Assembly: GCF_023101345.1 (NCBI RefSeq)
Contig: NZ_CP095848.1
Span: forward strand, 433,501 to 497,500
DNA: 64,000 bases
DNA from: Hymenobacter sublimis
GTDB lineage: Bacteria; Bacteroidota; Bacteroidia; Cytophagales; Hymenobacteraceae
Direction of reading: 5' to 3'
Every line of letters starts with the position of its first letter. Position 1 is the first letter of the stretch. Position numbers and translations under genes: made by a program. The notes under the pieces were generated by a model. The model was not told the origin of the DNA, did not search any database, and saw nothing but the letters and a program-made list of their open reading frames with translations. Of the stretch, positions 1-64,000 are shown in pieces.

Positions 1-1617
1 GCGTTGAGCCTGCTGGGCGCCTGCCAGTCTGCCACCACTACAAGCGTCAGCACGCCCACAGCTACTACCGCCGAAACCGTGGCGGAGGCGGAAACCCCAG
101 CTATTTCCATTACCAACCCGGTGCTACCCGGCGACTTTCCCGACCCGTCCATCGCCAAAGTAGGCGACACGTACTGGGCCACGGCTACGTCCTCGAACTG
201 GGGGCCAGTCTTTCCCCTGCTCAAATCCACGAATCTGACTGACTGGGAGCTGGCCGGCCACGTATTCCCGAACGAGCTACCTGCCTGGGCCGATTACTAC
301 TTCTGGGCCCCGGAAATCAGCCAGGAAGGCGACAAAACCTACATCTACTACACGGCCCACAAAAAGGGCGGCAACCTGGCCGTGGGCATTGCAGTAGCCG
401 ACAGCCCCGCCGGTCCGTACCGCGACCTGGGGCCGCTGGTGGGTCAGCCTCACGGCTCCATCGATGGGTTTCCGATGCGTGATGAAAAGGGCGAGCTGTA
501 CCTAATCTGGAAAGAAGATGGTAACAGCGTGAACGAGCCTACCCCCATCTGGGCCCAGCGCCTGAACGAGGAGCATACGGCTCTAATCGGCGAGAAAAAA
601 GAGTTGTTCCGCAACACGGCCCCTTGGGAAGGCAACCTGGTGGAGGGCGTGAGCATGGTCAAGCGCAACGACTACTTCTACGCCTTTTATGCCGGCAACG
701 GCTGCTGCGGGCATAATTGCACCTACGGCATTGGGGTAGCCCGCTCCAAAAGCCTGCTGGGTCCCTGGGAAAAGTATGAGAAGAACCCCATTCTGACCAA
801 GGGCGAGAAGTGGACCTGCCCCGGCCACGGCACCGTGTTCAACCGCGGCAACCGCTGGTACATGCTGCACCACGCCTACGACACCCGCAGTTTCGAGTTT
901 GTGGGCCGGCAGGGCGTTATCAGCGAGTTTGCCTGGACGGCCGGCGGCTGGCCCGAGTTCCGGGGGGGTAGCTCGATGCCCGCCACCAAAGCTCCCGTGG
1001 CCACGGCCCGTACTTTCCGCGACGAGTTCAACCAAACTACCCTGCTACCTTCCTGGCAGTGGCCAGTGGAGGAGCGGCCCACCGTGGCCGTGCGTAGCGG
1101 CCGGCTAGAGCTAACGGCCCGGCCCCAGCACAGCGGCGCGGTGCTCGGCCAGCACACCACTTCCGCCGACTACAGCGCCACGACTACCCTGCTGAACCCC
1201 GCCAAACTGCCTGCGGGCACCGTAGCGGGCATTGCCGCCCACGGCGACCCGGAAAACACGTTGGCCCTCACGGCCGGCGGCGGCAAGCTCCAGCTCTGGC
1301 AACTCGAGAAAGGCAAGCAGAAGAATATTGGCGAAGTAAAGCTGCCAGCCGCCACAGCCCTGACCTTGCGCCTGCAGGCGCAGAACAGCACGCAGTTCCG
1401 CTTTGATTGGAGCGCCGATGGAGGGAAAACCTGGCAGAGCCTGCCGGGTGGCAGTGGCCCCATCAGCGGTGCTTACCTGCCACCCTGGGACCGGGGCGTG
1501 CGGGTAGGGGTGCTAGCTAAAGGGCCCGCTACGGCTACCGTGGCTTTTGAAGATTTTAGCCTGGAAAACCAGCTGCTCTCTGCCCAGGCCGGGGGCAATG
1601 CGCCAGCGGGCAAATAG
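1..1617 (+). CDS. GH43-family glycoside hydrolase lipoprotein (5' partial)
   Basis: Family 43 glycoside hydrolase (arabinofuranosidase/xylosidase type), probably acting on plant-type side chains at the cell surface. The reading frame is open to the first base, so the N-terminus lies outside the window. The first visible residues end in a lipobox (LLGAC), so it is a lipoprotein. The five-bladed propeller carries the expected acids: the DFPDPS motif with the catalytic base Asp at nt 142-144, GSIDG with the modulating Asp at nt 463-465, and VEGVS with the acid Glu at nt 643-645. A C-terminal beta-sandwich of the GH43 C2/concanavalin type follows from about nt 1010. The next gene is an aldose epimerase in the same direction, consistent with one sugar-use unit. 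Exact substrate cannot be read from the sequence. Confidence 0.9.
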   Translation, partial: ALSLLGACQSATTTSVSTPTATTAETVAEAETPAISITNPVLPGDFPDPSIAKVGDTYWATATSSNWGPVFPLLKSTNLTDWELAGHVFPNELPAWADYYFWAPEISQEGDKTYIYYTAHKKGGNLAVGIAVADSPAGPYRDLGPLVGQPHGSIDGFPMRDEKGELYLIWKEDGNSVNEPTPIWAQRLNEEHTALIGEKKELFRNTAPWEGNLVEGVSMVKRNDYFYAFYAGNGCCGHNCTYGIGVARSKSLLGPWEKYEKNPILTKGEKWTCPGHGTVFNRGNRWYMLHHAYDTRSFEFVGRQGVISEFAWTAGGWPEFRGGSSMPATKAPVATARTFRDEFNQTTLLPSWQWPVEERPTVAVRSGRLELTARPQHSGAVLGQHTTSADYSATTTLLNPAKLPAGTVAGIAAHGDPENTLALTAGGGKLQLWQLEKGKQKNIGEVKLPAATALTLRLQAQNSTQFRFDWSADGGKTWQSLPGGSGPISGAYLPPWDRGVRVGVLAKGPATATVAFEDFSLENQLLSAQAGGNAPAGK

Positions 1618-1689
1618 CCCGACGTAAACCGTGTGCCTCTCTGCCTGCCAACATCCCTCTCTGTTACCTCCCGTTATTTTTTGCGTTTT

Positions 1690-2904
1690 ATGATGGATTT
1701 CCCCCGGAACGGTGCCCTAGCCGGTTTGCTGCTACTAGCGGCTTGCAATCAGCCCTCTGCTTCTGAACAGGCCGCCGGTAGTGCCCGTACCACTGCCATC
1801 CCCGATTCAACCCAAGCTGCCACCACCACCGCTATGCCCACCTCCACCTCATTCGGTACCACCCAGGACGGCACCGAAGTACAGCTCTACACGCTCACGA
1901 ACGCCCACGGCCTGAAATCCACCATCACGAACTACGGCGGCACGCTCACCAGCCTGCTCACGCCCGACAAAAATGGCCAGCTCGGCGACGTAGTGCTGGG
2001 CTTTGACAACCTGGAAGGCTACACCAGTGAGTCCTACCTCAAAGAAGGTCCTTACTTCGGAGCCCTGATTGGGCGCTACGGCAACCGCATTGCCAAGGGC
2101 AAGTTCACCCTCGATGGCAAAGAGTACACCCTGGCTAAGAACAACGGCGCAAACACCCTGCACGGGGGTAAAAAGGGTTTTGATAAGGTAATATGGCAGG
2201 CTCAACCCGGCACCTCCGCCGACGGACAGACGCTGACGCTCACCTACCTGAGCAAAGACGGTGAGGAAGGCTACCCCGGCAACCTCACCGTGAAGGTGGT
2301 GTACACGCTCACCAACGACGACGCGCTGCGCCTCGACTATACTGCCACCTCTGACAAGGCTACCCCACTAAACCTCACCAACCATAGCTATTTCAACCTC
2401 AACCACGGCCAAGCCAAAAACGCCCTCGACCACGTGCTGACCTTGAATGCCGACCGCTTCACGGTGGTTGATGCTACCCTGATTCCGACCGGGGAACTGC
2501 GGCCGGTGCAGGGCACGCCCATGGATTTCCGCCAGCCCCACGCCATTGGGGAGCGAATTGCCCAGGTGCCCGGCAAGGCGCCCGGCGGCTACGACCACAA
2601 CTGGGTGCTGGCCGATAAGCTGCGTACCAAGCCAGAAGTAGCGGCCACCGTGTACGAACCCGTTTCGGGCCGCACCATGGAGGTGCTCACCGACCAGCCC
2701 GGCGTGCAGTTTTACTCCGGTAACTTCCTTAAAGGCAACCTGAAGGGTAAAGGCAACACCGCCTACGTGAAGAACTACGGCTTCTGCCTGGAAACCCAGC
2801 ACTTCCCTGACTCACCCAACCAGCCCAAGTTCCCCAGCACCATCCTCCAGCCCGGCCAGACCTTCCACTCCACTACGGAATACCGGTTTGGAGTGCGCAA
2901 ATAG
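1690..2904 (+). CDS. galM: Aldose 1-epimerase (galactose mutarotase), lipoprotein
   Basis: Interconverts alpha and beta anomers of aldoses. I start at the ATG at 1690 because it gives a compact lipoprotein signal (LLLLAAC lipobox); an in-frame GTG at 1633 would put extra residues in front of the signal. Family hallmarks are all present: NYGGTL, IGRYGNRIAKG, NTLHGG, NHSYFNLN with the catalytic His, GYDHNWVL with the binding Asp, and LETQHFPDSPN with the catalytic Glu. It lies 72 bp after a GH43 enzyme. Lipid anchoring suggests it works outside the cytoplasm on sugars released by that enzyme, which is an inference from context. A T-rich stretch ending in TTTTTTG lies just upstream of the start and could be a degenerate promoter box. 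Confidence 0.93.
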   Translation: MMDFPRNGALAGLLLLAACNQPSASEQAAGSARTTAIPDSTQAATTTAMPTSTSFGTTQDGTEVQLYTLTNAHGLKSTITNYGGTLTSLLTPDKNGQLGDVVLGFDNLEGYTSESYLKEGPYFGALIGRYGNRIAKGKFTLDGKEYTLAKNNGANTLHGGKKGFDKVIWQAQPGTSADGQTLTLTYLSKDGEEGYPGNLTVKVVYTLTNDDALRLDYTATSDKATPLNLTNHSYFNLNHGQAKNALDHVLTLNADRFTVVDATLIPTGELRPVQGTPMDFRQPHAIGERIAQVPGKAPGGYDHNWVLADKLRTKPEVAATVYEPVSGRTMEVLTDQPGVQFYSGNFLKGNLKGKGNTAYVKNYGFCLETQHFPDSPNQPKFPSTILQPGQTFHSTTEYRFGVRK

Positions 2905-3241
2905 GCGCCTAGCTTCTCTTCGACAGTGGCTATACTGCACCCGAGCGAAATACAAGGACTTCAAGTGGGCAAGCACTAATTGCGGCCTGGTGGGTTGAAC
3001 GCTGGTCGTGAAGCTGCGCCTCGGTACAGAAATCCTTGCCCCGTAATACGCCTTCTACTGCCCGTGAGCTTTAGTTCACGAGCGGTAGAAGGCGTTCTTA
3101 TCGTCTATACGCCAAGTAAAGGACTGTCAAACAGAAGGTTGCTGGCAAATAAAATTGTGACGCCCCCAACTGGGCAGTATGGCAAGGCGTATAGTAGCGC
3201 ATGGGCGCTGCGTTGGCGCCGTTTGTTAACCTGCCTTTCCC
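2905..3241. other. Intergenic region with inverted repeats, no gene seen
   Basis: No convincing gene. It holds a strong imperfect hairpin (3048-3095) and a second, looser inverted pair: CTATACGCC at 3105-3113 and GGCGTATAG at 3186-3194. The open frames here have no signal sequence or recognisable motif. Confidence 0.5.
3048..3095. repeat. 48-nt intergenic hairpin
   Basis: ACGCCTTCTACTG pairs with CGGTAGAAGGCGT (one G-T pair), enclosing a second stem CGTGA/TCACG. There is no T-tract directly after it, so it is not a classical intrinsic terminator, although it could protect or end the epimerase transcript. Confidence 0.6.
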
Positions 3242-3619
3242 ATGAAAACGAAATTCCTGCTAGCCGCTGCTTTCCTACTAGGTTCTGTTACGGTTGCTAC
3301 TGCCCAAATCAGCCCCGATGCCCCTCAACGTAGTGGCAGCGTTAACCAAACTACCCTGCCGCCAACTAATCCGGCCAGTGCCAATAACCCCGGCACCATT
3401 TCCCAGAGCACACCCACGCGGGCAAACCCGCCCCAACAGCGAGTAATAGGGACTATCGATGAGCGGCCACTACCCGCCCAGACCACCACTACCATCAAGC
3501 AGAACATGCGCCAGACAACCCCGGCCTCGCGCGCTACTCCCGAAAATAAACGCCGAGCCACGCCCCAATCTACGCAGCCCCGCCGTTCCGCTACCCCTGC
3601 TAACACAACCCGGCCCTAG
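3242..3619 (+). CDS. Small secreted Pro/Thr/Arg-rich hypothetical protein
   Basis: A 125-residue protein with a clear Sec signal peptide ([15 protein letters not shown]..., cleavage near VATAQ). The mature part is low complexity, rich in Thr, Pro, Gln, Ala and Asn, becoming Arg-rich at the C-terminus (RRATP, PRRSATP). It is probably disordered and exported to the periplasm or surface. I recognise no domain. It is followed by a strong terminator and stands alone between the epimerase and a convergent minus-strand gene. Confidence 0.7.
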   Translation: MKTKFLLAAAFLLGSVTVATAQISPDAPQRSGSVNQTTLPPTNPASANNPGTISQSTPTRANPPQQRVIGTIDERPLPAQTTTTIKQNMRQTTPASRATPENKRRATPQSTQPRRSATPANTTRP

Positions 3620-3632
3620 GCCTACTGTTATC

Positions 3633-3676
3633 AAAAAAAAGCCCGCTCAGCAATGCTAAGCGGGCTTCCTTTTTTG
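3633..3676. terminator. Bidirectional intrinsic terminator
   Basis: Stem AAGCCCGCT (3639-3647) pairs with AGCGGGCTT (3659-3667), with an inner AGC/GCT extension. An A-run lies before it and TTTTTT after it, so it works for both convergent genes (stop codons at 3619 and 3690). Confidence 0.9.
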
Positions 3677-3689
3677 ATAGAAATGAAAT

Positions 3690-4040
3690 CTAGGATTGGT
3701 CTTCGAGCTGTCCTCCGGCTTTCAGGAGTTGATCGGAGAGGGCAGTAAGGCCACTTCGGATTTCGGCAGAAGCCGTGCGAGCCACCTCGGCGGTTTGGGA
3801 GCCCAGCATGCTGAGCGAGCGGCCAATGGCCGCGCCATCCAGCCCGGCAGTTTTTTCGCTGCTCAACAAGGATTGCAGGTTACCAATTTCGCGGGCAATG
3901 TTCTGCAGGGTGGGGTCGCCGCTTTGCAGAAAGTGTTGCTGCCAGGTTTCGGTGGTGTCCATGGCAGTGCTCAGGGGCAGACCGGTAATGCCGTTGCTCA
4001 GAGATTGGGTGGTGGTGTTTAGGAGGTCAGTAAGGGCCAT
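3690..4040 (-). CDS. Hypothetical protein (116 aa, helical)
   Basis: A small soluble protein with no signal peptide or Cys residues, rich in Leu, Ser, Ala and Gln, and predicted to be mostly helical (for example FLQSGDPTLQNIAREIGNLQ). No family recognised. It begins 24 bp after uvsE in the same direction, so it may be the last gene of a uvsE transcript that ends at the bidirectional terminator at 3633-3676. Confidence 0.7.
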   Translation of the reverse strand: MALTDLLNTTTQSLSNGITGLPLSTAMDTTETWQQHFLQSGDPTLQNIAREIGNLQSLLSSEKTAGLDGAAIGRSLSMLGSQTAEVARTASAEIRSGLTALSDQLLKAGGQLEDQS

Positions 4041-4064
4041 AAAGCGGAAAGAATAAGATGCTGA

Positions 4065-4973
4065 TTATGCGGTTTGAGCGGCCACAATACGGCCCAGGTC
4101 GCGCAGAATGCCACAGGCACGGCCGGCGCTGGCCTCTTTGTCTTTGATTTCAAGCATGATGTCCACGTCTAGGTCGCCGAGCTCGGTTATGAAGCCTTGG
4201 AACAGGTCTTCCTCCAGGGAGGTAGTGTGCTTGCCCCGCCGTTCGCCCAGGGCCTGGGAGCTGTAGTCCATCATCATCACGCCGTCGCGGGTAGGGAGCC
4301 AGGTGGCAGCGGCCAGGCGTAGGGCTTCCGCCATGGGCTCGCCGTGGTTCAGGCACTCGTGGTGGAAGTTGTCAAAGAGAATGGGAATTCCTACCTCCCG
4401 ATGAACCCGCAAACAATCTTGGAGACTGAAGAGCCGGTCGTCGTTTTCGATGACAAGGCGGGCTCGCACGGCTTCGGGCAGAACACGATACGTAGCAATG
4501 AAGCGGGAAATTGCCAGCTCCCGGTCGCCGTACAAGCCGCCCACATGGATTTGTAGCTTATGCGTGCTGTCTAGCCCCATCAAGTCCAGCATGGAGCCCT
4601 GATACACCAGTTCCTGCACGCTGCGCTCTACAATGCCCGCGTCGGGCGAGTTTAGCACCACAAACTGGTCGGGGTGGAAGGAAACCCGCATGCCGTTGGC
4701 CTTGATGTAGTCGCCTACACTGCGGAATTCCGCCGCAAAGCGCGTCTGCCAGGGAAAGGTGTTAACGGGGTGGGAACCGAACGGGACAATGCCCGAGCCA
4801 ATCCGGAAAAACAGCAGGTGTTGAGCCACATTCCACACCAGAATGCGCTGTAAACACGCCAAATTGTTGCCTGCGGCCAGTTCTACCCGCTCATCGGAGT
4901 AAGAAGCCAGCCGGAAAGTGCTGGTCGAAGTACAGTCTAACGACTCGTTAACGCAAGGATAGCCTATTCTCAT
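4065..4973 (-). CDS. uvsE: UV damage endonuclease UvsE/UvdE
   Basis: A TIM-barrel endonuclease that nicks DNA 5' to UV photoproducts and starts the alternative excision repair route. The 302-residue length fits the family. Recognisable blocks are the N-terminal RIGYPC, SFHPDQFVVLNSP with metal-binding His, LQIHVGG, RLVIENDD with metal-binding Glu, ILFDNFHH and LEIKDKE near the C-terminus. No residue loss is seen. It lies upstream of a short hypothetical gene and 152 bp downstream of a carboxypeptidase-regulatory-domain gene in the same direction. Confidence 0.95.
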   Translation of the reverse strand: MRIGYPCVNESLDCTSTSTFRLASYSDERVELAAGNNLACLQRILVWNVAQHLLFFRIGSGIVPFGSHPVNTFPWQTRFAAEFRSVGDYIKANGMRVSFHPDQFVVLNSPDAGIVERSVQELVYQGSMLDLMGLDSTHKLQIHVGGLYGDRELAISRFIATYRVLPEAVRARLVIENDDRLFSLQDCLRVHREVGIPILFDNFHHECLNHGEPMAEALRLAAATWLPTRDGVMMMDYSSQALGERRGKHTTSLEEDLFQGFITELGDLDVDIMLEIKDKEASAGRACGILRDLGRIVAAQTA

Positions 4974-5125
4974 AGACTAGCTTACGTGAGAAGTTGGAAA
5001 ATGGTGATTGAGTTATGAATGACAGGCGTTTGGTGTGTTCATCAAGCATTGTTTGTTACACACTTAATTGCTCGTCCTGTTGCCACTCACTGAATTGCTA
5101 CCTCACTGAGTCACTGGGCTTCCGC

Positions 5126-5797
5126 TTATTCATAACCGCGGTTGTCCTTGAAGTTAGCGTTGTAGCGGCGGCGGGCTTGGCGAGCTTGCTCCGCCGCTTT
5201 GGCAGCGGCTTCCTCAGCCTGAATTTCCTCCATCTTCCGGCGCTCCTTGCCGGCCCGCGAAAACTGCTCATAAATAAGGCTGACGGGGCTAGCCAGGGTA
5301 GGCGTGGGGGCTTTGGGCGCCGTCGAGTCGACGGCAAACAGGGGTTTAGGTGCCGGGGGGCGCTTTACGTAGCTTTTTGGGGCGGTGCTGGGTCGCTTGA
5401 TATTGCGCAGGGCCTTGTTGATGGTGGCCCGGTCGGGGCGGCCTTCCGTCACGCGCACTTCGCCCAGCATCACGGTGTCCTGCTGGAGCTTGATGTGCAC
5501 AATCAGCTGCGACAGGCCCGAGCCGCCCAAGGGTAGGCGCTGAGCCTTGAAGCCCACGGCCCGAAAAACCAGCGTATCGGTGCTGGCCGCCGTGATGTTG
5601 AAGTCGCCCTCCTGGTTGGCCACTACCCCCAGCCGGGTGCGCTGTACTACCACCGAAGCGCCCGGAATAACTTTGCGGGTGCTGGCGTCGGAAATGCTGC
5701 CCGTTACGCGTACCTGGGCTGTGGCGGCCCCCGCAGCCAAGAGAACACCGATGAGCAACAGCCAGAAAACCGGCAAAAAACCGAAGCGACGAATCAT
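5126..5797 (-). CDS. Secreted carboxypeptidase-regulatory-like (CNA-B type) domain protein
   Basis: 223 residues with a Sec signal peptide ending near AGAATAQ. Residues about 30-110 form a carboxypeptidase-D regulatory-like beta-sandwich (VTGSISDASTRKVIPGASV, GVVANQEGDFNI, LVFRAVGFK), the domain found at the N-terminus of TonB-dependent receptors and in other exported Bacteroidota proteins. The rest is a Pro- and Lys-rich segment and a charged Glu/Ala/Arg-rich helix (MEEIQAEEAAAKAAEQARQ). There is no barrel, so this is a stand-alone copy. Function unknown. Confidence 0.8.
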   Translation of the reverse strand: MIRRFGFLPVFWLLLIGVLLAAGAATAQVRVTGSISDASTRKVIPGASVVVQRTRLGVVANQEGDFNITAASTDTLVFRAVGFKAQRLPLGGSGLSQLIVHIKLQQDTVMLGEVRVTEGRPDRATINKALRNIKRPSTAPKSYVKRPPAPKPLFAVDSTAPKAPTPTLASPVSLIYEQFSRAGKERRKMEEIQAEEAAAKAAEQARQARRRYNANFKDNRGYE

Positions 5798-5888
5798 TAC
5801 AGGGTAAACTAACGCAGCAGCGGCGTGGAAAGCCAGCAGAACCTACCGGCAACGGGTTATTATCGACGGAACAACACCAAACAGAGAC

Positions 5889-5922
5889 AAAAAAAGTCCG
5901 CACCGTTGCAGGTGCGGACTTT
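5889..5922 (-). terminator. Intrinsic terminator for the 5950-6615 gene
   Basis: Perfect stem AAAGTCCGCACC (5893-5904) / GGTGCGGACTTT (5911-5922) with loop GTTGCA. The A-run on the plus strand gives a U-tract in the minus-strand transcript. Confidence 0.9.
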
Positions 5923-5949
5923 CCAATAACTAGGTAGTAAGCAGTTCGA

Positions 5950-6615
5950 CTACTCCACCTTGATCTTTTCGCCGTCTACGGGCTTGGCTTTCATGGTCGC
6001 GTCATCGGCGTCAATCTTGGCCTTGTTGCCTTGGCTGTCCTTGATTTTGATGTCGCCATCACGCTTTACCTTCACTTTGCCATCCGTGCCAACCGAGCCG
6101 CTACCCGACTCCATGCTCGTAGAGTTGGAGGTGCTCATGTCCGAAGAGCTCATGTCGGAGGTAGCCATGTTGGTGTCGTCTTCCATGTAGCGGTCATCCA
6201 TGTACTCCACACGGCTCGACTCGTAGGCCGAATATTGGGTTGGGTCGGTCAGGACGGTTTTCATCTCCATGTCGGAGTTGTTATACACGTCGCGCATGGC
6301 CGCCGACATACCCGCGGTATCGGTAGCGTACTTGCTTTGCAACTCAGCAATGCGCTGGCCGCGAGTCAGGTACACCGTCCGGATTTTGGTGCGGGTGGCG
6401 TCATCGAACTTCATTTTAGCGGCCATGTCAGCGGCAATCCGGTCGGCGCGGCGCTGAATTGCTTCCTCCGAGTAGGCCGTAGCCATGGATGGAGTCGTGG
6501 TGCTAGAAGTTGTGGTGGTCGTGTCAGTGGCCGTGGTGTCAGCCGTTTTATTTTCCGAGCACGAAGCGAACGAGAAGGCCGCGGCGGCCGAAAGCAGAAG
6601 CAGGGACTTTTTCAT
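5950..6615 (-). CDS. Hypothetical Thr/Ser/Asp-rich lipoprotein
   Basis: 221 residues with a lipoprotein signal (FSFASC lipobox). After the Cys there is a Thr-rich linker, then a helical region (about residues 50-140) with regularly spaced charged residues, including YSEEAIQRRADRIAADMAAK and a stretch about RIAELQSKYATDTAG. Next comes a Met/Ser/Thr repeat-like tract (MATSDMSSSDMSTS) and a Lys/Asp-rich end (KVKVKRDGDIKIKD). The helical part resembles Spy/LTXXQ-type periplasmic proteins in character, but I see no decisive motif. It has its own terminator and is transcribed alone. Confidence 0.7.
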   Translation of the reverse strand: MKKSLLLLSAAAAFSFASCSENKTADTTATDTTTTTSSTTTPSMATAYSEEAIQRRADRIAADMAAKMKFDDATRTKIRTVYLTRGQRIAELQSKYATDTAGMSAAMRDVYNNSDMEMKTVLTDPTQYSAYESSRVEYMDDRYMEDDTNMATSDMSSSDMSTSNSTSMESGSGSVGTDGKVKVKRDGDIKIKDSQGNKAKIDADDATMKAKPVDGEKIKVE

Positions 6616-6723
6616 TAGAGAGAGGAGTTCAGTGAGAGAAAAATGGATGGGAGAGAGGGGAGTTGGAGAATTCTAATGGCACCTATACGGCGCTGCTACT
6701 GTAGCGGTTACCAGTCGGCAAAC

Positions 6724-6755
6724 AAAAAGCCACCGCGAGTTTTCACGGTGGCTTT
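6724..6755 (-). terminator. Intrinsic terminator for the metallophosphoesterase gene
   Basis: Stem AAAGCCACCG (6726-6735) / CGGTGGCTTT (6746-6755) with an A-run on the plus strand, so it serves the minus-strand gene ending at 6780. Confidence 0.88.
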
Positions 6756-6779
6756 CAGGTAGGTAGCAAGTGCCCGTTG

Positions 6780-8027
6780 CTAGGCCCGGCGCAGCTCAAA
6801 AACGGTGATTTCCGGTAGGAAGCCCACCCGGCCGTGGTAGCCGATAAAGCCCAGGCCAGCATTTACGTAGAGGTACTGGCGGCCCCGCTGGTAGAGGCCC
6901 GCCCACTGCTTGTAGGCGTATTGCACGGGGCTCCACTTCAGGAAGGGCAGGTTTACGCCGAACTGCATGCCGTGGGTGTGGCCTGAGAGCGTCAGGTCGA
7001 TGTCCTCGTAGGCGTGTACTTGCTCATCCCAGTGTGAGGGGTCGTGGGAAAGTAGGATTTTAAACGGCACGGTAGGGTCGGCGGCGGCGTGGGCCTTATT
7101 GAGCTGCCCGTACTGGGCGAAGCCGCGGGCCCCCCAGTTCTGTACCCCCAGAATGGCAATTTTCTCGCCGTTGCGCTCCACGGTGCGGGCCTCATCCAGG
7201 AGCAGTTCCCAGCCAATTTTAGCGTGGTTGGCCTTGATGCGGGCCAGGTTGGCCGCTTTAGCTTGCGCCCCGCCTTGCTCTTCCCAATTCACGTAGTCGG
7301 CGTAGTCGTGGTTGCCTAGCACCGAGTAGATGGGCAGGCTGGACCGGATGCCGGCCAGCGTGTCGATGTGCTCCTCTACCTCGTGCGCGAAGTTGTTCAC
7401 TAGGTCGCCGGTCATAAACACCAAGTCAGCCTGCTGCTGGTTGATCAGGGCCACGGCCCGTTGCAGGGGTTCCTTGCTTTGGAAAGAGCCGGTGTGCAGG
7501 TCAGAAATCTGGAGCACTTTGAAGCCGTCAAACGAGGCAGGCAGGTTGGGGAAGCGCAAGGTCACGCGCTTCACGGTGTAGTCGGTGCCGCCCTTCACCA
7601 TACCCCAAATCAGGGCCACAAAGGGTACGGCGCCTGCCACCAGCGCCAACTTGCTCAGAAACTCACTGCGCGAAATAGCCGTGCCCTCCGTGCTGCCGGC
7701 CGGCCGGGAAATGGCCCGCGCGGCCCACCGGCCCACACGCACCACGTCTTCTAGCAGCAGCGGAATGATAATGACGATTTTGGCCGCTACCATGGCCAGC
7801 AGCAGGCCACCAAAGTAGGACTTAAAGGAAGCGTGCTCCCGGCGGTTGCTCATGGCCCAGATGCCCAAGCCCCAGATCAGGGCGGTCAGGACCCAGTACA
7901 CGGCGTGGGTAGTGCGGCGGGCCGCAGGGGAAGCGTGCTGCACCATGGTGCGCACGGCCTGAAAGCCGTACCACTCCCCGGCAATTACCAGGGCAAAGAA
8001 GATAAAGGGAAGAACGGATCTTGACAT
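6780..8027 (-). CDS. Membrane-anchored metallophosphoesterase (YkuE-like)
   Basis: A 415-residue calcineurin-like phosphoesterase. The first 150 residues contain four hydrophobic segments, and the catalytic domain follows from about residue 170. Metal and catalytic motifs are complete: SDLHTG, MTGDLVN, LGNHDYADY, LLSHDPSHWD and LSGHTHGMQFG. Homologues of this layout are often annotated as UDP-2,3-diacylglucosamine- or phospholipid-acting hydrolases, but substrate cannot be assigned here. It is monocistronic with its own terminator and divergent from radC. Confidence 0.9.
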   Translation of the reverse strand: MSRSVLPFIFFALVIAGEWYGFQAVRTMVQHASPAARRTTHAVYWVLTALIWGLGIWAMSNRREHASFKSYFGGLLLAMVAAKIVIIIPLLLEDVVRVGRWAARAISRPAGSTEGTAISRSEFLSKLALVAGAVPFVALIWGMVKGGTDYTVKRVTLRFPNLPASFDGFKVLQISDLHTGSFQSKEPLQRAVALINQQQADLVFMTGDLVNNFAHEVEEHIDTLAGIRSSLPIYSVLGNHDYADYVNWEEQGGAQAKAANLARIKANHAKIGWELLLDEARTVERNGEKIAILGVQNWGARGFAQYGQLNKAHAAADPTVPFKILLSHDPSHWDEQVHAYEDIDLTLSGHTHGMQFGVNLPFLKWSPVQYAYKQWAGLYQRGRQYLYVNAGLGFIGYHGRVGFLPEITVFELRRA

Positions 8028-8140
8028 AGTAGAAGGGCTACCCCGCGCGGGACAGGTTGGTTCGGACGCCGCGGCTGCACTAACAGACGCGGATGCGGGG
8101 TTTTTGCTTTAAATTCCGGGCGTTACAACAACGGTGCCCT

Positions 8141-8893
8141 ATGCAAGAGTTTGACAATCTGACTGAAAATCTATCCAATCTGCCTACCCCCGTCCGCTAC
8201 GAAACTCCAACGGCCTTCGGCATCAAGAGTTGGGCCGAAGAAGACCGACCCCGCGAAAAACTGCTGCAAAAGGGCCGGGCTGCCCTCTCTGACGCCGAGC
8301 TGCTGGCCATTCTACTTGGTTCCGGCACCACCAAGCTTTCCGCCGTGGATGTAGCCAAGCTAGTGCTCAATGCCGCCAGCAACGACCTGAACGCCCTGGC
8401 CCGCTTCTCGGTAAAGGAGCTAATGCGCCAAAAAGGCATCGGCGAGGCCAAAGCCATTACCATTGTGGCGGCTCTGGAGCTGGGGCGGCGCCGCAAAGAG
8501 GCCGACGTGCCCGCCCGGCCTACCATCACCAACTCCCACGATATTTACCGCGTAGTGCGGCCCTACCTCCAGGATTTGCCCCACGAAGAGTTCTGGGTGG
8601 TACTCCTGAACCGGGCCAACGTGGTCATGCGCACCGTGGCCGTCAGTCGGGGCGGCGTGGCCGGCACCGTGGCTGATCCGAAGCTGATTTTCAAGGAAGC
8701 ACTGGAGCAGCTGGCCTCATCCATCATTCTAGTGCACAACCACCCCAGCGGCAACCGCAGCCCCTCCGCCGCCGATGTTGCCCTGACCCGCAAGCTCAAG
8801 GAGGCCGGCCACTTTCTGGATTTACCCATCCTCGACCACCTCATTTACACCGATGCGGGCTACTACAGCTTCGCCGACGAAGGCACGCTGTAG
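8141..8893 (+). CDS. radC: RadC family protein (JAB/MPN domain)
   Basis: A UPF0758 family protein with an N-terminal helix-hairpin-helix part (IKSWAEEDRPREKLL, ELLAILLGSGT, LMRQKGIGEAKAITI) and a C-terminal JAB1/MPN metalloprotease-like domain with the intact metal site VHNHPSGNRSPSAADV. I choose ATG 8141 (250 aa) over 8093 because family members start shortly before the SWAEEDRP block. RadC is traditionally called a DNA repair protein, but its activity is not established. It stands alone, divergent from the phosphoesterase. Confidence 0.93.
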   Translation: MQEFDNLTENLSNLPTPVRYETPTAFGIKSWAEEDRPREKLLQKGRAALSDAELLAILLGSGTTKLSAVDVAKLVLNAASNDLNALARFSVKELMRQKGIGEAKAITIVAALELGRRRKEADVPARPTITNSHDIYRVVRPYLQDLPHEEFWVVLLNRANVVMRTVAVSRGGVAGTVADPKLIFKEALEQLASSIILVHNHPSGNRSPSAADVALTRKLKEAGHFLDLPILDHLIYTDAGYYSFADEGTL

Positions 8894-8928
8894 TAGCCCA
8901 CGGACTCTGGCCGCTGGCGCGGCCGGCG

Positions 8929-8936
8929 TATCTTTG
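8929..8936 (+). promoter_or_regulatory. Bacteroidota -7 promoter box (TATCTTTG)
   Basis: Exact match to TAnnTTTG. Only 4 nt separate it from the ATG at 8941, so transcription would start at about the start codon and the mRNA would be leaderless or nearly so. Confidence 0.6.
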
Positions 8937-8940
8937 CCGT

Positions 8941-9582
8941 ATGCGTATCAATCCCAAGTTATTTATCGGCCTCGGGCTGCTGCTGGTGTTAGGTTATTCC
9001 TTGCAAGACCTTGTGCTGGGCGACAACCAGTACGTGGCCGGCGTGGCCAAGGCTCGTAAAGAGAAAAACGATTCCTTCCGCCGGGCCACCGATTCGCCGC
9101 TTTCCGCCGAGCAGCGCAACGAGTTCGACAGCCTGCGCTACTTCGCGCCTGACAAAACTTACCGGGTAAACGCTCAGGTAGAGCGGTTTGCCAAACCCGA
9201 AACCGTTCAGATTCCGCTGACCGATGGCAAGGCCGATACCTACCTGCGCTGGGGCCGGGCTTCCTTTGAGCTAGCCGATGCGCCCCAGCAATTGGTGCTC
9301 CTGCTCCGGCCCGATGAGAAAGACGGCAAGCTCTTCGTGGCTTTCGCCGACAAAACCAACGGCTTCACTACCTACGGCGGCGGGCGCTACCTCGATGTGG
9401 ACTTGCCGGCCGAGGGCGACGACGAGCTTACCCTCGATTTCAACCAGGCCTACAACCCATTCTGCGCCTACGGCACCGCCTATGCCTGCCCCGTACCGCC
9501 CCAGGAAAACCGGCTGGCGGTAGAAGTTCGGGCCGGGGAAATGGCCTTTCCAGAAACCGACCATACCGGCCACAACCACTAA
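8941..9582 (+). CDS. DUF1684 family protein
   Basis: 213 residues with an N-terminal signal anchor (KLFIGLGLLLVLGYSL), so it is exported or membrane-tethered. The C-terminal half carries the DUF1684 signature: FADKTNGFTTYGGGRYLDVDLP, then DFNQAYNPFCAYG, ACPVPPQENRL and a closing VRAGE. The family is widespread, and its biochemical role is not known to me. It is the first gene before pheT, but pheT has its own promoter box at 9616. Confidence 0.88.
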   Translation: MRINPKLFIGLGLLLVLGYSLQDLVLGDNQYVAGVAKARKEKNDSFRRATDSPLSAEQRNEFDSLRYFAPDKTYRVNAQVERFAKPETVQIPLTDGKADTYLRWGRASFELADAPQQLVLLLRPDEKDGKLFVAFADKTNGFTTYGGGRYLDVDLPAEGDDELTLDFNQAYNPFCAYGTAYACPVPPQENRLAVEVRAGEMAFPETDHTGHNH

Positions 9583-9615
9583 AGCGGGCCGCTTTCCGCC
9601 GCCCGCCCGAATCCG

Positions 9616-9623
9616 TACCTTTG
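9616..9623 (+). promoter_or_regulatory. -7 promoter box for pheT (TACCTTTG)
   Basis: Exact TAnnTTTG match 105 bp upstream of the pheT ATG, just before the inverted repeat at 9631-9727, which would therefore be transcribed in the 5' leader. Confidence 0.6.
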
Positions 9624-9630
9624 CCGCGAA

Positions 9631-9727
9631 TCAGTTGGCGGTGGTTGGTTGCTGGTTGCCGGTGTAATGCGGCCACCTGAAACAGAACCGCCGCAACTGG
9701 TAACCGACAACCGACAACTGGCAACAG
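9631..9727. repeat. Inverted repeat ending at the pheT start codon
   Basis: The left arm is built from GGTTGGTTGCTGGTTGCC-like units. The right arm (AACTGGTAACCGACAACC and following) is its imperfect reverse complement and stops directly before ATG 9728. Arms are low complexity and imperfect, with about three quarters of positions pairing by eye. Confidence 0.6.
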
Positions 9728-12163
9728 ATGAAAATATCCCTCGACTGGCTCCGCACACTCATTCCTACCGACAAACCCGCCGAGGAACTTGGCCAGCTGC
9801 TGACGGGCTCGGGCCTGGAGGTAGAAGGCATTGAGGAGCTGGAAAGCATTCCGGGCGGCCTGCGCGGCGTGGTGCTAGGCACGGTGCTCACCTGCGAAAA
9901 GCACCCCGACGCCGACAAGCTCAGCCTAACCACCGTGGATGTGGGCGACGCTACCCCCCGTCAGATTGTGTGCGGCGCCGCCAACGTGCGCGCCGGCCTG
10001 AAGGTAGTCGTGGCCCTGGAAGGCGCCATGCTCTATCCCACCCAAGGCGAGCCGTTCAAGATTAAGAAGTCCAAAATTCGCGGGGCAGCTTCCGAGGGCA
10101 TGATTTGCGCCGAGGACGAAATTGGCCTGGGCACCTCGCACGCCGGCATCATGGAGCTGGACACCGACTTGCCCAATGGCACGCCTGCCGCCGATTACTT
10201 CGGCCTGGGCTCCGACTCCGTGTTCGAAATTGGCCTGACTCCGAACCGGGCCGATGCCGCCTCGCACTACGGGGTAGCCCGCGAGTTGCGCGCCCTGCTG
10301 CGCCAGCCCTGCCACCTACCCGACGTCAGCCACTTCCACGCCCCCGCCGAAGCAGCGCAAAATATCCAGGTAACCTTGGAGGACGCTACCGCTGCCCCGC
10401 GCTACGCTGGTTTGTTGCTGGAAAACGTGCAGGTAGGCCCCTCGCCGGAGTGGCTGCAGCGCCGCCTGCGCAGCATTGGCCTCTCGCCCATCAACAACGT
10501 GGTAGACGTCACCAACTTCGTGCTGCATGAGTTGGGCCAGCCCCTGCATGCCTTCGATGCCGACCAAATTACCGGCGGCCACATCCGGGTGAAGCGGGCC
10601 GAGGCTGGTGAGAAGTTCACCACATTGGATGGGGTAGAGCGCACCCTACGCGCCGAGGACCTGGTTATTGCCGATGCCAACGGCACGCCCATGGCCCTAG
10701 CGGGTGTGTTCGGGGGCAAAACCTCCGGCGTGTCGGAAGCTACTACCCGCGTGTTCCTGGAAAGCGCCTACTTCGCGCCGGCCGTGGTACGTAAAACCGG
10801 CCAGACTCACCAGCTCAAAACCGACGCCTCCTTCCGCTTCGAGCGGGGTACTGATCCGCACATGGTGCCGGTGGCTCTCAAGCGCGCTGCCCTGCTGCTT
10901 CAGGAGTTGGCCGGCGCTACGGTGGCCGCCCCGGTGGTAGATGAGTACCCCACGCACATCAGCCACACGTTGGTGCGCTTGCGTTTGCCGCGAGTGGAGA
11001 AGCTAGTGGGCCAGTTCATTGCGCCCGAGCGGATTCGCCAAATCCTGACCGACCTGGATATTCTGATTGCGGAGGAGCTAACCAACGAAGCCGGCCACGC
11101 CGAGTGGATTCTGTCGGTGCCCCCGCACAAGGTGGACGTGACCCGGGAGGCCGACGTCATCGAGGAAATTTTGCGCATCTACGGCTACAACCACGTGGCC
11201 CTGCGTCCCCATAACTCCGCTTCCTACCTCGCTAAATTCCCGAATCCTGATCCGGAGATTATTCGTCAGAATACGGCGCGCTTGCTGAGCGGGCAGGGCT
11301 TCTCGGAAATCATCACTAACTCCATTACCAACTCGCTTTACTTCGAGAAGGAAGGAGAAGCGGATGCCGCGCTGGTACGCCTGCTTAACTACAATAGCGC
11401 TGAGCTGAACGTGCTGCGGCCTACGCTGCTGCACAGCGGCCTAGAAGTAGTGCGCCACAACGTAAACCGTCGCCAGCGCGACCTGAAGCTCTACGAGTTC
11501 GGCAAAACTTACCGCCAGCAGGCTGATGGCCAGTACGAGGAAAAGAACAAGCTCGTCATATACCTAACTGGCAATACGGCCGCTGAAACCTGGCAGCAGA
11601 AGTCGGAAAAGGCTACTTACCACCAATTGGCCAGCGCAGTGCAGCAGGTGCTGGCGTTCCTGGGCTTCCCGCAGCCCACCTCGCAGCCGGTGCAACACCC
11701 CTACCTGGCCGGTGGCCTCACGCTGTTGGCTCAAAACCAGCCGGTAGCCCAGCTCGGGGCCGTGTCGGGCGCCGTGCTGAAGAAGCTCGACGTGTCGCAG
11801 CCGGTGTGGTACGCCGAGCTGGACTGGGACTGGCTGATGCGCAAGTACAAAAACAACCTGGTAGCCCGCGAGCTACCCAAGTTCCCGGAAGTACGCCGCG
11901 ACCTAAGCCTGGTAGTCGACAAAACCATCACCTTCGACCAGCTCCAGCAGATTGCCCGCCGCACCGAAAAGAAACTCCTTCAGCAGGTGAACGTGTTCGA
12001 CGTGTACGAAGGCGAAAACCTGGGCTCCGATAAAAAATCGTACTCCGTGAGCTTCCTCCTCCAGGACCCTACCCAAACCCTCACCGACCAAGCTATTGAC
12101 GGCGTTATGCAGCGCCTGATTCAGCAGTTTGAGCAGCACGCCGGGGCCCTGATTCGGAAGTAA
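9728..12163 (+). CDS. pheT: Phenylalanyl-tRNA synthetase beta subunit
   Basis: Beta chain of the alpha2-beta2 enzyme that charges tRNA-Phe; 811 residues, full length. The domain order is complete: N-terminal EMAP-type OB tRNA-binding domain (about 40-150, KHPDADKLSLTTVDVG and CGAANVRAG), B3/B4 editing region (LTPNRADAASHYGVARELRA, NNVVDVTNFVLHELGQPLHA), B5 domain, a catalytic-like core, and the C-terminal ferredoxin-fold anticodon-binding domain beginning at KFPEVRRDLSLVVD. pheS is not in the window, as is usual in Bacteroidota, where the two are unlinked. The downstream small gene, zapA and rny follow in the same direction. Confidence 0.97.
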   Translation: MKISLDWLRTLIPTDKPAEELGQLLTGSGLEVEGIEELESIPGGLRGVVLGTVLTCEKHPDADKLSLTTVDVGDATPRQIVCGAANVRAGLKVVVALEGAMLYPTQGEPFKIKKSKIRGAASEGMICAEDEIGLGTSHAGIMELDTDLPNGTPAADYFGLGSDSVFEIGLTPNRADAASHYGVARELRALLRQPCHLPDVSHFHAPAEAAQNIQVTLEDATAAPRYAGLLLENVQVGPSPEWLQRRLRSIGLSPINNVVDVTNFVLHELGQPLHAFDADQITGGHIRVKRAEAGEKFTTLDGVERTLRAEDLVIADANGTPMALAGVFGGKTSGVSEATTRVFLESAYFAPAVVRKTGQTHQLKTDASFRFERGTDPHMVPVALKRAALLLQELAGATVAAPVVDEYPTHISHTLVRLRLPRVEKLVGQFIAPERIRQILTDLDILIAEELTNEAGHAEWILSVPPHKVDVTREADVIEEILRIYGYNHVALRPHNSASYLAKFPNPDPEIIRQNTARLLSGQGFSEIITNSITNSLYFEKEGEADAALVRLLNYNSAELNVLRPTLLHSGLEVVRHNVNRRQRDLKLYEFGKTYRQQADGQYEEKNKLVIYLTGNTAAETWQQKSEKATYHQLASAVQQVLAFLGFPQPTSQPVQHPYLAGGLTLLAQNQPVAQLGAVSGAVLKKLDVSQPVWYAELDWDWLMRKYKNNLVARELPKFPEVRRDLSLVVDKTITFDQLQQIARRTEKKLLQQVNVFDVYEGENLGSDKKSYSVSFLLQDPTQTLTDQAIDGVMQRLIQQFEQHAGALIRK

Positions 12164-12165
12164 CT

Positions 12166-12266
12166 TGGTTTTTGGTTAGCGGTTTTTGCTAATTGGGTTG
12201 CTAATCAGAACTCCGAAATGACGTTCTGCTAAAAGCAGCCAATCATCACCAACCTAAAATCAAAAA
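12166..12266. repeat. Degenerate inverted repeat filling the pheT to 12267 gap
   Basis: The left arm begins right after the pheT stop (TTGGTTTTTGGTTAGC, AATTGGGTTGC, CAGAAC). The right arm (GTTCTGCTAAAAGCAGCCAA ... ATCAAAAA) is its imperfect complement and ends at the ATG of the next gene. Confidence 0.5.
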
Positions 12267-12566
12267 ATGGCCTCTACCCAGCAGCTTGCTCAACTAGACC
12301 GCATGGAGCGGCAGGTAACCACGTTAGTGGCTGCCTATCAGCAGTTGCGCGAGGAGCTGGCCGATGCCCACACCACCATCCAGCAGCTCCGGGCCGACGT
12401 GCGCGACCGGGAGCGGCAGCTGAAGGATTTCCAGAATCAGGAGAATATCACTAAACTTGTCAATACCATAGCTGGTGCAGAACCGGCCAATGTTAACGAG
12501 CTGAAACTTCGCCTCAACGAATACATCCGAGAAATAGATAAGTGCCTTGCCTATTTGAGGGAGTAA
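12267..12566 (+). CDS. Small coiled-coil protein, probable ZapB-like partner of ZapA
   Basis: 99 residues, no signal peptide. Residues about 5-60 form a heptad-rich coiled coil (MERQVTTLVAAYQQLREELA, IQQLRADVRDRERQLKDF), followed by a helical C-terminus ending REIDKCLAYLRE. It sits 32 bp upstream of zapA and is almost certainly co-transcribed with it. Size and coiled-coil nature recall ZapB-type division proteins, but sequence identity to ZapB is not evident by eye, so the functional link is inferred from position. Confidence 0.8.
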   Translation: MASTQQLAQLDRMERQVTTLVAAYQQLREELADAHTTIQQLRADVRDRERQLKDFQNQENITKLVNTIAGAEPANVNELKLRLNEYIREIDKCLAYLRE

Positions 12567-12598
12567 CCACCACCTAACCCACCGCCTACTGGCTACTG

Positions 12599-12889
12599 AT
12601 GTCCGAATTATCCATCAAAATCCGCGTTGCTGACCGGGATTACCCCATGCGGGTAAGCCCCCAGGATGAGGAACGCCTGCGCCTCGCGGGCCGGCTGCTA
12701 AACGAGCGGCTGAAGGAATTTCGTGACCGGTACGGCATTCAGGATAAGCAGGACTTGCTAGCCATGATTGCGTTATCAACAATGGCTGACCAACTCAAGG
12801 TCAGCAAGGAAAAGGACGGGACCGACGCGGCCCTGACCGAGCGCCTTGCGCGCCTGGATGAGCTGCTGTCGGGAGTGGTGCTGGTCTAG
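12599..12889 (+). CDS. zapA: Cell division protein ZapA
   Basis: 96 residues, a FtsZ-ring-associated protein that bundles FtsZ filaments. The N-terminal globular part (IKIRVADRDYPMRVSPQDEE, LRLAGRLLNERLKEFRDRYG) is followed by the conserved QDLLAMIALSTMADQLK helix and a C-terminal coiled coil. It lies between the small coiled-coil gene and rny in the usual Bacteroidota order. Confidence 0.92.
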   Translation: MSELSIKIRVADRDYPMRVSPQDEERLRLAGRLLNERLKEFRDRYGIQDKQDLLAMIALSTMADQLKVSKEKDGTDAALTERLARLDELLSGVVLV

Positions 12890-12892
12890 CCA

Positions 12893-13023
12893 GTTATGCG
12901 GTTAGCAGCAGCGCGAAGCGTAAGCCCGAGCAGGGCGGGGTAATCGGCCCCGCTACCTGCGCGGACATTGGTGTTTCTGCCGGAGCTATGGGTTTCTTCC
13001 TTCCTAAAACCCCTTCATAGCTC
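12893..13023 (+). other. Structured zapA-rny spacer (possible regulatory RNA or leader)
   Basis: A 131-nt GC-rich spacer with two strong hairpins. One at 12930-12960 pairs GCAGG-GCGGGG with CCCCGC-TA-CCTGC. One at 12983-13023 ends at the rny ATG. A CGCG pair flanks the first hairpin. In several bacteria the 6S RNA gene lies downstream of zapA; this spacer is shorter than a normal 6S RNA, and I cannot assign it to that family by eye. Confidence 0.4.
12983..13023 (+). promoter_or_regulatory. rny: Hairpin abutting the rny start codon
   Basis: GAGCTATG (12983-12990) pairs with CATAGCTC (13016-13023) and an inner GGGTTT pairs with AAACCC. The 3' strand ends at the base before ATG 13024, so folding would hide the ribosome-binding region. 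Confidence 0.55.
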
Positions 13024-14721
13024 ATGTCCGAATCTCTTTATATTGTCCTGGCAGCCGTGCTGGCCCTTGTGGTTGGCGTGGTACTGGGGCGCCTGCTGGC
13101 TGGCAAAGCCCGGCAGGACCACGAAGCCGACGCTAAGGCGCGCGCCCAGCAGTTGCTGGCCGAAGCCGAAGCCCAGGCCACCCGCACCCGCGACGAGCGG
13201 ATTCAGCAGTCCAAGGATAAATTTCGCACCCTTAAGCAGGAATTCGAGCAGGAAAGCCGCCGCCAGAAGCAGGCCCTAGAACAGGAATTGACCGAGCGCC
13301 GCGCCGCCGTAGTAGAGCAGGAGCAGAGCATCAAGCAACTAACCCTTACTACCCAAAAGCAGCTGGAGCAGATTCAGCGCAAGGAAAAAGAGCTGGAAGC
13401 AACCCGCGAGAAAATAGAAACGCAGGCCCTGCAGCAGCGTGAAAAGCTGGATGCCCAGGAGGAAAAGCGCCGCACGGTGCTGGAAAACCAACTGGCCAAG
13501 CTGGAACAGCGCGAGCGGGAAGTAGAAGAGGAGTTGGAGGAGCGCGGCCAGGAGCTGAGCACCAAGCTGCACCAGGTAACCACGCAGCTAGAGAATATTT
13601 CGGGTCTGACCGCCGCCGAAGCCCGCGAGCAACTGGTGGAGTCGCTGAAAAACGAAGCTCAGATCCAGGCTTCCAGCTACATCAAAGACGTAGTAGCCCA
13701 GGCCAAGCTCACGGCCACCAAAGACGCCAAAAAGGTAGTGCTGGAAACTATTCAGCGCACCGCCGCCGAGCACGCCATTGAGAACTGCGTGTCCATTTTC
13801 AACATCGAGTCGGACGACGTGAAGGGCAAGATTATTGGCCGCGAAGGCCGTAACATCCGGGCCCTGGAAGCAGCTACTGGTGTGGAAATCATTGTGGACG
13901 ACACGCCCGAAGCCATCATCATTTCCGGCTTCGACCCGGTGCGCCGCGAGGTAGCCCGCCTAAGCCTGCACCTGCTGGTGAAGGATGGCCGGATTCACCC
14001 GGCCCGCATCGAAGAAATTGTGGCTAAAACCCGCAAGAATATTGATGAGGAAATCGTCGAAATCGGCGAGAAGACCATCATCGACCTGGGCATTCACGGC
14101 TTGCACCCCGAGCTGATCAAGATGGTAGGCCGCATGCGTTTCCGCTCCTCTTACGGGCAGAACCTGCTGCAGCACTCCCGCGAGGTAGCCAACCTGTGCG
14201 CTACTATGGCCGCCGAGCTGGGCCTGAACGTGAAGCACGCCAAGCGCGCCGGCCTCTTGCACGACATCGGCAAGGTAAGCACCGAGGAACCCGAGCTGCC
14301 CCACGCCATCCTAGGCATGGAAATGGCCAAGAAGTACAAGGAGCATCCCGACGTAGTCAACGCCATCGGCGCCCACCACGACGAAATTGAGATGACAGCC
14401 ATGATTTCGCCCCTGGTGCAGGCCTGCGACGCCATTAGCGGCTCGCGCCCCGGTGCCCGCCGCGAGATGATGGAAAGCTACATCAAGCGTCTCAAGCAAC
14501 TGGAAGAAACGGCCAACGGCTTCAAAGGTGTTAACCAGTGCTTTGCTATTCAGGCCGGCCGCGAGCTGCGCGTGATGGTAGACGCCGAAAACGTAACCGA
14601 TGAGCGCGCCGCGGAGCTGAGCTACGAGATTTCCCAGAAAATTGAGAAGGAAATGCAGTACCCTGGTCAAATCAAAATCACGGTTATCCGGGAGATGCGC
14701 GCCGTAGCCTACGCCAAATAG
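13024..14721 (+). CDS. rny: Ribonuclease Y
   Basis: A membrane-anchored endoribonuclease that starts mRNA decay. The N-terminal transmembrane helix (about residues 5-27, [18 protein letters not shown]) is followed by a long Glu/Gln/Lys/Arg-rich coiled coil to about residue 210. Then come a KH domain ([20 protein letters not shown], about 260-320) and an HD domain with [11 protein letters not shown], the metal-binding LLHDIGK and [10 protein letters not shown]. At 565 residues it is a little longer than the usual 510-520, owing to the coiled coil and the start used. It ends the pheT/zapA block with a terminator at 14736. Confidence 0.95.
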
Positions 14722-14735
14722 CCAACTAGGCAAAT

Positions 14736-14775
14736 AAAAAAGCCCGCTGCAACCGTTGTTGCGGCGGGCTTTTTT
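14736..14775. terminator. Intrinsic terminator after rny
   Basis: Stem GCCCGC-T-GCAA / TTGC-G-GCGGGC flanked by AAAAAA and TTTTTT. Confidence 0.92.
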
Positions 14776-14862
14776 ATGCGTTATGCAACGCTGGCCGTGT
14801 TGTGTGGCTCCTGCAGCAAACCCTCTCATTCAACTGACCTATCGAAAAGACTAATACAAACG

Positions 14863-15618
14863 GTGGTAGCTTATTTATCTATTCTTAGAAAAGCGGGCAG
14901 CGCCGCAATTGGAAGCCTGCTAGTGAGTTGCTCGGTGTACGCTCCCTTGCAGCCCAGTGCTCCGCTGGTACACAAAAAAGGTGAGGCCGAAGTAGCTGCC
15001 AGCGCCTACCTCACGGGGAGGCTGGAGGGCTCCGCTGCCTACTCACCGGCCAAACACCTCATCGTGCGCGCAGCCGGCGGCCTACGCAGCGACGGCAGTG
15101 ACTCCACTTACTTCCGCATTCGGCAGCTGGAGGCTGGAATCGGCACTTACCACTATATCGATGAGCAATGGTTGCTGGGGGGAATGATGGGGTATGGCAG
15201 TGGGCAGAGCAGCCGACGTTACCGCGACGGCTTTGAGTCTATCTTCCAGGATTCCGTACTGAGCAACGAGTATGCGGCTCGTTTCCGCAAGCTCTTCGCG
15301 GAAGCTTACGTGGCGAATGATGCGGGCTGGACTACTTTTGGGGTAGCCTGTCGCTTTTCGCAGGTGCGGTTCGCCTCTCTTACAAACCGTGGGGTTCCTG
15401 TACCACTGCGGCGCATGACACGCCTTGAACCCATGCTGTTTATTCGTTTCGGTGGGCAAGGGCGTATTCCGTGGCTGCAAGGGCAGGTAGCCACCAGTTT
15501 GTCAATGCCAGCAGACGGCCGGATTTTTTCGGCCAATGAGGCTATCAGAGACACCAAGGAAGGACGGCTTTTTACTTCCTTCGGGCTGGTTATCTACCCG
15601 CACTTGTTTAAGGATTAA
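14863..15618 (+). CDS. Hypothetical lipoprotein, probable outer-membrane barrel type
   Basis: I place the start at GTG 14863, which gives a short basic n-region, a hydrophobic stretch and a lipobox-like LLVSC. An upstream in-frame ATG at 14776 lies against the rny terminator and is unlikely. The mature protein (about 230 residues) has alternating hydrophobic and aromatic strands (HLIVRAAGGLRS, AGIGTYHYIDEQWLLGGMMG, AYVANDAGWTTFGVACRFSQ) as in small beta-barrels. No family is recognised. It resembles the 17164-17898 lipoprotein in layout: lipobox, a polyPro or Pro-rich start, PLLTQKGE/PLVHKKGE and then strands. The two may be distant paralogues. Confidence 0.7.
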   Translation: MVAYLSILRKAGSAAIGSLLVSCSVYAPLQPSAPLVHKKGEAEVAASAYLTGRLEGSAAYSPAKHLIVRAAGGLRSDGSDSTYFRIRQLEAGIGTYHYIDEQWLLGGMMGYGSGQSSRRYRDGFESIFQDSVLSNEYAARFRKLFAEAYVANDAGWTTFGVACRFSQVRFASLTNRGVPVPLRRMTRLEPMLFIRFGGQGRIPWLQGQVATSLSMPADGRIFSANEAIRDTKEGRLFTSFGLVIYPHLFKD

Positions 15619-15627
15619 GACATCTGG

Positions 15628-17028
15628 TTAATCTGCCTTCTTTAGTTTGGCAAACAGGTTGTTTAATGATTCGGCCCAGGTAGGGTGGGCAAATACCATG
15701 TTCTGCAGCTGGTCGCAGGTAAGGTTGCCGGCCATGGCTAACTGAATCATGGACATGATTTCGCCGCCTTGCTCACAGAAAACAGTGGCCCCAATGAGGT
15801 GGTCCCGCGCATCCACCAGCACCTTCATAAAGCCCGCACTGTGGCCCGTTTCCTGGGCACGGCCCACTACGCGCACGGGCATGGTGGCCACGCGGTAGTC
15901 GAGTTGCTGTTCCTGGGCCTGCGTTTCGGAAAGGCCGATGCGCCCGAGTTGGGGTTGGGTGAACACCACGTAGGGTAGGGGGCGGGATTTGGCCGAGCGG
16001 CGCTTGCGGTGCAACAGGTTGTCGCGCACTACGCGGTAGTCGTCGTAGCTGAGGTGGGTGAACTGAGGGCCGGGATGGACGTCGCCAAGGGCGTACACGC
16101 CGCGCACATTGGTTTGCAGCCGCTCGTTTACCAGAATGTAGCCTTTGTCGTTGGTGTCGATGCCGGCCGCCTCCAGGCCTAGGTCGTCGGTGTTGGGCTC
16201 CCGACCTACGGCTACCAGCAAGTGGGAGCCACGTAGGCGCCGCTCGCCGGCAGCAGTAGTAGCCGTAAGTGTATACACGCCGTCGGCGTTGCGCGACACG
16301 TGCCGAACCCGGGCACCGAGAACAAACTCAACCCCATCGGCCTCCAATTGGCCGCGCAGGGCCTCGCACACGTCATCGTCTTCGCGCTCCAGCAGGGTAG
16401 CAGACTCATCTACAATGGTAACGCGGCTGCCAAAGCGGCGGAACATCTGCCCAAATTCCAGCCCGATGTACCCCCCGCCCAAAATCAGCAGGTGCTCGGG
16501 TAATTGCTTGAGGTCCAGCAGCTCTTCGTTGGTCATGAACCCGCTCTCGGCCAGCCCGTCAATGGGGGGTACGGCGGCCCGGGTGCCCGTGTTGATGAAG
16601 ATAAGCGGGGCTTTTACTACCTGCTGCTCCCCGGTAAGCAAAGCAATGCGCACGGTGCGCGGACTGATAAAGGCCGCGTGGCCGTGGAGTACGGTAATGC
16701 CGGGTTGCTCTTCCGTCAGATTTTTCTCTACGCCTTCCCGCTTGGCTTGAATGATGGCATCTTTTCGCGCTACAATGGCGCGAAAGTCGGGCCGGGGTGC
16801 GCTGGCTTTCACTCCGTAGTCGGCGGCCGTAGCTACCTGCTGCATCCGTTCGGCAGAAGCGAGCATGGCCTTCACCGGCGAGCAGCCATAGTTGATGCAG
16901 GAGCCGCCGAGGTAGTGTTTCTCAACGAGGGCTACCTTGCGCCCGGCCTTGGCCAGGGCTGTAGCCAAGGGGTTGCCGGCCTGGCCGGAGCCAATGATAA
17001 GCGCATCGTAACGAACAGAAGTAGCCAT
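15628..17028 (-). CDS. FAD-dependent pyridine nucleotide-disulfide oxidoreductase (dihydrolipoamide dehydrogenase/mercuric reductase-like)
   Basis: A 466-residue flavoprotein of the class I disulfide reductase family. The N-terminal FAD Rossmann motif IIGSGQAGNPLATALA is followed by the redox CxxxxC centre GGSCINYGCSPVK. A second Rossmann motif LLILGGGYIGLEFGQMF binds NAD(P)H, YALGDVHPGPQFTHLS is the second FAD motif, and the C-terminal dimerisation domain ends with the catalytic HPTWAE dyad. I start at MATSVRYD (17028) rather than three codons earlier. It is not near any 2-oxoacid dehydrogenase or mer gene, so the substrate is unknown. Stop codons of this gene and of the plus-strand neighbour are only 9 bp apart. 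Confidence 0.9.
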   Translation of the reverse strand: MATSVRYDALIIGSGQAGNPLATALAKAGRKVALVEKHYLGGSCINYGCSPVKAMLASAERMQQVATAADYGVKASAPRPDFRAIVARKDAIIQAKREGVEKNLTEEQPGITVLHGHAAFISPRTVRIALLTGEQQVVKAPLIFINTGTRAAVPPIDGLAESGFMTNEELLDLKQLPEHLLILGGGYIGLEFGQMFRRFGSRVTIVDESATLLEREDDDVCEALRGQLEADGVEFVLGARVRHVSRNADGVYTLTATTAAGERRLRGSHLLVAVGREPNTDDLGLEAAGIDTNDKGYILVNERLQTNVRGVYALGDVHPGPQFTHLSYDDYRVVRDNLLHRKRRSAKSRPLPYVVFTQPQLGRIGLSETQAQEQQLDYRVATMPVRVVGRAQETGHSAGFMKVLVDARDHLIGATVFCEQGGEIMSMIQLAMAGNLTCDQLQNMVFAHPTWAESLNNLFAKLKKAD

Positions 17029-17163
17029 AGAGAGCAAGAGTAAGGGGCCGAAAGCCCAACGGTAGCGGTATACGCGCCAACCAGGTAAAGCGCCGCCCCG
17101 CTGCCTAACACAACGAAAGCGCCGTTCCCACGTTCTGCCTCCAACCGCTCATTTCTGCTGCCT

Positions 17164-17898
17164 ATGCCGCTTTTGCTTCGCCGCTGTCTTCTGCCGCTTC
17201 TGCTCCCGTTCCTGGCAAGTTGTTCTTCCCTTTATTTTCCGCCCCCGCCTCAGGTGCCGCTCCTCACCCAGAAAGGCGAGTGGAGTGGGGGCATTCACAC
17301 CAATTTCAGCCAGAACACGTCGGTGCAGGGTGCTTACGCCTTTGCTGACCATCTGGGCGTAATGGGCTCGGCGTCTTTTCTGCACACCGATAAAAAGAAG
17401 CGGGCCGAGGACCACGATTTCGCGGAGCTGGGCCTCGGATATTTCACCCGCATTCGGGATAAGCGCGTGCTGGAGTTCTACGGCGGCTACGGGCTGGGCC
17501 ACACCAAGCGGGTGGAGCGCACCCCCGCCGAAGGCATCACGCGCACCCTAGAAGGTAACCTGACTAAGTATTTTGCCCAGGCTAACTACACCTCCAAGGA
17601 CAAGAAAACCTACCACGTGCTCGGCCGCGACTGGCCCGTTACCTACGGTACCGCCCTGCGCCTGAGCTACGTCAACCTCAGCAACTTCCGTCTCGACAAC
17701 CAAGCCCGCGCCTCCGAGGACAACATCTTCCTGGAACCCATTACCTACACCCGCATCAACCTGGTAGGCCCCGTTGATTTTCAGCTAATCAGTGGCAGCA
17801 ACTTCGGCCTAAAGCATCGCAAGTACCTGAAGGCTGCCAACTCGGTGTTTCAGTTCGGGCTGATTGTGAACGTAGGCGGGCAGAGCGGCCTGAAGTAG
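17164..17898 (+). CDS. Hypothetical lipoprotein with beta-barrel-like C-terminal region
   Basis: 244 residues with a lipoprotein signal (LPFLASC lipobox), then a Pro-rich linker (PPPPQVP). The rest has glycine- and aromatic-rich strand patterns typical of small outer-membrane barrels (GGIHTNFSQNTSVQGAYAFA, FAELGLGYFTRI, FYGGYGLGHTKRVE, NSVFQFGLIVNVGG). No family recognised; see the similar lipoprotein at 14863-15618. A bidirectional terminator follows at 18017-18052. Confidence 0.75.
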   Translation: MPLLLRRCLLPLLLPFLASCSSLYFPPPPQVPLLTQKGEWSGGIHTNFSQNTSVQGAYAFADHLGVMGSASFLHTDKKKRAEDHDFAELGLGYFTRIRDKRVLEFYGGYGLGHTKRVERTPAEGITRTLEGNLTKYFAQANYTSKDKKTYHVLGRDWPVTYGTALRLSYVNLSNFRLDNQARASEDNIFLEPITYTRINLVGPVDFQLISGSNFGLKHRKYLKAANSVFQFGLIVNVGGQSGLK

Positions 17899-18016
17899 TG
17901 ATGTAGCAAATAGCTCTGATACCCGCATTGGAAATTTCGGCGACTATCCAAGCCCATCCTACCCAAGGGCTACGAAGTATAAAAATTAAAACTTTCAGAC
18001 CGTTTGGTTTGGCGCA

Positions 18017-18052
18017 AATAAAAAGCCCTGGCGCAAGCCAGGGCTTTTTATT
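18017..18052. terminator. Bidirectional intrinsic terminator
   Basis: Perfect stem AAAAAGCCCTGGC / GCCAGGGCTTTTT with loop GCAA, A-run before and T-run after. It lies between the convergent 17164 gene and sucD. Confidence 0.93.
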
Positions 18053-18071
18053 TATCAGTAGCTAGAAGGAA

Positions 18072-18953
18072 TTACTTGTTGCCCAACACGCGCAGCATCG
18101 TGTCGCCAATTTCGGCGGGCGAATCTACTACGTGGATGCCGCACTCGCGCATGATGGCCATTTTAGCAGCGGCCGTGTCGTCGGCACCACCTACGATGGC
18201 ACCGGCGTGGCCCATGCGGCGGCCGGGAGGAGCCGTTTGACCGGCAATGAAGCCTACTACAGGCTTCTTGTTGCCGGTTTCTTTGATCCAGCGAGCCGCT
18301 TCGGCTTCCATGCCGCCGCCGATTTCGCCAATCATTACGATGCCCTCGGTTTCGGGGTCGTTCATGAGCAGTTCCACGGCTTCCTTGGTGGTAGTACCAA
18401 TGATGGGGTCACCGCCGATGCCGATGGCCGTGGTCTGGCCCAGGCCCGCCTTAGTTAGCTGATCAACGGCCTCGTAGGTCAGCGTGCCCGACTTCGAGAC
18501 GATGCCTACGCGGCCTTTCTGGAAGATAAAGCCCGGCATGATGCCTACTTTGCACTCGCCGGCTGTCATTACGCCGGGGCAGTTCGGCCCAATCATGCGC
18601 AGATCCTCGCGGCCTTTGAGGTATTCCTTCACCGCAATCATGTCCTTGGTTGGGATGCCCTCGGTGATGGTCACGATAACTTTAATGCCAGCGTCGGCGG
18701 CTTCCATGATGGCGTCGGCGGCAAAAGCCGGGGGCACGAAGATGATGCTGGTATCGGCGCCGGCCTGGGCTACGGCTTCGGCCACGGTGTTGAACACCGG
18801 CCGGTCCAGGTGCTGGGTGCCGCCTTTGCCAGGCGTTACGCCACCTACTACGTTGGTGCCGTATTCAATCATCTGCTGGGCGTGGAATGAGCCCTCGGAG
18901 CCGGTGAAGCCCTGCACAATCACTTTGGAATCCTTGTTGACCAGAACACTCAT
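18072..18953 (-). CDS. sucD: Succinyl-CoA synthetase (ADP-forming) subunit alpha
   Basis: TCA-cycle enzyme subunit that carries the phosphohistidine. I begin at [10 protein letters not shown] (18953), giving 293 residues, the normal size; longer frames upstream add unrelated sequence. Seen are the CoA-binding Rossmann fold ([29 protein letters not shown]), [54 protein letters not shown] and the active-site [10 protein letters not shown], whose His is phosphorylated. sucC is not adjacent. A TACTTTTG promoter box lies 71 bp upstream. Confidence 0.97.
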
Positions 18954-19023
18954 AGAAGCGGGGTTAAAAAGAAGATGCGGGTTGCGGGTGGGAACTAGCC
19001 CCCGCCAATACGGCAGCGGCGTG

Positions 19024-19031
19024 CAAAAGTA
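19024..19031 (-). promoter_or_regulatory. -7 promoter box for sucD (TACTTTTG)
   Basis: Reads CAAAAGTA on the plus strand, an exact TAnnTTTG on the minus strand, 71 bp upstream of the sucD ATG. Confidence 0.55.
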
Positions 19032-19403
19032 GGCTTTTTTGGGGGCGCGGCAAGCTACTGCCGGATTCGGGCAAAGGACCAGGGCAGCCGAGCCAGCCAC
19101 TACCCACCCCGGCCGAAACTAGTTCAGCTACCCGCGCTGTTCACCTCCGAATTATGCCCACCTGGGCCGCCCCTTCAGAATACCCCTACGATGCTGCCAG
19201 CAGCCTTTTCTGCAAAGCACCCACCCCAAGCCGGCTCCGCTCTGCTTGAACAAGGTTAAACAGCCGCGCCGGGTGCATGAGGGTAATTGCAACCTCGCAG
19301 CCGCCACCGAAGCTACCTCAGCACACCAAGGAATTGCTTTCTCGACTTACGGGCCCGCTACAGAGGTAATGGCCTGCTCCTTCGGGCTACGGCGGCAAAT
19401 CCG

Positions 19404-19411
19404 TACCTTTG
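19404..19411 (+). promoter_or_regulatory. -7 promoter box for the CBS-type gene (TACCTTTG)
   Basis: Exact TAnnTTTG match 34 bp before ATG 19446. A TTCGG that could serve as a weak -33 element lies about 19 bp upstream. Confidence 0.6.
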
Positions 19412-19445
19412 CGGTCCTCTCTCCATTACTACCTACCTCTCACCC

Positions 19446-20423
19446 ATGTATCTAAATAACATCATTGAGGCTATCGGCAACACCCCGCTGGTAAAACTCA
19501 ATAAAGTCACGGATGGCATCAAAGGCACCGTGCTGGCCAAGGTGGAATACTTTAACCCCGGCAACTCGGTGAAAGACCGGATGGCGCTGAAAATGGTTGA
19601 AGATGCCGAGCAGGCAGGCTTGCTTAAGCCCGGTGGCACCATCATCGAAGGTACTTCCGGCAACACGGGCATGGGCCTGGCGCTGGCTGCCATTGCGAAG
19701 GGCTACAAATGCATCTTCACCATGAGCGACAAGCAGAGCAAGGAAAAGCAGGATATTCTGCGGGCCGTAGGCGCGGAGGTTATCGTGTGCCCCACCAACG
19801 TAGCTCCCGACGACCCGCGCAGCTACTACTCCGTGGCCCGGAAGCTCAACCAGGAAATTCCCAATTCCATTTACCCCAACCAGTACGACAACCCCTCCAA
19901 CTCGGCGGCGCACTACGAAACTACCGGCCCCGAGCTATGGGCTCAGACGGAAGGTAAAATCACCCACTATGCCTGCGGGGTAGGCACGGGCGGCACTATC
20001 TGCGGCACGGCCAAATACCTTAAGGAGCAGAACCCGGCCATTGTAACGGTAGGCCTGGACACGTACGGCTCGGTGTTCAAGAAGTACAAGGAAACGGGCA
20101 TTTTCGACGAAAACGAAATCTATCCTTACAAAACCGAAGGTATCGGCGAAGATATTCTGCCTAAGAATGTTAACTTTGACTTGATTGACCTCTTCATCAA
20201 AGTCACGGACAAGGACGCTGCCATCATGACTCGTCGGCTTGCTAAAGAGGAAGGGTTGTTTGTTGGGTGGTCCTGTGGCTCGGCCGTGTACGGAGCCCTG
20301 GAGTACGCAAAAGAGCACCTAACGGAAGATGATACAATGGTCATCGTCCTGCCCGATCATGGCACCCGCTACCTCGGCAAAATCTATAATGATGATTGGA
20401 TGCGCGAGCAGGGCTGGCTTTAA
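19446..20423 (+). CDS. PLP-dependent cystathionine beta-synthase/cysteine synthase family enzyme
   Basis: 325 residues, fold type II PLP enzyme. The start ATG 19446 places the standard IIEAIGNTPLVKLNKV opening at the N-terminus. The PLP lysine lies in NPGNSVKDRMALKM, the substrate loop is EGTSGNTGMGLA, and the phosphate-binding loop is GVGTGGTICGTAKYL. KQSKEKQDILRAVGAEV and YKTEGIGEDILP are closer to cystathionine beta-synthase than to CysK. The C-terminal CBS-domain pair of eukaryotic enzymes is missing, as in many bacterial forms. It condenses serine or O-acetylserine with homocysteine or sulfide; which pair is used cannot be told from sequence. Confidence 0.9.
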   Translation: MYLNNIIEAIGNTPLVKLNKVTDGIKGTVLAKVEYFNPGNSVKDRMALKMVEDAEQAGLLKPGGTIIEGTSGNTGMGLALAAIAKGYKCIFTMSDKQSKEKQDILRAVGAEVIVCPTNVAPDDPRSYYSVARKLNQEIPNSIYPNQYDNPSNSAAHYETTGPELWAQTEGKITHYACGVGTGGTICGTAKYLKEQNPAIVTVGLDTYGSVFKKYKETGIFDENEIYPYKTEGIGEDILPKNVNFDLIDLFIKVTDKDAAIMTRRLAKEEGLFVGWSCGSAVYGALEYAKEHLTEDDTMVIVLPDHGTRYLGKIYNDDWMREQGWL

Positions 20424-20472
20424 TCAGTTAGCCCGGTTGGCTTCCTACTTCTAACCTTAACCTCCTGGTATC

Positions 20473-20892
20473 ATGTCAAAGAAGTTGCGCAACGTGGTGT
20501 TGGTGGATGATAATGAAACCACCAGCTTCCTGAATAACCGTCTGCTCAGCCGCCTCGACGTGGCTGACCAGGTGCATACCTTTTCCAAAGCCGAGCAGGC
20601 CTACCAGCAGATCTGGGGCGGCAGCAAGGGCGAGCAGCCCAGCGACGAAGCCCCCGACCTGGTGTTCGTGGACCTGAAAATGCCCGGCATGGATGGCTTC
20701 GAGTTCCTGAAACTCTACAGTTCTCTACCCGAGGCCGTCCGGGAAAAGACCGTTATGGCCGTGCTGACTACCTCCATGCACGCCGCCGACACTGCGCGCG
20801 TAGCCCAGTACGAAGGCGTGGAATACCTAGCCAAGCCCCTAACGGAGGAAAAGATGCAGAAGCTGCTGCAAAAGCGTTTCGTAACGGTGTAA
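20473..20892 (+). CDS. Single-domain response regulator (CheY-like)
   Basis: A 139-residue stand-alone receiver domain. The acidic pair is in VLVDDNETT, the phospho-acceptor Asp in LVFVDLKMPGMDGFEFL, the switch Thr/Ser in AVLTTSMHAAD, and the conserved Lys in YLAKPLTEEKM. There is no output domain and no histidine kinase nearby, so it probably relays phosphate or binds a partner protein. It starts 49 bp after the CBS-type gene and ends at a terminator at 20916. Confidence 0.93.
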   Translation: MSKKLRNVVLVDDNETTSFLNNRLLSRLDVADQVHTFSKAEQAYQQIWGGSKGEQPSDEAPDLVFVDLKMPGMDGFEFLKLYSSLPEAVREKTVMAVLTTSMHAADTARVAQYEGVEYLAKPLTEEKMQKLLQKRFVTV

Positions 20893-20915
20893 GCTTAACT
20901 TGCTTCAACCCCAAC

Positions 20916-20948
20916 AAAAAGCCCGGCATCATATAATGCCGGGCTTTT
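20916..20948. terminator. Intrinsic terminator after the response regulator
   Basis: Stem AAAAGCCCGGCAT / ATGCCGGGCTTTT, loop CATATA. Confidence 0.92.
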
Positions 20949-21002
20949 GCGTTAACCGGATAAGACAACCAGAGTGTTTCTGATGTAATTATCCACAACT
21001 GC

Positions 21003-21078
21003 TGTCATTTCGAGCCGCGAGGAATCTGGGTTGAACTCTGGAAGCTAATCCAGATTTCTCGCGCGGCTCGAAATGACA
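21003..21078. repeat. Dispersed palindromic element (conserved-arm class)
   Basis: The left arm starts TGTCATTTCGAGCCGCG and continues AGGAATCTGG. The right arm is its near-perfect reverse complement ending GGCTCGAAATGACA. It lies between convergent stop codons (20892 and 21119). Related copies are at 25923, 26611, 48041 and 51449. Confidence 0.75.
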
Positions 21079-21118
21079 ACACCGCAGCTTTTGCGTTAGG
21101 CAAATCTTACTTGCTGCA

Positions 21119-22774
21119 CTACACGACTGCCTCTACGAAGCGGAAGGCTTCGCCATCGAACAGGCCTTTGTCGCTGATCTTCAGGCTGGGAATTACGAGC
21201 AAGGCCATAAAGGAAAGCGTCATAAACGGGGCCTGCAATGGGGAGCCAAGCTGCTTGGCCAGCGCATCCACGGCCGCGTAGGCTTCCGCTACGTGCGGAC
21301 CCTGCTGGTCTGACATCAGGCCCGCCACGGGTAGGGGCAGAATCAGTTCCTCTCCATCGGGTGACACCACGGCTAGGCCTCCGCGCGCTGCTACTACCAG
21401 ATTTACGGCCCGGGTCAGGCTCTCGTCGTCGCATCCTACGGCCGTGATGTTGTGCGAGTCGTGGCCGACGCTGCTGGCCAAGGCGCCCCGCTTCAGCCCG
21501 AAACCCTGAATAAAGGCCACGGCCGGTGGGGCTGCGTGGTAGCGGTTTACTACCGTGAGCTTAAGGATGTCTCGGGCCACATCAGGTTGCACCAAGCCAT
21601 TTTCTACGCGGGCCGGTACGTCGTGGCGGGCCGTAATAAGCTGCCCGTCGAAGCACTCCATTACCCGAACTGTAGCCGCCGGCTGCGGGGCCGGGAGCTG
21701 AAAATCCTGGGGGCTGACGGGGGTGGTAGCAAAGTTATTTACTACCGCCACGGGCACGGCCGGAATGAGCGTACGGCCGTTTTCGGCTACCAACTCCCCA
21801 TTGAGGTAAGTGCGCTGCACCGTGAAATCTGTGAGATTGTCAACCACAATAAAATCGGCTGGGTCGCCTTCGCGCAGCAGGCCTACGGGTAGCGTATAGT
21901 GCTCCACAGGGTTGCGACAGGCCACGCGCAGTACTTTTAGCACATCCTGGCCGCGGGCTACGGCGCGCTGCACCAGCTGGTTGATGTGGCCCAGCACCAG
22001 GGTATCGGGGTGCTTGTCATCGGAGCAAAACATCAGGTGCTCGTAGTACTCGGGCAGCAAGTCAATCAGGGCTTCGAAGTTGCGGGCGGCCGAGCCTTCT
22101 CGGATTAGGATCTTCATGCCCACGGCTAGTTTGTCCAGGGCTTCTTCGGCCGTGAAGCACTCGTGGTCGGTGCTGATGCCGGCTGCGGCGTACTGGCGGG
22201 CATCAGCCCCGCGCAGGCCGGGGGCATGGCCATCTACTGGGCGGCCGTACTGCTGGGCCAGCCGGATTTTCTCCATCACCAGCTCGTCGCGGTGGAGCAC
22301 GCCCGGCCAGTTCATCATTTCTGCGAGGTAGCCGATTTCGGGGTGCTGCTGGAAAAGCAGCTCAATATCGGCGGCTGTTATTTCGGCCCCGGCGGTTTCA
22401 AACGGGGTAGCGGGCACGCAGGAAGGCGCCCCAAAGCAAAACTTAAATGGCACCTGCTGCCCGTTCTCCAGCATGTACTTCACGCCGGCCACGCCCAGCA
22501 CATTGCCAATCTCATGCGGGTCCGAGACGGTAGCCACGGTGCCGTGCACCACCGCCAGCCGGGCAAACTCGGAGGGTACCAGCAGGGAGCTTTCCACGTG
22601 CACGTGCGCATCCACAAAACCCGGTAGGGCGTAGGGCAGGGCCGCATCTGGGGAGGTAGCCCCGGTGGCCTCAACGGCCTGAATACGACCGTCTGCTACC
22701 GTAACCGTGGCGGGGCGTATGGTATTGGCAAACAGGTCGATAACATTGGCTCGGAGCTGAAAAGTAGCGGGCAT
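21119..22774 (-). CDS. ade: Adenine deaminase
   Basis: Converts adenine to hypoxanthine in purine salvage. 551 residues from ATG 22774 (MPATFQLRANVIDL). This is an amidohydrolase-fold enzyme with the metal-binding DAHVHVESSLLVPSEFARL, the HGTVATVSDPHEIGNV block, DGHAPGLRG, SDDKHPDTLVLGHINQLV and the C-terminal GHDSHNITAVGCDDESLTRAV region that distinguishes microbial Ade from other amidohydrolases. It is transcribed alone from a box at 22790-22797 that is divergent from the small-lipoprotein promoter. Confidence 0.96.
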   Translation of the reverse strand: MPATFQLRANVIDLFANTIRPATVTVADGRIQAVEATGATSPDAALPYALPGFVDAHVHVESSLLVPSEFARLAVVHGTVATVSDPHEIGNVLGVAGVKYMLENGQQVPFKFCFGAPSCVPATPFETAGAEITAADIELLFQQHPEIGYLAEMMNWPGVLHRDELVMEKIRLAQQYGRPVDGHAPGLRGADARQYAAAGISTDHECFTAEEALDKLAVGMKILIREGSAARNFEALIDLLPEYYEHLMFCSDDKHPDTLVLGHINQLVQRAVARGQDVLKVLRVACRNPVEHYTLPVGLLREGDPADFIVVDNLTDFTVQRTYLNGELVAENGRTLIPAVPVAVVNNFATTPVSPQDFQLPAPQPAATVRVMECFDGQLITARHDVPARVENGLVQPDVARDILKLTVVNRYHAAPPAVAFIQGFGLKRGALASSVGHDSHNITAVGCDDESLTRAVNLVVAARGGLAVVSPDGEELILPLPVAGLMSDQQGPHVAEAYAAVDALAKQLGSPLQAPFMTLSFMALLVIPSLKISDKGLFDGEAFRFVEAVV

Positions 22775-22789
22775 AGGCCAGGAAGAAAG

Positions 22790-22797
22790 CAAAGGTA
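22790..22797 (-). promoter_or_regulatory. -7 promoter box for ade (TACCTTTG)
   Basis: CAAAGGTA on the plus strand, an exact minus-strand TAnnTTTG 15 bp upstream of the ade ATG, implying a short leader. Confidence 0.6.
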
Positions 22798-22835
22798 AAG
22801 TTGAGGTAGGCAGGCAGCTAACGGGTAAAGAACCG

Positions 22836-22843
22836 TATATTTG
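22836..22843 (+). promoter_or_regulatory. -7 promoter box for the 22859 small gene (TATATTTG)
   Basis: Exact TAnnTTTG match 15 bp upstream of the GTG at 22859. Confidence 0.55.
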
Positions 22844-22858
22844 CCGAAAATCTGCGCC

Positions 22859-23017
22859 GTGAGAAAGATTGTGACTTTGCTACTGGCCGCCTTAATTGGG
22901 GGCACTGGCCTGGCGTCAACTGGCTGCGCGGCCCGCACTCCGCAGCAGAAAAAAACGGCCTCATACAAGCGCAAAGCCAAATCCGGCAAGGCGCCTTGTC
23001 CCTGCGATAGTCACTAG
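22859..23017 (+). CDS. Small Cys-ending lipoprotein (52 aa, GTG start)
   Basis: A short gene starting at GTG 22859, supported by a promoter box 15 bp upstream and a full signal structure: MRKIVTLLLAALIGGTGLAS followed by TGC, a slightly atypical lipobox. The mature part is only about 25 residues, basic (QQKKTASYKRKAKSGK), and ends in APCPCDSH. The closing CPCDSH could bind metal or form a disulfide, which is a guess. It is divergent from ade and 57 bp upstream of another secreted protein. Confidence 0.65.
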   Translation: MRKIVTLLLAALIGGTGLASTGCAARTPQQKKTASYKRKAKSGKAPCPCDSH

Positions 23018-23074
23018 CTGGCAGCACAACAGTAAGAGCAGTTTGTTTCTTTACGTCAAGTTCTATTTGTACTC

Positions 23075-23725
23075 GTGAAATACATTCTCTGGCCTGGGCT
23101 GCTGTTGCTTACAGGGTTGCTGTTCAGCGCGGGTACCGTGTACGGGCAAGTACCCGTGTGGAACTACAGTACGGGTGACCCTCATGCTCTGCGCGGCCAG
23201 GGTGCTTACCAGCTATTAGATGGTAGCTGGCAGAGCGGAAAACTGCGGTTGGAGCCATCCGGGCACCTGCGGGTGCAGCCTACCGGAGGCGAGGCCAATG
23301 TTTATCAAGCGGGAGAGCTAAAAGCATTCGTATTGAAAACAGACACATTTGGGGTGGTACGCAACGTAAGCATGCCGTCGCAACGGCTGTCGGCTGCATT
23401 TGCTCAGAAGCTGTATCAGTACGGCCAACTGGCTGCCTTCAAGCTTGACCATCGGTACACGGGCGCGAGTGGTCCGGGCTTTAGCGATGAACTCGTTGCC
23501 CCGACGGGTGCTATGGATTTGGTTTTGCAACCCGTTACCGGCGACGCGGTAGTTGTACCGGCTGGGCGCGCGGCGTTTATTAGGACTATGCTGCCACTGG
23601 TGGGCGACTGTCCGGAGCTGGCGGCCCAAATCACAAAAGGAAAAGTAGGACGTCAGCATATGCGGCAGATTCTGCAGACGTATGCCAGTTGGCAAAAACT
23701 CAATTCGCTGCCAACTTCTAACTAA
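23075..23725 (+). CDS. Secreted hypothetical protein
   Basis: 216 residues from a GTG start at 23075 with a Sec signal peptide (YILWPGLLLLTGLLFSAGTV, cleavage near VYGQ). The mature part is mixed beta with no recognised family: GQGAYQLLDGSWQSGKLRL, then LKAFVLKTDTFGVVRNVS, and a helical end (LAAQITKGKVGRQHMRQILQ). The next gene begins 10 bp after its stop, so they are probably co-transcribed, with cmk further on. Confidence 0.7.
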   Translation: MKYILWPGLLLLTGLLFSAGTVYGQVPVWNYSTGDPHALRGQGAYQLLDGSWQSGKLRLEPSGHLRVQPTGGEANVYQAGELKAFVLKTDTFGVVRNVSMPSQRLSAAFAQKLYQYGQLAAFKLDHRYTGASGPGFSDELVAPTGAMDLVLQPVTGDAVVVPAGRAAFIRTMLPLVGDCPELAAQITKGKVGRQHMRQILQTYASWQKLNSLPTSN

Positions 23726-23735
23726 CTACCCCTTT

Positions 23736-24128
23736 ATGCCTGATTCCAATCCGCTTGCCTCCCTGGTAGCTGCCGCCGAAGCCGTGCGCCAGCAGTTGCA
23801 GGTGAATAGCTTTGATGCCGACGCCGTTGCGCGCCTGGCTGAGTTCATTGAAGGCCAGCGCCCTACCATAAAAGAAACCGACCGTCAGGGCGTTATTACA
23901 GCGTTGGGGTGCTTTTTGGGCCAGTGCCTAGTAAACACCTACGGCGGCACCTGGGCCCAGGGCCCCGATGGTACTACCGGCGTGGGCATCAATCAAACTT
24001 CGTTTTTCAATCCTTTTTACCGCGTAAGCGAGCAATTGGCCAAGGGAGAAGCCCAGTCGGTTGCTACTTTTTTTGCGGGTGTACCTGAGCGCCTGGCTGC
24101 CAAGCCGGGCCGTAAATCCTGGATTTAG
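23736..24128 (+). CDS. Hypothetical protein (130 aa)
   Basis: A soluble small protein starting at ATG 23736, 10 bp after the previous stop. It has an N-terminal helical part with Ala and Gln, then IEGQRPTIKETDRQGVITAL and a small Gly-rich segment YGGTWAQGPDGTTGVGINQ, with aromatic FFNPFYRVSEQ. The shape suggests a small SMI1/DUF-type fold, but I cannot name it. It lies directly upstream of cmk. Confidence 0.72.
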   Translation: MPDSNPLASLVAAAEAVRQQLQVNSFDADAVARLAEFIEGQRPTIKETDRQGVITALGCFLGQCLVNTYGGTWAQGPDGTTGVGINQTSFFNPFYRVSEQLAKGEAQSVATFFAGVPERLAAKPGRKSWI

Positions 24129-24169
24129 TGAGTCCTTTTAGTCCGCTCGAGCCTAGCACCGACCTTGCC

Positions 24170-24886
24170 ATGAGAAAAATCGTCATTGCCATCGACGGCT
24201 ACTCTTCCTGTGGCAAAAGCACGACGGCCAAAGCTGTGGCCGCGGAGCTGGGCTACGCCTACATTGATACCGGCGCCATGTACCGGGGCGTCACGCTGTA
24301 CTTGTTGGAGCATAACATCAGCTTCGACGATCTGCCGCGGGTGGAGCAGGCCTTGCACGACATGCACATTGCCTTCAAGCGCAACCGCAAAACCGGCCGC
24401 AATGAGCTCTGCCTCGATGGTGTAATTCGGGAAGATGAAATTCGGCAGATGCGCATTTCCAACTCCGTGAGCGAGGTATCGGTTATTCCGGCGGTGCGCC
24501 ACGCCATGGTGCGCCAGCAGCAGCGTATGGGTCGCAAGCGGGGGGTAGTAATGGACGGGCGCGACATTGGCACCACGGTTTTCCCCGATGCCGAAGTGAA
24601 AATATTCATGACCGCCGACGTCATGACCCGGGCCCTACGCCGGCAAGAAGAGCTGGCCGTGAAAGATGAGCACGTGCCGGTGGAAGATATTGTGGAAAAC
24701 CTGCGCAAGCGCGACCACCTGGACTCTACCCGCACCGAAAGCCCCCTGCGCCGCGCCGCCGACGCCGTCCTGCTCGACACAACCCACATGATGATTGACG
24801 AGCAGGTGGACTTTGTGCTGGAGCGGGTGTCGGCGTCGTTGTTTTCCTTGGCCGCCACGAGCTGGCAGGGCCACGAGCAGAAATAA
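24170..24886 (+). CDS. cmk: Cytidylate kinase
   Basis: Phosphorylates CMP/dCMP. 238 residues from ATG 24170, which puts the P-loop IAIDGYSSCGKSTTAKAVA at the N-terminus; a GTG at 24128 overlapping the previous stop would add 14 unrelated residues. CMP-binding and lid motifs are present: YIDTGAMYRG, VMDGRDIGTTVFPDAEVKIFM, RRQEEL and RDHLDSTRTESPLRRAADAV. It is followed by ispH, a pairing seen in many Bacteroidota. Confidence 0.95.
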   Translation: MRKIVIAIDGYSSCGKSTTAKAVAAELGYAYIDTGAMYRGVTLYLLEHNISFDDLPRVEQALHDMHIAFKRNRKTGRNELCLDGVIREDEIRQMRISNSVSEVSVIPAVRHAMVRQQQRMGRKRGVVMDGRDIGTTVFPDAEVKIFMTADVMTRALRRQEELAVKDEHVPVEDIVENLRKRDHLDSTRTESPLRRAADAVLLDTTHMMIDEQVDFVLERVSASLFSLAATSWQGHEQK

Positions 24887-25021
24887 GAAGGTAGCCGCTG
24901 CCAGGAGCAAAAGTGCGGCAGAATTGTTGTAGGTCTACCAGCTATTCGATTCGTGGTCAGCGAATCGTGCGCGCCGACACTCTGGCTGCTGCGCAAGCCC
25001 GAGCGTCACATTTTAGAGTCC

Positions 25022-25906
25022 ATGAACGTCACCATCGATAAGAATTCCGGCTACTGTTTCGGCGTTGAATTTGCCATTCAAATGGCCGAGGACGAGCTGG
25101 GCCAGCAGGAAACGCTCTACTGCCTCGGCGACATTGTGCACAACCGCATGGAGGTAGAGCGCCTGCACGCGCTGGGGTTGCGCATCATCGACCGGGAGCA
25201 ACTGGAGGAGCTGCACAATGCCAAGGTGCTCATCCGTGCTCATGGCGAGCCGCCGGAAACCTACGAGCTGGCCCTACGCAACAACATTGAGCTCATTGAT
25301 GCTTCCTGCCCCGTGGTGCTTAAGCTCCAAAACCGAGTGAAGCACGCTTTTGACGCCACTACCCGCCAGAACGGGCAGGTAGTTATATATGGTCAGCCCG
25401 GCCACGCCGAGGTAATTGGCCTGACGGGCCAGACCCGCAACGAGGCCATCATCGTCATGACGGAGCAAGACCTCGACCAGGTGGATTTCTCCCGCCCCGT
25501 GACCCTGTTCAGCCAGACTACCAAAAGCACGGCCGGCTTCTACCACATGAAAGAGGTGATAGAGCGCCGTATCAGCGCGGCCGGCGGCTCGTTAGAAGCG
25601 TTTGATGCCAATGACAGCATCTGCCGGCAGGTGAGCAACCGGGAGCCGGCGCTGGCTAAGTTTGCCGTGCAGCACGACGTTATCATCTTCGTGAGCGGCC
25701 GCAAAAGCTCTAATGGCAAAGCCCTGTTCTCGGTAGTAAACAAAACCAATCCGCGCAGCTACTTCGTGGAAAACGAGCAGGAACTAGATGAAGAGTGGTT
25801 TCTCGGCGCCGAATCCGTGGGCATCTGCGGGGCAACCAGCACGCCTATGTGGCTGATGCAGCGGGTAAAAGACCGGATTGAAGAGGTAGCCGCCCACGCC
25901 GTATAG
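25022..25906 (+). CDS. ispH: 4-hydroxy-3-methylbut-2-enyl diphosphate reductase
   Basis: Last step of the MEP isoprenoid pathway, an iron-sulfur enzyme giving IPP and DMAPP. 294 residues from ATG 25022. The three cluster cysteines are in NSGYCFGVEFAI, DASCPVVLKLQ and NDSICRQVSNRE. Substrate-binding His in GDIVHNRMEV and IRAHGEPPET, the VIYGQPGHAEVIGLTGQT block and TSTPMWLM near the end are conserved. An inverted repeat of the conserved-arm class lies 17 bp after the stop. Confidence 0.97.
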   Translation: MNVTIDKNSGYCFGVEFAIQMAEDELGQQETLYCLGDIVHNRMEVERLHALGLRIIDREQLEELHNAKVLIRAHGEPPETYELALRNNIELIDASCPVVLKLQNRVKHAFDATTRQNGQVVIYGQPGHAEVIGLTGQTRNEAIIVMTEQDLDQVDFSRPVTLFSQTTKSTAGFYHMKEVIERRISAAGGSLEAFDANDSICRQVSNREPALAKFAVQHDVIIFVSGRKSSNGKALFSVVNKTNPRSYFVENEQELDEEWFLGAESVGICGATSTPMWLMQRVKDRIEEVAAHAV

Positions 25907-25922
25907 CTTACCTCACATCCGT

Positions 25923-26013
25923 TAAACCTGTCATTCCGAGCGAAGCGAGGAATCTGGCTTATCCGTACAAGGGTAACCTCAGATTCCTCGCTTCGCTCGG
26001 AATGACAGGTTTA
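25923..26013. repeat. Dispersed palindromic element, perfect 34-bp arms
   Basis: The left arm (25923-25956) opens TAAACCTGTCATTCCGAGCG and continues AAGCGAGGAATCTG. The right arm (25980-26013) is its exact reverse complement, with 23 nt between. It fills the gap between ispH and the DUF502 gene. Confidence 0.85.
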
Positions 26014-26038
26014 GAAGGGTAGCTTCCGTACGGGCCTA

Positions 26039-26046
26039 TATCTTCG
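26039..26046 (+). promoter_or_regulatory. Possible -7 box (TATCTTCG) for the DUF502 gene
   Basis: One mismatch from TAnnTTTG, 4 nt before ATG 26051, the same spacing as at 8929-8941. It would give a leaderless mRNA. Confidence 0.35.
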
Positions 26047-26050
26047 CGCC

Positions 26051-26605
26051 ATGCGCCGTTTGCTTAACTACTTCCTCAGTGGGTTTCTGATTGTTGCCCC
26101 GATTGGCCTAACCATCTACATCCTGTACGCGCTGCTGCGCTGGCTCAACGACCTATTTGCGGGGCTGAGCTTTGATGTGCCGGGCCTGGGCCTCGTGGTA
26201 GCCATCCTGCTGATTTCAGCCGTGGGGTTCGTGGCGAAGTCGTTTCTGGTGCGGCCCTTCCTCATTATCACGGAGCGTCTGCTGCACCGTACTCCGCTGG
26301 TTAGCATCATCTACTCCAGCCTCAAGGACCTGTTTGACGCCTTTGTGGGCGACAATCAGAAGTTTAACCGCCCCGTGCTGGTGCGCATGAGTGCCGCCGA
26401 GCAGACCTACAAGATGGGCTTCGTAACCCAGCCTACCATGGCTGCCATTCACCGCGACGATCTGCTGGCCGTATACTTTCCCCATTCCTATAACTTCTCC
26501 GGGGAGCTGGTGCTGGTGCCGGTCCAGAACATTACCTACCTCGACCTACCCAGCAGTGAAGTCATGAAGTTCATCGTCTCGGGCGGCGTATCGAGGCTGG
26601 GATAA
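26051..26605 (+). CDS. DUF502 family membrane protein
   Basis: 184 residues with two N-terminal transmembrane helices (LLNYFLSGFLIVAPIGLTIY and VPGLGLVVAILLISAVGFVA), followed by the DUF502 core: LLHRTPLVSIIYSSLKDLFD, then MGFVTQPT, YFPHSYNFSGELVLVP and SSEVMKFIVSGGVS. The family is a widespread inner-membrane protein of unknown function, linked by some to transport of small solutes. It is flanked on both sides by palindromic elements. Confidence 0.88.
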   Translation: MRRLLNYFLSGFLIVAPIGLTIYILYALLRWLNDLFAGLSFDVPGLGLVVAILLISAVGFVAKSFLVRPFLIITERLLHRTPLVSIIYSSLKDLFDAFVGDNQKFNRPVLVRMSAAEQTYKMGFVTQPTMAAIHRDDLLAVYFPHSYNFSGELVLVPVQNITYLDLPSSEVMKFIVSGGVSRLG

Positions 26606-26610
26606 GAGAT

Positions 26611-26749
26611 GAGTGAATTGATATAGTACGTTATCCTGAGGCGTAGCCGAAGACCCTTATTACGCCTGAACGGCAGTCAATCAACGACTCGTGCTGGCGT
26701 GACGAGGTCCTTCGTTGCGCTCAGGATGACGTACTATGTCAATTCACTC
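26611..26749. repeat. Dispersed palindromic element, 139 nt
   Basis: The left arm (GAGTGAATTGATATAGTACG then TTATCCTGAGGC) starts 5 bp after the DUF502 stop. The right arm (GCTCAGGATGACGTACTATG then TCAATTCACTC) ends 15 bp before the next ATG. Arms pair over about 44 nt with a few mismatches. The core ATCCTGAGCG resembles, but is not identical to, the TCATTCCGAGCG arm of other copies. Confidence 0.7.
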
Positions 26750-26764
26750 ACTCACCGATTCACT

Positions 26765-27559
26765 ATGAAAACCCACCTGCATGTTCAGAAGTATGGCGCA
26801 GGGCCGCGGGTAGTGTTGGCATTTCATGGGTACGGGCAGGGAGAAGGCCACTGGCGCACGTTTATCCAGGCGCTAGGCCCGGATGTCACGGTGTACGCCT
26901 TCGACCTGTTTTACCACGGCCGCAGTAAGCTAGCCAAAGCTGATGCGCCGCTCACCAAAAAGCGCCTCGGTGAGCTACTGAGTGAGTTTTTGCGGGTTCA
27001 GAACATTGAGAAATTCAGCCTGCTGGCCTTCAGCATGGGCGCCAAATTCGCCCTTACCCTGGCCGAGCGGGCTCCGGAGCAGGTAGAGCAGGTGTGGCTG
27101 ATTGCGCCCGATGGCCTGCAGCGCCAGTTCTGGTACGCCCTGGCCACTTACCCACCCTGGATGCGCGGGGTATTGGGCCGGGCGGTGCTGCGGCCCCAGC
27201 GTATCCTTCGCTTCCTCGATACCCTGCACCAACGGCGCCTCCTCGACGCCAACCTTATTCGCTTTGCCCAGTGGCAACTTGATAGTCGGGAAAAGCGCCT
27301 GCGCGTGTACCGAAGCTGGACCGGGTTTCGCAAGCTGACCTTCGACCTAAGCAAGCTGGCGGTTACCCTTAACCACCGGCCCACGCCCGTTACGTTCTTT
27401 CTGGGCCGCCACGACCGAGTGATTCCGCACGCGGGTTTGCAAGGGTTTATTGCCTCCCTACGAGCAGCCCATACGGTGGTGCTGGAGGCAGGCCACGCCG
27501 GGCTTATCTATGATGTTGCGGCCTACCTGCGCCGCCACCCCGAACTGCGCCTAGCCTAG
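26765..27559 (+). CDS. Alpha/beta hydrolase
   Basis: 264 residues from ATG 26765. Alpha/beta hydrolase fold with oxyanion block [14 protein letters not shown], nucleophile elbow [12 protein letters not shown] (Ser), acid in [11 protein letters not shown] and catalytic His in [11 protein letters not shown]. No signal peptide, so cytoplasmic. Substrate unknown. The 3' end overlaps the end of the convergent macrodomain gene by 9 bp. Confidence 0.9.
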
Positions 27560-28120
27560 CGCGCGGGCCAGCAGCTCAACTCCCTCATCGTCGAAGGCCA
27601 CGAAAACGACCTCCTGCGGAAACTCATGCTCTTGCAGAAATTGCCGCACCTCACGGGTGGCAATTTCTGCTGCCTCCGCCTTGGGGTAGCCGTAAATGCC
27701 GGTGCTGATGCCCGGAAAAGCCACACTGCTCAAGCTGTGTTGCTCGGCTAAATGCAGGCTGTTGCGGTAGCAGTTGGCCAGCAACTCCGGCTCGTGTTTG
27801 TGGCCGCCGTTCCAGACCGGGCCTACCGTATGAATAACGTGGCGGGCCGGCAGCCTACCGCCCGTCGTGATGACGGCCTCGCCGGTGGCAAGCCCGCTGC
27901 CGTAGTGGCTAGCGCGCAGAGCCCGGCAGGCAGCCAGAATTTCGGGTCCGCCGGCGCGGTGAATGGCCCCATCAACGCCGCCCCCGCCCAACAGGCTGGA
28001 ATTGGCGGCGTTTACCACGGCGTCAGTATCCAGGTGCGTAATGTTGCCGCGGTAAAGTAGAATGCGGCCGAAGCGCTGCGCTTCCGCGCGCCAGTTCGAG
28101 GGAGGGGAGGTACCGGGCAT
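27551..28120 (-). CDS. Macrodomain protein (O-acetyl-ADP-ribose deacetylase type)
   Basis: 189 residues from ATG 28120; an ATG at 28162 is also possible. Classic MacroD-type fold: [36 protein letters not shown] has the ADP-ribose-binding loops, [21 protein letters not shown] follows, and [13 protein letters not shown] is the second phosphate loop. The catalytic Asn and Asp of the MacroD2/YmdB class are present (NAANS, GVDGAIH). It would remove ADP-ribose from proteins or cleave O-acetyl-ADP-ribose. It converges with the alpha/beta hydrolase with a 9-bp overlap. Confidence 0.93.
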
Positions 28121-28269
28121 GGCCGTGGGGGTAGGGGTTCGGCACAGGTACGGCCTCGGCACGGCAACCGTTGCTGCTTTAAAGGGCTCAGCGACGCTGG
28201 CGTGCTATCGGCTCGGGAGTCTTTTTTTACGGTTCAGCCCCCGAAAATGTCGGTTTGAGTAGATATGAA

Positions 28270-28300
28270 TTTGCGTATATTGATCGGCGTCCTACGTTTG
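28270..28300 (+). promoter_or_regulatory. Bacteroidota promoter with both elements (TTTG, 19 nt, TACGTTTG)
   Basis: TTTG at 28270-28273 and TACGTTTG at 28293-28300 with 19-nt spacing, matching the sigma-ABfr type consensus (-33 TTTG, -7 TAnnTTTG). It sits 31 bp upstream of ATG 28332. The best two-part promoter I found in the window. Confidence 0.65.
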
Positions 28301-28331
28301 AGCATCCAACAACCCGAAACCCTACGCACTC

Positions 28332-28616
28332 ATGGAAACCTCCCAGCGCGACCCTCAACTATGGCGCATGGCGAAAGACCGCGCCAAGTTCAAATCTCAC
28401 CTGTTCACCTACATCACCGTCAACGCCCTGCTCTGGACCATTTGGCTCCTGACCGGCCGGCCCGCTACGCCCTTGCCCTGGCCCGTGTGGCCCACCGTGT
28501 TCTGGGGCATTGGGGTTGCCATCCAGGGCTTTTCCACCTACGGCAGCATGGGACGGGCGCAGCTTTCGGAGCGGGAATATGAGCGGCTGGTGCGCGAGCG
28601 GGCCAATCGGGTGTAA
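28332..28616 (+). CDS. 2TM domain protein
   Basis: 94 residues with two transmembrane helices (FTYITVNALLWTIWLLTG and WPVWPTVFWGIGVAIQGF), preceded by an amphipathic KDRAKFKSHLFTY segment and followed by a charged tail. This is the 2TM domain of unknown function, found alone or beside LytTR/histidine kinase genes. A clear promoter lies directly upstream. Confidence 0.85.
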   Translation: METSQRDPQLWRMAKDRAKFKSHLFTYITVNALLWTIWLLTGRPATPLPWPVWPTVFWGIGVAIQGFSTYGSMGRAQLSEREYERLVRERANRV

Positions 28617-28672
28617 AAGCGAGCAAAGGCCGAAACTGCAACCTTACCGCCGGGCCCGGGGTTTGTGGCAGT

Positions 28673-29806
28673 ATGAATATGCGCCACTTCCTTCCCTTGC
28701 TGGCCCTAGCCCCGCTGGCTCTGACCTCTTCGGCACCCAAGCCCGCACCGGTTGCCGCGGCTCCGGATGTCAATCTGAGTAAAATTAAGCTGCCGGCTGG
28801 CTTTACCATCAGCTACTTTGCCAAAGGTGTGAAAAGCGCCCGGGAGCTGGCCGTAGGCCCCGACGGTACGGTATACGTGGGCACCAAAGACGACAAGGTA
28901 TTTGCCCTGCCCGACCGCAACAAGGATGGTCGGGCCGATGAAGTGGTTACCGTGGCCACCGGCTTGAACGCACCTAACGGGGTAGCCGTGCGCAACGGTG
29001 CCCTGTACGTGGGCGAAATCAACCGAATTCTGCGCTACGACAACATTGCGGCCCGCCTAAAGCAAAAGCCCAAGCCCGTGGTGGTATATGGCAAGCTCCC
29101 AACCAAGGAGTGGCATGGCTACCGCTACATTGCCTTTGGCCCCGATGGCAAGCTCTACGTGCCGGTAGGAGCGCCCTGCAACACTTGCCTGCCCGAAGAA
29201 CCGATTTACGCCACTATCAACCGCATGAACCCCGACGGCACGGGGCTGGAAACGTACGCCTACGGGGTGCGCAACACGGTCGGCTTCGACTGGAGCCCTC
29301 AGGACAAAGCCCTGTGGTTCACGGATAACGGCCGCGACCAGCTCGGCGACAATCTGCCCGCTGATGAGCTGAACCGCTCGGCCGGCCCCGGTCAGCATTT
29401 CGGCTTCCCATACTTTTTTGCCGGCGACGTGCCCGACCCCGAGTTTGGCAAAGGCAAATCGGCTAGTACCTACATCAAACCCGCCCGCAAGCTGGGGGCG
29501 CACGTGGCGGCGTTGGGTATGAAGTTTTACACCGGCAAGCAGTTTCCGGCCCAGTACCGCAACCAGATTTTCATTCCGGAGCACGGCTCCTGGAACCGGA
29601 GCAACAAAATCGGCTACCGCATCAGCCTCGTGCGCCTCGATGCCACCGGCAAGCAAGCCCGCAGCTACGAAACTTTTGCCGAGGGCTGGCTGCAAGGCCA
29701 AACGCCCTGGGGCCGCCCCGTCTGCCTGCTGGTGCTACCCGACGGTTCCTTGCTGGTTTCCGACGACCAGAATGATGCTGTGTACCGCATCAGCTACAAG
29801 GGTTAA
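28673..29806 (+). CDS. Secreted PQQ-type sugar (sorbosone/glucose) dehydrogenase
   Basis: 377 residues with a signal peptide, periplasmic. A six-bladed propeller of the soluble glucose/sorbosone dehydrogenase family: AVGPDGTVYVGTKDDKVFAL, YRYIAFGPDGKLYVPVGAPC, EPIYATINRMNPDGTGLE, YGVRNTVGFDWSPQ, WFTDNGRDQLGDNLPADELN and FIPEHGSWNRS are typical blade motifs, with the catalytic His in the YRYIAFG region expected from the family. No PQQ synthesis genes are visible in the window, so the cofactor would come from elsewhere. Its stop codon lies inside the left arm of a perfect inverted repeat. Confidence 0.88.
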   Translation: MNMRHFLPLLALAPLALTSSAPKPAPVAAAPDVNLSKIKLPAGFTISYFAKGVKSARELAVGPDGTVYVGTKDDKVFALPDRNKDGRADEVVTVATGLNAPNGVAVRNGALYVGEINRILRYDNIAARLKQKPKPVVVYGKLPTKEWHGYRYIAFGPDGKLYVPVGAPCNTCLPEEPIYATINRMNPDGTGLETYAYGVRNTVGFDWSPQDKALWFTDNGRDQLGDNLPADELNRSAGPGQHFGFPYFFAGDVPDPEFGKGKSASTYIKPARKLGAHVAALGMKFYTGKQFPAQYRNQIFIPEHGSWNRSNKIGYRISLVRLDATGKQARSYETFAEGWLQGQTPWGRPVCLLVLPDGSLLVSDDQNDAVYRISYKG

Positions 29807-29930
29807 GTGGTGAAATTGTGAACTTGTGAAATGGTGAGTTGGTGTTCGAAATGGCTTTATAGCGCATATTGCGCTTGCAGGGCAAAGAATGGCTAACTCA
29901 CCATTTCACAAGTTCACAATTTCACCACTT
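29805..29930. repeat. Perfect 36-bp inverted repeat spanning stop to start
   Basis: The left arm 29805-29840 (opens AAGTGGTGAAATTGTGAACT, continues TGTGAAATGGTGAGTT) overlaps the TAA of the dehydrogenase. The right arm 29895-29930 is its exact reverse complement and ends at the base before ATG 29931. Loop 54 nt. Confidence 0.9.
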
Positions 29931-30392
29931 ATGAAGCAGCGCGGACCGAAGCGGACAGTGGGGCGGCGGGAACTAGTAGACTTTCCGCATTTCCAGGTGT
30001 GGGGAGTGGAAGCCAAGGTGGATACCGGGGCCTACACCGGCGCCATTCACTGCTCTAACATTCGCGTGGAAACCGGCACCGATGGCCGGCCGCGCCTGCA
30101 CGTGCAGCTCCTGGACGCGCCGCACCCCGATTTTAATGGCCTGCCCCTGCAGTTTGATGAGTTCACGCTGCGCGACATTCGCAGCTCCAACGGGGAGGTG
30201 CAGGAGCGGTACGTTATCCGGGCGGCAGTGCGGCTGTTTGGGGAAGATTTCGAAACAGAATTTTCGCTTTCTGACCGCTCCGACATGAAATATCCCGTAC
30301 TAATCGGCCGGGTACTGTTGCGCGAGGCCCGGTTGGTGGTAGATGTGGCCCGGCGCAACCTGTCGTATAAAAATAAGCTGGCCGCCCGCTAA
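29931..30392 (+). CDS. RimB-like retropepsin-type protease (ATP-dependent zinc protease family)
   Basis: 153 residues from ATG 29931. The hallmark is the aspartyl-protease-like [16 protein letters not shown] near residue 28, followed by [10 protein letters not shown] and [19 protein letters not shown]. The family is annotated as ATP-dependent zinc protease. In Pseudomonas its member RimB works with RimK, which adds Glu residues to ribosomal protein S6. Here rimK lies 80 bp downstream in the same direction, so a matching role is a reasonable inference. Its start codon is at the end of a perfect inverted repeat. Confidence 0.85.
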
Positions 30393-30420
30393 CCCGGGCC
30401 GGCTTGCGGTTTAGGTCGCC

Positions 30421-30428
30421 TATCTTTG
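30421..30428 (+). promoter_or_regulatory. -7 promoter box for rimK (TATCTTTG)
   Basis: Exact TAnnTTTG match between the protease stop and the rimK ATG at 30473. A TTG occurs upstream at 30404, but the 14-nt spacing is short. Confidence 0.55.
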
Positions 30429-30472
30429 CCCGGCGCGTCTGCCCCTATTCTTTCATACCTATCCTGCATCCA

Positions 30473-31417
30473 ATGAAACTGGCGATTCTGTCGCGTGAGC
30501 CAAAGCTATACTCTACCACCCGCCTCGTAGAAGCCGCCGAACAGCGTGGGCATGAGGCCGTGGTAGTGGATCATTTGCACTGCAATCTGGTGCTGGAGAA
30601 GGGCAAGCCTGGCATCATCTACGAGGGTCAGAAGCTGGAAGGCTTCGACGCCATTATTCCTCGCATTGGGGCTTCCGTGACGTTTTATGGCTGCGCCGTG
30701 GTGCGGCAGTTTGAGATGATGAAAGTGCGCACGGCCGTGGAGAGCCAAGCCATTGTGCGCAGCCGCGACAAGCTCCGCTCCATGCAGATTTTGAGTCGGG
30801 CCGGGGTAGGCATGCCGAAAACCGCCTTCACCAACTACTCCGACGAAGTACCCGAAATGATTCAGCAGGTAGGCGGGGCGCCCGTCATTATCAAGCTGCT
30901 GGAAGGCACTCAGGGCCTGGGTGTGGTGCTGGCCGAGTCGGCTAAGGCGGCCCAGTCCGTCATCGAGGCGTTTCACAACCTGAAGGCCCGCATCATTGTG
31001 CAGGAGTTCATTGCCGAAAGCAAGGGCGCCGATTTGCGCGCTTTCGTGGTAAATGGCGAGGTAGTGGGAGCCATGAAGCGCCAGGGCAAGGAGGGTGAGT
31101 TCCGCTCCAACCTGCACCGTGGCGGCTCCGGTACCCTCGTCAAGCTGACCCGCGCCGAAAAAGCCGCCGCCCTACTGGCTACCAAGGCCCTAGGCCTGGG
31201 CATTGCCGGCGTGGACATGCTCCAGAGCAAGCGTGGCCCCCTGGTGCTGGAGGTTAACTCTTCGCCCGGCTTGGAAGGCATTGAAAAAGCCACCGGCCTG
31301 AACATTGCCGGCAAAATCATTGAGTACACTGAGCAACTATCGGAAAAGAAAAAGCGGCCGAAACCCATGGTCAAGCCCGCCGAGCCCGAAGCCCTACCCG
31401 ATAATCAGCCGGACTAG
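30473..31417 (+). CDS. rimK: RimK family alpha-L-glutamate ligase
   Basis: 314 residues from ATG 30473. ATP-grasp ligase that adds glutamates to the C-terminus of ribosomal protein S6. Visible are the N-terminal [20 protein letters not shown], substrate loop [19 protein letters not shown], the ATP-grasp [32 protein letters not shown], the metal-binding [17 protein letters not shown] block and a charged Lys/Pro tail. It lies between a RimB-like protease and an M14-type carboxypeptidase-like gene. It ends at a terminator at 31484. Confidence 0.95.
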
Positions 31418-31483
31418 CACCTCAACTTCATTTTCAGCCTTGCTTCGGCGGCTTGCCCTGGTAGCTAGGACCTGAAGGCAGCG

Positions 31484-31526
31484 CAAACGACCAGGTTTCC
31501 TTAGGGGGAGTCTGGTCGTTTGTTTT
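31484..31526 (+). terminator. Intrinsic terminator after rimK
   Basis: Stem CAAACGACCAG (31484-31494) / CTGGTCGTTTG (31512-31522) followed by TTTT. Confidence 0.85.
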
Positions 31527-31589
31527 ACGCCGAAGCAGGGTCGGCCGGGTTTTTGTAGACCCGTAGAAATCAAGTTATTCCGCACTGCC

Positions 31590-32672
31590 TTGCCTACCTA
31601 CACCACCGCACCCGCCGACTTATACCTGAATGGCTTAACCATTGCCCCCGGCGAGCAAGTCCTGACGCGGCTTGTGATTTCGCGCCTGCCTTCCGGGACC
31701 GTAATTGACATTCCGGTGCACGTGTTCCGGGCTACTGAGCCGGGGCCCACGGTGCTGCTGATGGCGGGCCTGCACGGCGACGAGGTGAACGGCATTGAAA
31801 CCATTCGGCGCCTGATTCGGCGGCGGATGCTGCAGCCCCAGCGCGGTACCATTCTGGCCATTCCTATCCTCAATATTTACGGCTTCCTGAATTTCTCGCG
31901 GGAGGTGCCCGACGGCAAAGACGTAAACCGCTCATTTCCGGGCAATCCGCGCGGCTCCCTGGCTAGCCGCGTAGCCCACCGTTTCATGCGTGAAATCATG
32001 CCCCTGATTGACTACGGCATTGATTTCCACACGGGCGGGGCAGCCCGGGCCAACATTCCGCAGATTCGATGCCTACTGCACCAGGATGCGGAAACCGACG
32101 CGCTGGCGGAAGCGTTTGGGGCCCCGTTCACGTTGCACGCCGGCCTGCGCCCCGGTTCCCTGCGCGAAACCGCCATGCAGGAGGGCCGCCGCATCATCGT
32201 ATATGAAACCGGTGAGTCGTTGCGCCTCGATGAGGAAGGCATTGACCTGGGCATTGCTGGTACGTTGCGGGTGTTGCACCACTTGGGCATGGTGCCTAGC
32301 GTACCGCCGCCGGCCCGGCCTTCGGTGGTGTGCATGCGCTCTACCTGGCTGCGGGCCAAGTACGCGGGGCTGTTCCGCAGCCTGGTGCATCTGGGCCAGT
32401 ACATTGAGAAAGGCGAGGTGTTTGGCTCCGTGGCTGACCCCTACGGGGAAAATTCTGTGCGGCTGGAGTCGCCGGTGGCGGGCTACATCATTGGGGTAAA
32501 TCATATGCCCGTGGTTAATCAGGGCGACGCCTTGGTGCACGTAGGCCGTACCGATTTGTCGCCGAGCCGGGTTGATTTGGGCGCTCCATTTGAGGAAAAG
32601 CCCATGAATCCGCTCGAAACGGAAGAAGAGGACGAGGAAGCCGGGGAGGAGATGTTGCGCGACGGGGAGTAG
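31590..32672 (+). CDS. Succinylglutamate desuccinylase/aspartoacylase family metallohydrolase
   Basis: 360 residues starting at TTG 31590 (reads PTYTTAPADLYL). M14-type zinc carboxypeptidase fold: GLHGDEVNGIE carries His and Glu zinc ligands, DFHTGGAARANIPQIRC the third ligand, and VYETGESLRLDE the catalytic Glu. The C-terminal region (YIEKGEVFGSVADPYGENS, VRLESPVAGYIIGV) is a biotinyl-lipoyl-like hairpin. Members of this family are commonly beside rimK. With RimK-type ligases adding Glu, a C-terminal Glu-removing activity is an attractive but unproven role. The C-terminus is a Glu/Asp-rich tail. Confidence 0.9.
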   Translation: MPTYTTAPADLYLNGLTIAPGEQVLTRLVISRLPSGTVIDIPVHVFRATEPGPTVLLMAGLHGDEVNGIETIRRLIRRRMLQPQRGTILAIPILNIYGFLNFSREVPDGKDVNRSFPGNPRGSLASRVAHRFMREIMPLIDYGIDFHTGGAARANIPQIRCLLHQDAETDALAEAFGAPFTLHAGLRPGSLRETAMQEGRRIIVYETGESLRLDEEGIDLGIAGTLRVLHHLGMVPSVPPPARPSVVCMRSTWLRAKYAGLFRSLVHLGQYIEKGEVFGSVADPYGENSVRLESPVAGYIIGVNHMPVVNQGDALVHVGRTDLSPSRVDLGAPFEEKPMNPLETEEEDEEAGEEMLRDGE

Positions 32673-32788
32673 GGCCTGTAGTTTCTGCATGCCAACTACC
32701 CGGTAAGGCTTGTTCCGGTATCTCCCGGCATTTTGCTTTACTTTGACTGGCCGTACTGCGGTGCTTTGTCTTCTTCCTTTTTATTTGA

Positions 32789-33445
32789 ATGAAAAACTCC
32801 GTTCAACTTATCATCAACGTGGTATTGGCCCTGGCGGTGGCCGTGCTTTTCTACCTGCATTTTGCCAGCAAACCTGCCGCGGCCGGCAAGAAGCCAGTGG
32901 CCGTAGTTGCTACCCCCACCGATACTACCAGCGCCGCCACCGTCACGGATGAGCCCGCCGACGTGGTAGCCGTAGCCGATACCAACAAAGTGGCCTACGT
33001 AGAATCGGGTAAGCTGCTGGATGGCTACCAGGGCATGAAGGACGCCCGCAAGAGCTTCGAAACCAAAGCCCGCCGCTGGGAAGCTCAGAACCAAACGCTG
33101 GTGCGAGGCTTCCAGACGGCCGTGCAGCAGTATCAACAAAAGGCCGAGGGTATGACCCAGGAACAGCGCGCTTCCACGGAGCAGCAGTTGCAGGGCCGCC
33201 AGGTTCAGGTTGCACAAGAGCAAGAAAAGCTACAGCGCCAAGCCCAGGAGGAGGAAGCCAAAATGACTCAGCAAGTGCTGGAGCGCATCAACAAGCAGGT
33301 GGAGAAATACGGTAAGCAAAATGGCTACCGCCTGATTCTCATTGCTGCGCCCAGCGGCACCATTGCCTACGGCCGCGAAGACCTCGACATCACCGCCCCA
33401 GTCCTCAAGCACCTCAACGACGAGTACCGCGGCGCTAAAAAGTAA
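32789..33445 (+). CDS. OmpH/Skp family periplasmic chaperone-like protein
   Basis: 218 residues with an N-terminal membrane segment (LIINVVLALAVAVLFYLHFA), an Ala/Pro/Thr linker and the Skp fold: VAYVESGKLLDGYQGMKDAR is the usual first strand and hairpin, then a long Gln/Glu-rich coiled-coil arm (about residues 90-175) and a final YGKQNGYRLILIAAPSG...ITAPVLKHLNDEY block. It binds unfolded outer-membrane proteins in the periplasm. Here the signal segment may be an anchor. It ends at a strong terminator. Confidence 0.9.
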   Translation: MKNSVQLIINVVLALAVAVLFYLHFASKPAAAGKKPVAVVATPTDTTSAATVTDEPADVVAVADTNKVAYVESGKLLDGYQGMKDARKSFETKARRWEAQNQTLVRGFQTAVQQYQQKAEGMTQEQRASTEQQLQGRQVQVAQEQEKLQRQAQEEEAKMTQQVLERINKQVEKYGKQNGYRLILIAAPSGTIAYGREDLDITAPVLKHLNDEYRGAKK

Positions 33446-33484
33446 GCAGCCTGCTACCCGTCGCAAGGCGAATATAAATCTTGA

Positions 33485-33520
33485 AACGCCGGCTTTCCCG
33501 AAAAGGAAGCCGGCGTTTTT
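33485..33520 (+). terminator. Intrinsic terminator after ompH
   Basis: Stem AACGCCGGCTTTCC / GGAAGCCGGCGTT with loop CGAAAA and a TTTTT tail. Confidence 0.92.
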
Positions 33521-33800
33521 GCTATAAGCTAGTTTGCTCGGCGTGGCAGTTGTGCTTGGCCATGCACAGGAAAAAGAGGTTGTTTTCAGTACAATACTGA
33601 CCATCATACTCCGGCTCTGCTTGACGCGCAGAATGCCCGGCATGATGGTCTTTTGCAGAGGCTCTGGCTGCATGTGGCGCGCATGAAATAGAAAGCAGCC
33701 GCGCCGGAAACAGCGGCAGGGCGTCGGTGCTGGATTAAACCTTTGGTACTGATGCCTTTCTAAGAGGAAACTAGCCGCTGATAGGTGGCATTTCGTTCTT
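33521..33800. other. Intergenic region with isolated palindrome, no gene seen
   Basis: 280 bp after the ompH terminator. It contains the palindrome at 33599-33650 and a weak AACCTTTG box 58 bp before the next gene. No frame looks coding. Confidence 0.5.
33599..33650. repeat. 52-nt intergenic palindrome
   Basis: GACCATCAT (33599-33607) pairs with ATGATGGTC (33642-33650), with inner CCGG/CCGG and CTGC/GCAG pairs, followed by TTTT. It could be a terminator, but no gene lies directly before it. Confidence 0.6.
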
Positions 33801-34085
33801 ATGAAGAAGCTCCTGAAATTCTCTGCCTTATTCCTGGTCCTGCTGCTGGCCGCTGCTGCGCTGCCAAGCTGCGTGGCTACCGCTCAGCCGGGAGTAGTAG
33901 TAGCTACCGAGCCGGGACCTTATTATGGCCCTGGCTACCGGCCCCGCCCGTACTACCGTCCGCGTCCTTATTACCGCCCGGTACCGCCTCGCGTGGTAGT
34001 AGTAGAGCCGCGCCGAAGGGTGGTAGTACCGGCGCCCCGTCCGTACTACAACGTGCGCCCGCACCGCTACATCCGGGTGCGGTAA
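33801..34085 (+). CDS. Small Tyr/Arg/Pro-rich repeat lipoprotein
   Basis: 94 residues with a lipoprotein signal (ALPSC lipobox). The mature part consists of imperfect YRPRPYYRPRPYYRP repeats and VVVVEPRRRVVVPAPRPYY. This is a basic, Tyr- and Pro-rich, probably unstructured surface or periplasmic protein. Such short repeats are common in envelope stress-type proteins of Bacteroidota, but I cannot name a family. A larger overlapping frame (33785-34348) has no signal and is rejected. Confidence 0.75.
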   Translation: MKKLLKFSALFLVLLLAAAALPSCVATAQPGVVVATEPGPYYGPGYRPRPYYRPRPYYRPVPPRVVVVEPRRRVVVPAPRPYYNVRPHRYIRVR

Positions 34086-34104
34086 CCGGCTCCGCTTTCC
34101 TTTC

Positions 34105-34142
34105 CAGCAACGCCCTGCCAACGTACTGGTGGGGCGTTGCTG
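34105..34142 (+). terminator. Hairpin after the 33801 gene, probable terminator
   Basis: Stem CAGCAACGCC (34105-34114) / GGCGTTGCTG (34133-34142) 20 bp after the stop. No T-tract follows, so termination is less sure. Confidence 0.55.
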
Positions 34143-34187
34143 TGCAAACACTACCGCATATGGGGGCTGGCAAAGGACTGGGTACAG

Positions 34188-34221
34188 AAAAACCCGGCCC
34201 CACCATCAGCGGAACCGGGTT
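34188..34221 (-). terminator. Intrinsic terminator for the 34251 gene
   Basis: Stem AACCCGG (34191-34197) / CCGGGTT (34215-34221) with an A-run on the plus strand, hence a U-tract on the minus transcript. Confidence 0.75.
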
Positions 34222-34250
34222 AACTAGAGCTGTAACGATGTCGGTAGTAC

Positions 34251-34820
34251 TTAGAAAGCGAAGCGCAGGCTCAGGGCCGCATCATTATAGAAACCGGTGT
34301 AGCCATCAAATACTTCGAAGAAGGGCTTATAGTCGACGCCCACGGTGAAGGGCAAATCTTCCATTTTGTACTCCAAGCCCAGAATCAGGTCGGCCCCGCC
34401 TACGATGTAGTTCCGGTCGTCGCGGTAGTAGGCGTAGTAGAAGTCGTTTTTCTTGCCTCGAACGTAGCGCCCATCCAGCACGTAGTAGCGGCCGGCGTAG
34501 GAGCCAATGTGGCCGCCCGCGCCATAGTAAAACTGCAGGCCCTTAAAATCAGAGACGGGAAGGTGCTTTTCCAGCAGCAGTGTGAGCCGGCCGCCCCGGG
34601 CTTGGTATTCGCGTGTGAGCAGTCCTTCGAAGGCTACGTTGTTCTTGCCGCTCAAGAAGTGCTTGAACGTGAGGCCCGACGACCAGCCGCCGCCGCGCAG
34701 GCCAATGGCCGTTTCGTAGCCGGCGCCGCTGCCGCCACTTTTCTTCTTGCTCTGCGCCTGGGCTCCTCCCGAAGTTGCCAACAGCCCTAGGGCTACTAAA
34801 CCAAAAATGAAACGCTTCAT
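34251..34820 (-). CDS. Outer-membrane beta-barrel protein
   Basis: 189 residues with a Sec signal peptide (cleavage near AQAQ). The mature sequence has Gly/Tyr-rich alternating strands (ETAIGLRGGGWSSGLTFKHF, YGAGGHIGSYAGRYYVLDG, FTVGVDYKPFFEV) and ends in aromatic LSLRFAF, the signal for the BAM complex. Probably an eight-stranded barrel. Function unknown. It has its own promoter box (34857-34864) and terminator. Confidence 0.85.
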   Translation of the reverse strand: MKRFIFGLVALGLLATSGGAQAQSKKKSGGSGAGYETAIGLRGGGWSSGLTFKHFLSGKNNVAFEGLLTREYQARGGRLTLLLEKHLPVSDFKGLQFYYGAGGHIGSYAGRYYVLDGRYVRGKKNDFYYAYYRDDRNYIVGGADLILGLEYKMEDLPFTVGVDYKPFFEVFDGYTGFYNDAALSLRFAF

Positions 34821-34856
34821 GCGGAAAAAGAAACTAGTAAATAGTTAAACGTCCCG

Positions 34857-34864
34857 CAAAAGTA
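34857..34864 (-). promoter_or_regulatory. -7 promoter box (TACTTTTG) for the barrel gene
   Basis: CAAAAGTA on the plus strand, an exact minus-strand TAnnTTTG 36 bp upstream of the ATG at 34820. Confidence 0.55.
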
Positions 34865-34878
34865 CAAGATTGACCGGA

Positions 34879-35550
34879 TTAAACCGGCCTTGCGTAGCCT
34901 TCTTCGGCAATGGCATCAGAAAGATGCACGTACGGGCCGTGGCCCTCCTGCTGGGCAGCTTTTAGCATGGCCTGAGCCACGGCGCTAGCTGGCACGGCCC
35001 GGTAGCTGCGTAGGTGCCCCACCAGCACCGGCCGTAGCACGCGCAGCAGTAGCGCCCCAAACTGCTCACCCGTGCGCTTTTTGGGGCGGGGGCCCAGCAG
35101 CAAGGAGGGCCGGAAGAAATGAATGGCGCGGAACGGCAACTGCCGCACGGCTTCCTCCATTTCGCCTTTCACCCGGTTATAGTAGAAGCGCGAACGGGAG
35201 TCGGCTCCCATGGCCGAAACAACTAGCAGCTGGGCCGCAAAGTTGGCCGCCGTAAGAGCCGCCAGCTTCACCACGTACAGGTAGTCGACGCGGTAAAATG
35301 CCTCCTTGGAGCCCGCCTGACGCATCGTTGTGCCCAGGCAGCAGAACACGTCGTCGGCAATAAGCTGCAGGCGGTGGTCCTCCAAGTGGTCAAAATCTAC
35401 TATTCGCTGCTCCAGTTTGGGGTGCATGATCGGGAGCGGCCGCCGGCCAACTGCAATAACCCGGTTGTACCGCCCCGAAACGAGGAGCAAGGGTAGCAAC
35501 TGGCTACCCACCAGGCCACTGGCCCCGACTATGAGTGCAGTTTTTTGCAT
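34879..35550 (-). CDS. NAD(P)-binding atypical SDR protein
   Basis: 223 residues from ATG 35550 (MQKTALIVGASG). Rossmann glycine motif IVGASGLVGSQLL, then VIAVGRRPLP, DDVFCCLGTT, a typical YNRVKGEME active-site-like Tyr-x3-Lys and HFFRPSLLLGPR. It matches the atypical SDR group near HTATIP2/TIP30 and YwnB, often called oxidoreductase or NAD-dependent epimerase. Substrate unknown. It follows the cvfB-like gene but is separated from it by a terminator-like palindrome at 35728. Confidence 0.85.
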   Translation of the reverse strand: MQKTALIVGASGLVGSQLLPLLLVSGRYNRVIAVGRRPLPIMHPKLEQRIVDFDHLEDHRLQLIADDVFCCLGTTMRQAGSKEAFYRVDYLYVVKLAALTAANFAAQLLVVSAMGADSRSRFYYNRVKGEMEEAVRQLPFRAIHFFRPSLLLGPRPKKRTGEQFGALLLRVLRPVLVGHLRSYRAVPASAVAQAMLKAAQQEGHGPYVHLSDAIAEEGYARPV

Positions 35551-35727
35551 AAGGTGAGGGTCACGGGCCAGCAAAAAATGAGAGCAATAAAAAAGGCGCC
35601 TTTTCTGGTACGTGCCGCTGGCTGAAACGCTGCCTTTCCTGAGCGCAGATGCGCGGGTCGCGCCCCGGGTTGCCCGTTACCAAGAACCTCGCATGCGCAA
35701 GGGCCTGCTGGCACCAAGAAAAACAAT

Positions 35728-35781
35728 GCCCTGGTTTTCCCGGCACTGCTAGCTATAGAGCAGCACCGGAAAAACCAGGGC
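35728..35781 (-). terminator. Strong hairpin terminator downstream of cvfB
   Basis: GCCCTGGTTTTCCCGG (35728-35743) pairs with CCGGAAAAACCAGGGC (35766-35781), with an inner CTGCT/AGCAG stem. The A-rich plus strand before it gives the U-rich end for the minus transcript. Confidence 0.75.
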
Positions 35782-35800
35782 AAAGGCGAAACAAGGTGGC

Positions 35801-36634
35801 TTACTTGCCCGGCACCAGCCGGGTTTGCTCGGGCTCCAACTCCACCATTCCTTGCTTGTACAAAGAGCCCAGGGCTTTTTTGAATATTTTCTTGCTCATA
35901 CCCAGCCGGCGGTAAATATCATCCGGCTCACTTTTGTCGCCGAGGGGTAGGGTGCCGCCGGCCTGGCGTAAGGCCGCCAGGAGGGTTTCGGCGGCGGCCA
36001 CGGCTTCGTCGTAGCCGGGGCGCTGCAGGCTGAGGTCGAGCTTGCCATCGGACCGCACCTGCCGGACGTAGCCCGTGTGCACGTCGCCGAGGCGCAGGGG
36101 CTTGAACACCTCGTTGTGGTAGAGCAGACCCTGGTGGGTGCCATCCACAATTACCTTGTAGCCCATGTCTGTTTCCTCGGCCACGAACAGGTCGGCCGCG
36201 TCGCCGGCTTTGCCCGGGAACGGGTCGGAGCTCAGAAACCACTCCCACTTAGCCGAGGCCACAATCCGGTCGGTGGCTTCATCCAAGTACACGAACACGG
36301 TGGCCCGCTCGCCGGGGCGCAGGGTGCGGCGCAGGTTGCGGTAGGGCAGGAGCAGGTCTTTCTCCAGGCCCCAATCCAGAAAGGCGCCGGTGGGCGTCAC
36401 GTCGCGCACGGTGAGAGCGGCAAACTGGCCTACCCGCGCGTAGGGCTCCAGGTTGGTGGCAATCAGCCGGTCCTCCGAGTCGCGGTACACGAACACGCGC
36501 ACCACGTCGCCTACGTGCGTACCAGCCGGAATGTACTTGCGCGGGAGCAGCAGGTCGCCGTCGTCGGAGGTTAGGTACATGCCAAAGTCTACCTCGCGGG
36601 CTACTTCCAGCTCGTTGAAATCACCAAGATTCAT
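35801..36634 (-). CDS. cvfB: CvfB-like S1 RNA-binding protein
   Basis: 277 residues. Tandem S1/OB-type repeats (EVAREVDFGMYLTSDDGDLL, GAFLDWGLEKDLLLPYRNL, GYKVIVDGTHQGLLYHNEVF) end in a winged-helix domain (SEPDDIYRRLGMSKKIFKKA, LGSLYKQGMVELEPEQTRLV). This is the CvfB/YitL family, RNA-binding regulators. The 5' leader contains a long low-complexity inverted repeat (36637-36912). Confidence 0.93.
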   Translation of the reverse strand: MNLGDFNELEVAREVDFGMYLTSDDGDLLLPRKYIPAGTHVGDVVRVFVYRDSEDRLIATNLEPYARVGQFAALTVRDVTPTGAFLDWGLEKDLLLPYRNLRRTLRPGERATVFVYLDEATDRIVASAKWEWFLSSDPFPGKAGDAADLFVAEETDMGYKVIVDGTHQGLLYHNEVFKPLRLGDVHTGYVRQVRSDGKLDLSLQRPGYDEAVAAAETLLAALRQAGGTLPLGDKSEPDDIYRRLGMSKKIFKKALGSLYKQGMVELEPEQTRLVPGK

Positions 36635-36636
36635 AT

Positions 36637-36912
36637 GTCAATGAAGAATGAGAAATGAGGAGTGAAGAATAACGCTGGCCCAAGGCCTAGGGGCAGTATC
36701 CTGTCCTCTTGTAGGGGAGTTGTCCAAGCGGGTTGCCTCACTCCCGGCCCCTTCCTCCAATAAAGGAAAAGAGGAGTCAGATGATAAAAGCAACGTTATT
36801 TCGCTTGGCCTGGTAGGAAAGGCAACAGGTTCTACGCGCGGTAAAGGTCCGAAGAAGCTACTGGCCAACAATTTTTAATTCTTCGTTCCTCGTTCTTCAT
36901 TCCCAATTCCTC
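36637..36912. repeat. Low-complexity inverted repeat filling a stop-to-start gap
   Basis: Next to the cvfB start: TGAAGAATGAGAAATGAGGA and GTGAAGAATA. Next to the BamA-like stop: AATTCTTCGTTCCTCGTTCT and TCATTCCCAATTCC, the imperfect reverse complement with a 7-nt indel. The about 190 bp between is unremarkable; an open frame at 36638-36871 on the minus strand is not convincing. Confidence 0.55.
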
Positions 36913-36913
36913 A

Positions 36914-38818
36914 CTACTGATAGCGCACTACCCCGGGCTGCCCGAAGCTAAAGTCGCTGAAGTCGTAGTAGGGCCGGGAGTTTTCAAACACGCGGATACC
37001 ATTGGGCGCGCTCATGCCCCGGGGGTAAAAGCCGAAGGTAATTTGGAAGGTGCGCAGGGCCGCATACTCGTTGCGAAAGCGCAGGCCCAGCCCGAAGCCG
37101 GTGTAGGGCGCCTCTTGGAAGGGGAGCACCTGGCGGGGCGTGCGGGCGTTCAGCCAGGCTACGTCGGCAAAGGCCACCCCCGCCATCCGGAAGCCCAAAA
37201 ACGAAACGGGCGTGAACAGGGTAGCCTCGTAGTTGAGCGTCACGCGGCTGGTGCCCAGTAGCAGGCCCTGGGGCTGAAAGCCGCGCAGGCCGTTTTCGCC
37301 ATCAATGCTGAGCGGCTGCTCCCCCGGCCGCCGGTTCAGACCTAGGCTGCTGCGCTGCCAAAAGAAGTGCCGCCACTGGTAGTTGCCCGTGTGGTAGAGG
37401 CGCGTGAAATACAGCAGCTCCCCGCTCACCAAGCCCTGCTGCCAGTCGTTGTCGCGCCCGCGCAGGTAGGAGCCAAATTCCCCGTTCAGGTACAGGTAGC
37501 CCCGTTGCGGGTGGTAGCCGGCGTAGGCCATCCGCAGGCCGTAGTAGCGGCGGTTGGCCACCTCATTAAACTCGTAGCCGGTAGTTAAGCTCAGCAGCGT
37601 GCCCGTTGGGATGTCCTCGGTGCGCCCAAAGCCAAACAAGTACTTATCCTTATAGTAACGCCGTATGCTATAGCCCACGGTGCCCAGCACCAGATTGGCG
37701 TTGAAATAATCAACCGTGGGTTTCTGGGCGTAGTTGGTGCGGATAACCCGGCCCGACACAATGACGCGGCCCGGGTTTTCGTACCCCAAATCGTAGCTTT
37801 TCAACCGCAGGGCCCTACCCAGCCACGCATCTTGCATGTTGTAGCGCAGCGGATCGAAAACGTACGGGTCTTCGGCCGTGCCGCTTCCCCGCGTAGCTAC
37901 CAGTCGGTCCACGAAATCGTAGCTCAGCGCCCCGGCGTACTGGGTGTTCACGGAGTAAAAGTCGCGGCTGAACCGCACGCCAGCTTCCCGGTTGCGGGTT
38001 TCGTTGCGGTAGCGCGCCTGCCCGTACACGAAGTTGCGGAACGGCACCAAGTAACTACCGTCGTAGCGCCAGGTTTGGCCCCCAGGCCCGTTGAAGCTGC
38101 GGCCGTACTCGTAGCGGTTCCGGAACTGGTGGCCCAGACCCAGGAAGTTCACGTCGCGCAAGCCAATGATGCCGGCTTCCACATCACGCAGCTGAAACGT
38201 GCCGCTAAGGCTGAAAACGTCCTTGGTGATGACCAGCACATCTACACTGTCAGCCGAGCTGGTGCGCTCATTCACAAACACGCGGGCGTCAAGAATCTCG
38301 GAGGTCTGGCGCAACAGGCGCTCCGATTCGGCCAAGTCCTGGGGCTCCAACTCGTCGCCTTCCCGGAACAGCAGCACCTGGCGCACCCGCGCCTTGTTGG
38401 TTTTGATGTGGAAGGTGTTGCCCGCTTTTTCCAGAATGTTGCGCGGAATGCGGGTGGAGTCGGAAATGCTGTACCCAAAGGCATCCAGCGTGCGCACGTC
38501 AATGCGCCGAATGACCTTGTAGTTGTGCCGGTCGTACTGCCGGTCGAGCAGGGTAGCATCCAGCCCGGCCTGGTCTTCGCGCCGCTCGGTAAAGTTGAAC
38601 AGAGCTGAAGCGGCTTTTCCCGCTATGGTTTTGCGCTTGGTGTACGCCTTGAGGCTGTTGAGCATGCGCTCCTGGTCGAAGCGGCGGCGCAAGGAATCGG
38701 GGCGGGCGCCCGGCAAACGGGTCGTATCGGGGGAGGGGAGGGCCGGCGTTTGGGCCCATGCCGAGGAGGCCAGAGCAAGCCCCAGCACTACTACCCACAT
38801 CCACACCAGGTACTTCAT
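36914..38818 (-). CDS. BamA/TamA-type outer-membrane barrel protein
   Basis: 634 residues with a Sec signal peptide (cleavage near SSAWAQ). About residues 95-205 form a POTRA-like part (VIRRIDVRTLDAFGYSISDS, FREGDELEPQDLAESERLL, VDVLVITKDVFSLSGTF). The C-terminal 400 residues are an Omp85-like barrel rich in Tyr and Arg (NRYEYGRSFNGPGGQTWRYD, GENGLRGFQPQGLLLGTSRV with the conserved RGF loop motif, FGFYPRGM near the end). The RGF motif supports the Omp85 superfamily. Cargo is unknown; the main BamA is probably elsewhere because this protein has too few POTRA domains. Confidence 0.85.
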   Translation of the reverse strand: MKYLVWMWVVVLGLALASSAWAQTPALPSPDTTRLPGARPDSLRRRFDQERMLNSLKAYTKRKTIAGKAASALFNFTERREDQAGLDATLLDRQYDRHNYKVIRRIDVRTLDAFGYSISDSTRIPRNILEKAGNTFHIKTNKARVRQVLLFREGDELEPQDLAESERLLRQTSEILDARVFVNERTSSADSVDVLVITKDVFSLSGTFQLRDVEAGIIGLRDVNFLGLGHQFRNRYEYGRSFNGPGGQTWRYDGSYLVPFRNFVYGQARYRNETRNREAGVRFSRDFYSVNTQYAGALSYDFVDRLVATRGSGTAEDPYVFDPLRYNMQDAWLGRALRLKSYDLGYENPGRVIVSGRVIRTNYAQKPTVDYFNANLVLGTVGYSIRRYYKDKYLFGFGRTEDIPTGTLLSLTTGYEFNEVANRRYYGLRMAYAGYHPQRGYLYLNGEFGSYLRGRDNDWQQGLVSGELLYFTRLYHTGNYQWRHFFWQRSSLGLNRRPGEQPLSIDGENGLRGFQPQGLLLGTSRVTLNYEATLFTPVSFLGFRMAGVAFADVAWLNARTPRQVLPFQEAPYTGFGLGLRFRNEYAALRTFQITFGFYPRGMSAPNGIRVFENSRPYYDFSDFSFGQPGVVRYQ

Positions 38819-39030
38819 AATTACGATTAGCCAGTCTTGGCAAGATACAGCGCAAATGCATTTCGCGCGGCGTGTAGTTGGGGGTAAACGGGCAGGAAAT
38901 AAGGAGCAAACGAGCGGATTACTGGCCGAGTGAAAATCTCTAGTGAAGGAACATTTCCAAAGAAATTAGCCTTATAAGATGATGCGTATTCGCGCGTAAT
39001 ATTCTATTTTTAAGCCAAGAAACCGGCCCG

Positions 39031-40299
39031 ATGAACGACCAGCGTATTCAGGAAAAGCTAAGTATTTTGGCAGATGCCGCGAAGTACGACGTATCGTGCT
39101 CCAGCAGCGGCGGCAAGCGCAAAAATGAGGACAAAGGCTTAGGCAACGCCGAAGGCATGGGCATCTGCCACAGCTATACCGAGGACGGCCGTTGCGTGAG
39201 CCTGCTCAAGATTCTGCTGACCAACCACTGCATTTTCGACTGCGCCTACTGCGTCTCGCGCCGCAGCAACGACGTAAAGCGCGCCGCCTTCACCGTGGAC
39301 GAAGTTGTGGATCTGACCATGAACTTCTACCGTCGTAACTACATCGAAGGGCTGTTCTTGAGTTCCGGTATTTTCTCCTCCCCCGACTATACCATGGAGC
39401 GGCTGGTGCGCATTATTAAAAAGCTGCGCACGGAGCACAAGTTCAACGGTTACATTCACGTGAAGGCCATTCCCGGCGCTTCTGAAGAGCTGATTCAGGA
39501 GGCTGGCCTGTACGCCGACCGTCTGAGCGTGAATATTGAGCTGCCCTCGGAAATGGCCCTGCAGAACCTGGCCCCCGAAAAGAACTACCAGGAGATTCTG
39601 ACGCCGATGGCTCAGATTCGGGACGGTATTCAGCAGAATAAGGACGAAAAGGCCCTGTTTAAGAAAGTGCCGCAGTTTGCCACCGCCGGCCAAAGCACCC
39701 AACTCATTGTGGGCGCGTCGGCGGAAAACGACCTGCAGATCATCAGCCTCACCGACTCGCTTTACAAAGGCTACGGGCTGAAGCGCGTGTACTACTCGGG
39801 CTACATCCCCGTCACCGACGACGCCCGCCTGCCCCAGGTCACGCAGCCGCCCCTGATCCGGGAGCACCGCCTCTACCAAACCGACTGGCTGATGCGCTTC
39901 TACGGCTTCCAGGCCGATGAAATTCTGGACCCCGCGCACCCTTTCCTCGACCTGGAAATTGACCCGAAGCTGGCTTGGGCCTTACGCAACCGCCACGTGT
40001 TTCCGGTGGACGTGAATACCGCCGACTACGAAATGATTCTGCGCATTCCGGGGGTAGGGGCCCGCTCGGCCAAGCGCATTGTGGCCGCCCGCCGGTTCGC
40101 GCCCGTCACGCTGGACCACCTGCACAAGTTTGGGGTGGTGCTCAAGCGAGCCAAGTTCTTCCTGACCTGTCGGGGTCAGGCTCTGGAAAAACGCGACTAC
40201 GACGAGCAGACTATTCGCCGCCAGATTCTGTTTGGAGCCGGCTCCGTGCGCTCGGCCCTGGTTACCCAGCAGCTCGACCTTTTCGCGCAAGCGTCTTAA
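39031..40299 (+). CDS. Putative DNA modification/repair radical SAM protein
   Basis: 422 residues. Radical SAM CxxxCxxC cluster motif in TNHCIFDCAYCVSRRSNDVK, followed by LFLSSGIFSSPDYTMERLVR, LHIHVKAIPGAS-like GYIHVKAIPGASEELI and SVNIELPSEMALQNLAPEK. The C-terminus has helix-hairpin-helix DNA-binding elements (VDVNTADYEMILRIPGVGAR, SAKRIVAARRF). It matches the radical SAM family that is linked across bacteria to a DUF4130 protein, and that partner is at 41636. The reaction is unknown; photoproduct lyase-like chemistry on DNA is suggested by family descriptions, not shown. Confidence 0.9.
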   Translation: MNDQRIQEKLSILADAAKYDVSCSSSGGKRKNEDKGLGNAEGMGICHSYTEDGRCVSLLKILLTNHCIFDCAYCVSRRSNDVKRAAFTVDEVVDLTMNFYRRNYIEGLFLSSGIFSSPDYTMERLVRIIKKLRTEHKFNGYIHVKAIPGASEELIQEAGLYADRLSVNIELPSEMALQNLAPEKNYQEILTPMAQIRDGIQQNKDEKALFKKVPQFATAGQSTQLIVGASAENDLQIISLTDSLYKGYGLKRVYYSGYIPVTDDARLPQVTQPPLIREHRLYQTDWLMRFYGFQADEILDPAHPFLDLEIDPKLAWALRNRHVFPVDVNTADYEMILRIPGVGARSAKRIVAARRFAPVTLDHLHKFGVVLKRAKFFLTCRGQALEKRDYDEQTIRRQILFGAGSVRSALVTQQLDLFAQAS

Positions 40300-40300
40300 G

Positions 40301-40380
40301 TAGCGGTTAGGTAGTAGCTGCTGACTGTCAAGATGATGAACCTTTCTTCGAACTATTAGCAGCTACTACCTGATAGCTCA
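40301..40380. repeat. Inverted repeat after the radical SAM gene
   Basis: AGGTAGTAGCTGCT (40309-40322) pairs exactly with AGCAGCTACTACCT near 40358-40371, with weaker outer pairing (TAGCGGTT / GATAGCT). It starts 2 bp after the stop and ends 13 bp before ATG 40393. Confidence 0.65.
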
Positions 40381-40392
40381 ACTCCAAGCCTC

Positions 40393-40578
40393 ATGACTAT
40401 TTCTCACCGCGCTGCCGTCGCGTCGGCCGCCTCCGCTGAAACCGCCAAATCCATGAAAGTTGCCCGTATTGCCTGCTGCTGTAAGCTTTCGGATCTGTTG
40501 CCGCTGGTGCAGCAGCTTCACCGCGAGGTAGCCCGCACCAATGCCGCCCGCAGCGGGCGACGTTCGGAGGCGGCGTAA
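40393..40578 (+). CDS. Doubtful small protein with Cys triplet (61 aa)
   Basis: Reads TISHRAAVASAASAETAKSM, then KVARIACCCKLSDLLPLVQQ and a basic end. No family recognised, and low-complexity composition makes it uncertain. Its position right after a stop-to-start inverted repeat, as at 9728 and 29931, gives some support. An alternative is that the region is non-coding leader for the next gene at 40635, which has an imperfect TAACCTTG box. Confidence 0.3.
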   Translation: MTISHRAAVASAASAETAKSMKVARIACCCKLSDLLPLVQQLHREVARTNAARSGRRSEAA

Positions 40579-40634
40579 GCAACATGTGAAAGTTGAAGCG
40601 GTAACCTTGCGGCGGTGGGCGGGGTAGGAAGCGT

Positions 40635-41501
40635 ATGACTTTCACCCTTGAACACCACCACGTTCCAACCAACGGCATTAGGCTACACGTGGTGCAGTGT
40701 GGCCCCGTCAGTGGACCTCTGGTTTTGCTGCTGCACGGGTTTCCGGAGTTCTGGTACGGGTGGCGGCATCAGCTTCAGGCCCTGGCGGCGGCTGGCTACC
40801 GCGTGTGGGCCCCCGATCAGCGCGGCTACAACCTCAGCGACAAACCAGCCCGCGTGGCCGATTACCGCATTGGGCAACTAGGAGCCGACATGCTGGGCCT
40901 TCTGGATGCAGCCGGCCAGGAAAAAGTCGTAGTAATAGGGCACGATTGGGGCGCGGCCGTAACGTGGTGGCTGGCGGCCCACCATCCCGAGCGCCTACAC
41001 CGGGTAGCCATCCTCAACGTTCCTCATCCGGCCGTACTTGGCCGGGCCCTGCGCCGCACACCCCGCCAATTGGTGAAAAGCTGGTACATCTTCTTTTTTC
41101 AACTGCCCTGGCTACCGGAGCAGCTGTTTCGGCGGCGCGGGTTTCGGTTTGGCCGCGGTGCGTTGCGCGGCACGAGTTGGCCAGGTACGTTTACTACCGC
41201 GGACCTGCGCATGTACACGGAGGCCTGGGCCCAGCCGGGGGCCGTTACTGGCATGATTAATTGGTACCGCGCCGCATTTCGTAACGCCCGCCAAACGGGC
41301 CGGCCGGGCCGGATTACCATTCCTGTTCGGCTACTCTGGGGTAAGCAAGACGCCTTCCTGGAACCTGGGCTAGCTCAGTTAAGCCTGGAAATGTGCGAGC
41401 AAGGAGAGCTGACGTATTTCGACCGCGCTACCCATTGGCTGCACCAAGAAGAGCCCGCAGCAGTAAATAAGCTGCTACTAGAGTTTCTGCAGCGGCCGTA
41501 G
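40635..41501 (+). CDS. Epoxide-hydrolase-like alpha/beta hydrolase
   Basis: 288 residues. LLLHGFPEFWYGWRHQL is the oxyanion block, APDQRGYNLSDKP the family signature, and GHDWGAAVTWWLA the nucleophile elbow with Asp. WGKQDAFLEPG carries the acid and ATHWLHQEEP the catalytic His. The Asp nucleophile puts it with epoxide hydrolases and haloalkane dehalogenases. A WYRAAF-type cap residue set is present. It lies between the radical SAM and DUF4130 genes, in the same direction, which separates a pair that is normally adjacent. Confidence 0.9.
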   Translation: MTFTLEHHHVPTNGIRLHVVQCGPVSGPLVLLLHGFPEFWYGWRHQLQALAAAGYRVWAPDQRGYNLSDKPARVADYRIGQLGADMLGLLDAAGQEKVVVIGHDWGAAVTWWLAAHHPERLHRVAILNVPHPAVLGRALRRTPRQLVKSWYIFFFQLPWLPEQLFRRRGFRFGRGALRGTSWPGTFTTADLRMYTEAWAQPGAVTGMINWYRAAFRNARQTGRPGRITIPVRLLWGKQDAFLEPGLAQLSLEMCEQGELTYFDRATHWLHQEEPAAVNKLLLEFLQRP

Positions 41502-41635
41502 AAGCGCAGCCTACCGTCAGCACCGAGGTATTACAGGCCGTATGGGCCTGGCTGCTGAGGCACCTGCAGCAATATCTCTGACTACGACAAGACGCCCGCG
41601 CGTACGCTATTACTTCCAATCCCATTCATCTTGCC

Positions 41636-42604
41636 ATGAGCCGTTCGCTTCAGCCCATTCGTTCTCGCAAAGGTGTTCCAACTACGAAAGCGCCGGCCTC
41701 GGTAGCACCGCGCCGCGCCGTGGTGCAGCTGACTAACCCGCCGCTAGATTACGCCTATGATGGCTCGTTTGAGGGGTTGCTGACGGTGCTGTTTAACGTT
41801 TACGACCGGAAGGCGGCGCCCAATAGCATTCAACCGCTTGGGGCAGTGCAGGGTGGCTTGTTTGCCCAGCCCGTCCAGATTGATACCCACGAGGCCACGG
41901 CGGCGCGGGTATGGGAAGGCCTGCTACGCCACATGGACCAAGAAGCGCGCACCCGCTTGTTTCACACGTTTTTAAGTGAACAGCCTGATCGGGAGCTACT
42001 CATCTTCCGCTACGCCGACTTGGCCATGCGCGCCGGCCGCGACATTTCCGACAACTACGCCGACGACAATGTGCGCCGCATTGCCGGCATTGCCCAGCAG
42101 ATGTACCGCGAAAAGCACCGCATGGAAGCCTTCGTGCGCTTCGAAAAAACCTCCGACGGACTGTTTCACGCCACCATCGACCCCGACTTTGATGTGCTGC
42201 CGCTGATTGCCCCTCATTTTACCAAGCGCTACTCCGACCAGCGCTGGCTGATTTTCGACCGCCGCCGCCGCTACGGTTTGTACTACGACCTGACCCGCAC
42301 TGATGTGGTGCAATTTGAAACAACTACCCCGCAGCGGACCACCGACATTTCCGCTACCGTCCTCGACGAGCGGGAGCCCCTGTTCAAGCTTCTGTGGCAG
42401 TCGTACTTTGACCACGTGAACATTCCGGAGCGCAAAAACATGAAGCTGCACCGGCGCCATATACCCTTGCGTTACTGGCGTTACCTCAGCGAAAAGCAGC
42501 CCCGGGAGCAGCGCTTCGAACCCATCAAGAACAAGCGGCCAGTGCAGCCCGGTGGGCCAGCCCTAGGCAGTGGGAGTAGTGCGCCGCAGGAGGAAAAAGG
42601 CTAA
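41636..42604 (+). CDS. DUF4130 protein, partner of the radical SAM protein
   Basis: 322 residues. Characteristic start YAYDGSFEGLLTVLFNVYDR, then FRYADLAMRAGRDISDNYAD, MEAFVRFEKTSDGLFHATID, FTKRYSDQRWLIFDRRRRYG and the closing KNMKLHRRHIPLRYWRYLSE. This is the DUF4130/TIGR03915 family, defined by genome linkage to the radical SAM protein now found at 39031. No catalytic role has been shown that I know of. A 33-residue N-terminal Arg/Ser-rich extension and a low-complexity C-terminal tail are present. Confidence 0.9.
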   Translation: MSRSLQPIRSRKGVPTTKAPASVAPRRAVVQLTNPPLDYAYDGSFEGLLTVLFNVYDRKAAPNSIQPLGAVQGGLFAQPVQIDTHEATAARVWEGLLRHMDQEARTRLFHTFLSEQPDRELLIFRYADLAMRAGRDISDNYADDNVRRIAGIAQQMYREKHRMEAFVRFEKTSDGLFHATIDPDFDVLPLIAPHFTKRYSDQRWLIFDRRRRYGLYYDLTRTDVVQFETTTPQRTTDISATVLDEREPLFKLLWQSYFDHVNIPERKNMKLHRRHIPLRYWRYLSEKQPREQRFEPIKNKRPVQPGGPALGSGSSAPQEEKG

Positions 42605-42683
42605 TTTGCACCCATTCCAGACCCAAGTTGTCGTTTTTGGGCTCTGAAATTCTTTGCCTTTCCTCCGCCTTACTACCTATTCT

Positions 42684-43544
42684 ATGGGTTCTACTACGCT
42701 CGTTTTTGGAGCCTCCGGGCAATTAGGCCAGTGCCTGCAACACGTTGCCAAGGAGCGCAACCTAACCAACTTGGTTTTCCTGCCCGAAGACCAAGCCAAC
42801 ATCCTGAACGTGGAGGCCCTGCAGGCCGTGTTTGCCCAATACCAGCCGGCTTACATCATCAACTGCGCTGCCTACACCGCCGTGGACAAGGCCGAGGACG
42901 AGGTGGATATTGCCCGCAAAGTAAACCGCGACGGAGCCGAGAACTTGGCCCGGCTGTGCGGCGAGCATGGCACCACGTTTATCCACATTTCCACCGATTT
43001 CGTGTTTGCTGGCACTGGCAACACGCCCCTGCTGGAAACCGACGAGGCTACGCCCATTAGTGTGTATGGCCTTACCAAGTTGGAGGGGGAACAGGTAATT
43101 CCGGCCCACACCAGCCAATACTTCATCCTGCGTACCAGCTGGTTGTACTCAGAATACGCCGGTAACTTCGTAAAAACGATGCTTCGGTTTGGTCGGGAGC
43201 GGGAAGAAATGAAGGTTATCTGGGACCAAGCCGGCACGCCTACTTACGCCATTGACTTGGCCGGCTGCATCCTCACCATCATCGAAAGCCAGAGCCAACA
43301 GTACGGCATTTACCACTACAGCAACGAGGGCCTGACCTCCTGGTACGATTTCGCCGTGGCCATTTTCGAGCTGAGCAATACGCCGGTGCGCACCCTTCCC
43401 ATCCGTACCGCCGAATACCCCACCAAGGCCACCCGCCCCGCCTATTCCGTCATGGACAAGACCAAGGCCAAAACCCAGCTTGGCGTGGCCATTCCGCACT
43501 GGCGCGACAGTTTGAAGGTGTGTCTGAGCCGCCTAGAGGCGTAG
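42684..43544 (+). CDS. rfbD: dTDP-4-dehydrorhamnose reductase
   Basis: 286 residues from ATG 42684. Last step of dTDP-L-rhamnose synthesis. The NAD(P) Rossmann motif VFGASGQLGQCLQ, INCAAYTAVDKAEDE, IHISTDFVFAG and the active-site VYGLTKLEGEQ (Tyr-x3-Lys) are all present, as is RTSWLYSEYAGNFVKTML. No rfbA/B/C is in the window, so this gene is separate from the usual operon. A terminator follows. Confidence 0.93.
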   Translation: MGSTTLVFGASGQLGQCLQHVAKERNLTNLVFLPEDQANILNVEALQAVFAQYQPAYIINCAAYTAVDKAEDEVDIARKVNRDGAENLARLCGEHGTTFIHISTDFVFAGTGNTPLLETDEATPISVYGLTKLEGEQVIPAHTSQYFILRTSWLYSEYAGNFVKTMLRFGREREEMKVIWDQAGTPTYAIDLAGCILTIIESQSQQYGIYHYSNEGLTSWYDFAVAIFELSNTPVRTLPIRTAEYPTKATRPAYSVMDKTKAKTQLGVAIPHWRDSLKVCLSRLEA

Positions 43545-43568
43545 ATTTATCCTAAGATACTGAGCCGG

Positions 43569-43610
43569 AAAAGGCCCTGCGACACGTATTGCGCGTCGCA
43601 GGGCCTTTTT
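43569..43610. terminator. Bidirectional intrinsic terminator
   Basis: AAAAGGCCCTGCGAC (43569-43583) pairs with GTCGCAGGGCCTTTT, with A-run and T-run at the ends. It lies between the convergent rfbD and MFS transporter genes. Confidence 0.92.
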
Positions 43611-43706
43611 GCTGTAGTAGACAACCGACAGAATTGTCTGGATGATGGTGAGCAAGAGGAGAACAGGAGGGCCGGCTACGAATTGAAAGAGCAAACGGCC
43701 CGCAAA

Positions 43707-44942
43707 CTAGCGCGAAACTGGTGCTGTGCCCCGCTCATAAAACCGATTCAGTATGTACGCCAGCACCACAAACCCCAGCCCAACGCCGCACACGCCCGGC
43801 CACGCAACATGGGACCAGGCTATACCGCCGATTAAGGAACCGGCGGAGGCCCCAATAAAGCAGGCCGTCATGTACACGGTGTTAAGGCGGCTACGGGCTT
43901 CGGGGCGGAGCGTGAAGATGCGGGCTTGGTTGGAAATGTGGGTCATCTGCTGGCCCACATCCAGAATCACGACCCCGATGATGAGCCCGAGTAAGTAATA
44001 ACCCCCAAAGCCCAGCAGCAGGTAGGCACCCAGAAACAACAGTATGCCGAGGTTGAGGGCGTAGTCAGCGCCTTTGCTATCGGCTGATTTACCGGCGAAG
44101 GAAGCGGCAAAGGCCCCACTGGCGCCAATAAGGCCAAACAGACCGGCTACGTCGGCGTGGTAGTGGTAGGCGTCGCTTTCCAGGAAGAACACGAGGGTAG
44201 TCCAGAATGCACTGAAGCCGGCAAACATGCAGGCCCCCACCAGCGCCGAGCGCCGCAGCACCGGCAGCTCCCGCGTGAGCGTGCCCAATGACCGGAGCAG
44301 ACTGCCGTAGCTACCCGCAAACTGGGGCTGGTTGCGTGGTAGCATGCGGGCCAGAGTACCCGTGAGCACCACCATTACCCCGGCACCAACCCAAAACATG
44401 GTGCGCCAGCCAAAGTGCAGCCCCACGTAGCCACTGATGGTGCGTGAGAGCAGAATGCCAATCAGCAGCCCACTCATCACCTTGCCCACCACGCGGCCGC
44501 GCTCTTCGTCGCTGGCTAGGGAGGCCGCCATGGGAATCAGCAGCTGTGGCACGGCCGAGAAAATGCCGATTAGCAAGCTGGCAGTGGCCAGCAAAGCAAA
44601 GGTGGGCGCAGAGGCAGCCCCGGCCATGCACCCGGCGGCGCACAGTAGCAGGGTCAGAATCAGGCTTTTCCGCTCCCGCTTGTCGCCCAGGGGCACTACC
44701 AGCAGTAGGCCCAGGGTGTAGCCCACTTGGGTAATGGTAGCCACCAGGCTCACCCGGCTTTCGGCCACCCCAAACGTGCGCCCGATTTCGGCTAGCAGCG
44801 GTTGGTTGTAGTAGATGTTAGCCACTACCAGCCCGCAGGTAATGGCCATCAGCCAAACCAGGGCCGGGGCCAGAGGGTGGGAAGGGGTAGGACGAGCGTC
44901 TTCTATCACGGGCTGAGCTTCAGCCGCTACTGCTTCTCTCAT
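43707..44942 (-). CDS. MFS transporter
   Basis: 411 residues with about 12 hydrophobic segments. The N-terminal IYYNQPLLAEIGRTFGV and the loop 2-3 signature VVPLGDKRERKSLIL are typical of the drug/sugar-exporter-like MFS group related to YgaY/AraJ. Later motifs SGYVGLHFGWRTMFWVGAG and LNTVYMTACFIGASAGSLIG fit the same group. Substrate unknown. The C-terminus is a short basic tail. It is transcribed alone. Confidence 0.88.
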   Translation of the reverse strand: MREAVAAEAQPVIEDARPTPSHPLAPALVWLMAITCGLVVANIYYNQPLLAEIGRTFGVAESRVSLVATITQVGYTLGLLLVVPLGDKRERKSLILTLLLCAAGCMAGAASAPTFALLATASLLIGIFSAVPQLLIPMAASLASDEERGRVVGKVMSGLLIGILLSRTISGYVGLHFGWRTMFWVGAGVMVVLTGTLARMLPRNQPQFAGSYGSLLRSLGTLTRELPVLRRSALVGACMFAGFSAFWTTLVFFLESDAYHYHADVAGLFGLIGASGAFAASFAGKSADSKGADYALNLGILLFLGAYLLLGFGGYYLLGLIIGVVILDVGQQMTHISNQARIFTLRPEARSRLNTVYMTACFIGASAGSLIGGIAWSHVAWPGVCGVGLGFVVLAYILNRFYERGTAPVSR

Positions 44943-45468
44943 ACGGGTAACGCGCGGCGGCTTAACTAAGGCCGCTTGGGTGGCCTCAGCTAACAGCTTT
45001 CCGGAGCGGAAGGTTGTATTACTTTTAAGAGGGACTGGTAGCTACCCCCAAACAGCGAAGTCAACTTAACCTGCCGCGTACTGCTTTTTGTATAGGTCCG
45101 GCGCAAAGCCTTCAGCTGGCAGAACAGCTTCTAAAACAGAGAAGCATTATTGAAACCCGCACGGAGACAGTTGCCGATTATGACCATTCAAGCTCAATCT
45201 CCAGCGCAAAGCGGCAGACTTCATCACGCGGAAATAAGTCTTATGGCAAGGCTGTAATTAGGGGCAAAAGTTCTTTGCGGCGCTCGAAGCTAGGTGCTGT
45301 AAGTGGCAAGCAAAAGGCCTGGGCAAGTGCAGCGGGGCGTACTGTTTTGTTATTATTACACAAACAGCAACAAGCTCTGGCCTACTGGTCAGAGCTTGTT
45401 GCTGTTTTTAAGGAGGAGTTAAAGCAGGCTTTATCTAGCAATGCTAAAGAAGCCTTATCAGGCTAGGG
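44943..45468. other. Large intergenic region with very strong hairpin, no clear gene
   Basis: 526 bp. Contains a weak TTG-start frame (45275-45466) that runs through a perfect 18-bp hairpin and looks non-coding, and a 25-codon frame starting at ATG 45180 with no other support. The hairpin at 45362-45409 looks like the end of a plus-strand transcript, so a non-coding RNA in about 45000-45400 is possible. I could not match any known RNA. Confidence 0.45.
45362..45409 (+). terminator. Perfect 18-bp hairpin with T-tail
   Basis: AAACAGCAACAAGCTCTG (45362-45379) pairs exactly with CAGAGCTTGTTGCTGTTT (45390-45407), loop 10 nt, followed by TTA. In plus orientation the last stem bases and tail form TTTTTA. 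It may end an unannotated plus transcript, or serve the minus gene whose stop is at 45469. Confidence 0.75.
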
Positions 45469-45945
45469 CTAGTTGCTGACTTTCACGGGGAGGCCTTCGA
45501 GCTGCACGTAGCTGAGCTTCCAGGCGTTTTTCTTGTTTTTCTTCCAGAGCAGAATGAAGTTGCCTTCGCCTTCGCCGCTGGGCTGGCCAGGAGCTTCGGG
45601 TAGCACCTCCGTGGAGAAAGTGCCGGCCTCGTAAGCCGTATTAGCGTCGGTGCCGGCGCTAGTACCGTAGAGTTTCAGGTCGGCAATCGTGCCCATGGTA
45701 GCGCGCACCCACTTATCCGATACTTCTGATTTGCCATTAAAGCGGGTAGCGCCTTGGGCGTACTGCACGTCGTCGGCCAGCAGCGTATCGAGAGCGGCCG
45801 TGTTTTTGGCGTTCCAGGCGCCGATGAATTGCTGGTTGAGGCTTTTTACATCAACAGCAGCAGCGGCGTCATCAGGCTTAGGCGCCGAGCAGGAGGAGGC
45901 CAGCAGTGCGGCACTCCCAAGCAGAAAACCAACAAGAGGTTTCAT
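45469..45945 (-). CDS. NTF2-like (DUF4440-type) lipoprotein
   Basis: 158 residues from ATG 45945 with a lipoprotein signal (LASSC lipobox). About residues 35-150 look like the NTF2/SnoaL cone fold: SLNQQFIGAWNAKNTAALDT, LLADDVQYAQGATRFNGKSE, KNAWKLSYVQLEG near the end. Such proteins may bind small ligands or act as enzymes; nothing here is specific. The Gly-zipper gene upstream on the minus strand ends at its own terminator. Confidence 0.8.
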   Translation of the reverse strand: MKPLVGFLLGSAALLASSCSAPKPDDAAAAVDVKSLNQQFIGAWNAKNTAALDTLLADDVQYAQGATRFNGKSEVSDKWVRATMGTIADLKLYGTSAGTDANTAYEAGTFSTEVLPEAPGQPSGEGEGNFILLWKKNKKNAWKLSYVQLEGLPVKVSN

Positions 45946-45991
45946 GGGAACAGAGGTTAGGTGAGGCAGAACGGGGAGAAAAGAAGGAAAC

Positions 45992-46021
45992 AAAACGCCC
46001 AGGCCCGGGGGCCTGGGCGTT
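45992..46021 (-). terminator. Intrinsic terminator for the 46044 gene
   Basis: AACGCCCAGGCC / GGCCTGGGCGTT stem with AAAA on the plus strand at its left edge. Confidence 0.85.
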
Positions 46022-46043
46022 GAAGCTACAGGAAAAAGCGGGA

Positions 46044-46574
46044 CTACCAGCTCTTACGACGTACTTCCGAGGTCGGATAAGCGGCGTCGCGGGCACCGTA
46101 GTTGTTGTTAGGCAGGTAGGCCGAGCTCATAGCCAGCGAGGTAGGAGCACCAGCGGCCGGAGCGCCGAAGCTGTTCATCATGGCCGGAGCGGCAGCCGGA
46201 GCAGCGGCGGCAGCAGCCAGCGCGGCGTTGTTGTTGGCGCGAGCTTTAGCTTCGCCGCGGGCAATGCCGGCGCGGTAAGCGGCAGCGCGGCGCTGCTCAG
46301 CACGGTTGGCGGCGGCTACGCGGGCTGCCTCGGCGCGGCGTTTGTTGTCGGCGGTCCGACCGATGCTGTAGCCCAGACCGGCACCAGCGGCACCACCCAC
46401 GGCACCACCCACTACGCGGTTCCGCTTGTTGATAAGCGCACCGGCTGCGGCACCACCCAGACCACCAATAATGGCACCTTTGGCGCTGGAGCTAACCTTG
46501 CGGTCCTGGGCAAAGCTGGAGGCGATGGTAGTGAAGAACATCACGAGGGCGAGAAGCAAACTTACCTTTTTCAT
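46044..46574 (-). CDS. Glycine-zipper outer-membrane-type protein
   Basis: 176 residues with a Sec signal peptide (cleavage near SSFAQ). Two Gly-zipper segments (GAIIGGLGGAAAGALI and GGAVGGAAGAGLGYSIG) as in YMGG/OmpA-associated Gly-zipper proteins, then an Arg/Ala-rich helix and a low-complexity Ala-rich tail. It probably inserts in or spans a membrane. Not assignable to a process. Confidence 0.8.
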   Translation of the reverse strand: MKKVSLLLALVMFFTTIASSFAQDRKVSSSAKGAIIGGLGGAAAGALINKRNRVVGGAVGGAAGAGLGYSIGRTADNKRRAEAARVAAANRAEQRRAAAYRAGIARGEAKARANNNAALAAAAAAPAAAPAMMNSFGAPAAGAPTSLAMSSAYLPNNNYGARDAAYPTSEVRRKSW

Positions 46575-46774
46575 GGCGAGAGAAGTTTAAGGTTCAGTGG
46601 GCTGGTTAAGCAGTAGCCCTGAACTCAGTTTTACAAGCACCATGCCAATACGAACCGAATCAACCCCAGGTTTAGCCCAACAGTAGGCGAAGACGGCGCT
46701 TTTTTCTACCCTGAGTCATTTGCTGGAAATGTGCTTTATTTCTTCGTTATCAAGGTTTTTGCGTACAGCCAGGT

Positions 46775-47080
46775 ATGGAACAAACGTTATTATTCCGGGT
46801 TGATAAAAATTTTTCACTACCTGGGCTGGGCGTACTGCTACTACCTGAAAAGCAGGTGCCCGAACTCCAGAAACTCGCCTTGCACACGTCTCTGCGGCTT
46901 CTGCTGCACTACTCCGCCGGCCACCGGGAGCCCGCCGTGGCGACGGTAGAGGAAATAGACCGCGCCGAGGAGTCCGCCGTGCGCGCCCTGCTACTCACCC
47001 AGGAAGGTGCCGCCCCCGTGCCAGTGGGCACCGAAGTATGGTGGGGCGGGGAGGAGGTAGGCTGGGAGGAGCTGCTTTAG
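46775..47080 (+). CDS. Hypothetical protein (101 aa)
   Basis: A soluble small protein with EQTLLFRVDKNFSLPGLGVL, LHTSLRLLLHYSAGHREPAV and an acidic Trp/Gly-rich end (EVWWGGEEVGWEELL). The mixed beta-strand pattern and codon use look coding. No family known to me. The gene is divergent from the Gly-zipper gene (200-bp gap). Its stop codon overlaps the stop of the esterase gene by 4 bp. Confidence 0.7.
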   Translation: MEQTLLFRVDKNFSLPGLGVLLLPEKQVPELQKLALHTSLRLLLHYSAGHREPAVATVEEIDRAEESAVRALLLTQEGAAPVPVGTEVWWGGEEVGWEELL

Positions 47081-47991
47081 CGCAGCCAGCCGCCGGCATC
47101 CAGCCAATTCTGGAGGCGGTCGGTCCAGTTGTCTTTGGTGGTTTTGTTGAGCATGCCAAAGCCGTGGCCGCCTTGGGGGTAGAGGTGCATTTCAGCGGGT
47201 ACTTGGTGCTGCAGGCAGGCCTCGTAGAAAGCTAGGCTGTTCTGCACTTTCACCGTCTGGTCATCGGCAGCGTGCACCAGGAAGGTAGGCGGCGTTTGGG
47301 CGGTTATCTGCAATTCGTTGGAATATCGCCTGATTTGGTCTGTAGCGGGCTTCTCGCCGATAAGGCTAGTGCGGGAGCCAGCGTGCATGAGCTCGTCGGA
47401 GAAGCTGATAACCGGGTACAGCAGCATCAGAAAATCGGGCCGCACGGAGGTTTTCTCTTTAGTATCGCCGACGGGGGTAGCGAAGTGCGTGCCGGCCGTA
47501 GAAGCCAGGTGTCCGCCCGCCGAAAAGCCCATCAGCCCAACCCGGCTGGGGTTTACGCCGAACTCGGCGGCGCGCTGCCGCACCAGCCGAATAGCCTGCT
47601 GGGCATCGAGCAGGGGTACTACAGATTTATCGGTCTGGCTCTGGGCATTCGGTAGGCGGTATTTTAGCACAAATGCCGTGATGCCCATTTCATTGAGCCG
47701 CCGGGCCACATCGTAGCCCTCGTGGTCCATAGCCAAACGCGCGTATCCTCCACCCGGACAAATAATAACGGCCGTGCCGTTGGCTTTGGCAGGCCTATAT
47801 ACCGTCAGCGTCGGCGTCACCACGTTAGAGATGCGGATGCTACCGTTGGCTTGCTTATCCACTACTTCCTGGATGCTACTGGCCTTGGAATTGGGAACAG
47901 CGCCGGAGTAAAGCGGAATGACCGGCTGGTTTTGGGCCTGAGCGAACGTCACAATAAGAAGGCAGAGTAGGAAGAAGAGAAGTTTGCGCAT
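47077..47991 (-). CDS. Secreted esterase/lipase (alpha/beta hydrolase, BD-FAE type)
   Basis: 304 residues from ATG 47991 with a Sec signal peptide (cleavage near FAQAQ). VIICPGGGYARLAMDHEGYD is the oxyanion block of this group, GLMGFSAGGHLAST the Ser elbow, and HAADDQTV carries the acid. QGGHGFG holds the catalytic His. These enzymes often remove acetyl groups from plant glycans, although that is only a family tendency. It lies downstream of the RND efflux operon, beyond a palindromic element. Confidence 0.88.
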   Translation of the reverse strand: MRKLLFFLLCLLIVTFAQAQNQPVIPLYSGAVPNSKASSIQEVVDKQANGSIRISNVVTPTLTVYRPAKANGTAVIICPGGGYARLAMDHEGYDVARRLNEMGITAFVLKYRLPNAQSQTDKSVVPLLDAQQAIRLVRQRAAEFGVNPSRVGLMGFSAGGHLASTAGTHFATPVGDTKEKTSVRPDFLMLLYPVISFSDELMHAGSRTSLIGEKPATDQIRRYSNELQITAQTPPTFLVHAADDQTVKVQNSLAFYEACLQHQVPAEMHLYPQGGHGFGMLNKTTKDNWTDRLQNWLDAGGWLR

Positions 47992-48040
47992 AGTGGGTAG
48001 GGGAGAAGCCACTAGGATGGAATAGAGAGAAAAGCAGACC

Positions 48041-48133
48041 GTCATGCTGAGTGCTGCGGGGCATCTCGCGTGCTGACGTTAGGTAGTGACTCCAACCTCA
48101 GCATGCGAGATGCTTCGCGGCGCTCTGCATGAC
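48041..48133. repeat. Dispersed palindromic element between RND pump and esterase
   Basis: GTCATGCTGAGTGCTGCGGG then GCATCTCGCGTGCTGA pairs imperfectly with TCAGCATGCGAGATGC and GCTCTGCATGAC. The core GCATGCTGA / CGTGCTGACG also appears in the 51449 element. Confidence 0.7.
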
Positions 48134-48173
48134 GTTCCTGTTCTTACCTGTTCACGCAACCTGATTTAGCTAC

Positions 48174-51100
48174 CTACGCTGGGCTGGGCGCGGGGTGCTG
48201 ACCCTGGCCGGGTGCATCTGGGTGGCCGCCGTGCTCCTCGTCGGGTTGGTAGTTGGCTTCCAATTCGGCCAGCTTCTCTTTGCCGTAGGCGAAGCGGGTG
48301 ATGAGCACATACAGCACCGGCACGATGAAGATAGCCAGCAAGGTAGCCGAGAGCATACCGCCGAGTACCGTCCAGCCGATGGTCTGGCGGCTCTGGGCGC
48401 CGGCGCCGGAGGCAAACACTAGCGGCAGCACACCCAGGATAAAGGCCAGCGAGGTCATGACGATGGGGCGCAGGCGTAGGCGCACGGCTTCCAGGGTGGC
48501 ATCCACCAGCGGCATGCCTTTATCAACCCGTTCCTTGGCAAATTCGATAATGAGAATGGCGTTTTTGGCTGACAAACCAATTAGGGTAATTAAGCCGATC
48601 TGGGCGTAGACGTTGTTGGTGAGCTTGGGCAGGAAGGTCAGGGCCAGGATGGCACCGAAAGCGCCCACCGGCACGGCCAGCAGCACCGAGAACGGCACCG
48701 ACCAGCTTTCGTACAGCGCCGCCAGAAACAGAAACACGAAAGCCAGGGACAAGGCAAAAATGTACACCGTCTGCCCGCCGGCCAGCAATTCCTCCCGGGT
48801 CAGACCTGAAAACTCGAAACCGTAGCCTTGGGGTAGGGATTGGGCCGCCGTTTCCTGCAGGGCCTTAATAGCGTCGCCGGAGGAGTAGCCGGGGGCCGCA
48901 TTGCCGTTGATTTCGGCGGAGCGGAATAGGTTGTAGTGGGAAATCAGTGGGGCCGACTCGGTGCGCTGGTAGCTGGTGAGCGTGCTCAGGGGCACCATGC
49001 CGCCCTGACTGTTGCGCACGTAGTACTGCCCCAGGTTCGAGATGTCGCCGCGGTACATGGAGTCGGCCTGGGTTACTACCCTAAAGTTGCGGCCATACAC
49101 CGTAAAGTCGTTCACGTAGGCCGAGCCCAAGTAGGTGCGCAGGGCGGTGCCAATATCGGAGATAGAAACGCCGAGTTTCTTGGCTTTTTCACGGTCGATG
49201 GTTAGCTGATAGCCGGGCGTATTGGCCGTGAAGAAGGAGAAGGGCGCAGCAATTTCGGGGCGCTTGCGCAGGGCGCCGAGGAAGTTTTGCAACTGGGCGT
49301 CGAAGTTCTTGATGTCGCCGCCGGCTTCGCGCTCCTGCAGGATAAAGCTGAAGCCGCCGGTGTTGCCAAGGCCCGGAATAGCGGGTGGCGAAATCACCAC
49401 GATGTTAGCTTCCTTGAGGCGGCTCAGGCGCTTTTGCACGGTAGCAATCAGGCCCTGCAACTGCACTTCCTTGTCTTTGCGCTCCTCCCAGGGCTCCAGC
49501 TGGCAAAACACCGTGCCGCTGCTCGATTTGGAGGAGAAGTTTACGGCGTTTAGACCACCCAGACCCGCGTAGTGCCGGATACCCTTGATCTGGCCCAGCT
49601 CCTTCATAATCTCGCGCAGGGTGCTGACTGTACGCTCCGTGGAGGACGCCTCGGGCAAGTTGAAGGTCACGATAATCCGGCCCTCGTCTTCGGTAGGAAT
49701 GAAGCTGGAGGGCTTTTTGGCAAACAGCAACCCCGTACCGGCCACAATGCACACCAGAATCACCACCACGAAGCGGGAGTGCTTGATGCCGCGCTGCACG
49801 CCGTTGCCGTACTTGCTCGTCACCTTGTCAAACCAGGTGTTGAACTTGAAAAACAGCTTATCGAGACCCTTGGAGTTCTCGTCGCGCTTGTGGGGCTTGA
49901 GCAGTAGCACGCATAAGGCCGGCGTCAGCGAAAGCGCCACGAAGGCCGAAATCAGCACCGAAATAGCAATGGTAATGGCGAACTGCTGATACAAGCGCCC
50001 CGTGATGCCCGGAATGAAACCCACCGGCACGAACACGGCCGCCAGAATCAGGGCAATGGCAATAACCGGGGCCGAAATTTCGCGCATGGCCGCCAGGGTA
50101 GCGTCCAGGGGGTTCATGTTCCGCTCGTTCATGTTGTGCTCCACGGCTTCCACCACCACAATGGCGTCATCGACCACAATACCGATGGCCAGCACGAAAC
50201 CGAACATGGTAAGCGTATTAATCGTGAAGCCCAGCGGGATAAACAGGATGAAGGTACCGATGATGGACACCGGAATTGCCAGCACCGGAATGAGCGTAGA
50301 GCGCCAGCTTTGCAGGAACAAGTACACTACCACAATCACCAGCAGCAGGGCCTCTACCAGCGTGTGCAGCACCTCTTCAATGGACACTTTTACCACCGAG
50401 GCCGCCTCGAACGGCACCACGTAGTCAAGGTCGGCGGGGAACTGCTTTTTGAGCTGTTCCATGGTGGCATTTACGTTCTCGTAGGTTTCGAGGGCGTTGG
50501 CGCCGGGGGCCTGGTACACGAGCAGGTAGGCGGCGCGCTTGCCATCGACAAAGGAGTTGTTGGCGTAGTTGAACTTGCCCAGCTCCAGCCGCGCCACGTC
50601 CTTCAGATACACCACCGAGCCATCTTCGGGCCGGGTTTTCACAATGACATTGCCGAACTCCTCGGTGTTGGTGAGGCGGCCTTTTACGAAGACGATGTAC
50701 TCGAAGGTCTGGCCAGTTTGGGCCGGGGGGGCGCCAATAGAGCCGGCTGCAATCTGGGCGTTTTGCTCCTGAATGGCGGCCGTTACTTCCTGGGCCGTGA
50801 CGCCCAGTTGGGACAGTTTATCGGGGTTGAGCCACACGCGCATGGAGAAGTCATCGGCGCGGCTCACGATGTCGCCTACTCCCTTGGTACGCAGCAAGGC
50901 GTCCTTGATGAACACGTTGGCGTAGTTGTCGAGGAAGGTGGTGTTGTGCGAGCCTTTGGGCGCGTACAGGGCCACTAGCATCAGGATGCTGGGATTCCGC
51001 TTGCGCACTACCAGGCCCAGGCGTTGCACCTCTTGCGGCAGGGTAGGCTGGGCAATGCCCACGCGGTTTTGCACATCCAGGGCGGCAATGTTGATGTCGG

Positions 51101-51395
51101 TGCCTACCTCGAAGTTGACCGTCATGCTCATCTGCCCGTTGCTGGTGCTGTTGCTTTGCAGGTAGGTCATGCCGGGCGTGCCGTTTACCTGCACTTCCAC
51201 GGGCGTGGCTACGGTCTGCTCCACGGTTTGGGCGTCGGCGCCGGTGTAGGTCCCGCTCACCGATACAGTAGGCGGCGTGATTTCCGGATACTGCCCCACG
51301 GGCAAGTTCAGGATGGCCAGCACCCCCACCATCACAATCACCAGGGAGGTGACAATGGCCGTGACGGGGCGCCGGATAAAGGTTTCTGCAATCAT
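48174..51395 (-). CDS. RND multidrug efflux pump (HAE1/AcrB type)
   Basis: Inner-membrane proton-driven pump of 1073 residues, full length. MIAETFIRRPVTAIVTSLVI is TM1, the porter domains follow, and the proton-relay Asp pair is in TM4 (GIVVDDAIVVVEAVEHNM). The second half repeats the topology with large loops (about residues 560-870), and the final helices end in a His/Pro/Gly-rich cytoplasmic tail. It forms one operon with the adaptor and tolC-type genes upstream. No regulator gene is near, so control may be distant or constitutive. Confidence 0.95.
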   Translation of the reverse strand: MIAETFIRRPVTAIVTSLVIVMVGVLAILNLPVGQYPEITPPTVSVSGTYTGADAQTVEQTVATPVEVQVNGTPGMTYLQSNSTSNGQMSMTVNFEVGTDINIAALDVQNRVGIAQPTLPQEVQRLGLVVRKRNPSILMLVALYAPKGSHNTTFLDNYANVFIKDALLRTKGVGDIVSRADDFSMRVWLNPDKLSQLGVTAQEVTAAIQEQNAQIAAGSIGAPPAQTGQTFEYIVFVKGRLTNTEEFGNVIVKTRPEDGSVVYLKDVARLELGKFNYANNSFVDGKRAAYLLVYQAPGANALETYENVNATMEQLKKQFPADLDYVVPFEAASVVKVSIEEVLHTLVEALLLVIVVVYLFLQSWRSTLIPVLAIPVSIIGTFILFIPLGFTINTLTMFGFVLAIGIVVDDAIVVVEAVEHNMNERNMNPLDATLAAMREISAPVIAIALILAAVFVPVGFIPGITGRLYQQFAITIAISVLISAFVALSLTPALCVLLLKPHKRDENSKGLDKLFFKFNTWFDKVTSKYGNGVQRGIKHSRFVVVILVCIVAGTGLLFAKKPSSFIPTEDEGRIIVTFNLPEASSTERTVSTLREIMKELGQIKGIRHYAGLGGLNAVNFSSKSSSGTVFCQLEPWEERKDKEVQLQGLIATVQKRLSRLKEANIVVISPPAIPGLGNTGGFSFILQEREAGGDIKNFDAQLQNFLGALRKRPEIAAPFSFFTANTPGYQLTIDREKAKKLGVSISDIGTALRTYLGSAYVNDFTVYGRNFRVVTQADSMYRGDISNLGQYYVRNSQGGMVPLSTLTSYQRTESAPLISHYNLFRSAEINGNAAPGYSSGDAIKALQETAAQSLPQGYGFEFSGLTREELLAGGQTVYIFALSLAFVFLFLAALYESWSVPFSVLLAVPVGAFGAILALTFLPKLTNNVYAQIGLITLIGLSAKNAILIIEFAKERVDKGMPLVDATLEAVRLRLRPIVMTSLAFILGVLPLVFASGAGAQSRQTIGWTVLGGMLSATLLAIFIVPVLYVLITRFAYGKEKLAELEANYQPDEEHGGHPDAPGQGQHPAPSPA

Positions 51396-51448
51396 CGGGT
51401 TATAGCTATTAGCTGCTAGCCAGTGGCCGTTAGCTACTGTTCATGACG

Positions 51449-51543
51449 TGTCATTCCGGACCCCGCGAGGAATCTAGCATGCTGATTATGGCGTACTATT
51501 TTGCCGTTAGCACGCGAGCTGTCTAGACAGGCTCGACATGACG
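51449..51543. repeat. Degenerate or composite palindromic element
   Basis: The left half is of the conserved-arm class (TGTCATTCCGG ... GCGAGGAATCT). The right half (GTTAGCACGCGAG, GTCTAGACAGGCTCGACATG) resembles the 48041 element and contains the perfect 12-mer CTGTCTAGACAG. The arms no longer match each other fully, as if two variants had recombined. Confidence 0.5.
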
Positions 51544-51565
51544 GCCTTTCGTATTCTTTTGCTGC

Positions 51566-52717
51566 TTATTTCGCGGCGCTTCCTTGGGTCGGGCCGCTGG
51601 CCTGGGCGGGCGTACCGGTTTGAATCTTGCCGCCGTCGCGGAGGCGCTGCAGGCCTTCGGTTACTACCTGGTCGCCGGCTTTAATACCTTCCATCACCAC
51701 AATTCGGTCGCGAAGGCGGGGACCTAGCTGCACTTTGCGCTGGTAGGCCTTGCTGCTGTCGCCGGCCACGAAGACGAAGTTTTCGCCCATTTGCTCCACA
51801 ATAGCCTTGTAAGGCACCACAATGCGGTGGCCCGACTGCCGGTTGAGCACGTGCAGCACGGTACTCATGCCATCCTTCAGTTCGCGCTGGGGATTAGCGA
51901 ACTGCACCCGAATCTGGACGGTACCGGTACCCTGGCTCACGCCCCGATCAATAGCCAGGATTTTGCCCGGCTGGTTGTAGCGCGTGCCGTCGGGCAACTC
52001 GAGCATGAACGTGGAGTCTTCTGCGCCGCCGGCAGTGCGCTGTATGTCCCGAAACAAGCCTAGGTTGGCTTCACTGATAACGAAATCAACGCCCATGGGG
52101 TCCTCGCCGCTGATGGTGTTGAGTAGGGTAGAACCGGGGCTAACCTGGGAGCCCAGACGCACCTGCGAAATGCCAATACGGCCCGTGAATGGCGCTTTTA
52201 TCAGGGAGTAATCCAGGTCGGTGCGGGCGGCGGCTACCCCGGCCTGGGCCACGGCTATCTGGCTTTGGGCCGTGGCGTAGCTGGTGCGGGCGTTGTCGAC
52301 TAGCTGGCGGGCCACGGCATCCTGCTCCAGCAGCCGCTCGTAGCGGTTCAGGTTTATTTGGGCGTTTTGGGCGGTGGCGCGGGTGGCGCTCAGGTTGGCC
52401 AGGGCCTGCTGATAGGCCGCCTGGTACTTGCGCCGGTCGATTTCGTAGAGCGGCTTGCCTTTGGTTACTACCTCGCCTTCCTTGAAGAAGATTTGGGTGA
52501 TAAAGCCGGCTACCTGGCTGCGCAGCTCCACGTTGTTGAGGGCCACTGCGGTAGCCGGATACTCGTCGTAGTACACGGCCTCAGTAGCTTGGGCGGCGAC
52601 GAGCGTAACGGGCGTGGCGGGTGGCGGACCGGCCGCTTTTTCCTCTTCTTTTTTGCCGCAGCTCGCCCAGGCAAACAGGCTGGCAGCGTAAGAAAGCACA
52701 AGAATCGTTTTTTTCAT
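51566..52717 (-). CDS. RND efflux periplasmic adaptor (MFP) lipoprotein
   Basis: 383 residues with a lipoprotein signal (FAWASC lipobox). Membrane-fusion protein linking the RND pump to the TolC-type channel: barrel-sandwich halves (AVALNNVELRSQVAGFITQI, FKEGEVVTKGKPLYEIDRRK and LDYSLIKAPFTGRIGISQVR), alpha-hairpin in between, and a beta-barrel/MP domain (MGVDFVISEANLGLFRD, GMSTVLHVLNRQ, VVMEGIKAGDQVVTEGLQRL). Family AcrA/MexA. Confidence 0.94.
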   Translation of the reverse strand: MKKTILVLSYAASLFAWASCGKKEEEKAAGPPPATPVTLVAAQATEAVYYDEYPATAVALNNVELRSQVAGFITQIFFKEGEVVTKGKPLYEIDRRKYQAAYQQALANLSATRATAQNAQINLNRYERLLEQDAVARQLVDNARTSYATAQSQIAVAQAGVAAARTDLDYSLIKAPFTGRIGISQVRLGSQVSPGSTLLNTISGEDPMGVDFVISEANLGLFRDIQRTAGGAEDSTFMLELPDGTRYNQPGKILAIDRGVSQGTGTVQIRVQFANPQRELKDGMSTVLHVLNRQSGHRIVVPYKAIVEQMGENFVFVAGDSSKAYQRKVQLGPRLRDRIVVMEGIKAGDQVVTEGLQRLRDGGKIQTGTPAQASGPTQGSAAK

Positions 52718-52783
52718 ATCAAGGTAGCAGAGCGGCGGAAGGAAAGGAGTGTGGAAGGCAAAGCGGGCCTCACTCTCAAATGA

Positions 52784-54136
52784 TCAGTAGGAAACGGGCA
52801 GGTTGCCTTGGGCGCGGAGCAGATCAACCTTGCTGCTGAGCACCTGAAACAGAGCGCTGTAGTAGTTGAGTTGGGCCGTGCGCAGGGTGGTTTGGGCCAC
52901 AATCACATCGAGGTAGGTTTTGATACCTTCCCGATACTGCAGGTTTACCACCGAGTACACTTCCTTGGAAAGGGCCAGGTTGCGCTGCCCGAAAAGGTAG
53001 TCGGTGTAATAGCCTTTGTAGGTAGCCAACGCCTGCTCAAACTCGGTGTTGATGCGGTTGCGGGTGGCCAGAATATCCTGGTCGATGCGCTGGTCGGTGA
53101 GCCGCTCGCGCCGCAGGTTTTGCAGGCGGCGTGTGCCCTGAAAAATGGGCAGGCTCAGCTGCAAACCGGCAAAGGAGTTGGGAAAACGCTGGCCGTAAAG
53201 GTCGCCGAAGTTGTTGTTCTGAAACACCGCGTTGTAGTTGCCAAAGGCCGAAACCGCCGGTAAAAAGCCCCAGCGGTAGTAGCTAATCTGGGCCGACTGC
53301 AGGGCCTTCTGGGTCTGGAGCTGCTGAAACTCGATGCGGTTGGTGGGGTCCAGGGTGACGGTGGTATCCACGAAGGCATCCTGCATGAGGCGTAGCGTGT
53401 CGTACTGGAGCGTGAGAGGATGCTGGCCGGCTACCCCCATCAGCTCCCGCAAGTACGCCGACTTCGCCTTGATGGCCTCAATGGCTTGCTTGCGCGCTAC
53501 AATGGAGTTGTTGAGCAGAATCTCGGCCTGCTTGTAGTCGGTTTTGTCGACGATACCGGCGTCGTAGCGGGCGCGCGCGTCCTTGAGGCTGCGCTGGAGC
53601 CGCACAATGTCCTCGTTGAGCACATCCAGCTGGCGCTGGGAAAGCAGCACGTCGTAAAAGGCCTTGCTCACGTCGGTCACCACGTCAATGCGCACCCCAA
53701 TGGTGTTTTGCTGGTAAAACTGGCGCGACGGACGGGCGCTACGCAAGGCCAGCATCACATCGTTGTTGTACAAGGCCTGGGTGCCAGCCAAGCCCACGGT
53801 GGAGGTGTTTTTCAGGCCAATTTGACGGGGCACGTTCACGCCTTCCGCATTCGGAAACACGGTGTAGGGTAGCTGGAAATAGTGCTGGCCCGTGGCGTTG
53901 AGGTTGACTTGGGGCAGCCAGCCGGCCAGCCCAATGCGAATGGTAGCCTCGTTGGTTTCCTCATCAAGGCGGGCCTGCCGCAGCACTGGCTGGTTTTGCA
54001 GGGCATACTGCAGGCACTGCTCCAGGGTTAGCTGACTGCTAGGTGGGGGAGGAGTTGTGGGCTGAGCCTGTGCCCACGCAGGAGCAAGCAGGGTAAGACT
54101 GAGAAGCAGCCGTAGCACCCGTTTTATCTGTTTCAT
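52784..54136 (-). CDS. TolC family outer-membrane channel protein
   Basis: 450 residues with a Sec signal peptide (cleavage near AWAQAQ). Repeated outer membrane efflux protein pattern: QLTLEQCLQYALQNQPVLRQ, AIRIGLAGWLPQVNLNATGQ-like segments, KTDYKQAEILLNNSIVARKQ and QRNLALSKEVYSVVNLQYRE. First gene of the operon tolC-type, adaptor, pump. Confidence 0.93.
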   Translation of the reverse strand: MKQIKRVLRLLLSLTLLAPAWAQAQPTTPPPPSSQLTLEQCLQYALQNQPVLRQARLDEETNEATIRIGLAGWLPQVNLNATGQHYFQLPYTVFPNAEGVNVPRQIGLKNTSTVGLAGTQALYNNDVMLALRSARPSRQFYQQNTIGVRIDVVTDVSKAFYDVLLSQRQLDVLNEDIVRLQRSLKDARARYDAGIVDKTDYKQAEILLNNSIVARKQAIEAIKAKSAYLRELMGVAGQHPLTLQYDTLRLMQDAFVDTTVTLDPTNRIEFQQLQTQKALQSAQISYYRWGFLPAVSAFGNYNAVFQNNNFGDLYGQRFPNSFAGLQLSLPIFQGTRRLQNLRRERLTDQRIDQDILATRNRINTEFEQALATYKGYYTDYLFGQRNLALSKEVYSVVNLQYREGIKTYLDVIVAQTTLRTAQLNYYSALFQVLSSKVDLLRAQGNLPVSY

Positions 54137-54492
54137 ATCCTAGTAAAAGCAGCTACCACACCCGGTAACTAAAGCACCACTGGCTACCCTCCGGACTACC
54201 AGTCACTGGTTCCGACATCAGGCGCAAGGACACGTTCATCCTGGCTCGCGCTGCCTGTCAGGTGCGCTATTCGTGAAAAAAGACTGACCGGCTGGCCGTC
54301 AGCTTGGTACCCGGCCCGGACGATTCAGGCTGAACCAGAGTCTTGTCCGGAGATTCCAAGGCAGGTAAACCGGGCCCTGACAGAAATGTTAGCGTAGAAG
54401 TAAAAGAAAGTTTGCCGCCTGCTCTCCATACCCCTCAACGTCCTGCCTTTTTACTGGTGTGTAGCTTGCCCAGGCAGCTGGGGCAGAAAGGC
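54137..54492. other. 356-bp region upstream of the efflux operon, no gene seen
   Basis: Contains the efflux operon's 5' region on the minus strand and the region after pbpC's stop. I find no TAnnTTTG box in the expected place, no strong inverted repeat and no convincing frame. Confidence 0.4.
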
Positions 54493-56811
54493 TTATTCCA
54501 GCTCCGTCACGGTTACTAGCACATCGGCGTTGCGCCCGTGGTCATCGGCGCAGGAAATTTTAAGTGGCCCGGGCGTGGGCTGAAAAAATACGCGCTCCGT
54601 AGCTGCTGCGGTCCGCAAGAACGTATCATTAACGTACCAATACACCTGGCGCACCTCGCTGGGGGTTGTGCAACTGAGCAGCAGCTGTTGCTTTTCGCGG
54701 CGGTTAAGAACGTACTCGGTGTTAGCAGTAGGGGAGGTAATACTGGGGGCCCGCTCCGCATCAGTGCGTACCAGTTGGCATTGGGGGTTGTGCGGGGGTA
54801 GGCGACGGTACGGGATGCCCTGGGCTTCCTTATAGGCCGCCACCTCCGGCAGCAGGTTCGGGTACAGCTCCCGCCGAAACCCCGCCGCCGGCGCGCAGGC
54901 CCGACAGTACGTGAAGCCGCCATCGGCTGCTACCAGCACCTCGCGCTGGTGCTGGCAGCGCTGCCCGCTGCTCACGGTAGGCAGGAAATAGTCGATAATT
55001 TGATTGGGACAGTTTTCGCCCGGTACCAACCCAGTTTCGGCGCATACCAAACGGAAATCCAGGGTGGCCGGTGGGGCAAACCACTTATTAGGCGAGTTAT
55101 AGGCCAGGGCGTTGAACAGGTCGAACAGCAGGGGAGTGGCCACATCGGCGCCGGTAAGAGCCGGGCTGCCCTGGCCGCTGAAGTTGCCTACCCACACGCC
55201 TATGGTATACTCCCGGTTGTAGCCAATGCTCCAGGCGTCGCGGCGGCCGTAGCTGGTGCCGGTTTTCCAGGCAACCTTGGGCAGGCGCAGGCTGCTGGCC
55301 GCGCCAAGTGGCAAATCGGGGCGGGTGAGTTGGGACAGGATGTCGGTGGTAAGAAAAGCAGCTGCTTCCGAAATGAGGGGGGTGGGGGCCTCACCCCCTA
55401 CCCCCCTCTCTGGGCGTGAAGTAAACTGCAGCCCCGCGTACCGGCCCCCGTCGGCCAGCGTTGCGTAGAGGTTTGTCAGTTCCTCCAAAGTAGCCCCGCA
55501 GCCGCCCAGAATGCTACTCAAACCCAGCCGGGAGCGGTTGCGCGTCACGTTTTGGAAGCCGGCTTGACGAAGCTTGTCGGTGAAGGTGGGCACACCGAGC
55601 TGGTTAAGCACGCGCACGGCCGGAATGTTGAGCGAGTAAGCCAGGGCCCGCTCCAGGGTCACTTCGCCGTTGCAATGCTTGTCGAAGTTCTCGGGGCGGT
55701 AGCCCTGGAAGTTGGTAGGCACATCGGGCAGTAGCAGCTTGGGTGTGGCCAAGCCCCGGTCCATGGCCAGCGCGTACAGAAAGGGCTTGAGCGTGCTACC
55801 CGGCGAGCGAACGGCCGTCACGCCGTCGTTCTGGCCCTGGCTGCCGAAGTCGCGAAAATCAGCCGAGCCGACGTAGGCCTCCACCTGCCGAGTGCGGTTG
55901 TTGACTACCAGTACGGCGGCCTGCGTGATGCCCAGTTCATGCAGGCGGCGCACGTAGTTGCGGGTGAGGTCTTCAGTTTTGCTTTGTTTGCTGCGCTGCA
56001 AGCTGCTGCGGATAATGGCCTGCCGCGGAAACTGTCGTACCAATCGGCGCGCGAGGTGCGGAGCCAAGGTGGGCGCGGCGTGGCGCTGCACGTCCAGCGG
56101 TTCCAGCAGGGCATCTTCCACATCCTGCTTCGGAAAGAGGCCCGCGGCCCCGAAACGCCGCAGCCACCGGTTGCGCTCCTGCAGCACGGCCGCGTTGTTC
56201 TTACCCAGCACTGGTCCGCGCGGCCGGTTCGGAATGATGGCCAGCGTCACGGTCTGGGCCAGGGAAAGGTAGTCGGGCGTTTGCTGGAAGTAGAGCAGAG
56301 CAGCCGACTTCACGCCTTCTACGTTGCCGCCGTAGGGCACTAGGTTCAAGTACAGCTGCAGAATCTCATCCTTGCTATAATGCAGCTCTAGCTGCGTGGC
56401 CCGCAGCATTTCCAGCAGCTTGTTGCCCAACGTACGCTCCTTGGGTTCCAGTAGCCGCGCCACCTGCATCGTAATCGTGCTGGCGCCAGTGGTGCGGCCC
56501 TCACCAAACACGTTGCGCCCCGCGGCCTGCACCAGCGCCACGGGGTTCACCCCAAAATGCCACCGGAACCACCGGTCTTCTTTTGCCATAATAGCCTTAC
56601 GCAGCACCGGCGTGATTTCGCGCAGTTCTGTTTTCATCCGCCATTTCTGGGTCGGATTGAGGTAGGCGTGCAGCACGGAGCCATCCTGGGCCAGCACAAT
56701 GGGCGAGTACTGCGGGGTAGGCGGCAGCGGAAAGGCGAGGTCAAGGCCAGTGAAAAGCAGCATCACCAGCCCCACAGCCCCTAGAATACGCAAAACAACA
56801 CGCCGGTTCAT
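54493..56811 (-). CDS. pbpC: Penicillin-binding protein 1C
   Basis: 772 residues. Short N-terminal TM, then a GT51 transglycosylase domain (AIMAKEDRWFRWHFGVNPVA with catalytic Glu, GASTITMQVARLL, YLNLVPYGGNVEGVKSAALL). The transpeptidase follows with Ser339 in SPGSTLKPF, YSLNIPAV (SxN) and the KTG motif in WKTGTSYG. The C-terminal BiPBP_C domain (about residues 680-770) is present. An in-frame C-rich palindrome (55375-55420) adds about 15 residues (SRPERGVGGEAPTP) in the transpeptidase. In many bacteria pbpC is beside the alpha-2-macroglobulin gene; here that gene is 4 kb away. Confidence 0.94.
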   Translation of the reverse strand: MNRRVVLRILGAVGLVMLLFTGLDLAFPLPPTPQYSPIVLAQDGSVLHAYLNPTQKWRMKTELREITPVLRKAIMAKEDRWFRWHFGVNPVALVQAAGRNVFGEGRTTGASTITMQVARLLEPKERTLGNKLLEMLRATQLELHYSKDEILQLYLNLVPYGGNVEGVKSAALLYFQQTPDYLSLAQTVTLAIIPNRPRGPVLGKNNAAVLQERNRWLRRFGAAGLFPKQDVEDALLEPLDVQRHAAPTLAPHLARRLVRQFPRQAIIRSSLQRSKQSKTEDLTRNYVRRLHELGITQAAVLVVNNRTRQVEAYVGSADFRDFGSQGQNDGVTAVRSPGSTLKPFLYALAMDRGLATPKLLLPDVPTNFQGYRPENFDKHCNGEVTLERALAYSLNIPAVRVLNQLGVPTFTDKLRQAGFQNVTRNRSRLGLSSILGGCGATLEELTNLYATLADGGRYAGLQFTSRPERGVGGEAPTPLISEAAAFLTTDILSQLTRPDLPLGAASSLRLPKVAWKTGTSYGRRDAWSIGYNREYTIGVWVGNFSGQGSPALTGADVATPLLFDLFNALAYNSPNKWFAPPATLDFRLVCAETGLVPGENCPNQIIDYFLPTVSSGQRCQHQREVLVAADGGFTYCRACAPAAGFRRELYPNLLPEVAAYKEAQGIPYRRLPPHNPQCQLVRTDAERAPSITSPTANTEYVLNRREKQQLLLSCTTPSEVRQVYWYVNDTFLRTAAATERVFFQPTPGPLKISCADDHGRNADVLVTVTELE
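55375..55420. repeat. C-rich palindrome inserted in frame in pbpC
   Basis: GAGGGGGGTGGGGG (55375-55388) pairs with CCCCCTACCCCCCTC (55394-55408), one base bulged. It is read as ERGVGGEAPTPL on the minus strand. Sequences of the type CCTCACCCCC...CCCCTCTC are known as dispersed bacterial repeats. Confidence 0.7.
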
Positions 56812-57155
56812 GTACTCAAATATACCGGCTGCTAACAGATTCTGCCGCCTACCCCATGGGCAGGAATAACCGCTTCCTGTGGGCGTGCCACTATGCTAAG
56901 GTTTACAGTAAAAGAAAATATAATTGCCTAAATGGTGGTATATGAATGATTTAAATAAAGAACTGGCAACATATTCCAAATTTGGTTGCAATTATTTCAA
57001 AATGGGTAAATCTGCTGGCTTCTGGTGTGCGTAAGTAGGTAAACCAAGCAGCAGGAGCGGTAACCGTCGTGGATTGTAGCTGGCCACTCTCTCCCCGACA
57101 AGTACACTCCGCTGCCGACCTCATCCTAATCCCTTCCTTATTTCACAACCGCTAC
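56812..57155. other. Divergent pbpC / subtilase intergenic region with AT-rich core
   Basis: 344 bp. 56941-57000 is only about 25% GC, far below the surroundings, and probably holds the subtilase promoter and upstream sites. A TATATTTG box for pbpC is at 56817-56824. No gene seen. Confidence 0.55.
56817..56824 (-). promoter_or_regulatory. -7 box (TATATTTG) directly ahead of pbpC
   Basis: Exact TAnnTTTG on the minus strand with 5 nt before the pbpC ATG (56811), so the start point would fall at about the start codon. Confidence 0.55.
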
Positions 57156-59903
57156 ATGAAAAGCAAATTTATTCTCACGCTTGCGCTGGCTGGTGCTAGC
57201 ATCAGTGTGTCGTTTGGGCAAGCTACCGTTGACCCCGAATTGCGCAAGGCCCTGAGCACCAACCCAACGGCTCAGGTCATTGTCACCTTCAAGGGGAATG
57301 GGGCGCCCGGTCTGGCCCAACTAGGGCTATTGCAGCGCCTAGGCATTACGCGCGGCATTACGTTGCGGGCCCTGCCAGTAGCCGGCGTTATTGCCACGGC
57401 CGCGCAGGTAAATTCACTGGCGCAGAATCCGGAAGTCCGCTCCCTCTACATTAATAAGCGGCTGGATTATTACAACTTCGACGATACGCACCTGACGGGC
57501 GTAAAGCGCCTGCGCACCGATCAGCAGATGACGGCCCGTAACGGCGGCCTGCCAGTTTCGGGCAAGGGAGTGGGCGTGCTCATCAACGACAGTGGCGTGG
57601 ATGGTACCCACGAGGACATCAAGTTTGGCTCGCACCTAGTGCAGAACACGCTGGGCTCCACCAATCTAAACTCGCTTAGCGCCCTGCTGCCAGTAACGTA
57701 CCTAGAGGGCGTGCCGAACACGGATACCAACTCCGGGCACGGTACCCATTGCGCCGGCACGGTAGGAGGCACTGGAGCCCGCTCCGGCGGCAAGTATGAG
57801 GGGGTAGCCCCCGGTGCCTCGTTGCTGGGCTACGGCTCCGGCGGCGCCTTGCTGGTGCTCGATGCCATGGGTGGTTTTGACTACGCCCTTACCCACCAGT
57901 TTCAGTACAACATCCGGGTTATTAGCAACTCGTTTGGCAGCAGCGGCGACTTCGACCCCAACGACCCGTTGAACGTGGCCACTAAAAAGTGCTACGACCG
58001 GGGCATGGTAGTGGTATTTGCGGCCGGCAACGAAGGTCCCGGCGCCGACACGCACAATCCCTACGCTATTGCGCCCTGGACTATTTCGGTGGGTGCCGGT
58101 GACCGGAACGGGCTTCTGGCTGACTTCTCCTCGCGCGGCGTACGCGGCGAGCAGGGTACCTTCACCGTGGATGGCGAAACCTGGACCTATAAGAATGAAC
58201 CCGTTATTGTGGCGCCCGGCGTAGATGTCGTTTCTACCCGCGCCATTGCCCCGGTATCATCGTTGGGAGCCCAGCAGGATGTTGAATTGCTGCAGCCCGG
58301 CGAGGTTCCGTTTTACACCCACAGCAGCGGCACCTCCATGGCGACGCCGCACGTAGCCGGCATTGTGGCCTTGTTGCTGGAAGCCAAACCAACGCTGAAC
58401 CCGGCGCAGGTGAAAGAGCTGTTGCAGAGAACGGCTACCAACATGCCCGGCCGCGAGTCGTGGGAGGTAGGAGCCGGCTACGTAAATGCCTACGCCGCCG
58501 TAGATCAGGCATTCCGTTCCACCACCTACGGCTCCACGGTAAACGCCAGCCGCCGCTTCAATAGCAGCGTGAATGCGCAAACCACTACGGTGCCCTTCAC
58601 CATCAACTACAACCCCGCGCTGGCCGCCGGCAACCAGTTTACCTTCCCGGTAAGCACCGGCACCAACAGCCTGGAGGTGAAAATTTCCTCCCGGGGCCTG
58701 CTGGGTGAAACCGGCAACCCCACCAATCTCATCCTGATTGACCCCAACGGCACCCAGTACCGCTCAGGTACTCCCGTTACGTTCACGCTCACCACGGACC
58801 GTAGCGTGGCGGTAGCCGCGCCGGTAGCCGGCACCTGGACGCTGAAAGTGGAAGGCCTGCAAGGAGTAGCCCTACCCGAAACCATTGCCGGCAACATTTC
58901 CGCGCTGACGGCCGCCGGTACTACCAACCTCAACGACATTGCAGGCCATCCGGCTGAAGCCTCCATTAAGCTGGCCGTGACCAACCGCCTGGTTGATGGC
59001 CTGAGCAACGGCTTCCGCCCCGATGCCCCGCTTACCCGCATTCAGCTGGCCGACTACTTGCTCATGGGCCAGGGTATCCGGCAGTTGCTGCCCTTCAGCG
59101 GCGCCCGTTCCTTCTCCGACGTATCCTCGGCCGCTGAGGTGCTCCTGACGGAATCAGTAGTGGCAAAGGGTGCGGCCCAGCGCGACCGGTTCCATCAGGC
59201 CGGCGGCGTGATGCTGCCCACCGCTTCGGGCACCTTCTCGCCTAGTGGCCTGGTAAACCGCGCTTCGCTGGCTTATTCGCTGGTGCAAAGCCTGGGCTTC
59301 GAGCGGCAGGCTCTGGCCCGCAACAACCAGCCGCTTACGGTGCAGGTGAATGGACAGACCCTTCCGGTAGATGATGCTGCCAGCATTCCGGCGGCTCTGA
59401 AGGGCTACGTGAGCATTGCCCTGGAGCTGAACCTAATCAACGCTTACTACACCCTGAAGCAGGGGCCATACGACCTGCAACCCACTCTGCACGCCACCTT
59501 CAAGCCTACCCAGAATGTAACCCGGGCTGATTTTGCCGTCATCGTGAGCCGCACTTTCCCGCAGTACGACGCTGTAACCCAGCCCACCGCTACCAGCACC
59601 GCCGCCGCTACTACTGCCACCGCCGCCCCAGCTACAGCCGCCCTGCTGGACCGCAGCACCGTGGCTTATCCCAACCCCTTCAGCGGCGCTACCACCATCA
59701 GCTACCACCTAAACCAGGCCGGCCCAGTGAGCGTGGAGGTGTATAATACAATGGGCGTGAAAGTGCGCACTTTAGTAGCCGGCACGGAAGAAGCTGGCCT
59801 GCATCAGGTGCGCTTTGAGGCCGATAACCTGGCCCGTGGCGCGTACCTGTTCAAAATAAAAAGCGGTGCAGCCGTCACCACGCAGCGCCTCATGCTGCAA
59901 TAA
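57156..59903 (+). CDS. T9SS-secreted S8 subtilase with SLH-like repeats
   Basis: 915 residues from ATG 57156 with a Sec signal peptide (cleavage near SFGQ). Residues about 30-115 form an I9-like inhibitor prodomain. The subtilisin domain has catalytic Asp145 (LINDSGVDGTHED), His195 (GHGTHCAG) and Ser394 (HSSGTSMATPH), and the oxyanion Asn in FAAGNEGPG. After a beta-sandwich, about residues 593-808 contain S-layer-homology-like repeats (NDIAGHPAEASIKLAVTNRL, GFRPDAPLTRIQLADYLL, FKPTQNVTRADFAVIVSRTF). The C-terminal 80 residues are a T9SS type A sorting domain (VAYPNPFSGATTISYHL, GAYLFKIKSG). Such a domain order is unusual. Confidence 0.92.
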   Translation: MKSKFILTLALAGASISVSFGQATVDPELRKALSTNPTAQVIVTFKGNGAPGLAQLGLLQRLGITRGITLRALPVAGVIATAAQVNSLAQNPEVRSLYINKRLDYYNFDDTHLTGVKRLRTDQQMTARNGGLPVSGKGVGVLINDSGVDGTHEDIKFGSHLVQNTLGSTNLNSLSALLPVTYLEGVPNTDTNSGHGTHCAGTVGGTGARSGGKYEGVAPGASLLGYGSGGALLVLDAMGGFDYALTHQFQYNIRVISNSFGSSGDFDPNDPLNVATKKCYDRGMVVVFAAGNEGPGADTHNPYAIAPWTISVGAGDRNGLLADFSSRGVRGEQGTFTVDGETWTYKNEPVIVAPGVDVVSTRAIAPVSSLGAQQDVELLQPGEVPFYTHSSGTSMATPHVAGIVALLLEAKPTLNPAQVKELLQRTATNMPGRESWEVGAGYVNAYAAVDQAFRSTTYGSTVNASRRFNSSVNAQTTTVPFTINYNPALAAGNQFTFPVSTGTNSLEVKISSRGLLGETGNPTNLILIDPNGTQYRSGTPVTFTLTTDRSVAVAAPVAGTWTLKVEGLQGVALPETIAGNISALTAAGTTNLNDIAGHPAEASIKLAVTNRLVDGLSNGFRPDAPLTRIQLADYLLMGQGIRQLLPFSGARSFSDVSSAAEVLLTESVVAKGAAQRDRFHQAGGVMLPTASGTFSPSGLVNRASLAYSLVQSLGFERQALARNNQPLTVQVNGQTLPVDDAASIPAALKGYVSIALELNLINAYYTLKQGPYDLQPTLHATFKPTQNVTRADFAVIVSRTFPQYDAVTQPTATSTAAATTATAAPATAALLDRSTVAYPNPFSGATTISYHLNQAGPVSVEVYNTMGVKVRTLVAGTEEAGLHQVRFEADNLARGAYLFKIKSGAAVTTQRLMLQ

Positions 59904-59918
59904 GTCTAGCTTATTTGG

Positions 59919-59970
59919 CACCCAACAACAAGGGGCCTGCTCTATAGAGCAGGCCCCTTGTTGTTGGGTG
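59919..59970. terminator. Perfect 52-bp palindrome after the subtilase
   Basis: CACCCAACAACAAGGGGCCT then GCTC pairs exactly with GAGCAGGCCCCTTGTTGTTG then GGTG around a central TATA (59943-59946). 24-bp stem with no T-tract. It probably ends both the plus-strand protease and the minus-strand inhibitor transcripts. Confidence 0.8.
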
Positions 59971-60001
59971 GCTTGAGTAACGGAGGCATGCCGTCTACTG
60001 C

Positions 60002-60778
60002 TTATCTGGGAGGCTCAGGCACTTCTACTTCCAGCTCAAAGTCGCGCTTGGGTGGGGCTTCGTTGTTGGCGGCGTTGCGGTAGAGGAAGCGGAGCGTGGT
60101 TTTACCAGGGTTCAGCGCCTGAAATTGAAACGTAATGTCTTCGTCGCTACCCGCTTTAGCTTTCCTCTTCGCCTTCTTGGCGGGCTGGGTGGGGGAGGGC
60201 GTTACCAACTGAACTACATTGTTGGCTATGGGCATAACCTCCCAGGTGTACTGCGAGCCAGCCGTGTTGTCGAGCCGGATTTGCAGCTGGTCGCCTTGGT
60301 TTACCTTCACCTGGCTGTGGTTGCCGTACTCCGTGATGTTCACGTTCTTGGCTACGCCGGGCTTGTCGATGGTAACAAATACATGAAAAAAGCCGCCGAG
60401 CGTGGAGTAGCCCGTGCCCGGTTGTGCCGACACCAAGGCAAGGTCTAGCCCACCCGTACCCGTGGCCTGAAAGTGAATTTCGAAGGTAGCTGGCGCACCC
60501 GGTACGCCGCTGCTGATGCCGGGCAGCACGTTGGTAGTCGTCACCGTTAGCTGCCCCGGATACGATTGGGTCAGACGCCAGCCAAAGCGCGGCGAGATGG
60601 TAGGCAGGCGGATGGTGAGCTGGTCACCCACATTGAGCTGTACCTGCTTGCCGTTGTCATTAGCAGTGAGCGTAACGATATCGGCGCGGGCGGAAGTAGG
60701 GCTTAAGAAAGTTACCCCAAGCAGCAGTAGTATGGAAAAGCGCAGCAATACGGCAGCAGTCAGTGAAGTCAGTTTCAT
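60002..60778 (-). CDS. Secreted protein with two chagasin-like (I42) domains
   Basis: 258 residues with a Sec signal peptide (cleavage near SARAD). Two tandem copies of the chagasin fold: copy 1 at about residues 35-135 (VQLNVGDQLTIRLPTISPRF, GWRLTQSYPG and GGLDLALVSAQP), copy 2 at about 150-255 (VKVNQGDQLQIRLDNTAGSQ, YTWEVMP, PGKTTLRFLYRNA). Chagasins inhibit C1 cysteine proteases, so a match to the neighbouring serine protease is not expected. The loops have drifted: copy 2 has NTAGSQYTW for NPTTGYxW and no clear RPW. A protease-inhibitor role is therefore an inference. It is convergent with the subtilase. Confidence 0.75.
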   Translation of the reverse strand: MKLTSLTAAVLLRFSILLLLGVTFLSPTSARADIVTLTANDNGKQVQLNVGDQLTIRLPTISPRFGWRLTQSYPGQLTVTTTNVLPGISSGVPGAPATFEIHFQATGTGGLDLALVSAQPGTGYSTLGGFFHVFVTIDKPGVAKNVNITEYGNHSQVKVNQGDQLQIRLDNTAGSQYTWEVMPIANNVVQLVTPSPTQPAKKAKRKAKAGSDEDITFQFQALNPGKTTLRFLYRNAANNEAPPKRDFELEVEVPEPPR

Positions 60779-60807
60779 CGTCTCGTAACGGAAGTGTGTA
60801 ATAGCAA

Positions 60808-60839
60808 CGCAGCCGGCTACTTAACAAGTGCCGGCTGCG
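60808..60839 (-). terminator. Hairpin downstream of the alpha-2-macroglobulin gene
   Basis: CGCAGCCGGC (60808-60817) / GCCGGCTGCG (60830-60839), 12-nt loop. No A-run on the plus strand, so weak as an intrinsic terminator. Confidence 0.5.
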
Positions 60840-61004
60840 CGAAAAGCGGTAAAGGAAGTGTACGAGGTGACAAGGGAAAAGCTGCGGTTGAGCTATAGAG
60901 CCACCTGCTTGTGTCTCTTCGACGAACCGCTGGCCGAGAATTGTACCGGCCTAGCACAGCACCCCACAAACGACTTCAGCAACGAGAGAAACAAATAGGT
61001 GCCT

Positions 61005-64000
61005 CTACCGCACCCGCACCACGCCGCTGCCGGCGTAGCTATGGTACTCGGCGTTGTACATGGCGTCGGCGATGACGGGGCCGAGCTTGAAGGTGCCTTT
61101 GCTCACGGCGCGGCAGAGGTAGTAGAACGACTTGGGCTGGGGCGTAACGGTAGTAAACAGGTTGATCCGGTCGTCGCGTACGTCGAGGTAGTCGGGTTGG
61201 GCGGCGTCGGTGGCCCAGGTCAGGTCGCGCACGGCTCCGATGCGCGGGTTTTCGATTTCCAGGCCGGCGGGCAGCAGGTCGGTAATGGCCACGTTCTTGA
61301 CTTCGCCCGCGGTTTCAGCTGACTGGATGGTGATTTTGACTACTACTAGGTCGTTTTGCTTGAAGCTGGTGCTGCCTACGGGCGCGCCGTTGCGGTCCAG
61401 AAACTGGCGGCGGACTTGCAGGTAGGCATCCTCCTCACGGACCTGACCGGTAGACGAAATGCCCTCGGTTTCCCAGAAGTAGTACAGGCTGCCTTTGCCG
61501 CTGGTGCGCAGCTGCAGCTGGCGGTTGGCCACGTTGCTTACCGTGAGGTCTTTACCCGAGAAGTTGCCGATAGCCTTGCCATCAGCCAGCAGGCTAGCTA
61601 CTACGGTGCTGCCGGCGTTTTTCTTCGCCAGCTTGCCCAGGGCCAGCAGGGCAAACGCCCGCTCCTGGGTGTTGAGCCATCCGGCTTGTTTCACCTGGCG
61701 GCTGAGCTGACGGGCCAGGGTGCTTACCTGCGGGTTGGCGGGGTCGGCGGCGAGCAGGGCGTTGAGCACCAGGGCTTCGTCGCGGATGGGGGAGGAGAAA
61801 GCGCCGTCGAGCTGGCGGCCGGCAATGCGGGGCGCGGCGCCGAACCGGGTGGGCACGGTGCTCTGGTAGCCGCGCTGGTTGCCGCTCAGGGCGAAGGCTG
61901 CCGCCAGCAGGTAGCGCGAATCTTCGGCCAGTTGGGGGCGGTTGGCTTTGTAGTAGTTGAGGCCGACGGCATCGGGACGGCCGGCCAGGGCCAGCACGTA
62001 GAGCGAGTAAGCCACTTCCTTCTTGGCCAACGTAACGGGCTGAATCACGCCGCCGGTCTGGATGATATTGTAGGTGTCGGTTTCGCGCTTGCGTACGCGG
62101 GCTTGCAGGTAGCGAAGCACCCGGTCGAGGACGTTCTTGTTTACATCGAAGCCAGCTTGCTGGGCTTCCAGCAGGAAGTGGGCGGCGTAGGCGGTGGACC
62201 ACCAGTTGTCGTAGTCGCCGCCGGGCCAGTAGCTGAGGGAGCCGTTGTACATCTGCTGGGCTTCCACCTTCCGGATGGCTTCCTGCACATGGTAGTTGGG
62301 ATTAAACAGGCCTGACTTACCGGGCTTACCGGTTTTCTGGCCTAGCGTGGCGGCTAAATCACCGTAGTACAGCTGCGGGAAAGCGGCCGACACGGTTTGC
62401 TCCAGGCAGCCATAAGGGTATTGCAGCAGGTAGCGCAGGTCCTTGGCAAACTCCGTCATTGGGGAGCGGCTCACCACCAGCTGGCTCCGCAGCGACGAAG
62501 GCAGGAAGTCGGTCCGCAGGTTCAACTGCTGGGCAGCGCCACCCGCCACCACGCCCGCTCCCGTGCGCTTCTGCAGCGGCGAAGCAGGACGGATGGGAAG
62601 CTCAATGGTTTCGGTGAAGGTTTCTGTGGTTTTTCTCTCCGATTTACCATCCATGCCAGAAAGCCATTTCGCAACTATTTTAACTTTACTATTGCCTATC
62701 CCTTTTGTAGTAAATCCGAATGTCTCTCGAATCTCCGTATGGGCTGCAATCTTTCTAACTCGCTCTATTGTCCCCAAAATAGGTGCAGAGGCATTAGAGT
62801 ATGACGGTTTAGGGACAGGTTGGTCAGTAGATTTATCTTGACCTGTTAGGCGCGGCGGTGGTGGACTTTGTTCCGTAGATCTAATAGGGCCTTCCGTCAC
62901 TTGGCTTACGGCAACGTAAATAATCTTATCTGTCGTGTTCGTTAGCGTTACGGGCACGTCAATCGTGTCGCCGGGGCTGAGGAAGCGGGGGAGGGCGGTG
63001 CTGATTACTATTGGGTCGGCGACGCGCATGGTGTGCTCGGCGGAACCGAAGGCGTCGTTCTTGTAGGCCACTGCCATGATGCGCACGGCTCCGCTGAACT
63101 GGGGCACTTGCAGCTTGTAGCGCACCTTGCCGCTGGCATCGGCGGTGAGCACGCCGCTCCATTTGGCGAGCAGCTTTACGCGGCGGTTGGGCACGGGCGT
63201 GGTGCGGCGCGAGAGGTCGTAGCCGTCGCCGCCGGTGGAGCTGGTCCCGAGTTCGGGCAGCAGGAAGGGGTACACGTCGTAGGCCTGCACTTCCAGGGCG
63301 CGCTTCTGGTAGAAGTAGCCGTAGGGGTCGGGCGTGCGGTAGTCCTTCATCTGCAGAATGCCCTCGTCCACCATGGCCAGCGTCACCTGGGCGCCGGGGG
63401 CGGTGGTGACTTCAATGGTTTGGGCAGTTTGGGAGCGGCTTTGCGCAGGCGCTTTGATGGCTACCTGCAGCTTGGCGCCGGGCTTTTCTACCGTCAGTGG
63501 CACGAAGCCTCGGGCCACCGTGAGGGGTAGGCGGTTGTCCTTGATTTCGCGGATGGCGGTGGCCGTTACGTACACGTTGGGCACGTGGCCGGTGCGGATG
63601 GGAATGCTCACGCGGGCCGATTTCTCGTCGGTGTTCACGTAGAAGTGGTCCAGCACCCGGTCCCGCTCCACCGTCACGAGCACGCGGCCGGGGAAGGGCG
63701 TTTTTAGCAGGAGGTTGGCGGTTTCGCCGGGCTGGTATTTGGGCTTGTCGGCCTCAATGGTCACTTCGCCCTCGTTGTTCACCTCGAACGAGTTGCTCTG
63801 GGTGTCGCCGTAGCCGTAGGCATACACGCGCTGGGCCACGTAGGTCACGGCCCCGGGCCTGGAAACCCGTATTTCATACTCGCCGGAATAAGTAGGCGTG
63901 AAGCCCAGGCCGGCATCGGAGCCACCGCTGGCTACCGTCACGGTGCGGCTTAGGACTACCTGCTCCCGCTTCTGCGAGTTGTAGATGTAGCGGCCGCCCT
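61005..64000 (-). CDS. Bacterial alpha-2-macroglobulin (5' partial)
   Basis: The reading frame stays open to the right edge (last bases encode RYIYNSQKREQ), so about 998 C-terminal residues are visible. Macroglobulin domains come first, then the A2M domain (ALPRFLSPGDTIDVPVTLTN) and the thioester motif YPYGCLEQT (CLEQ at 62397-62408), so the trap function looks intact. The alpha-helical thioester-containing domain follows (GGDYDNWWSTAYAAHFLLEA), then the receptor-binding-like end (LVVVKITIQSAETAGEVKNV, ITDLLPAGLEIENPR). These proteins guard the periplasm against host or rival proteases and in E. coli (YfhM) pair with PbpC. A low-GC patch lies at 62641-62940. The full protein is expected to be about 1,700-1,900 residues. 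Confidence 0.93.
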   Translation of the reverse strand, partial: GGRYIYNSQKREQVVLSRTVTVASGGSDAGLGFTPTYSGEYEIRVSRPGAVTYVAQRVYAYGYGDTQSNSFEVNNEGEVTIEADKPKYQPGETANLLLKTPFPGRVLVTVERDRVLDHFYVNTDEKSARVSIPIRTGHVPNVYVTATAIREIKDNRLPLTVARGFVPLTVEKPGAKLQVAIKAPAQSRSQTAQTIEVTTAPGAQVTLAMVDEGILQMKDYRTPDPYGYFYQKRALEVQAYDVYPFLLPELGTSSTGGDGYDLSRRTTPVPNRRVKLLAKWSGVLTADASGKVRYKLQVPQFSGAVRIMAVAYKNDAFGSAEHTMRVADPIVISTALPRFLSPGDTIDVPVTLTNTTDKIIYVAVSQVTEGPIRSTEQSPPPPRLTGQDKSTDQPVPKPSYSNASAPILGTIERVRKIAAHTEIRETFGFTTKGIGNSKVKIVAKWLSGMDGKSERKTTETFTETIELPIRPASPLQKRTGAGVVAGGAAQQLNLRTDFLPSSLRSQLVVSRSPMTEFAKDLRYLLQYPYGCLEQTVSAAFPQLYYGDLAATLGQKTGKPGKSGLFNPNYHVQEAIRKVEAQQMYNGSLSYWPGGDYDNWWSTAYAAHFLLEAQQAGFDVNKNVLDRVLRYLQARVRKRETDTYNIIQTGGVIQPVTLAKKEVAYSLYVLALAGRPDAVGLNYYKANRPQLAEDSRYLLAAAFALSGNQRGYQSTVPTRFGAAPRIAGRQLDGAFSSPIRDEALVLNALLAADPANPQVSTLARQLSRQVKQAGWLNTQERAFALLALGKLAKKNAGSTVVASLLADGKAIGNFSGKDLTVSNVANRQLQLRTSGKGSLYYFWETEGISSTGQVREEDAYLQVRRQFLDRNGAPVGSTSFKQNDLVVVKITIQSAETAGEVKNVAITDLLPAGLEIENPRIGAVRDLTWATDAAQPDYLDVRDDRINLFTTVTPQPKSFYYLCRAVSKGTFKLGPVIADAMYNAEYHSYAGSGVVRVR
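62641..62940. other. Low-GC patch inside the alpha-2-macroglobulin gene
   Basis: My count is 133 G+C in 300 bases (44%), against well over 60% in the flanks. It encodes the stretch from about TNTTDKIIYVAVSQVTEG through a Pro-rich SPPPPRLTGQDKSTDQPVPK to KIVAKWLSGMDGKSERK. Frame is intact. Confidence 0.75.

Follow-up and report, generated by a model that had tools for sequence, protein, structure and literature searches.

Several kinds of gene-gap palindrome in Hymenobacter sublimis and a proposed account of how their arms stay paired

The palindromes found between genes in a 64,000-nucleotide stretch of the Hymenobacter sublimis genome (the window) are a mixed population, with no single element type. 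About half of the ten loci cited in a preliminary description are REP doublets, in which a small hairpin occurs twice in opposite orientation. The five remaining loci have low-complexity arms, the clearest case being facing arrays of the octamer GTGARNTD, and a third kind consists of terminators, including convergent-gap terminators with extended arms that were absent from the earlier list. The reading that we favor, at a probability of about 55%, is that the doublets moved as units and then decayed and that the octamer palindromes and terminators have partly been kept matched by template switching. From the sequence comparisons below, the making or correction of palindromes in place appears to be a real process, yet a minority one. 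The preliminary description is thus partly confirmed as an observation and partly supported as an interpretation.

Abundance and placement of the palindromes

Folding recovered hairpins at all 10 cited intervals. Six of these (21003, 25923, 26610, 29804, 40301, and 48041) were also recovered by two mechanical scans, and the other four (9631, 12166, 36637, and 51449) are gapped or weak repeats visible by folding only. The anticipated excess over shuffled sequence was also found: 464 kb (the window plus 400 kb sampled from the same genome) contained 102 inverted repeats with a score of at least 14, vs 4 in one Markov shuffle. Loops of at least 12 nt were present in 55 of them (50 intergenic), and the 47 with shorter loops were all intergenic. 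Periodic arms (P ≤ 0.01) were found in 21 of 164 long palindromes (1.6 expected), so that most palindromes lack them, which rules out short-period arms as a general rule. One mobile element behind all ten loci is likewise ruled out, as the arms belong to unrelated kinds. An Rfam search of the window for structured RNA at gathering scores gave 0 matches.

Placement was analyzed for 101 palindromes in gaps (score of at least 18, loop of at least 12), with gene starts taken from a simple in-house caller. The palindromes had been described as running from stop codon to start codon, and the stop half of this pattern survives as a small excess: of 120 stop-facing edges, 28 lie within 3 nt of the stop (18.6 at random; 0 of 2,000 randomizations reach 28), 33 within 6 nt (25.5; 19 of 2,000 reach 33), 35 within 10 nt (32.5), 42 within 15 nt (39.3), and 64 within 30 nt (53.5; 7 of 2,000 reach 64). 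The start half does not: 12 of 82 start-facing edges come within 15 nt of the start, fewer than the 22.2 at random. Nor are co-directional gaps the preferred site; convergent gaps are richer (24/98, compared with 72/530 for co-directional and 5/205 for divergent gaps, where the denominators are gaps of at least 100 nt and the numerators also take in palindromes from shorter gaps, down to 20 nt). Long palindromes overall avoid divergent gaps, and their presence varies among species. The avoidance would stem from damage to promoters.

REP doublets

Five of the 10 cited loci are REPIN-like doublets of the CGTC type. The doublet at 21003..21078, of the GTCATTTCGAG type, lies in a convergent gap, and only a remnant is present in the relative G116. 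At 25923..26013 (GTCATTCCGAGCGAAGCGAGGAATCT, 34/34 paired), an outer TAAACCT has its pairing partner in the right flank; G116 has largely the same right flank but a different left one. The locus at 26610..26750 is nested: a GTCATCCTGAG-type doublet lies inside low-complexity outer arms, which in G116 consist of GTGA octamers. The doublet at 48041..48133 is of the CGTCATGCTGAG...GCATCTCGC type, and another REP subtype occupies the same place in G116. The last, at 51449..51543, is a decayed doublet detected by folding.

The REP pattern has 57 forward and 47 reverse matches, vs 0 and 0 for the same pattern read backwards, and about 35 facing pairs were counted by eye among the 100 places listed. 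Among 41 distinct arms, not all of them independent, three stem columns within the arm co-vary (paired in 35 arms, with 21.6 expected; 29 vs 20.5; and 33 vs 27.1), and the remaining columns do so little (28 vs 27.1, 34 vs 31.5, 24 vs 21.3, and 39 vs 33.7). REPINs, in the parts of PMC3116915 drawn on here, are extragenic inverted REPs with a spacer that fold back, with singlets as remnants and with compensatory changes on both hairpin sides described as common. The Hymenobacter doublets are likewise extragenic inverted pairs with a spacer that fold back, and each REP forms a hairpin by itself, with the three clearly co-varying columns noted above. They differ from what those parts describe in REP sequence and in the lack of a Y1 (RAYT-type) transposase: PF01797 has 0 matches in the whole genome, and the same profile matches in 5 of 14 control genomes. 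Portions of PMC3733652 describe REPs tagged CGTC/TGTC or GTAG, with an A-T stem start and mostly in facing dimers, the CGTC type being reported from Bacteroidetes without a dedicated transposase. The CGTC/TGTC tag, A-T start, and facing dimers are all found here. However, the 8- to 9-bp stem, 4- to 5-nt loop, and CCA-like tail are not; the stem here has five pairs, a tandem G.A step, two pairs, a 3-nt loop, and a CT tail.

Such doublets would be born with matching arms, because the pair moves as one unit, and after birth they would decay through ordinary mutation. In a pair of close species, the long palindromes, most of which are REP doublets, have 84 one-sided vs 12 mirrored pair changes. 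Double changes show a modest excess over a slid control (17 vs 11.6; 12 vs 5.4 in the reverse direction). Unalignable palindromes were left out of these counts: 12 long and 3 short for G005, 11 long and 2 short for G020, and 1 and 3 long ones in the comparison of the window with G116. Both arms are kept in 33 of 50 long palindromes, and both are absent or replaced at the aligned place in 5/50 (G005) and 5/42 (G020), some with poorly aligned flanks. The combination of one old and one new arm is rare (1/50 and 2/42 for long palindromes; 0/39 and 1/39 for short ones), with a further 4, 4, 4, and 0 cases in which it is confined to the outer half. General arm conversion of REP doublets, suggested by single examples, is not supported by the close-pair counts.

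Low-complexity palindromes, octamer arrays, and terminators

The leader of pheT contains a promoter-like box, TACCTTTG (9616..9623, forward strand), of the form TAnnTTTG, which we take to be the Bacteroidetes promoter −7 box. A low-complexity palindrome of heptamer-like CAACTGG units (9631..9727, forward strand) fills the leader from this box to the ATG. Since the box stands between the stop codon and the palindrome, the latter is not a simple stop-to-start filler. Among 25 same-genus loci, two of which (L041 and L056) were left out because their start codon was not readable, TACCTTTG occurs no more than 160 nt from the pheT start in 20/23 and TAnnTTTG in 22/23; in L036, the box is further upstream. 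In relatives, both arms of this palindrome are different, or the left arm is missing. The weak low-complexity palindrome 3′ of pheT (12166..12266, forward strand), seen by folding, has a counterpart in H. sediminis with a REP doublet inside its loop, of which the window retains a remnant (GAAATGACG). The palindrome at 36637..36912 (reverse strand), also seen by folding, has heptamer-like AATGAAG/AATGAG arms and a long loop, and no repeat with a score of at least 12 was found at its place in G116. That at 40301..40380 (forward strand; GGTTAGGTAGTAGCTGCT), found by folding and scan, has a homologous palindrome in G116 (22/24 paired) with changes in both arms.

The octamer palindrome at 29804..29931 (forward strand; GTGARNTD units, 37/37 paired) does fit the stop-to-start description, reaching from the stop codon as far as the A of the ATG that follows, and in relatives its arms are altered on both sides. 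Nine species, chosen for alignable loops from 31 loci inspected, carry different arms that are mostly still paired, and because their loops align while the arms differ, this is one old palindrome. The alignment shows clear co-variation of the arms: 32 cells carry changes on both sides, compared with an average of 13.3 in shuffles and with 2 to 10 in slid structures. When pairs with at least one double change are counted instead, however, the observed 11 is equaled or exceeded in 32 of 500 shuffles. The six most variable inner columns hold 25 double changes, 2 one-sided cells, and 4 unpaired cells, and 16 of the 25 double changes are of the transversion type (counted by eye). Such co-variation could also arise through selection for pairing.

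GTGARNTD has 75 forward and 84 reverse matches in this genome. Of 41 Hymenobacter genomes searched, one has 200 forward and 196 reverse matches, and facing arrays are present in 31 and absent in 10. Arms had been said to differ between loci and to match within them, and this holds for the GTGA arrays. Across 11 pairs of arrays, taken from selected loci with no pairing requirement (5 of the pairs are orthologous copies of a single gap), variable positions have a similarity of 0.833 within loci and of 0.582 across them, and the highest value in 500 shuffles was 0.788. Comparable intergenic arrays of short units include the TAACTGA heptamer, described in part of PMC4679880 near starts in five Bacteroidetes, and GGGAATC (PMC4692102, in part), and inverted pairs of such arrays are noted for Xanthomonas in the same sources. 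Unlike these, as far as those parts describe them, the unit here is an octamer, and facing arrays form long palindromes with matched arms, not direct TAACTGA arrays just upstream of starts.

A perfect zero-loop palindrome outside the preliminary list (26/26 paired; 59919..59970) occupies a convergent gap. Its terminator core is common to the window and G116, and its arms continue beyond the core. Flank identities do not decide which side was copied and gave no support for a direction (leftward in the window, rightward in G112). Like other convergent-gap palindromes, it resembles bidirectional intrinsic terminators in having a G+C stem with A and T tracts, but a minority in Hymenobacter have arms paired for at least 10 nt past the T-tract (1/25, 4/37, 2/36, and 1/20 in four sets). 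The same extension occurs at 6 of 52 non-Hymenobacter loci, so it is ruled out as a trait special to the genus. In one convergent gap of the close pair, both species have zero-loop palindromes (30/30 and 39/39). These are not unrelated sequences, since the alignment shows diverged homologues: of 30 pairs, 8 have changed on both sides without losing their pairing, 2 have changed on one side, and 1 has changed doubly and is unpaired.

Template switching and its alternatives

Change clusters identical to a nearby reverse complement were sought in both directions in 428 orthologous gaps of the close pair and numbered 22, vs 4 and 5 in controls (13 vs 3 and 3 and, under the strictest settings, 7 vs 0 and 0). 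This excess indicates that template switching does occur. The seven strict clusters fall in six loci, four of which are clear by eye: in one, a palindrome was completed to fit a left arm that had not changed; in another, an arm was matched to its partner; and in two, the loop was inverted between intact arms. The other two are not convincing, the first being AT-rich and the second a poorly aligned gap that contains REPs. The same scan found no templated changes in 43 gaps between the window and G116. Arm homogenization relative to chance is strong at 29805 and weak across all long palindromes of the close pair.

Parts of PMC8794818 and PMC8604942 describe template-switch mutation as creating and maintaining hairpins. 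Spacer inversion and, apparently, arm homogenization recur in Hymenobacter, here in bacterial intergenic palindromes and as a minority of long-palindrome changes. In the process that we propose, a polymerase would use one arm, or sequence flanking it, as the template for the opposite arm; octamer palindromes and terminators would in part be kept matched and lengthened by such switches, with occasional inversion of their loops. The alternatives offered earlier, in-place making or fast co-varying elements, both find examples (the 29805 locus and the templated clusters), but not as a rule for this heterogeneous set, half of it REP doublets and its long members changing mostly on one side. Loss of a palindrome-cutting nuclease or of a single-strand exonuclease was set aside as a cause, since neither comparison is informative. 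The genome has an SbcC homologue that scores under the family cut-off, which only 1 of 14 control genomes exceeds, and exonuclease I (PF08411) was not found in the genome but, among the 14 controls, occurs only in Escherichia coli.

It is possible, though rather unlikely, that all of the palindromes are REPIN- or MITE-like mobile elements inserted with arms already matched; differences at one place would then reflect independent insertions at a favored target, such as an older palindrome. REP doublets do nest within older palindromes (L062 of H. sediminis, L212, and 26610), two unrelated palindromes share one site (L150:18518-18592 and L161:2858-3011), and octamer arrays number in the hundreds in some genomes and are missing from others. 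However, the 29805 palindrome is a single old one, no Y1 domain was found, and no target duplication was resolved at presence/absence sites between the close species.

That all co-variation reflects selection on RNA hairpins (for stability, termination, or translation) with compensatory mutation, and no template switching, we consider unlikely. Convergent gaps are richest in palindromes, and short-loop, terminator-like hairpins of the close pair co-vary, with 21 mirrored changes, 1 double unpaired change, and 41 one-sided changes (slid control, 8.0). Sense-strand mismatches in short-loop hairpins lean to G.U over A.C (26 vs 14; P = 0.08). The long palindromes have no such preference (36 vs 42; 75 vs 67 at a lower score limit, P = 0.56) and thus show no sign of selection at the RNA level. 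Furthermore, the double changes at 29805 are often of the transversion type with few one-sided states, and neither loop inversions nor reverse-complement clusters above control are predicted. The common effect on read-through, decay, or translation that had been proposed also finds no support, given the absent G.U preference, the depleted start side, and the differing kinds; placement and mismatch counts support no shared leader or terminator function, and no common regulatory role would be required. Chance or assembly artefact is very improbable: some cited repeats are weak (12166 and 51449), but the shuffle yielded 4 repeats against 102, and homologous palindromes recur across separately assembled species.

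Long perfect palindromes are expected to be unstable, and the origin and upkeep of hairpin stems is an open question, on which gene-gap palindromes of several kinds offer a natural record of birth and maintained pairing. In a genus where many octamer palindromes and loop-free terminators differ in both arms between close species, templated arm copying would be measurable from strain genomes with no reporter. Tentatively, and at odds that we regard as doubtful, the octamer palindromes may be a genus-wide class in which each arm serves from time to time as the DNA template for renewing its partner, with no element-encoded enzyme, pairing staying near perfect while arm sequence drifts about as fast as its surroundings. 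If true, the genus would be a natural experiment in palindrome birth and homogenization.

Inverted repeats of several kinds in the intergenic gaps

The window (G000:C1:433501-497500) belongs to a 4.78-Mb genome, and its pheT is 95% identical to that of H. sediminis, the nearest among the named Hymenobacter relatives listed. No tRNA genes and no Rfam matches at gathering score were found in the window. The preliminary description reported inverted repeats at ten loci (window starts 9631, 12166, 21003, 25923, 26611, 29805, 36637, 40301, 48041, and 51449), and each of the ten forms a hairpin upon folding, although weakly at 12166 and 51449. A seed-and-extend scan of the window and 400 kb of the same chromosome returned 102 repeats with a score of at least 14, of which 97 are intergenic, compared with 4 in one shuffle. 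The repeats are real, but they are of several kinds instead of one. At a score of at least 18 and a loop of at least 12, five Hymenobacter sets have 5 to 8 repeats per 100 kb, compared with 1 in 200 kb for E. coli K-12 and none in shuffled sequence. Densities are comparable in Larkinella (4 in 67 kb) and Mucilaginibacter (4 in 112 kb), both small samples, and no such repeats were found in the small samples from certain other Bacteroidetes.

Placement and fate of the long palindromes

Placement was compared with random expectation for 101 long palindromes in gaps (120 stop-facing and 82 start-facing edges). The stop-to-start placement described previously holds only in part: edges are in excess within 3 nt (28/120; 18.6 at random), 6 nt (33/120; 25.5), and 30 nt (64/120; 53.5) of a stop codon, but show no excess within 10 or 15 nt, and start-facing edges lie within 15 nt of a start codon less often than at random (12/82; 22.2). 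In 31 of the 72 co-directional cases, over 60% of the gap is taken up by the palindrome, so that stop-to-start arrangements are likely without special aiming. Relative to co-directional gaps (72/530), palindromes are most frequent in convergent gaps (24/98; P = 0.009) and nearly absent from divergent ones (5/205; P = 1.5e-6).

Selection on pairing in the sense RNA should lead to G.U being tolerated more than A.C. Long palindromes in co-directional gaps contain 36 G.U and 42 A.C at a score of at least 18 and 75 and 67 at a score of at least 12 (P = 0.56), while short-loop hairpins in such gaps contain 26 and 14 (P = 0.08). These counts are weak evidence against selection at the RNA level on the long palindromes.

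In the close species pair G005 and G020, where the median identity of gap plus flanks is 94%, both arms are kept in 33/50 and 28/42 long palindromes, most of them REP doublets (two directions of comparison), and both are absent in 5/50 and 5/42. Among 809 pairs in one direction, 84 changed on one side, 12 were mirrored (both sides changed, pairing kept), and 5 changed on both sides and were unpaired; the respective numbers for 699 pairs in the other direction were 63, 8, and 4. Arm divergence was 0.073 and 0.062, compared with 0.092 and 0.084 in the remainder of the gap. Because the changes are mostly one-sided, most long palindromes, judged by sequence comparison, behave like elements born matched that later decay. 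Single cases (A83263/B82850) suggest that an arm may occasionally be corrected.

The palindrome at pheT is a leader, with a TAnnTTTG box upstream, within 160 nt, in 22 of 23 readable relatives, and is a low-complexity palindrome built of heptamer-like CAACTGG units. By reading, long hairpins with differing arms are present in the window and in relatives' loci L037, L038, L042, L045, and L062, while L033, L035, L040, L044, and genome G116 keep a right-arm-like stretch with the matching left arm absent. After pheT, G116 has about 450 extra bases before the next gene (L270:600-1070) that are absent from the window and whose translation contains an open frame that, by eye, resembles an S1 domain.

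REP doublets, octamer palindromes, and terminators

REP doublets are two inverted copies of a small hairpin. A 26-letter REP consensus, with up to 3 mismatches, has 57 forward and 47 reverse matches in the genome and none when read backwards; about 35 facing pairs were counted among 100 places listed. A single arm can fold on itself (GTC-ATTCC-GA-GC-NNN-GC-GA-GGAAT-CT), and GCGNAGC is an unusually stable DNA mini-hairpin. A general pattern with the tandem G.A step fixed has 58 matches over 2.33 Mb, compared with 12 when the sequence is reversed, and with the step left free, GA/GA is kept in 24 of at least 35 arms. Among 41 distinct arms of the fixed-step pattern, which include partners and orthologues and are therefore not independent, three column pairs clearly co-vary (35 paired versus 21.6 expected, 29 versus 20.5, and 33 versus 27.1), with little co-variation in the remaining pairs. 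G005 and G020 have many REPs of a GTAG-tagged type. No Y1 transposase domain was found in the genome. In H. sediminis (L062:12493-12587), an older low-complexity palindrome has a REP doublet inside its loop, and only the last bases of that doublet are left at window 12166-12266. Two close species also carry unrelated palindromes at one site (L150:18518-18592 and L161:2858-3011), a GTAG REP doublet versus the GGATTTAACGG type, directly upstream of a promoter-like TAACTTTG box.

The octamer palindrome at 29805-29930 fills a gap that begins at the stop codon of a sorbosone-dehydrogenase-like gene and ends at the start ATG of a gene resembling a zinc protease (both by Pfam). It is perfect in the window (37/37) and in G116, the closest relative compared there (32/32), and between the two, both sides have changed in five pairs and one side in one pair. 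Across nine species whose loops could be aligned, both sides changed in 32 cells, compared with a shuffle mean of 13.3 (0/500 reach it) and 2 to 10 for structures slid to shifted positions. Likewise, the covariation score (0.256 versus 0.110) and the paired cells (90.7% versus 82.4%) were reached by 0/500 shuffles, whereas the count of pairs showing any double change (11 versus 8.2) was reached by 32/500. Four pair types occur at columns 24/115 and three at columns 26/113, neither with a one-sided state. The same place holds a longer array in L259 (65/74 paired), REP doublets in L212 and L268, other low-complexity arms in L251, L256, and L260, and no repeat scoring at least 12 in further species. 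The very long GTGA octamer palindrome of L259 lies upstream of a gene at 1501 and has six and seven units per arm. Exact matches to a stretch of two and a half GTGARNTD units, with overlaps allowed, were counted: the window's genome has 75 on the forward and 84 on the reverse strand, and G009 has 200 and 196, whereas G005 and G020 have none. At least one match is present in 31 of 41 genomes (backward control, 0 to 3). Arrays chosen regardless of pairing resemble each other more when they share a locus than when they come from different loci.

Terminators form the third kind, and convergent gaps frequently contain palindromes whose loop is short or missing. One such gap has zero-loop palindromes in both G005 and G020, 30/30 (L142:8907-8966) and 39/39 (L152:10233-10310); when they are aligned over 30 pairs, 19 are unchanged, 8 are mirrored, 2 are one-sided, and 1 is double and unpaired. 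At 59919, the palindrome is 26/26 with zero loop in the window, 15/15 with a 4-nt loop in G116, and 30/30 in G112, and consecutive complementarity past the core extends 11 nt in the window, 2 in G116, 1 in G018, and 19 in G112. Extension of terminator arms also occurs in 6 of 52 non-Hymenobacter loci. Window 57069-60778 contains a subtilase-type peptidase gene convergent with a chagasin-type (I42) peptidase inhibitor gene (Pfam). Locus L197 (11824-11897) has a perfect zero-loop palindrome of 74 bp between co-directional genes, with hundreds of bases separating it from either gene call.

Signs of copying in place

Clusters of changes in 428 orthologous gaps between G005 and G020 were checked for identity with reverse-complement sequence close by in the other species; sequence that was only reversed or only complemented served as the two controls. 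Reverse-complement clusters numbered 22 (controls, 4 and 5) with at least 3 differences over at least 12 nt, 13 in 9 loci (controls, 3 and 3) at a further setting, and 7 in six loci (controls, 0 and 0) with at least 4 differences over at least 14 nt. The excess over the controls supports the making or correction of palindromes in place, as a minority process, given that the long palindromes change mostly on one side. By eye, the left half AACAGAGCGC at locus 99374 is identical in both species and the matching right half is present only in G005, while at 367530 an identical left arm has its perfect right arm only in G020; loci 436766 and 509837 have an inverted loop. Two candidates, 138041 (AT-rich) and 676955 (a poorly aligned gap with REPs), were not counted upon inspection by eye. 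At window 25923, the left outer TAAACCT matches the right flank in reverse complement; G116 has largely the same right flank but a different left one. The same scan of 43 gaps between the window and G116 gave no match.

In the literature searched, which was partly limited to best-ranked matches and mostly outside subscription journals, we found no paper on these Hymenobacter repeats; papers used for comparison are PMC3116915, PMC3733652, PMC4679880, PMC4692102, PMC8794818, and PMC8604942. The REP doublets and terminators are known kinds; what is newer are the octamer palindromes and the templated changes.
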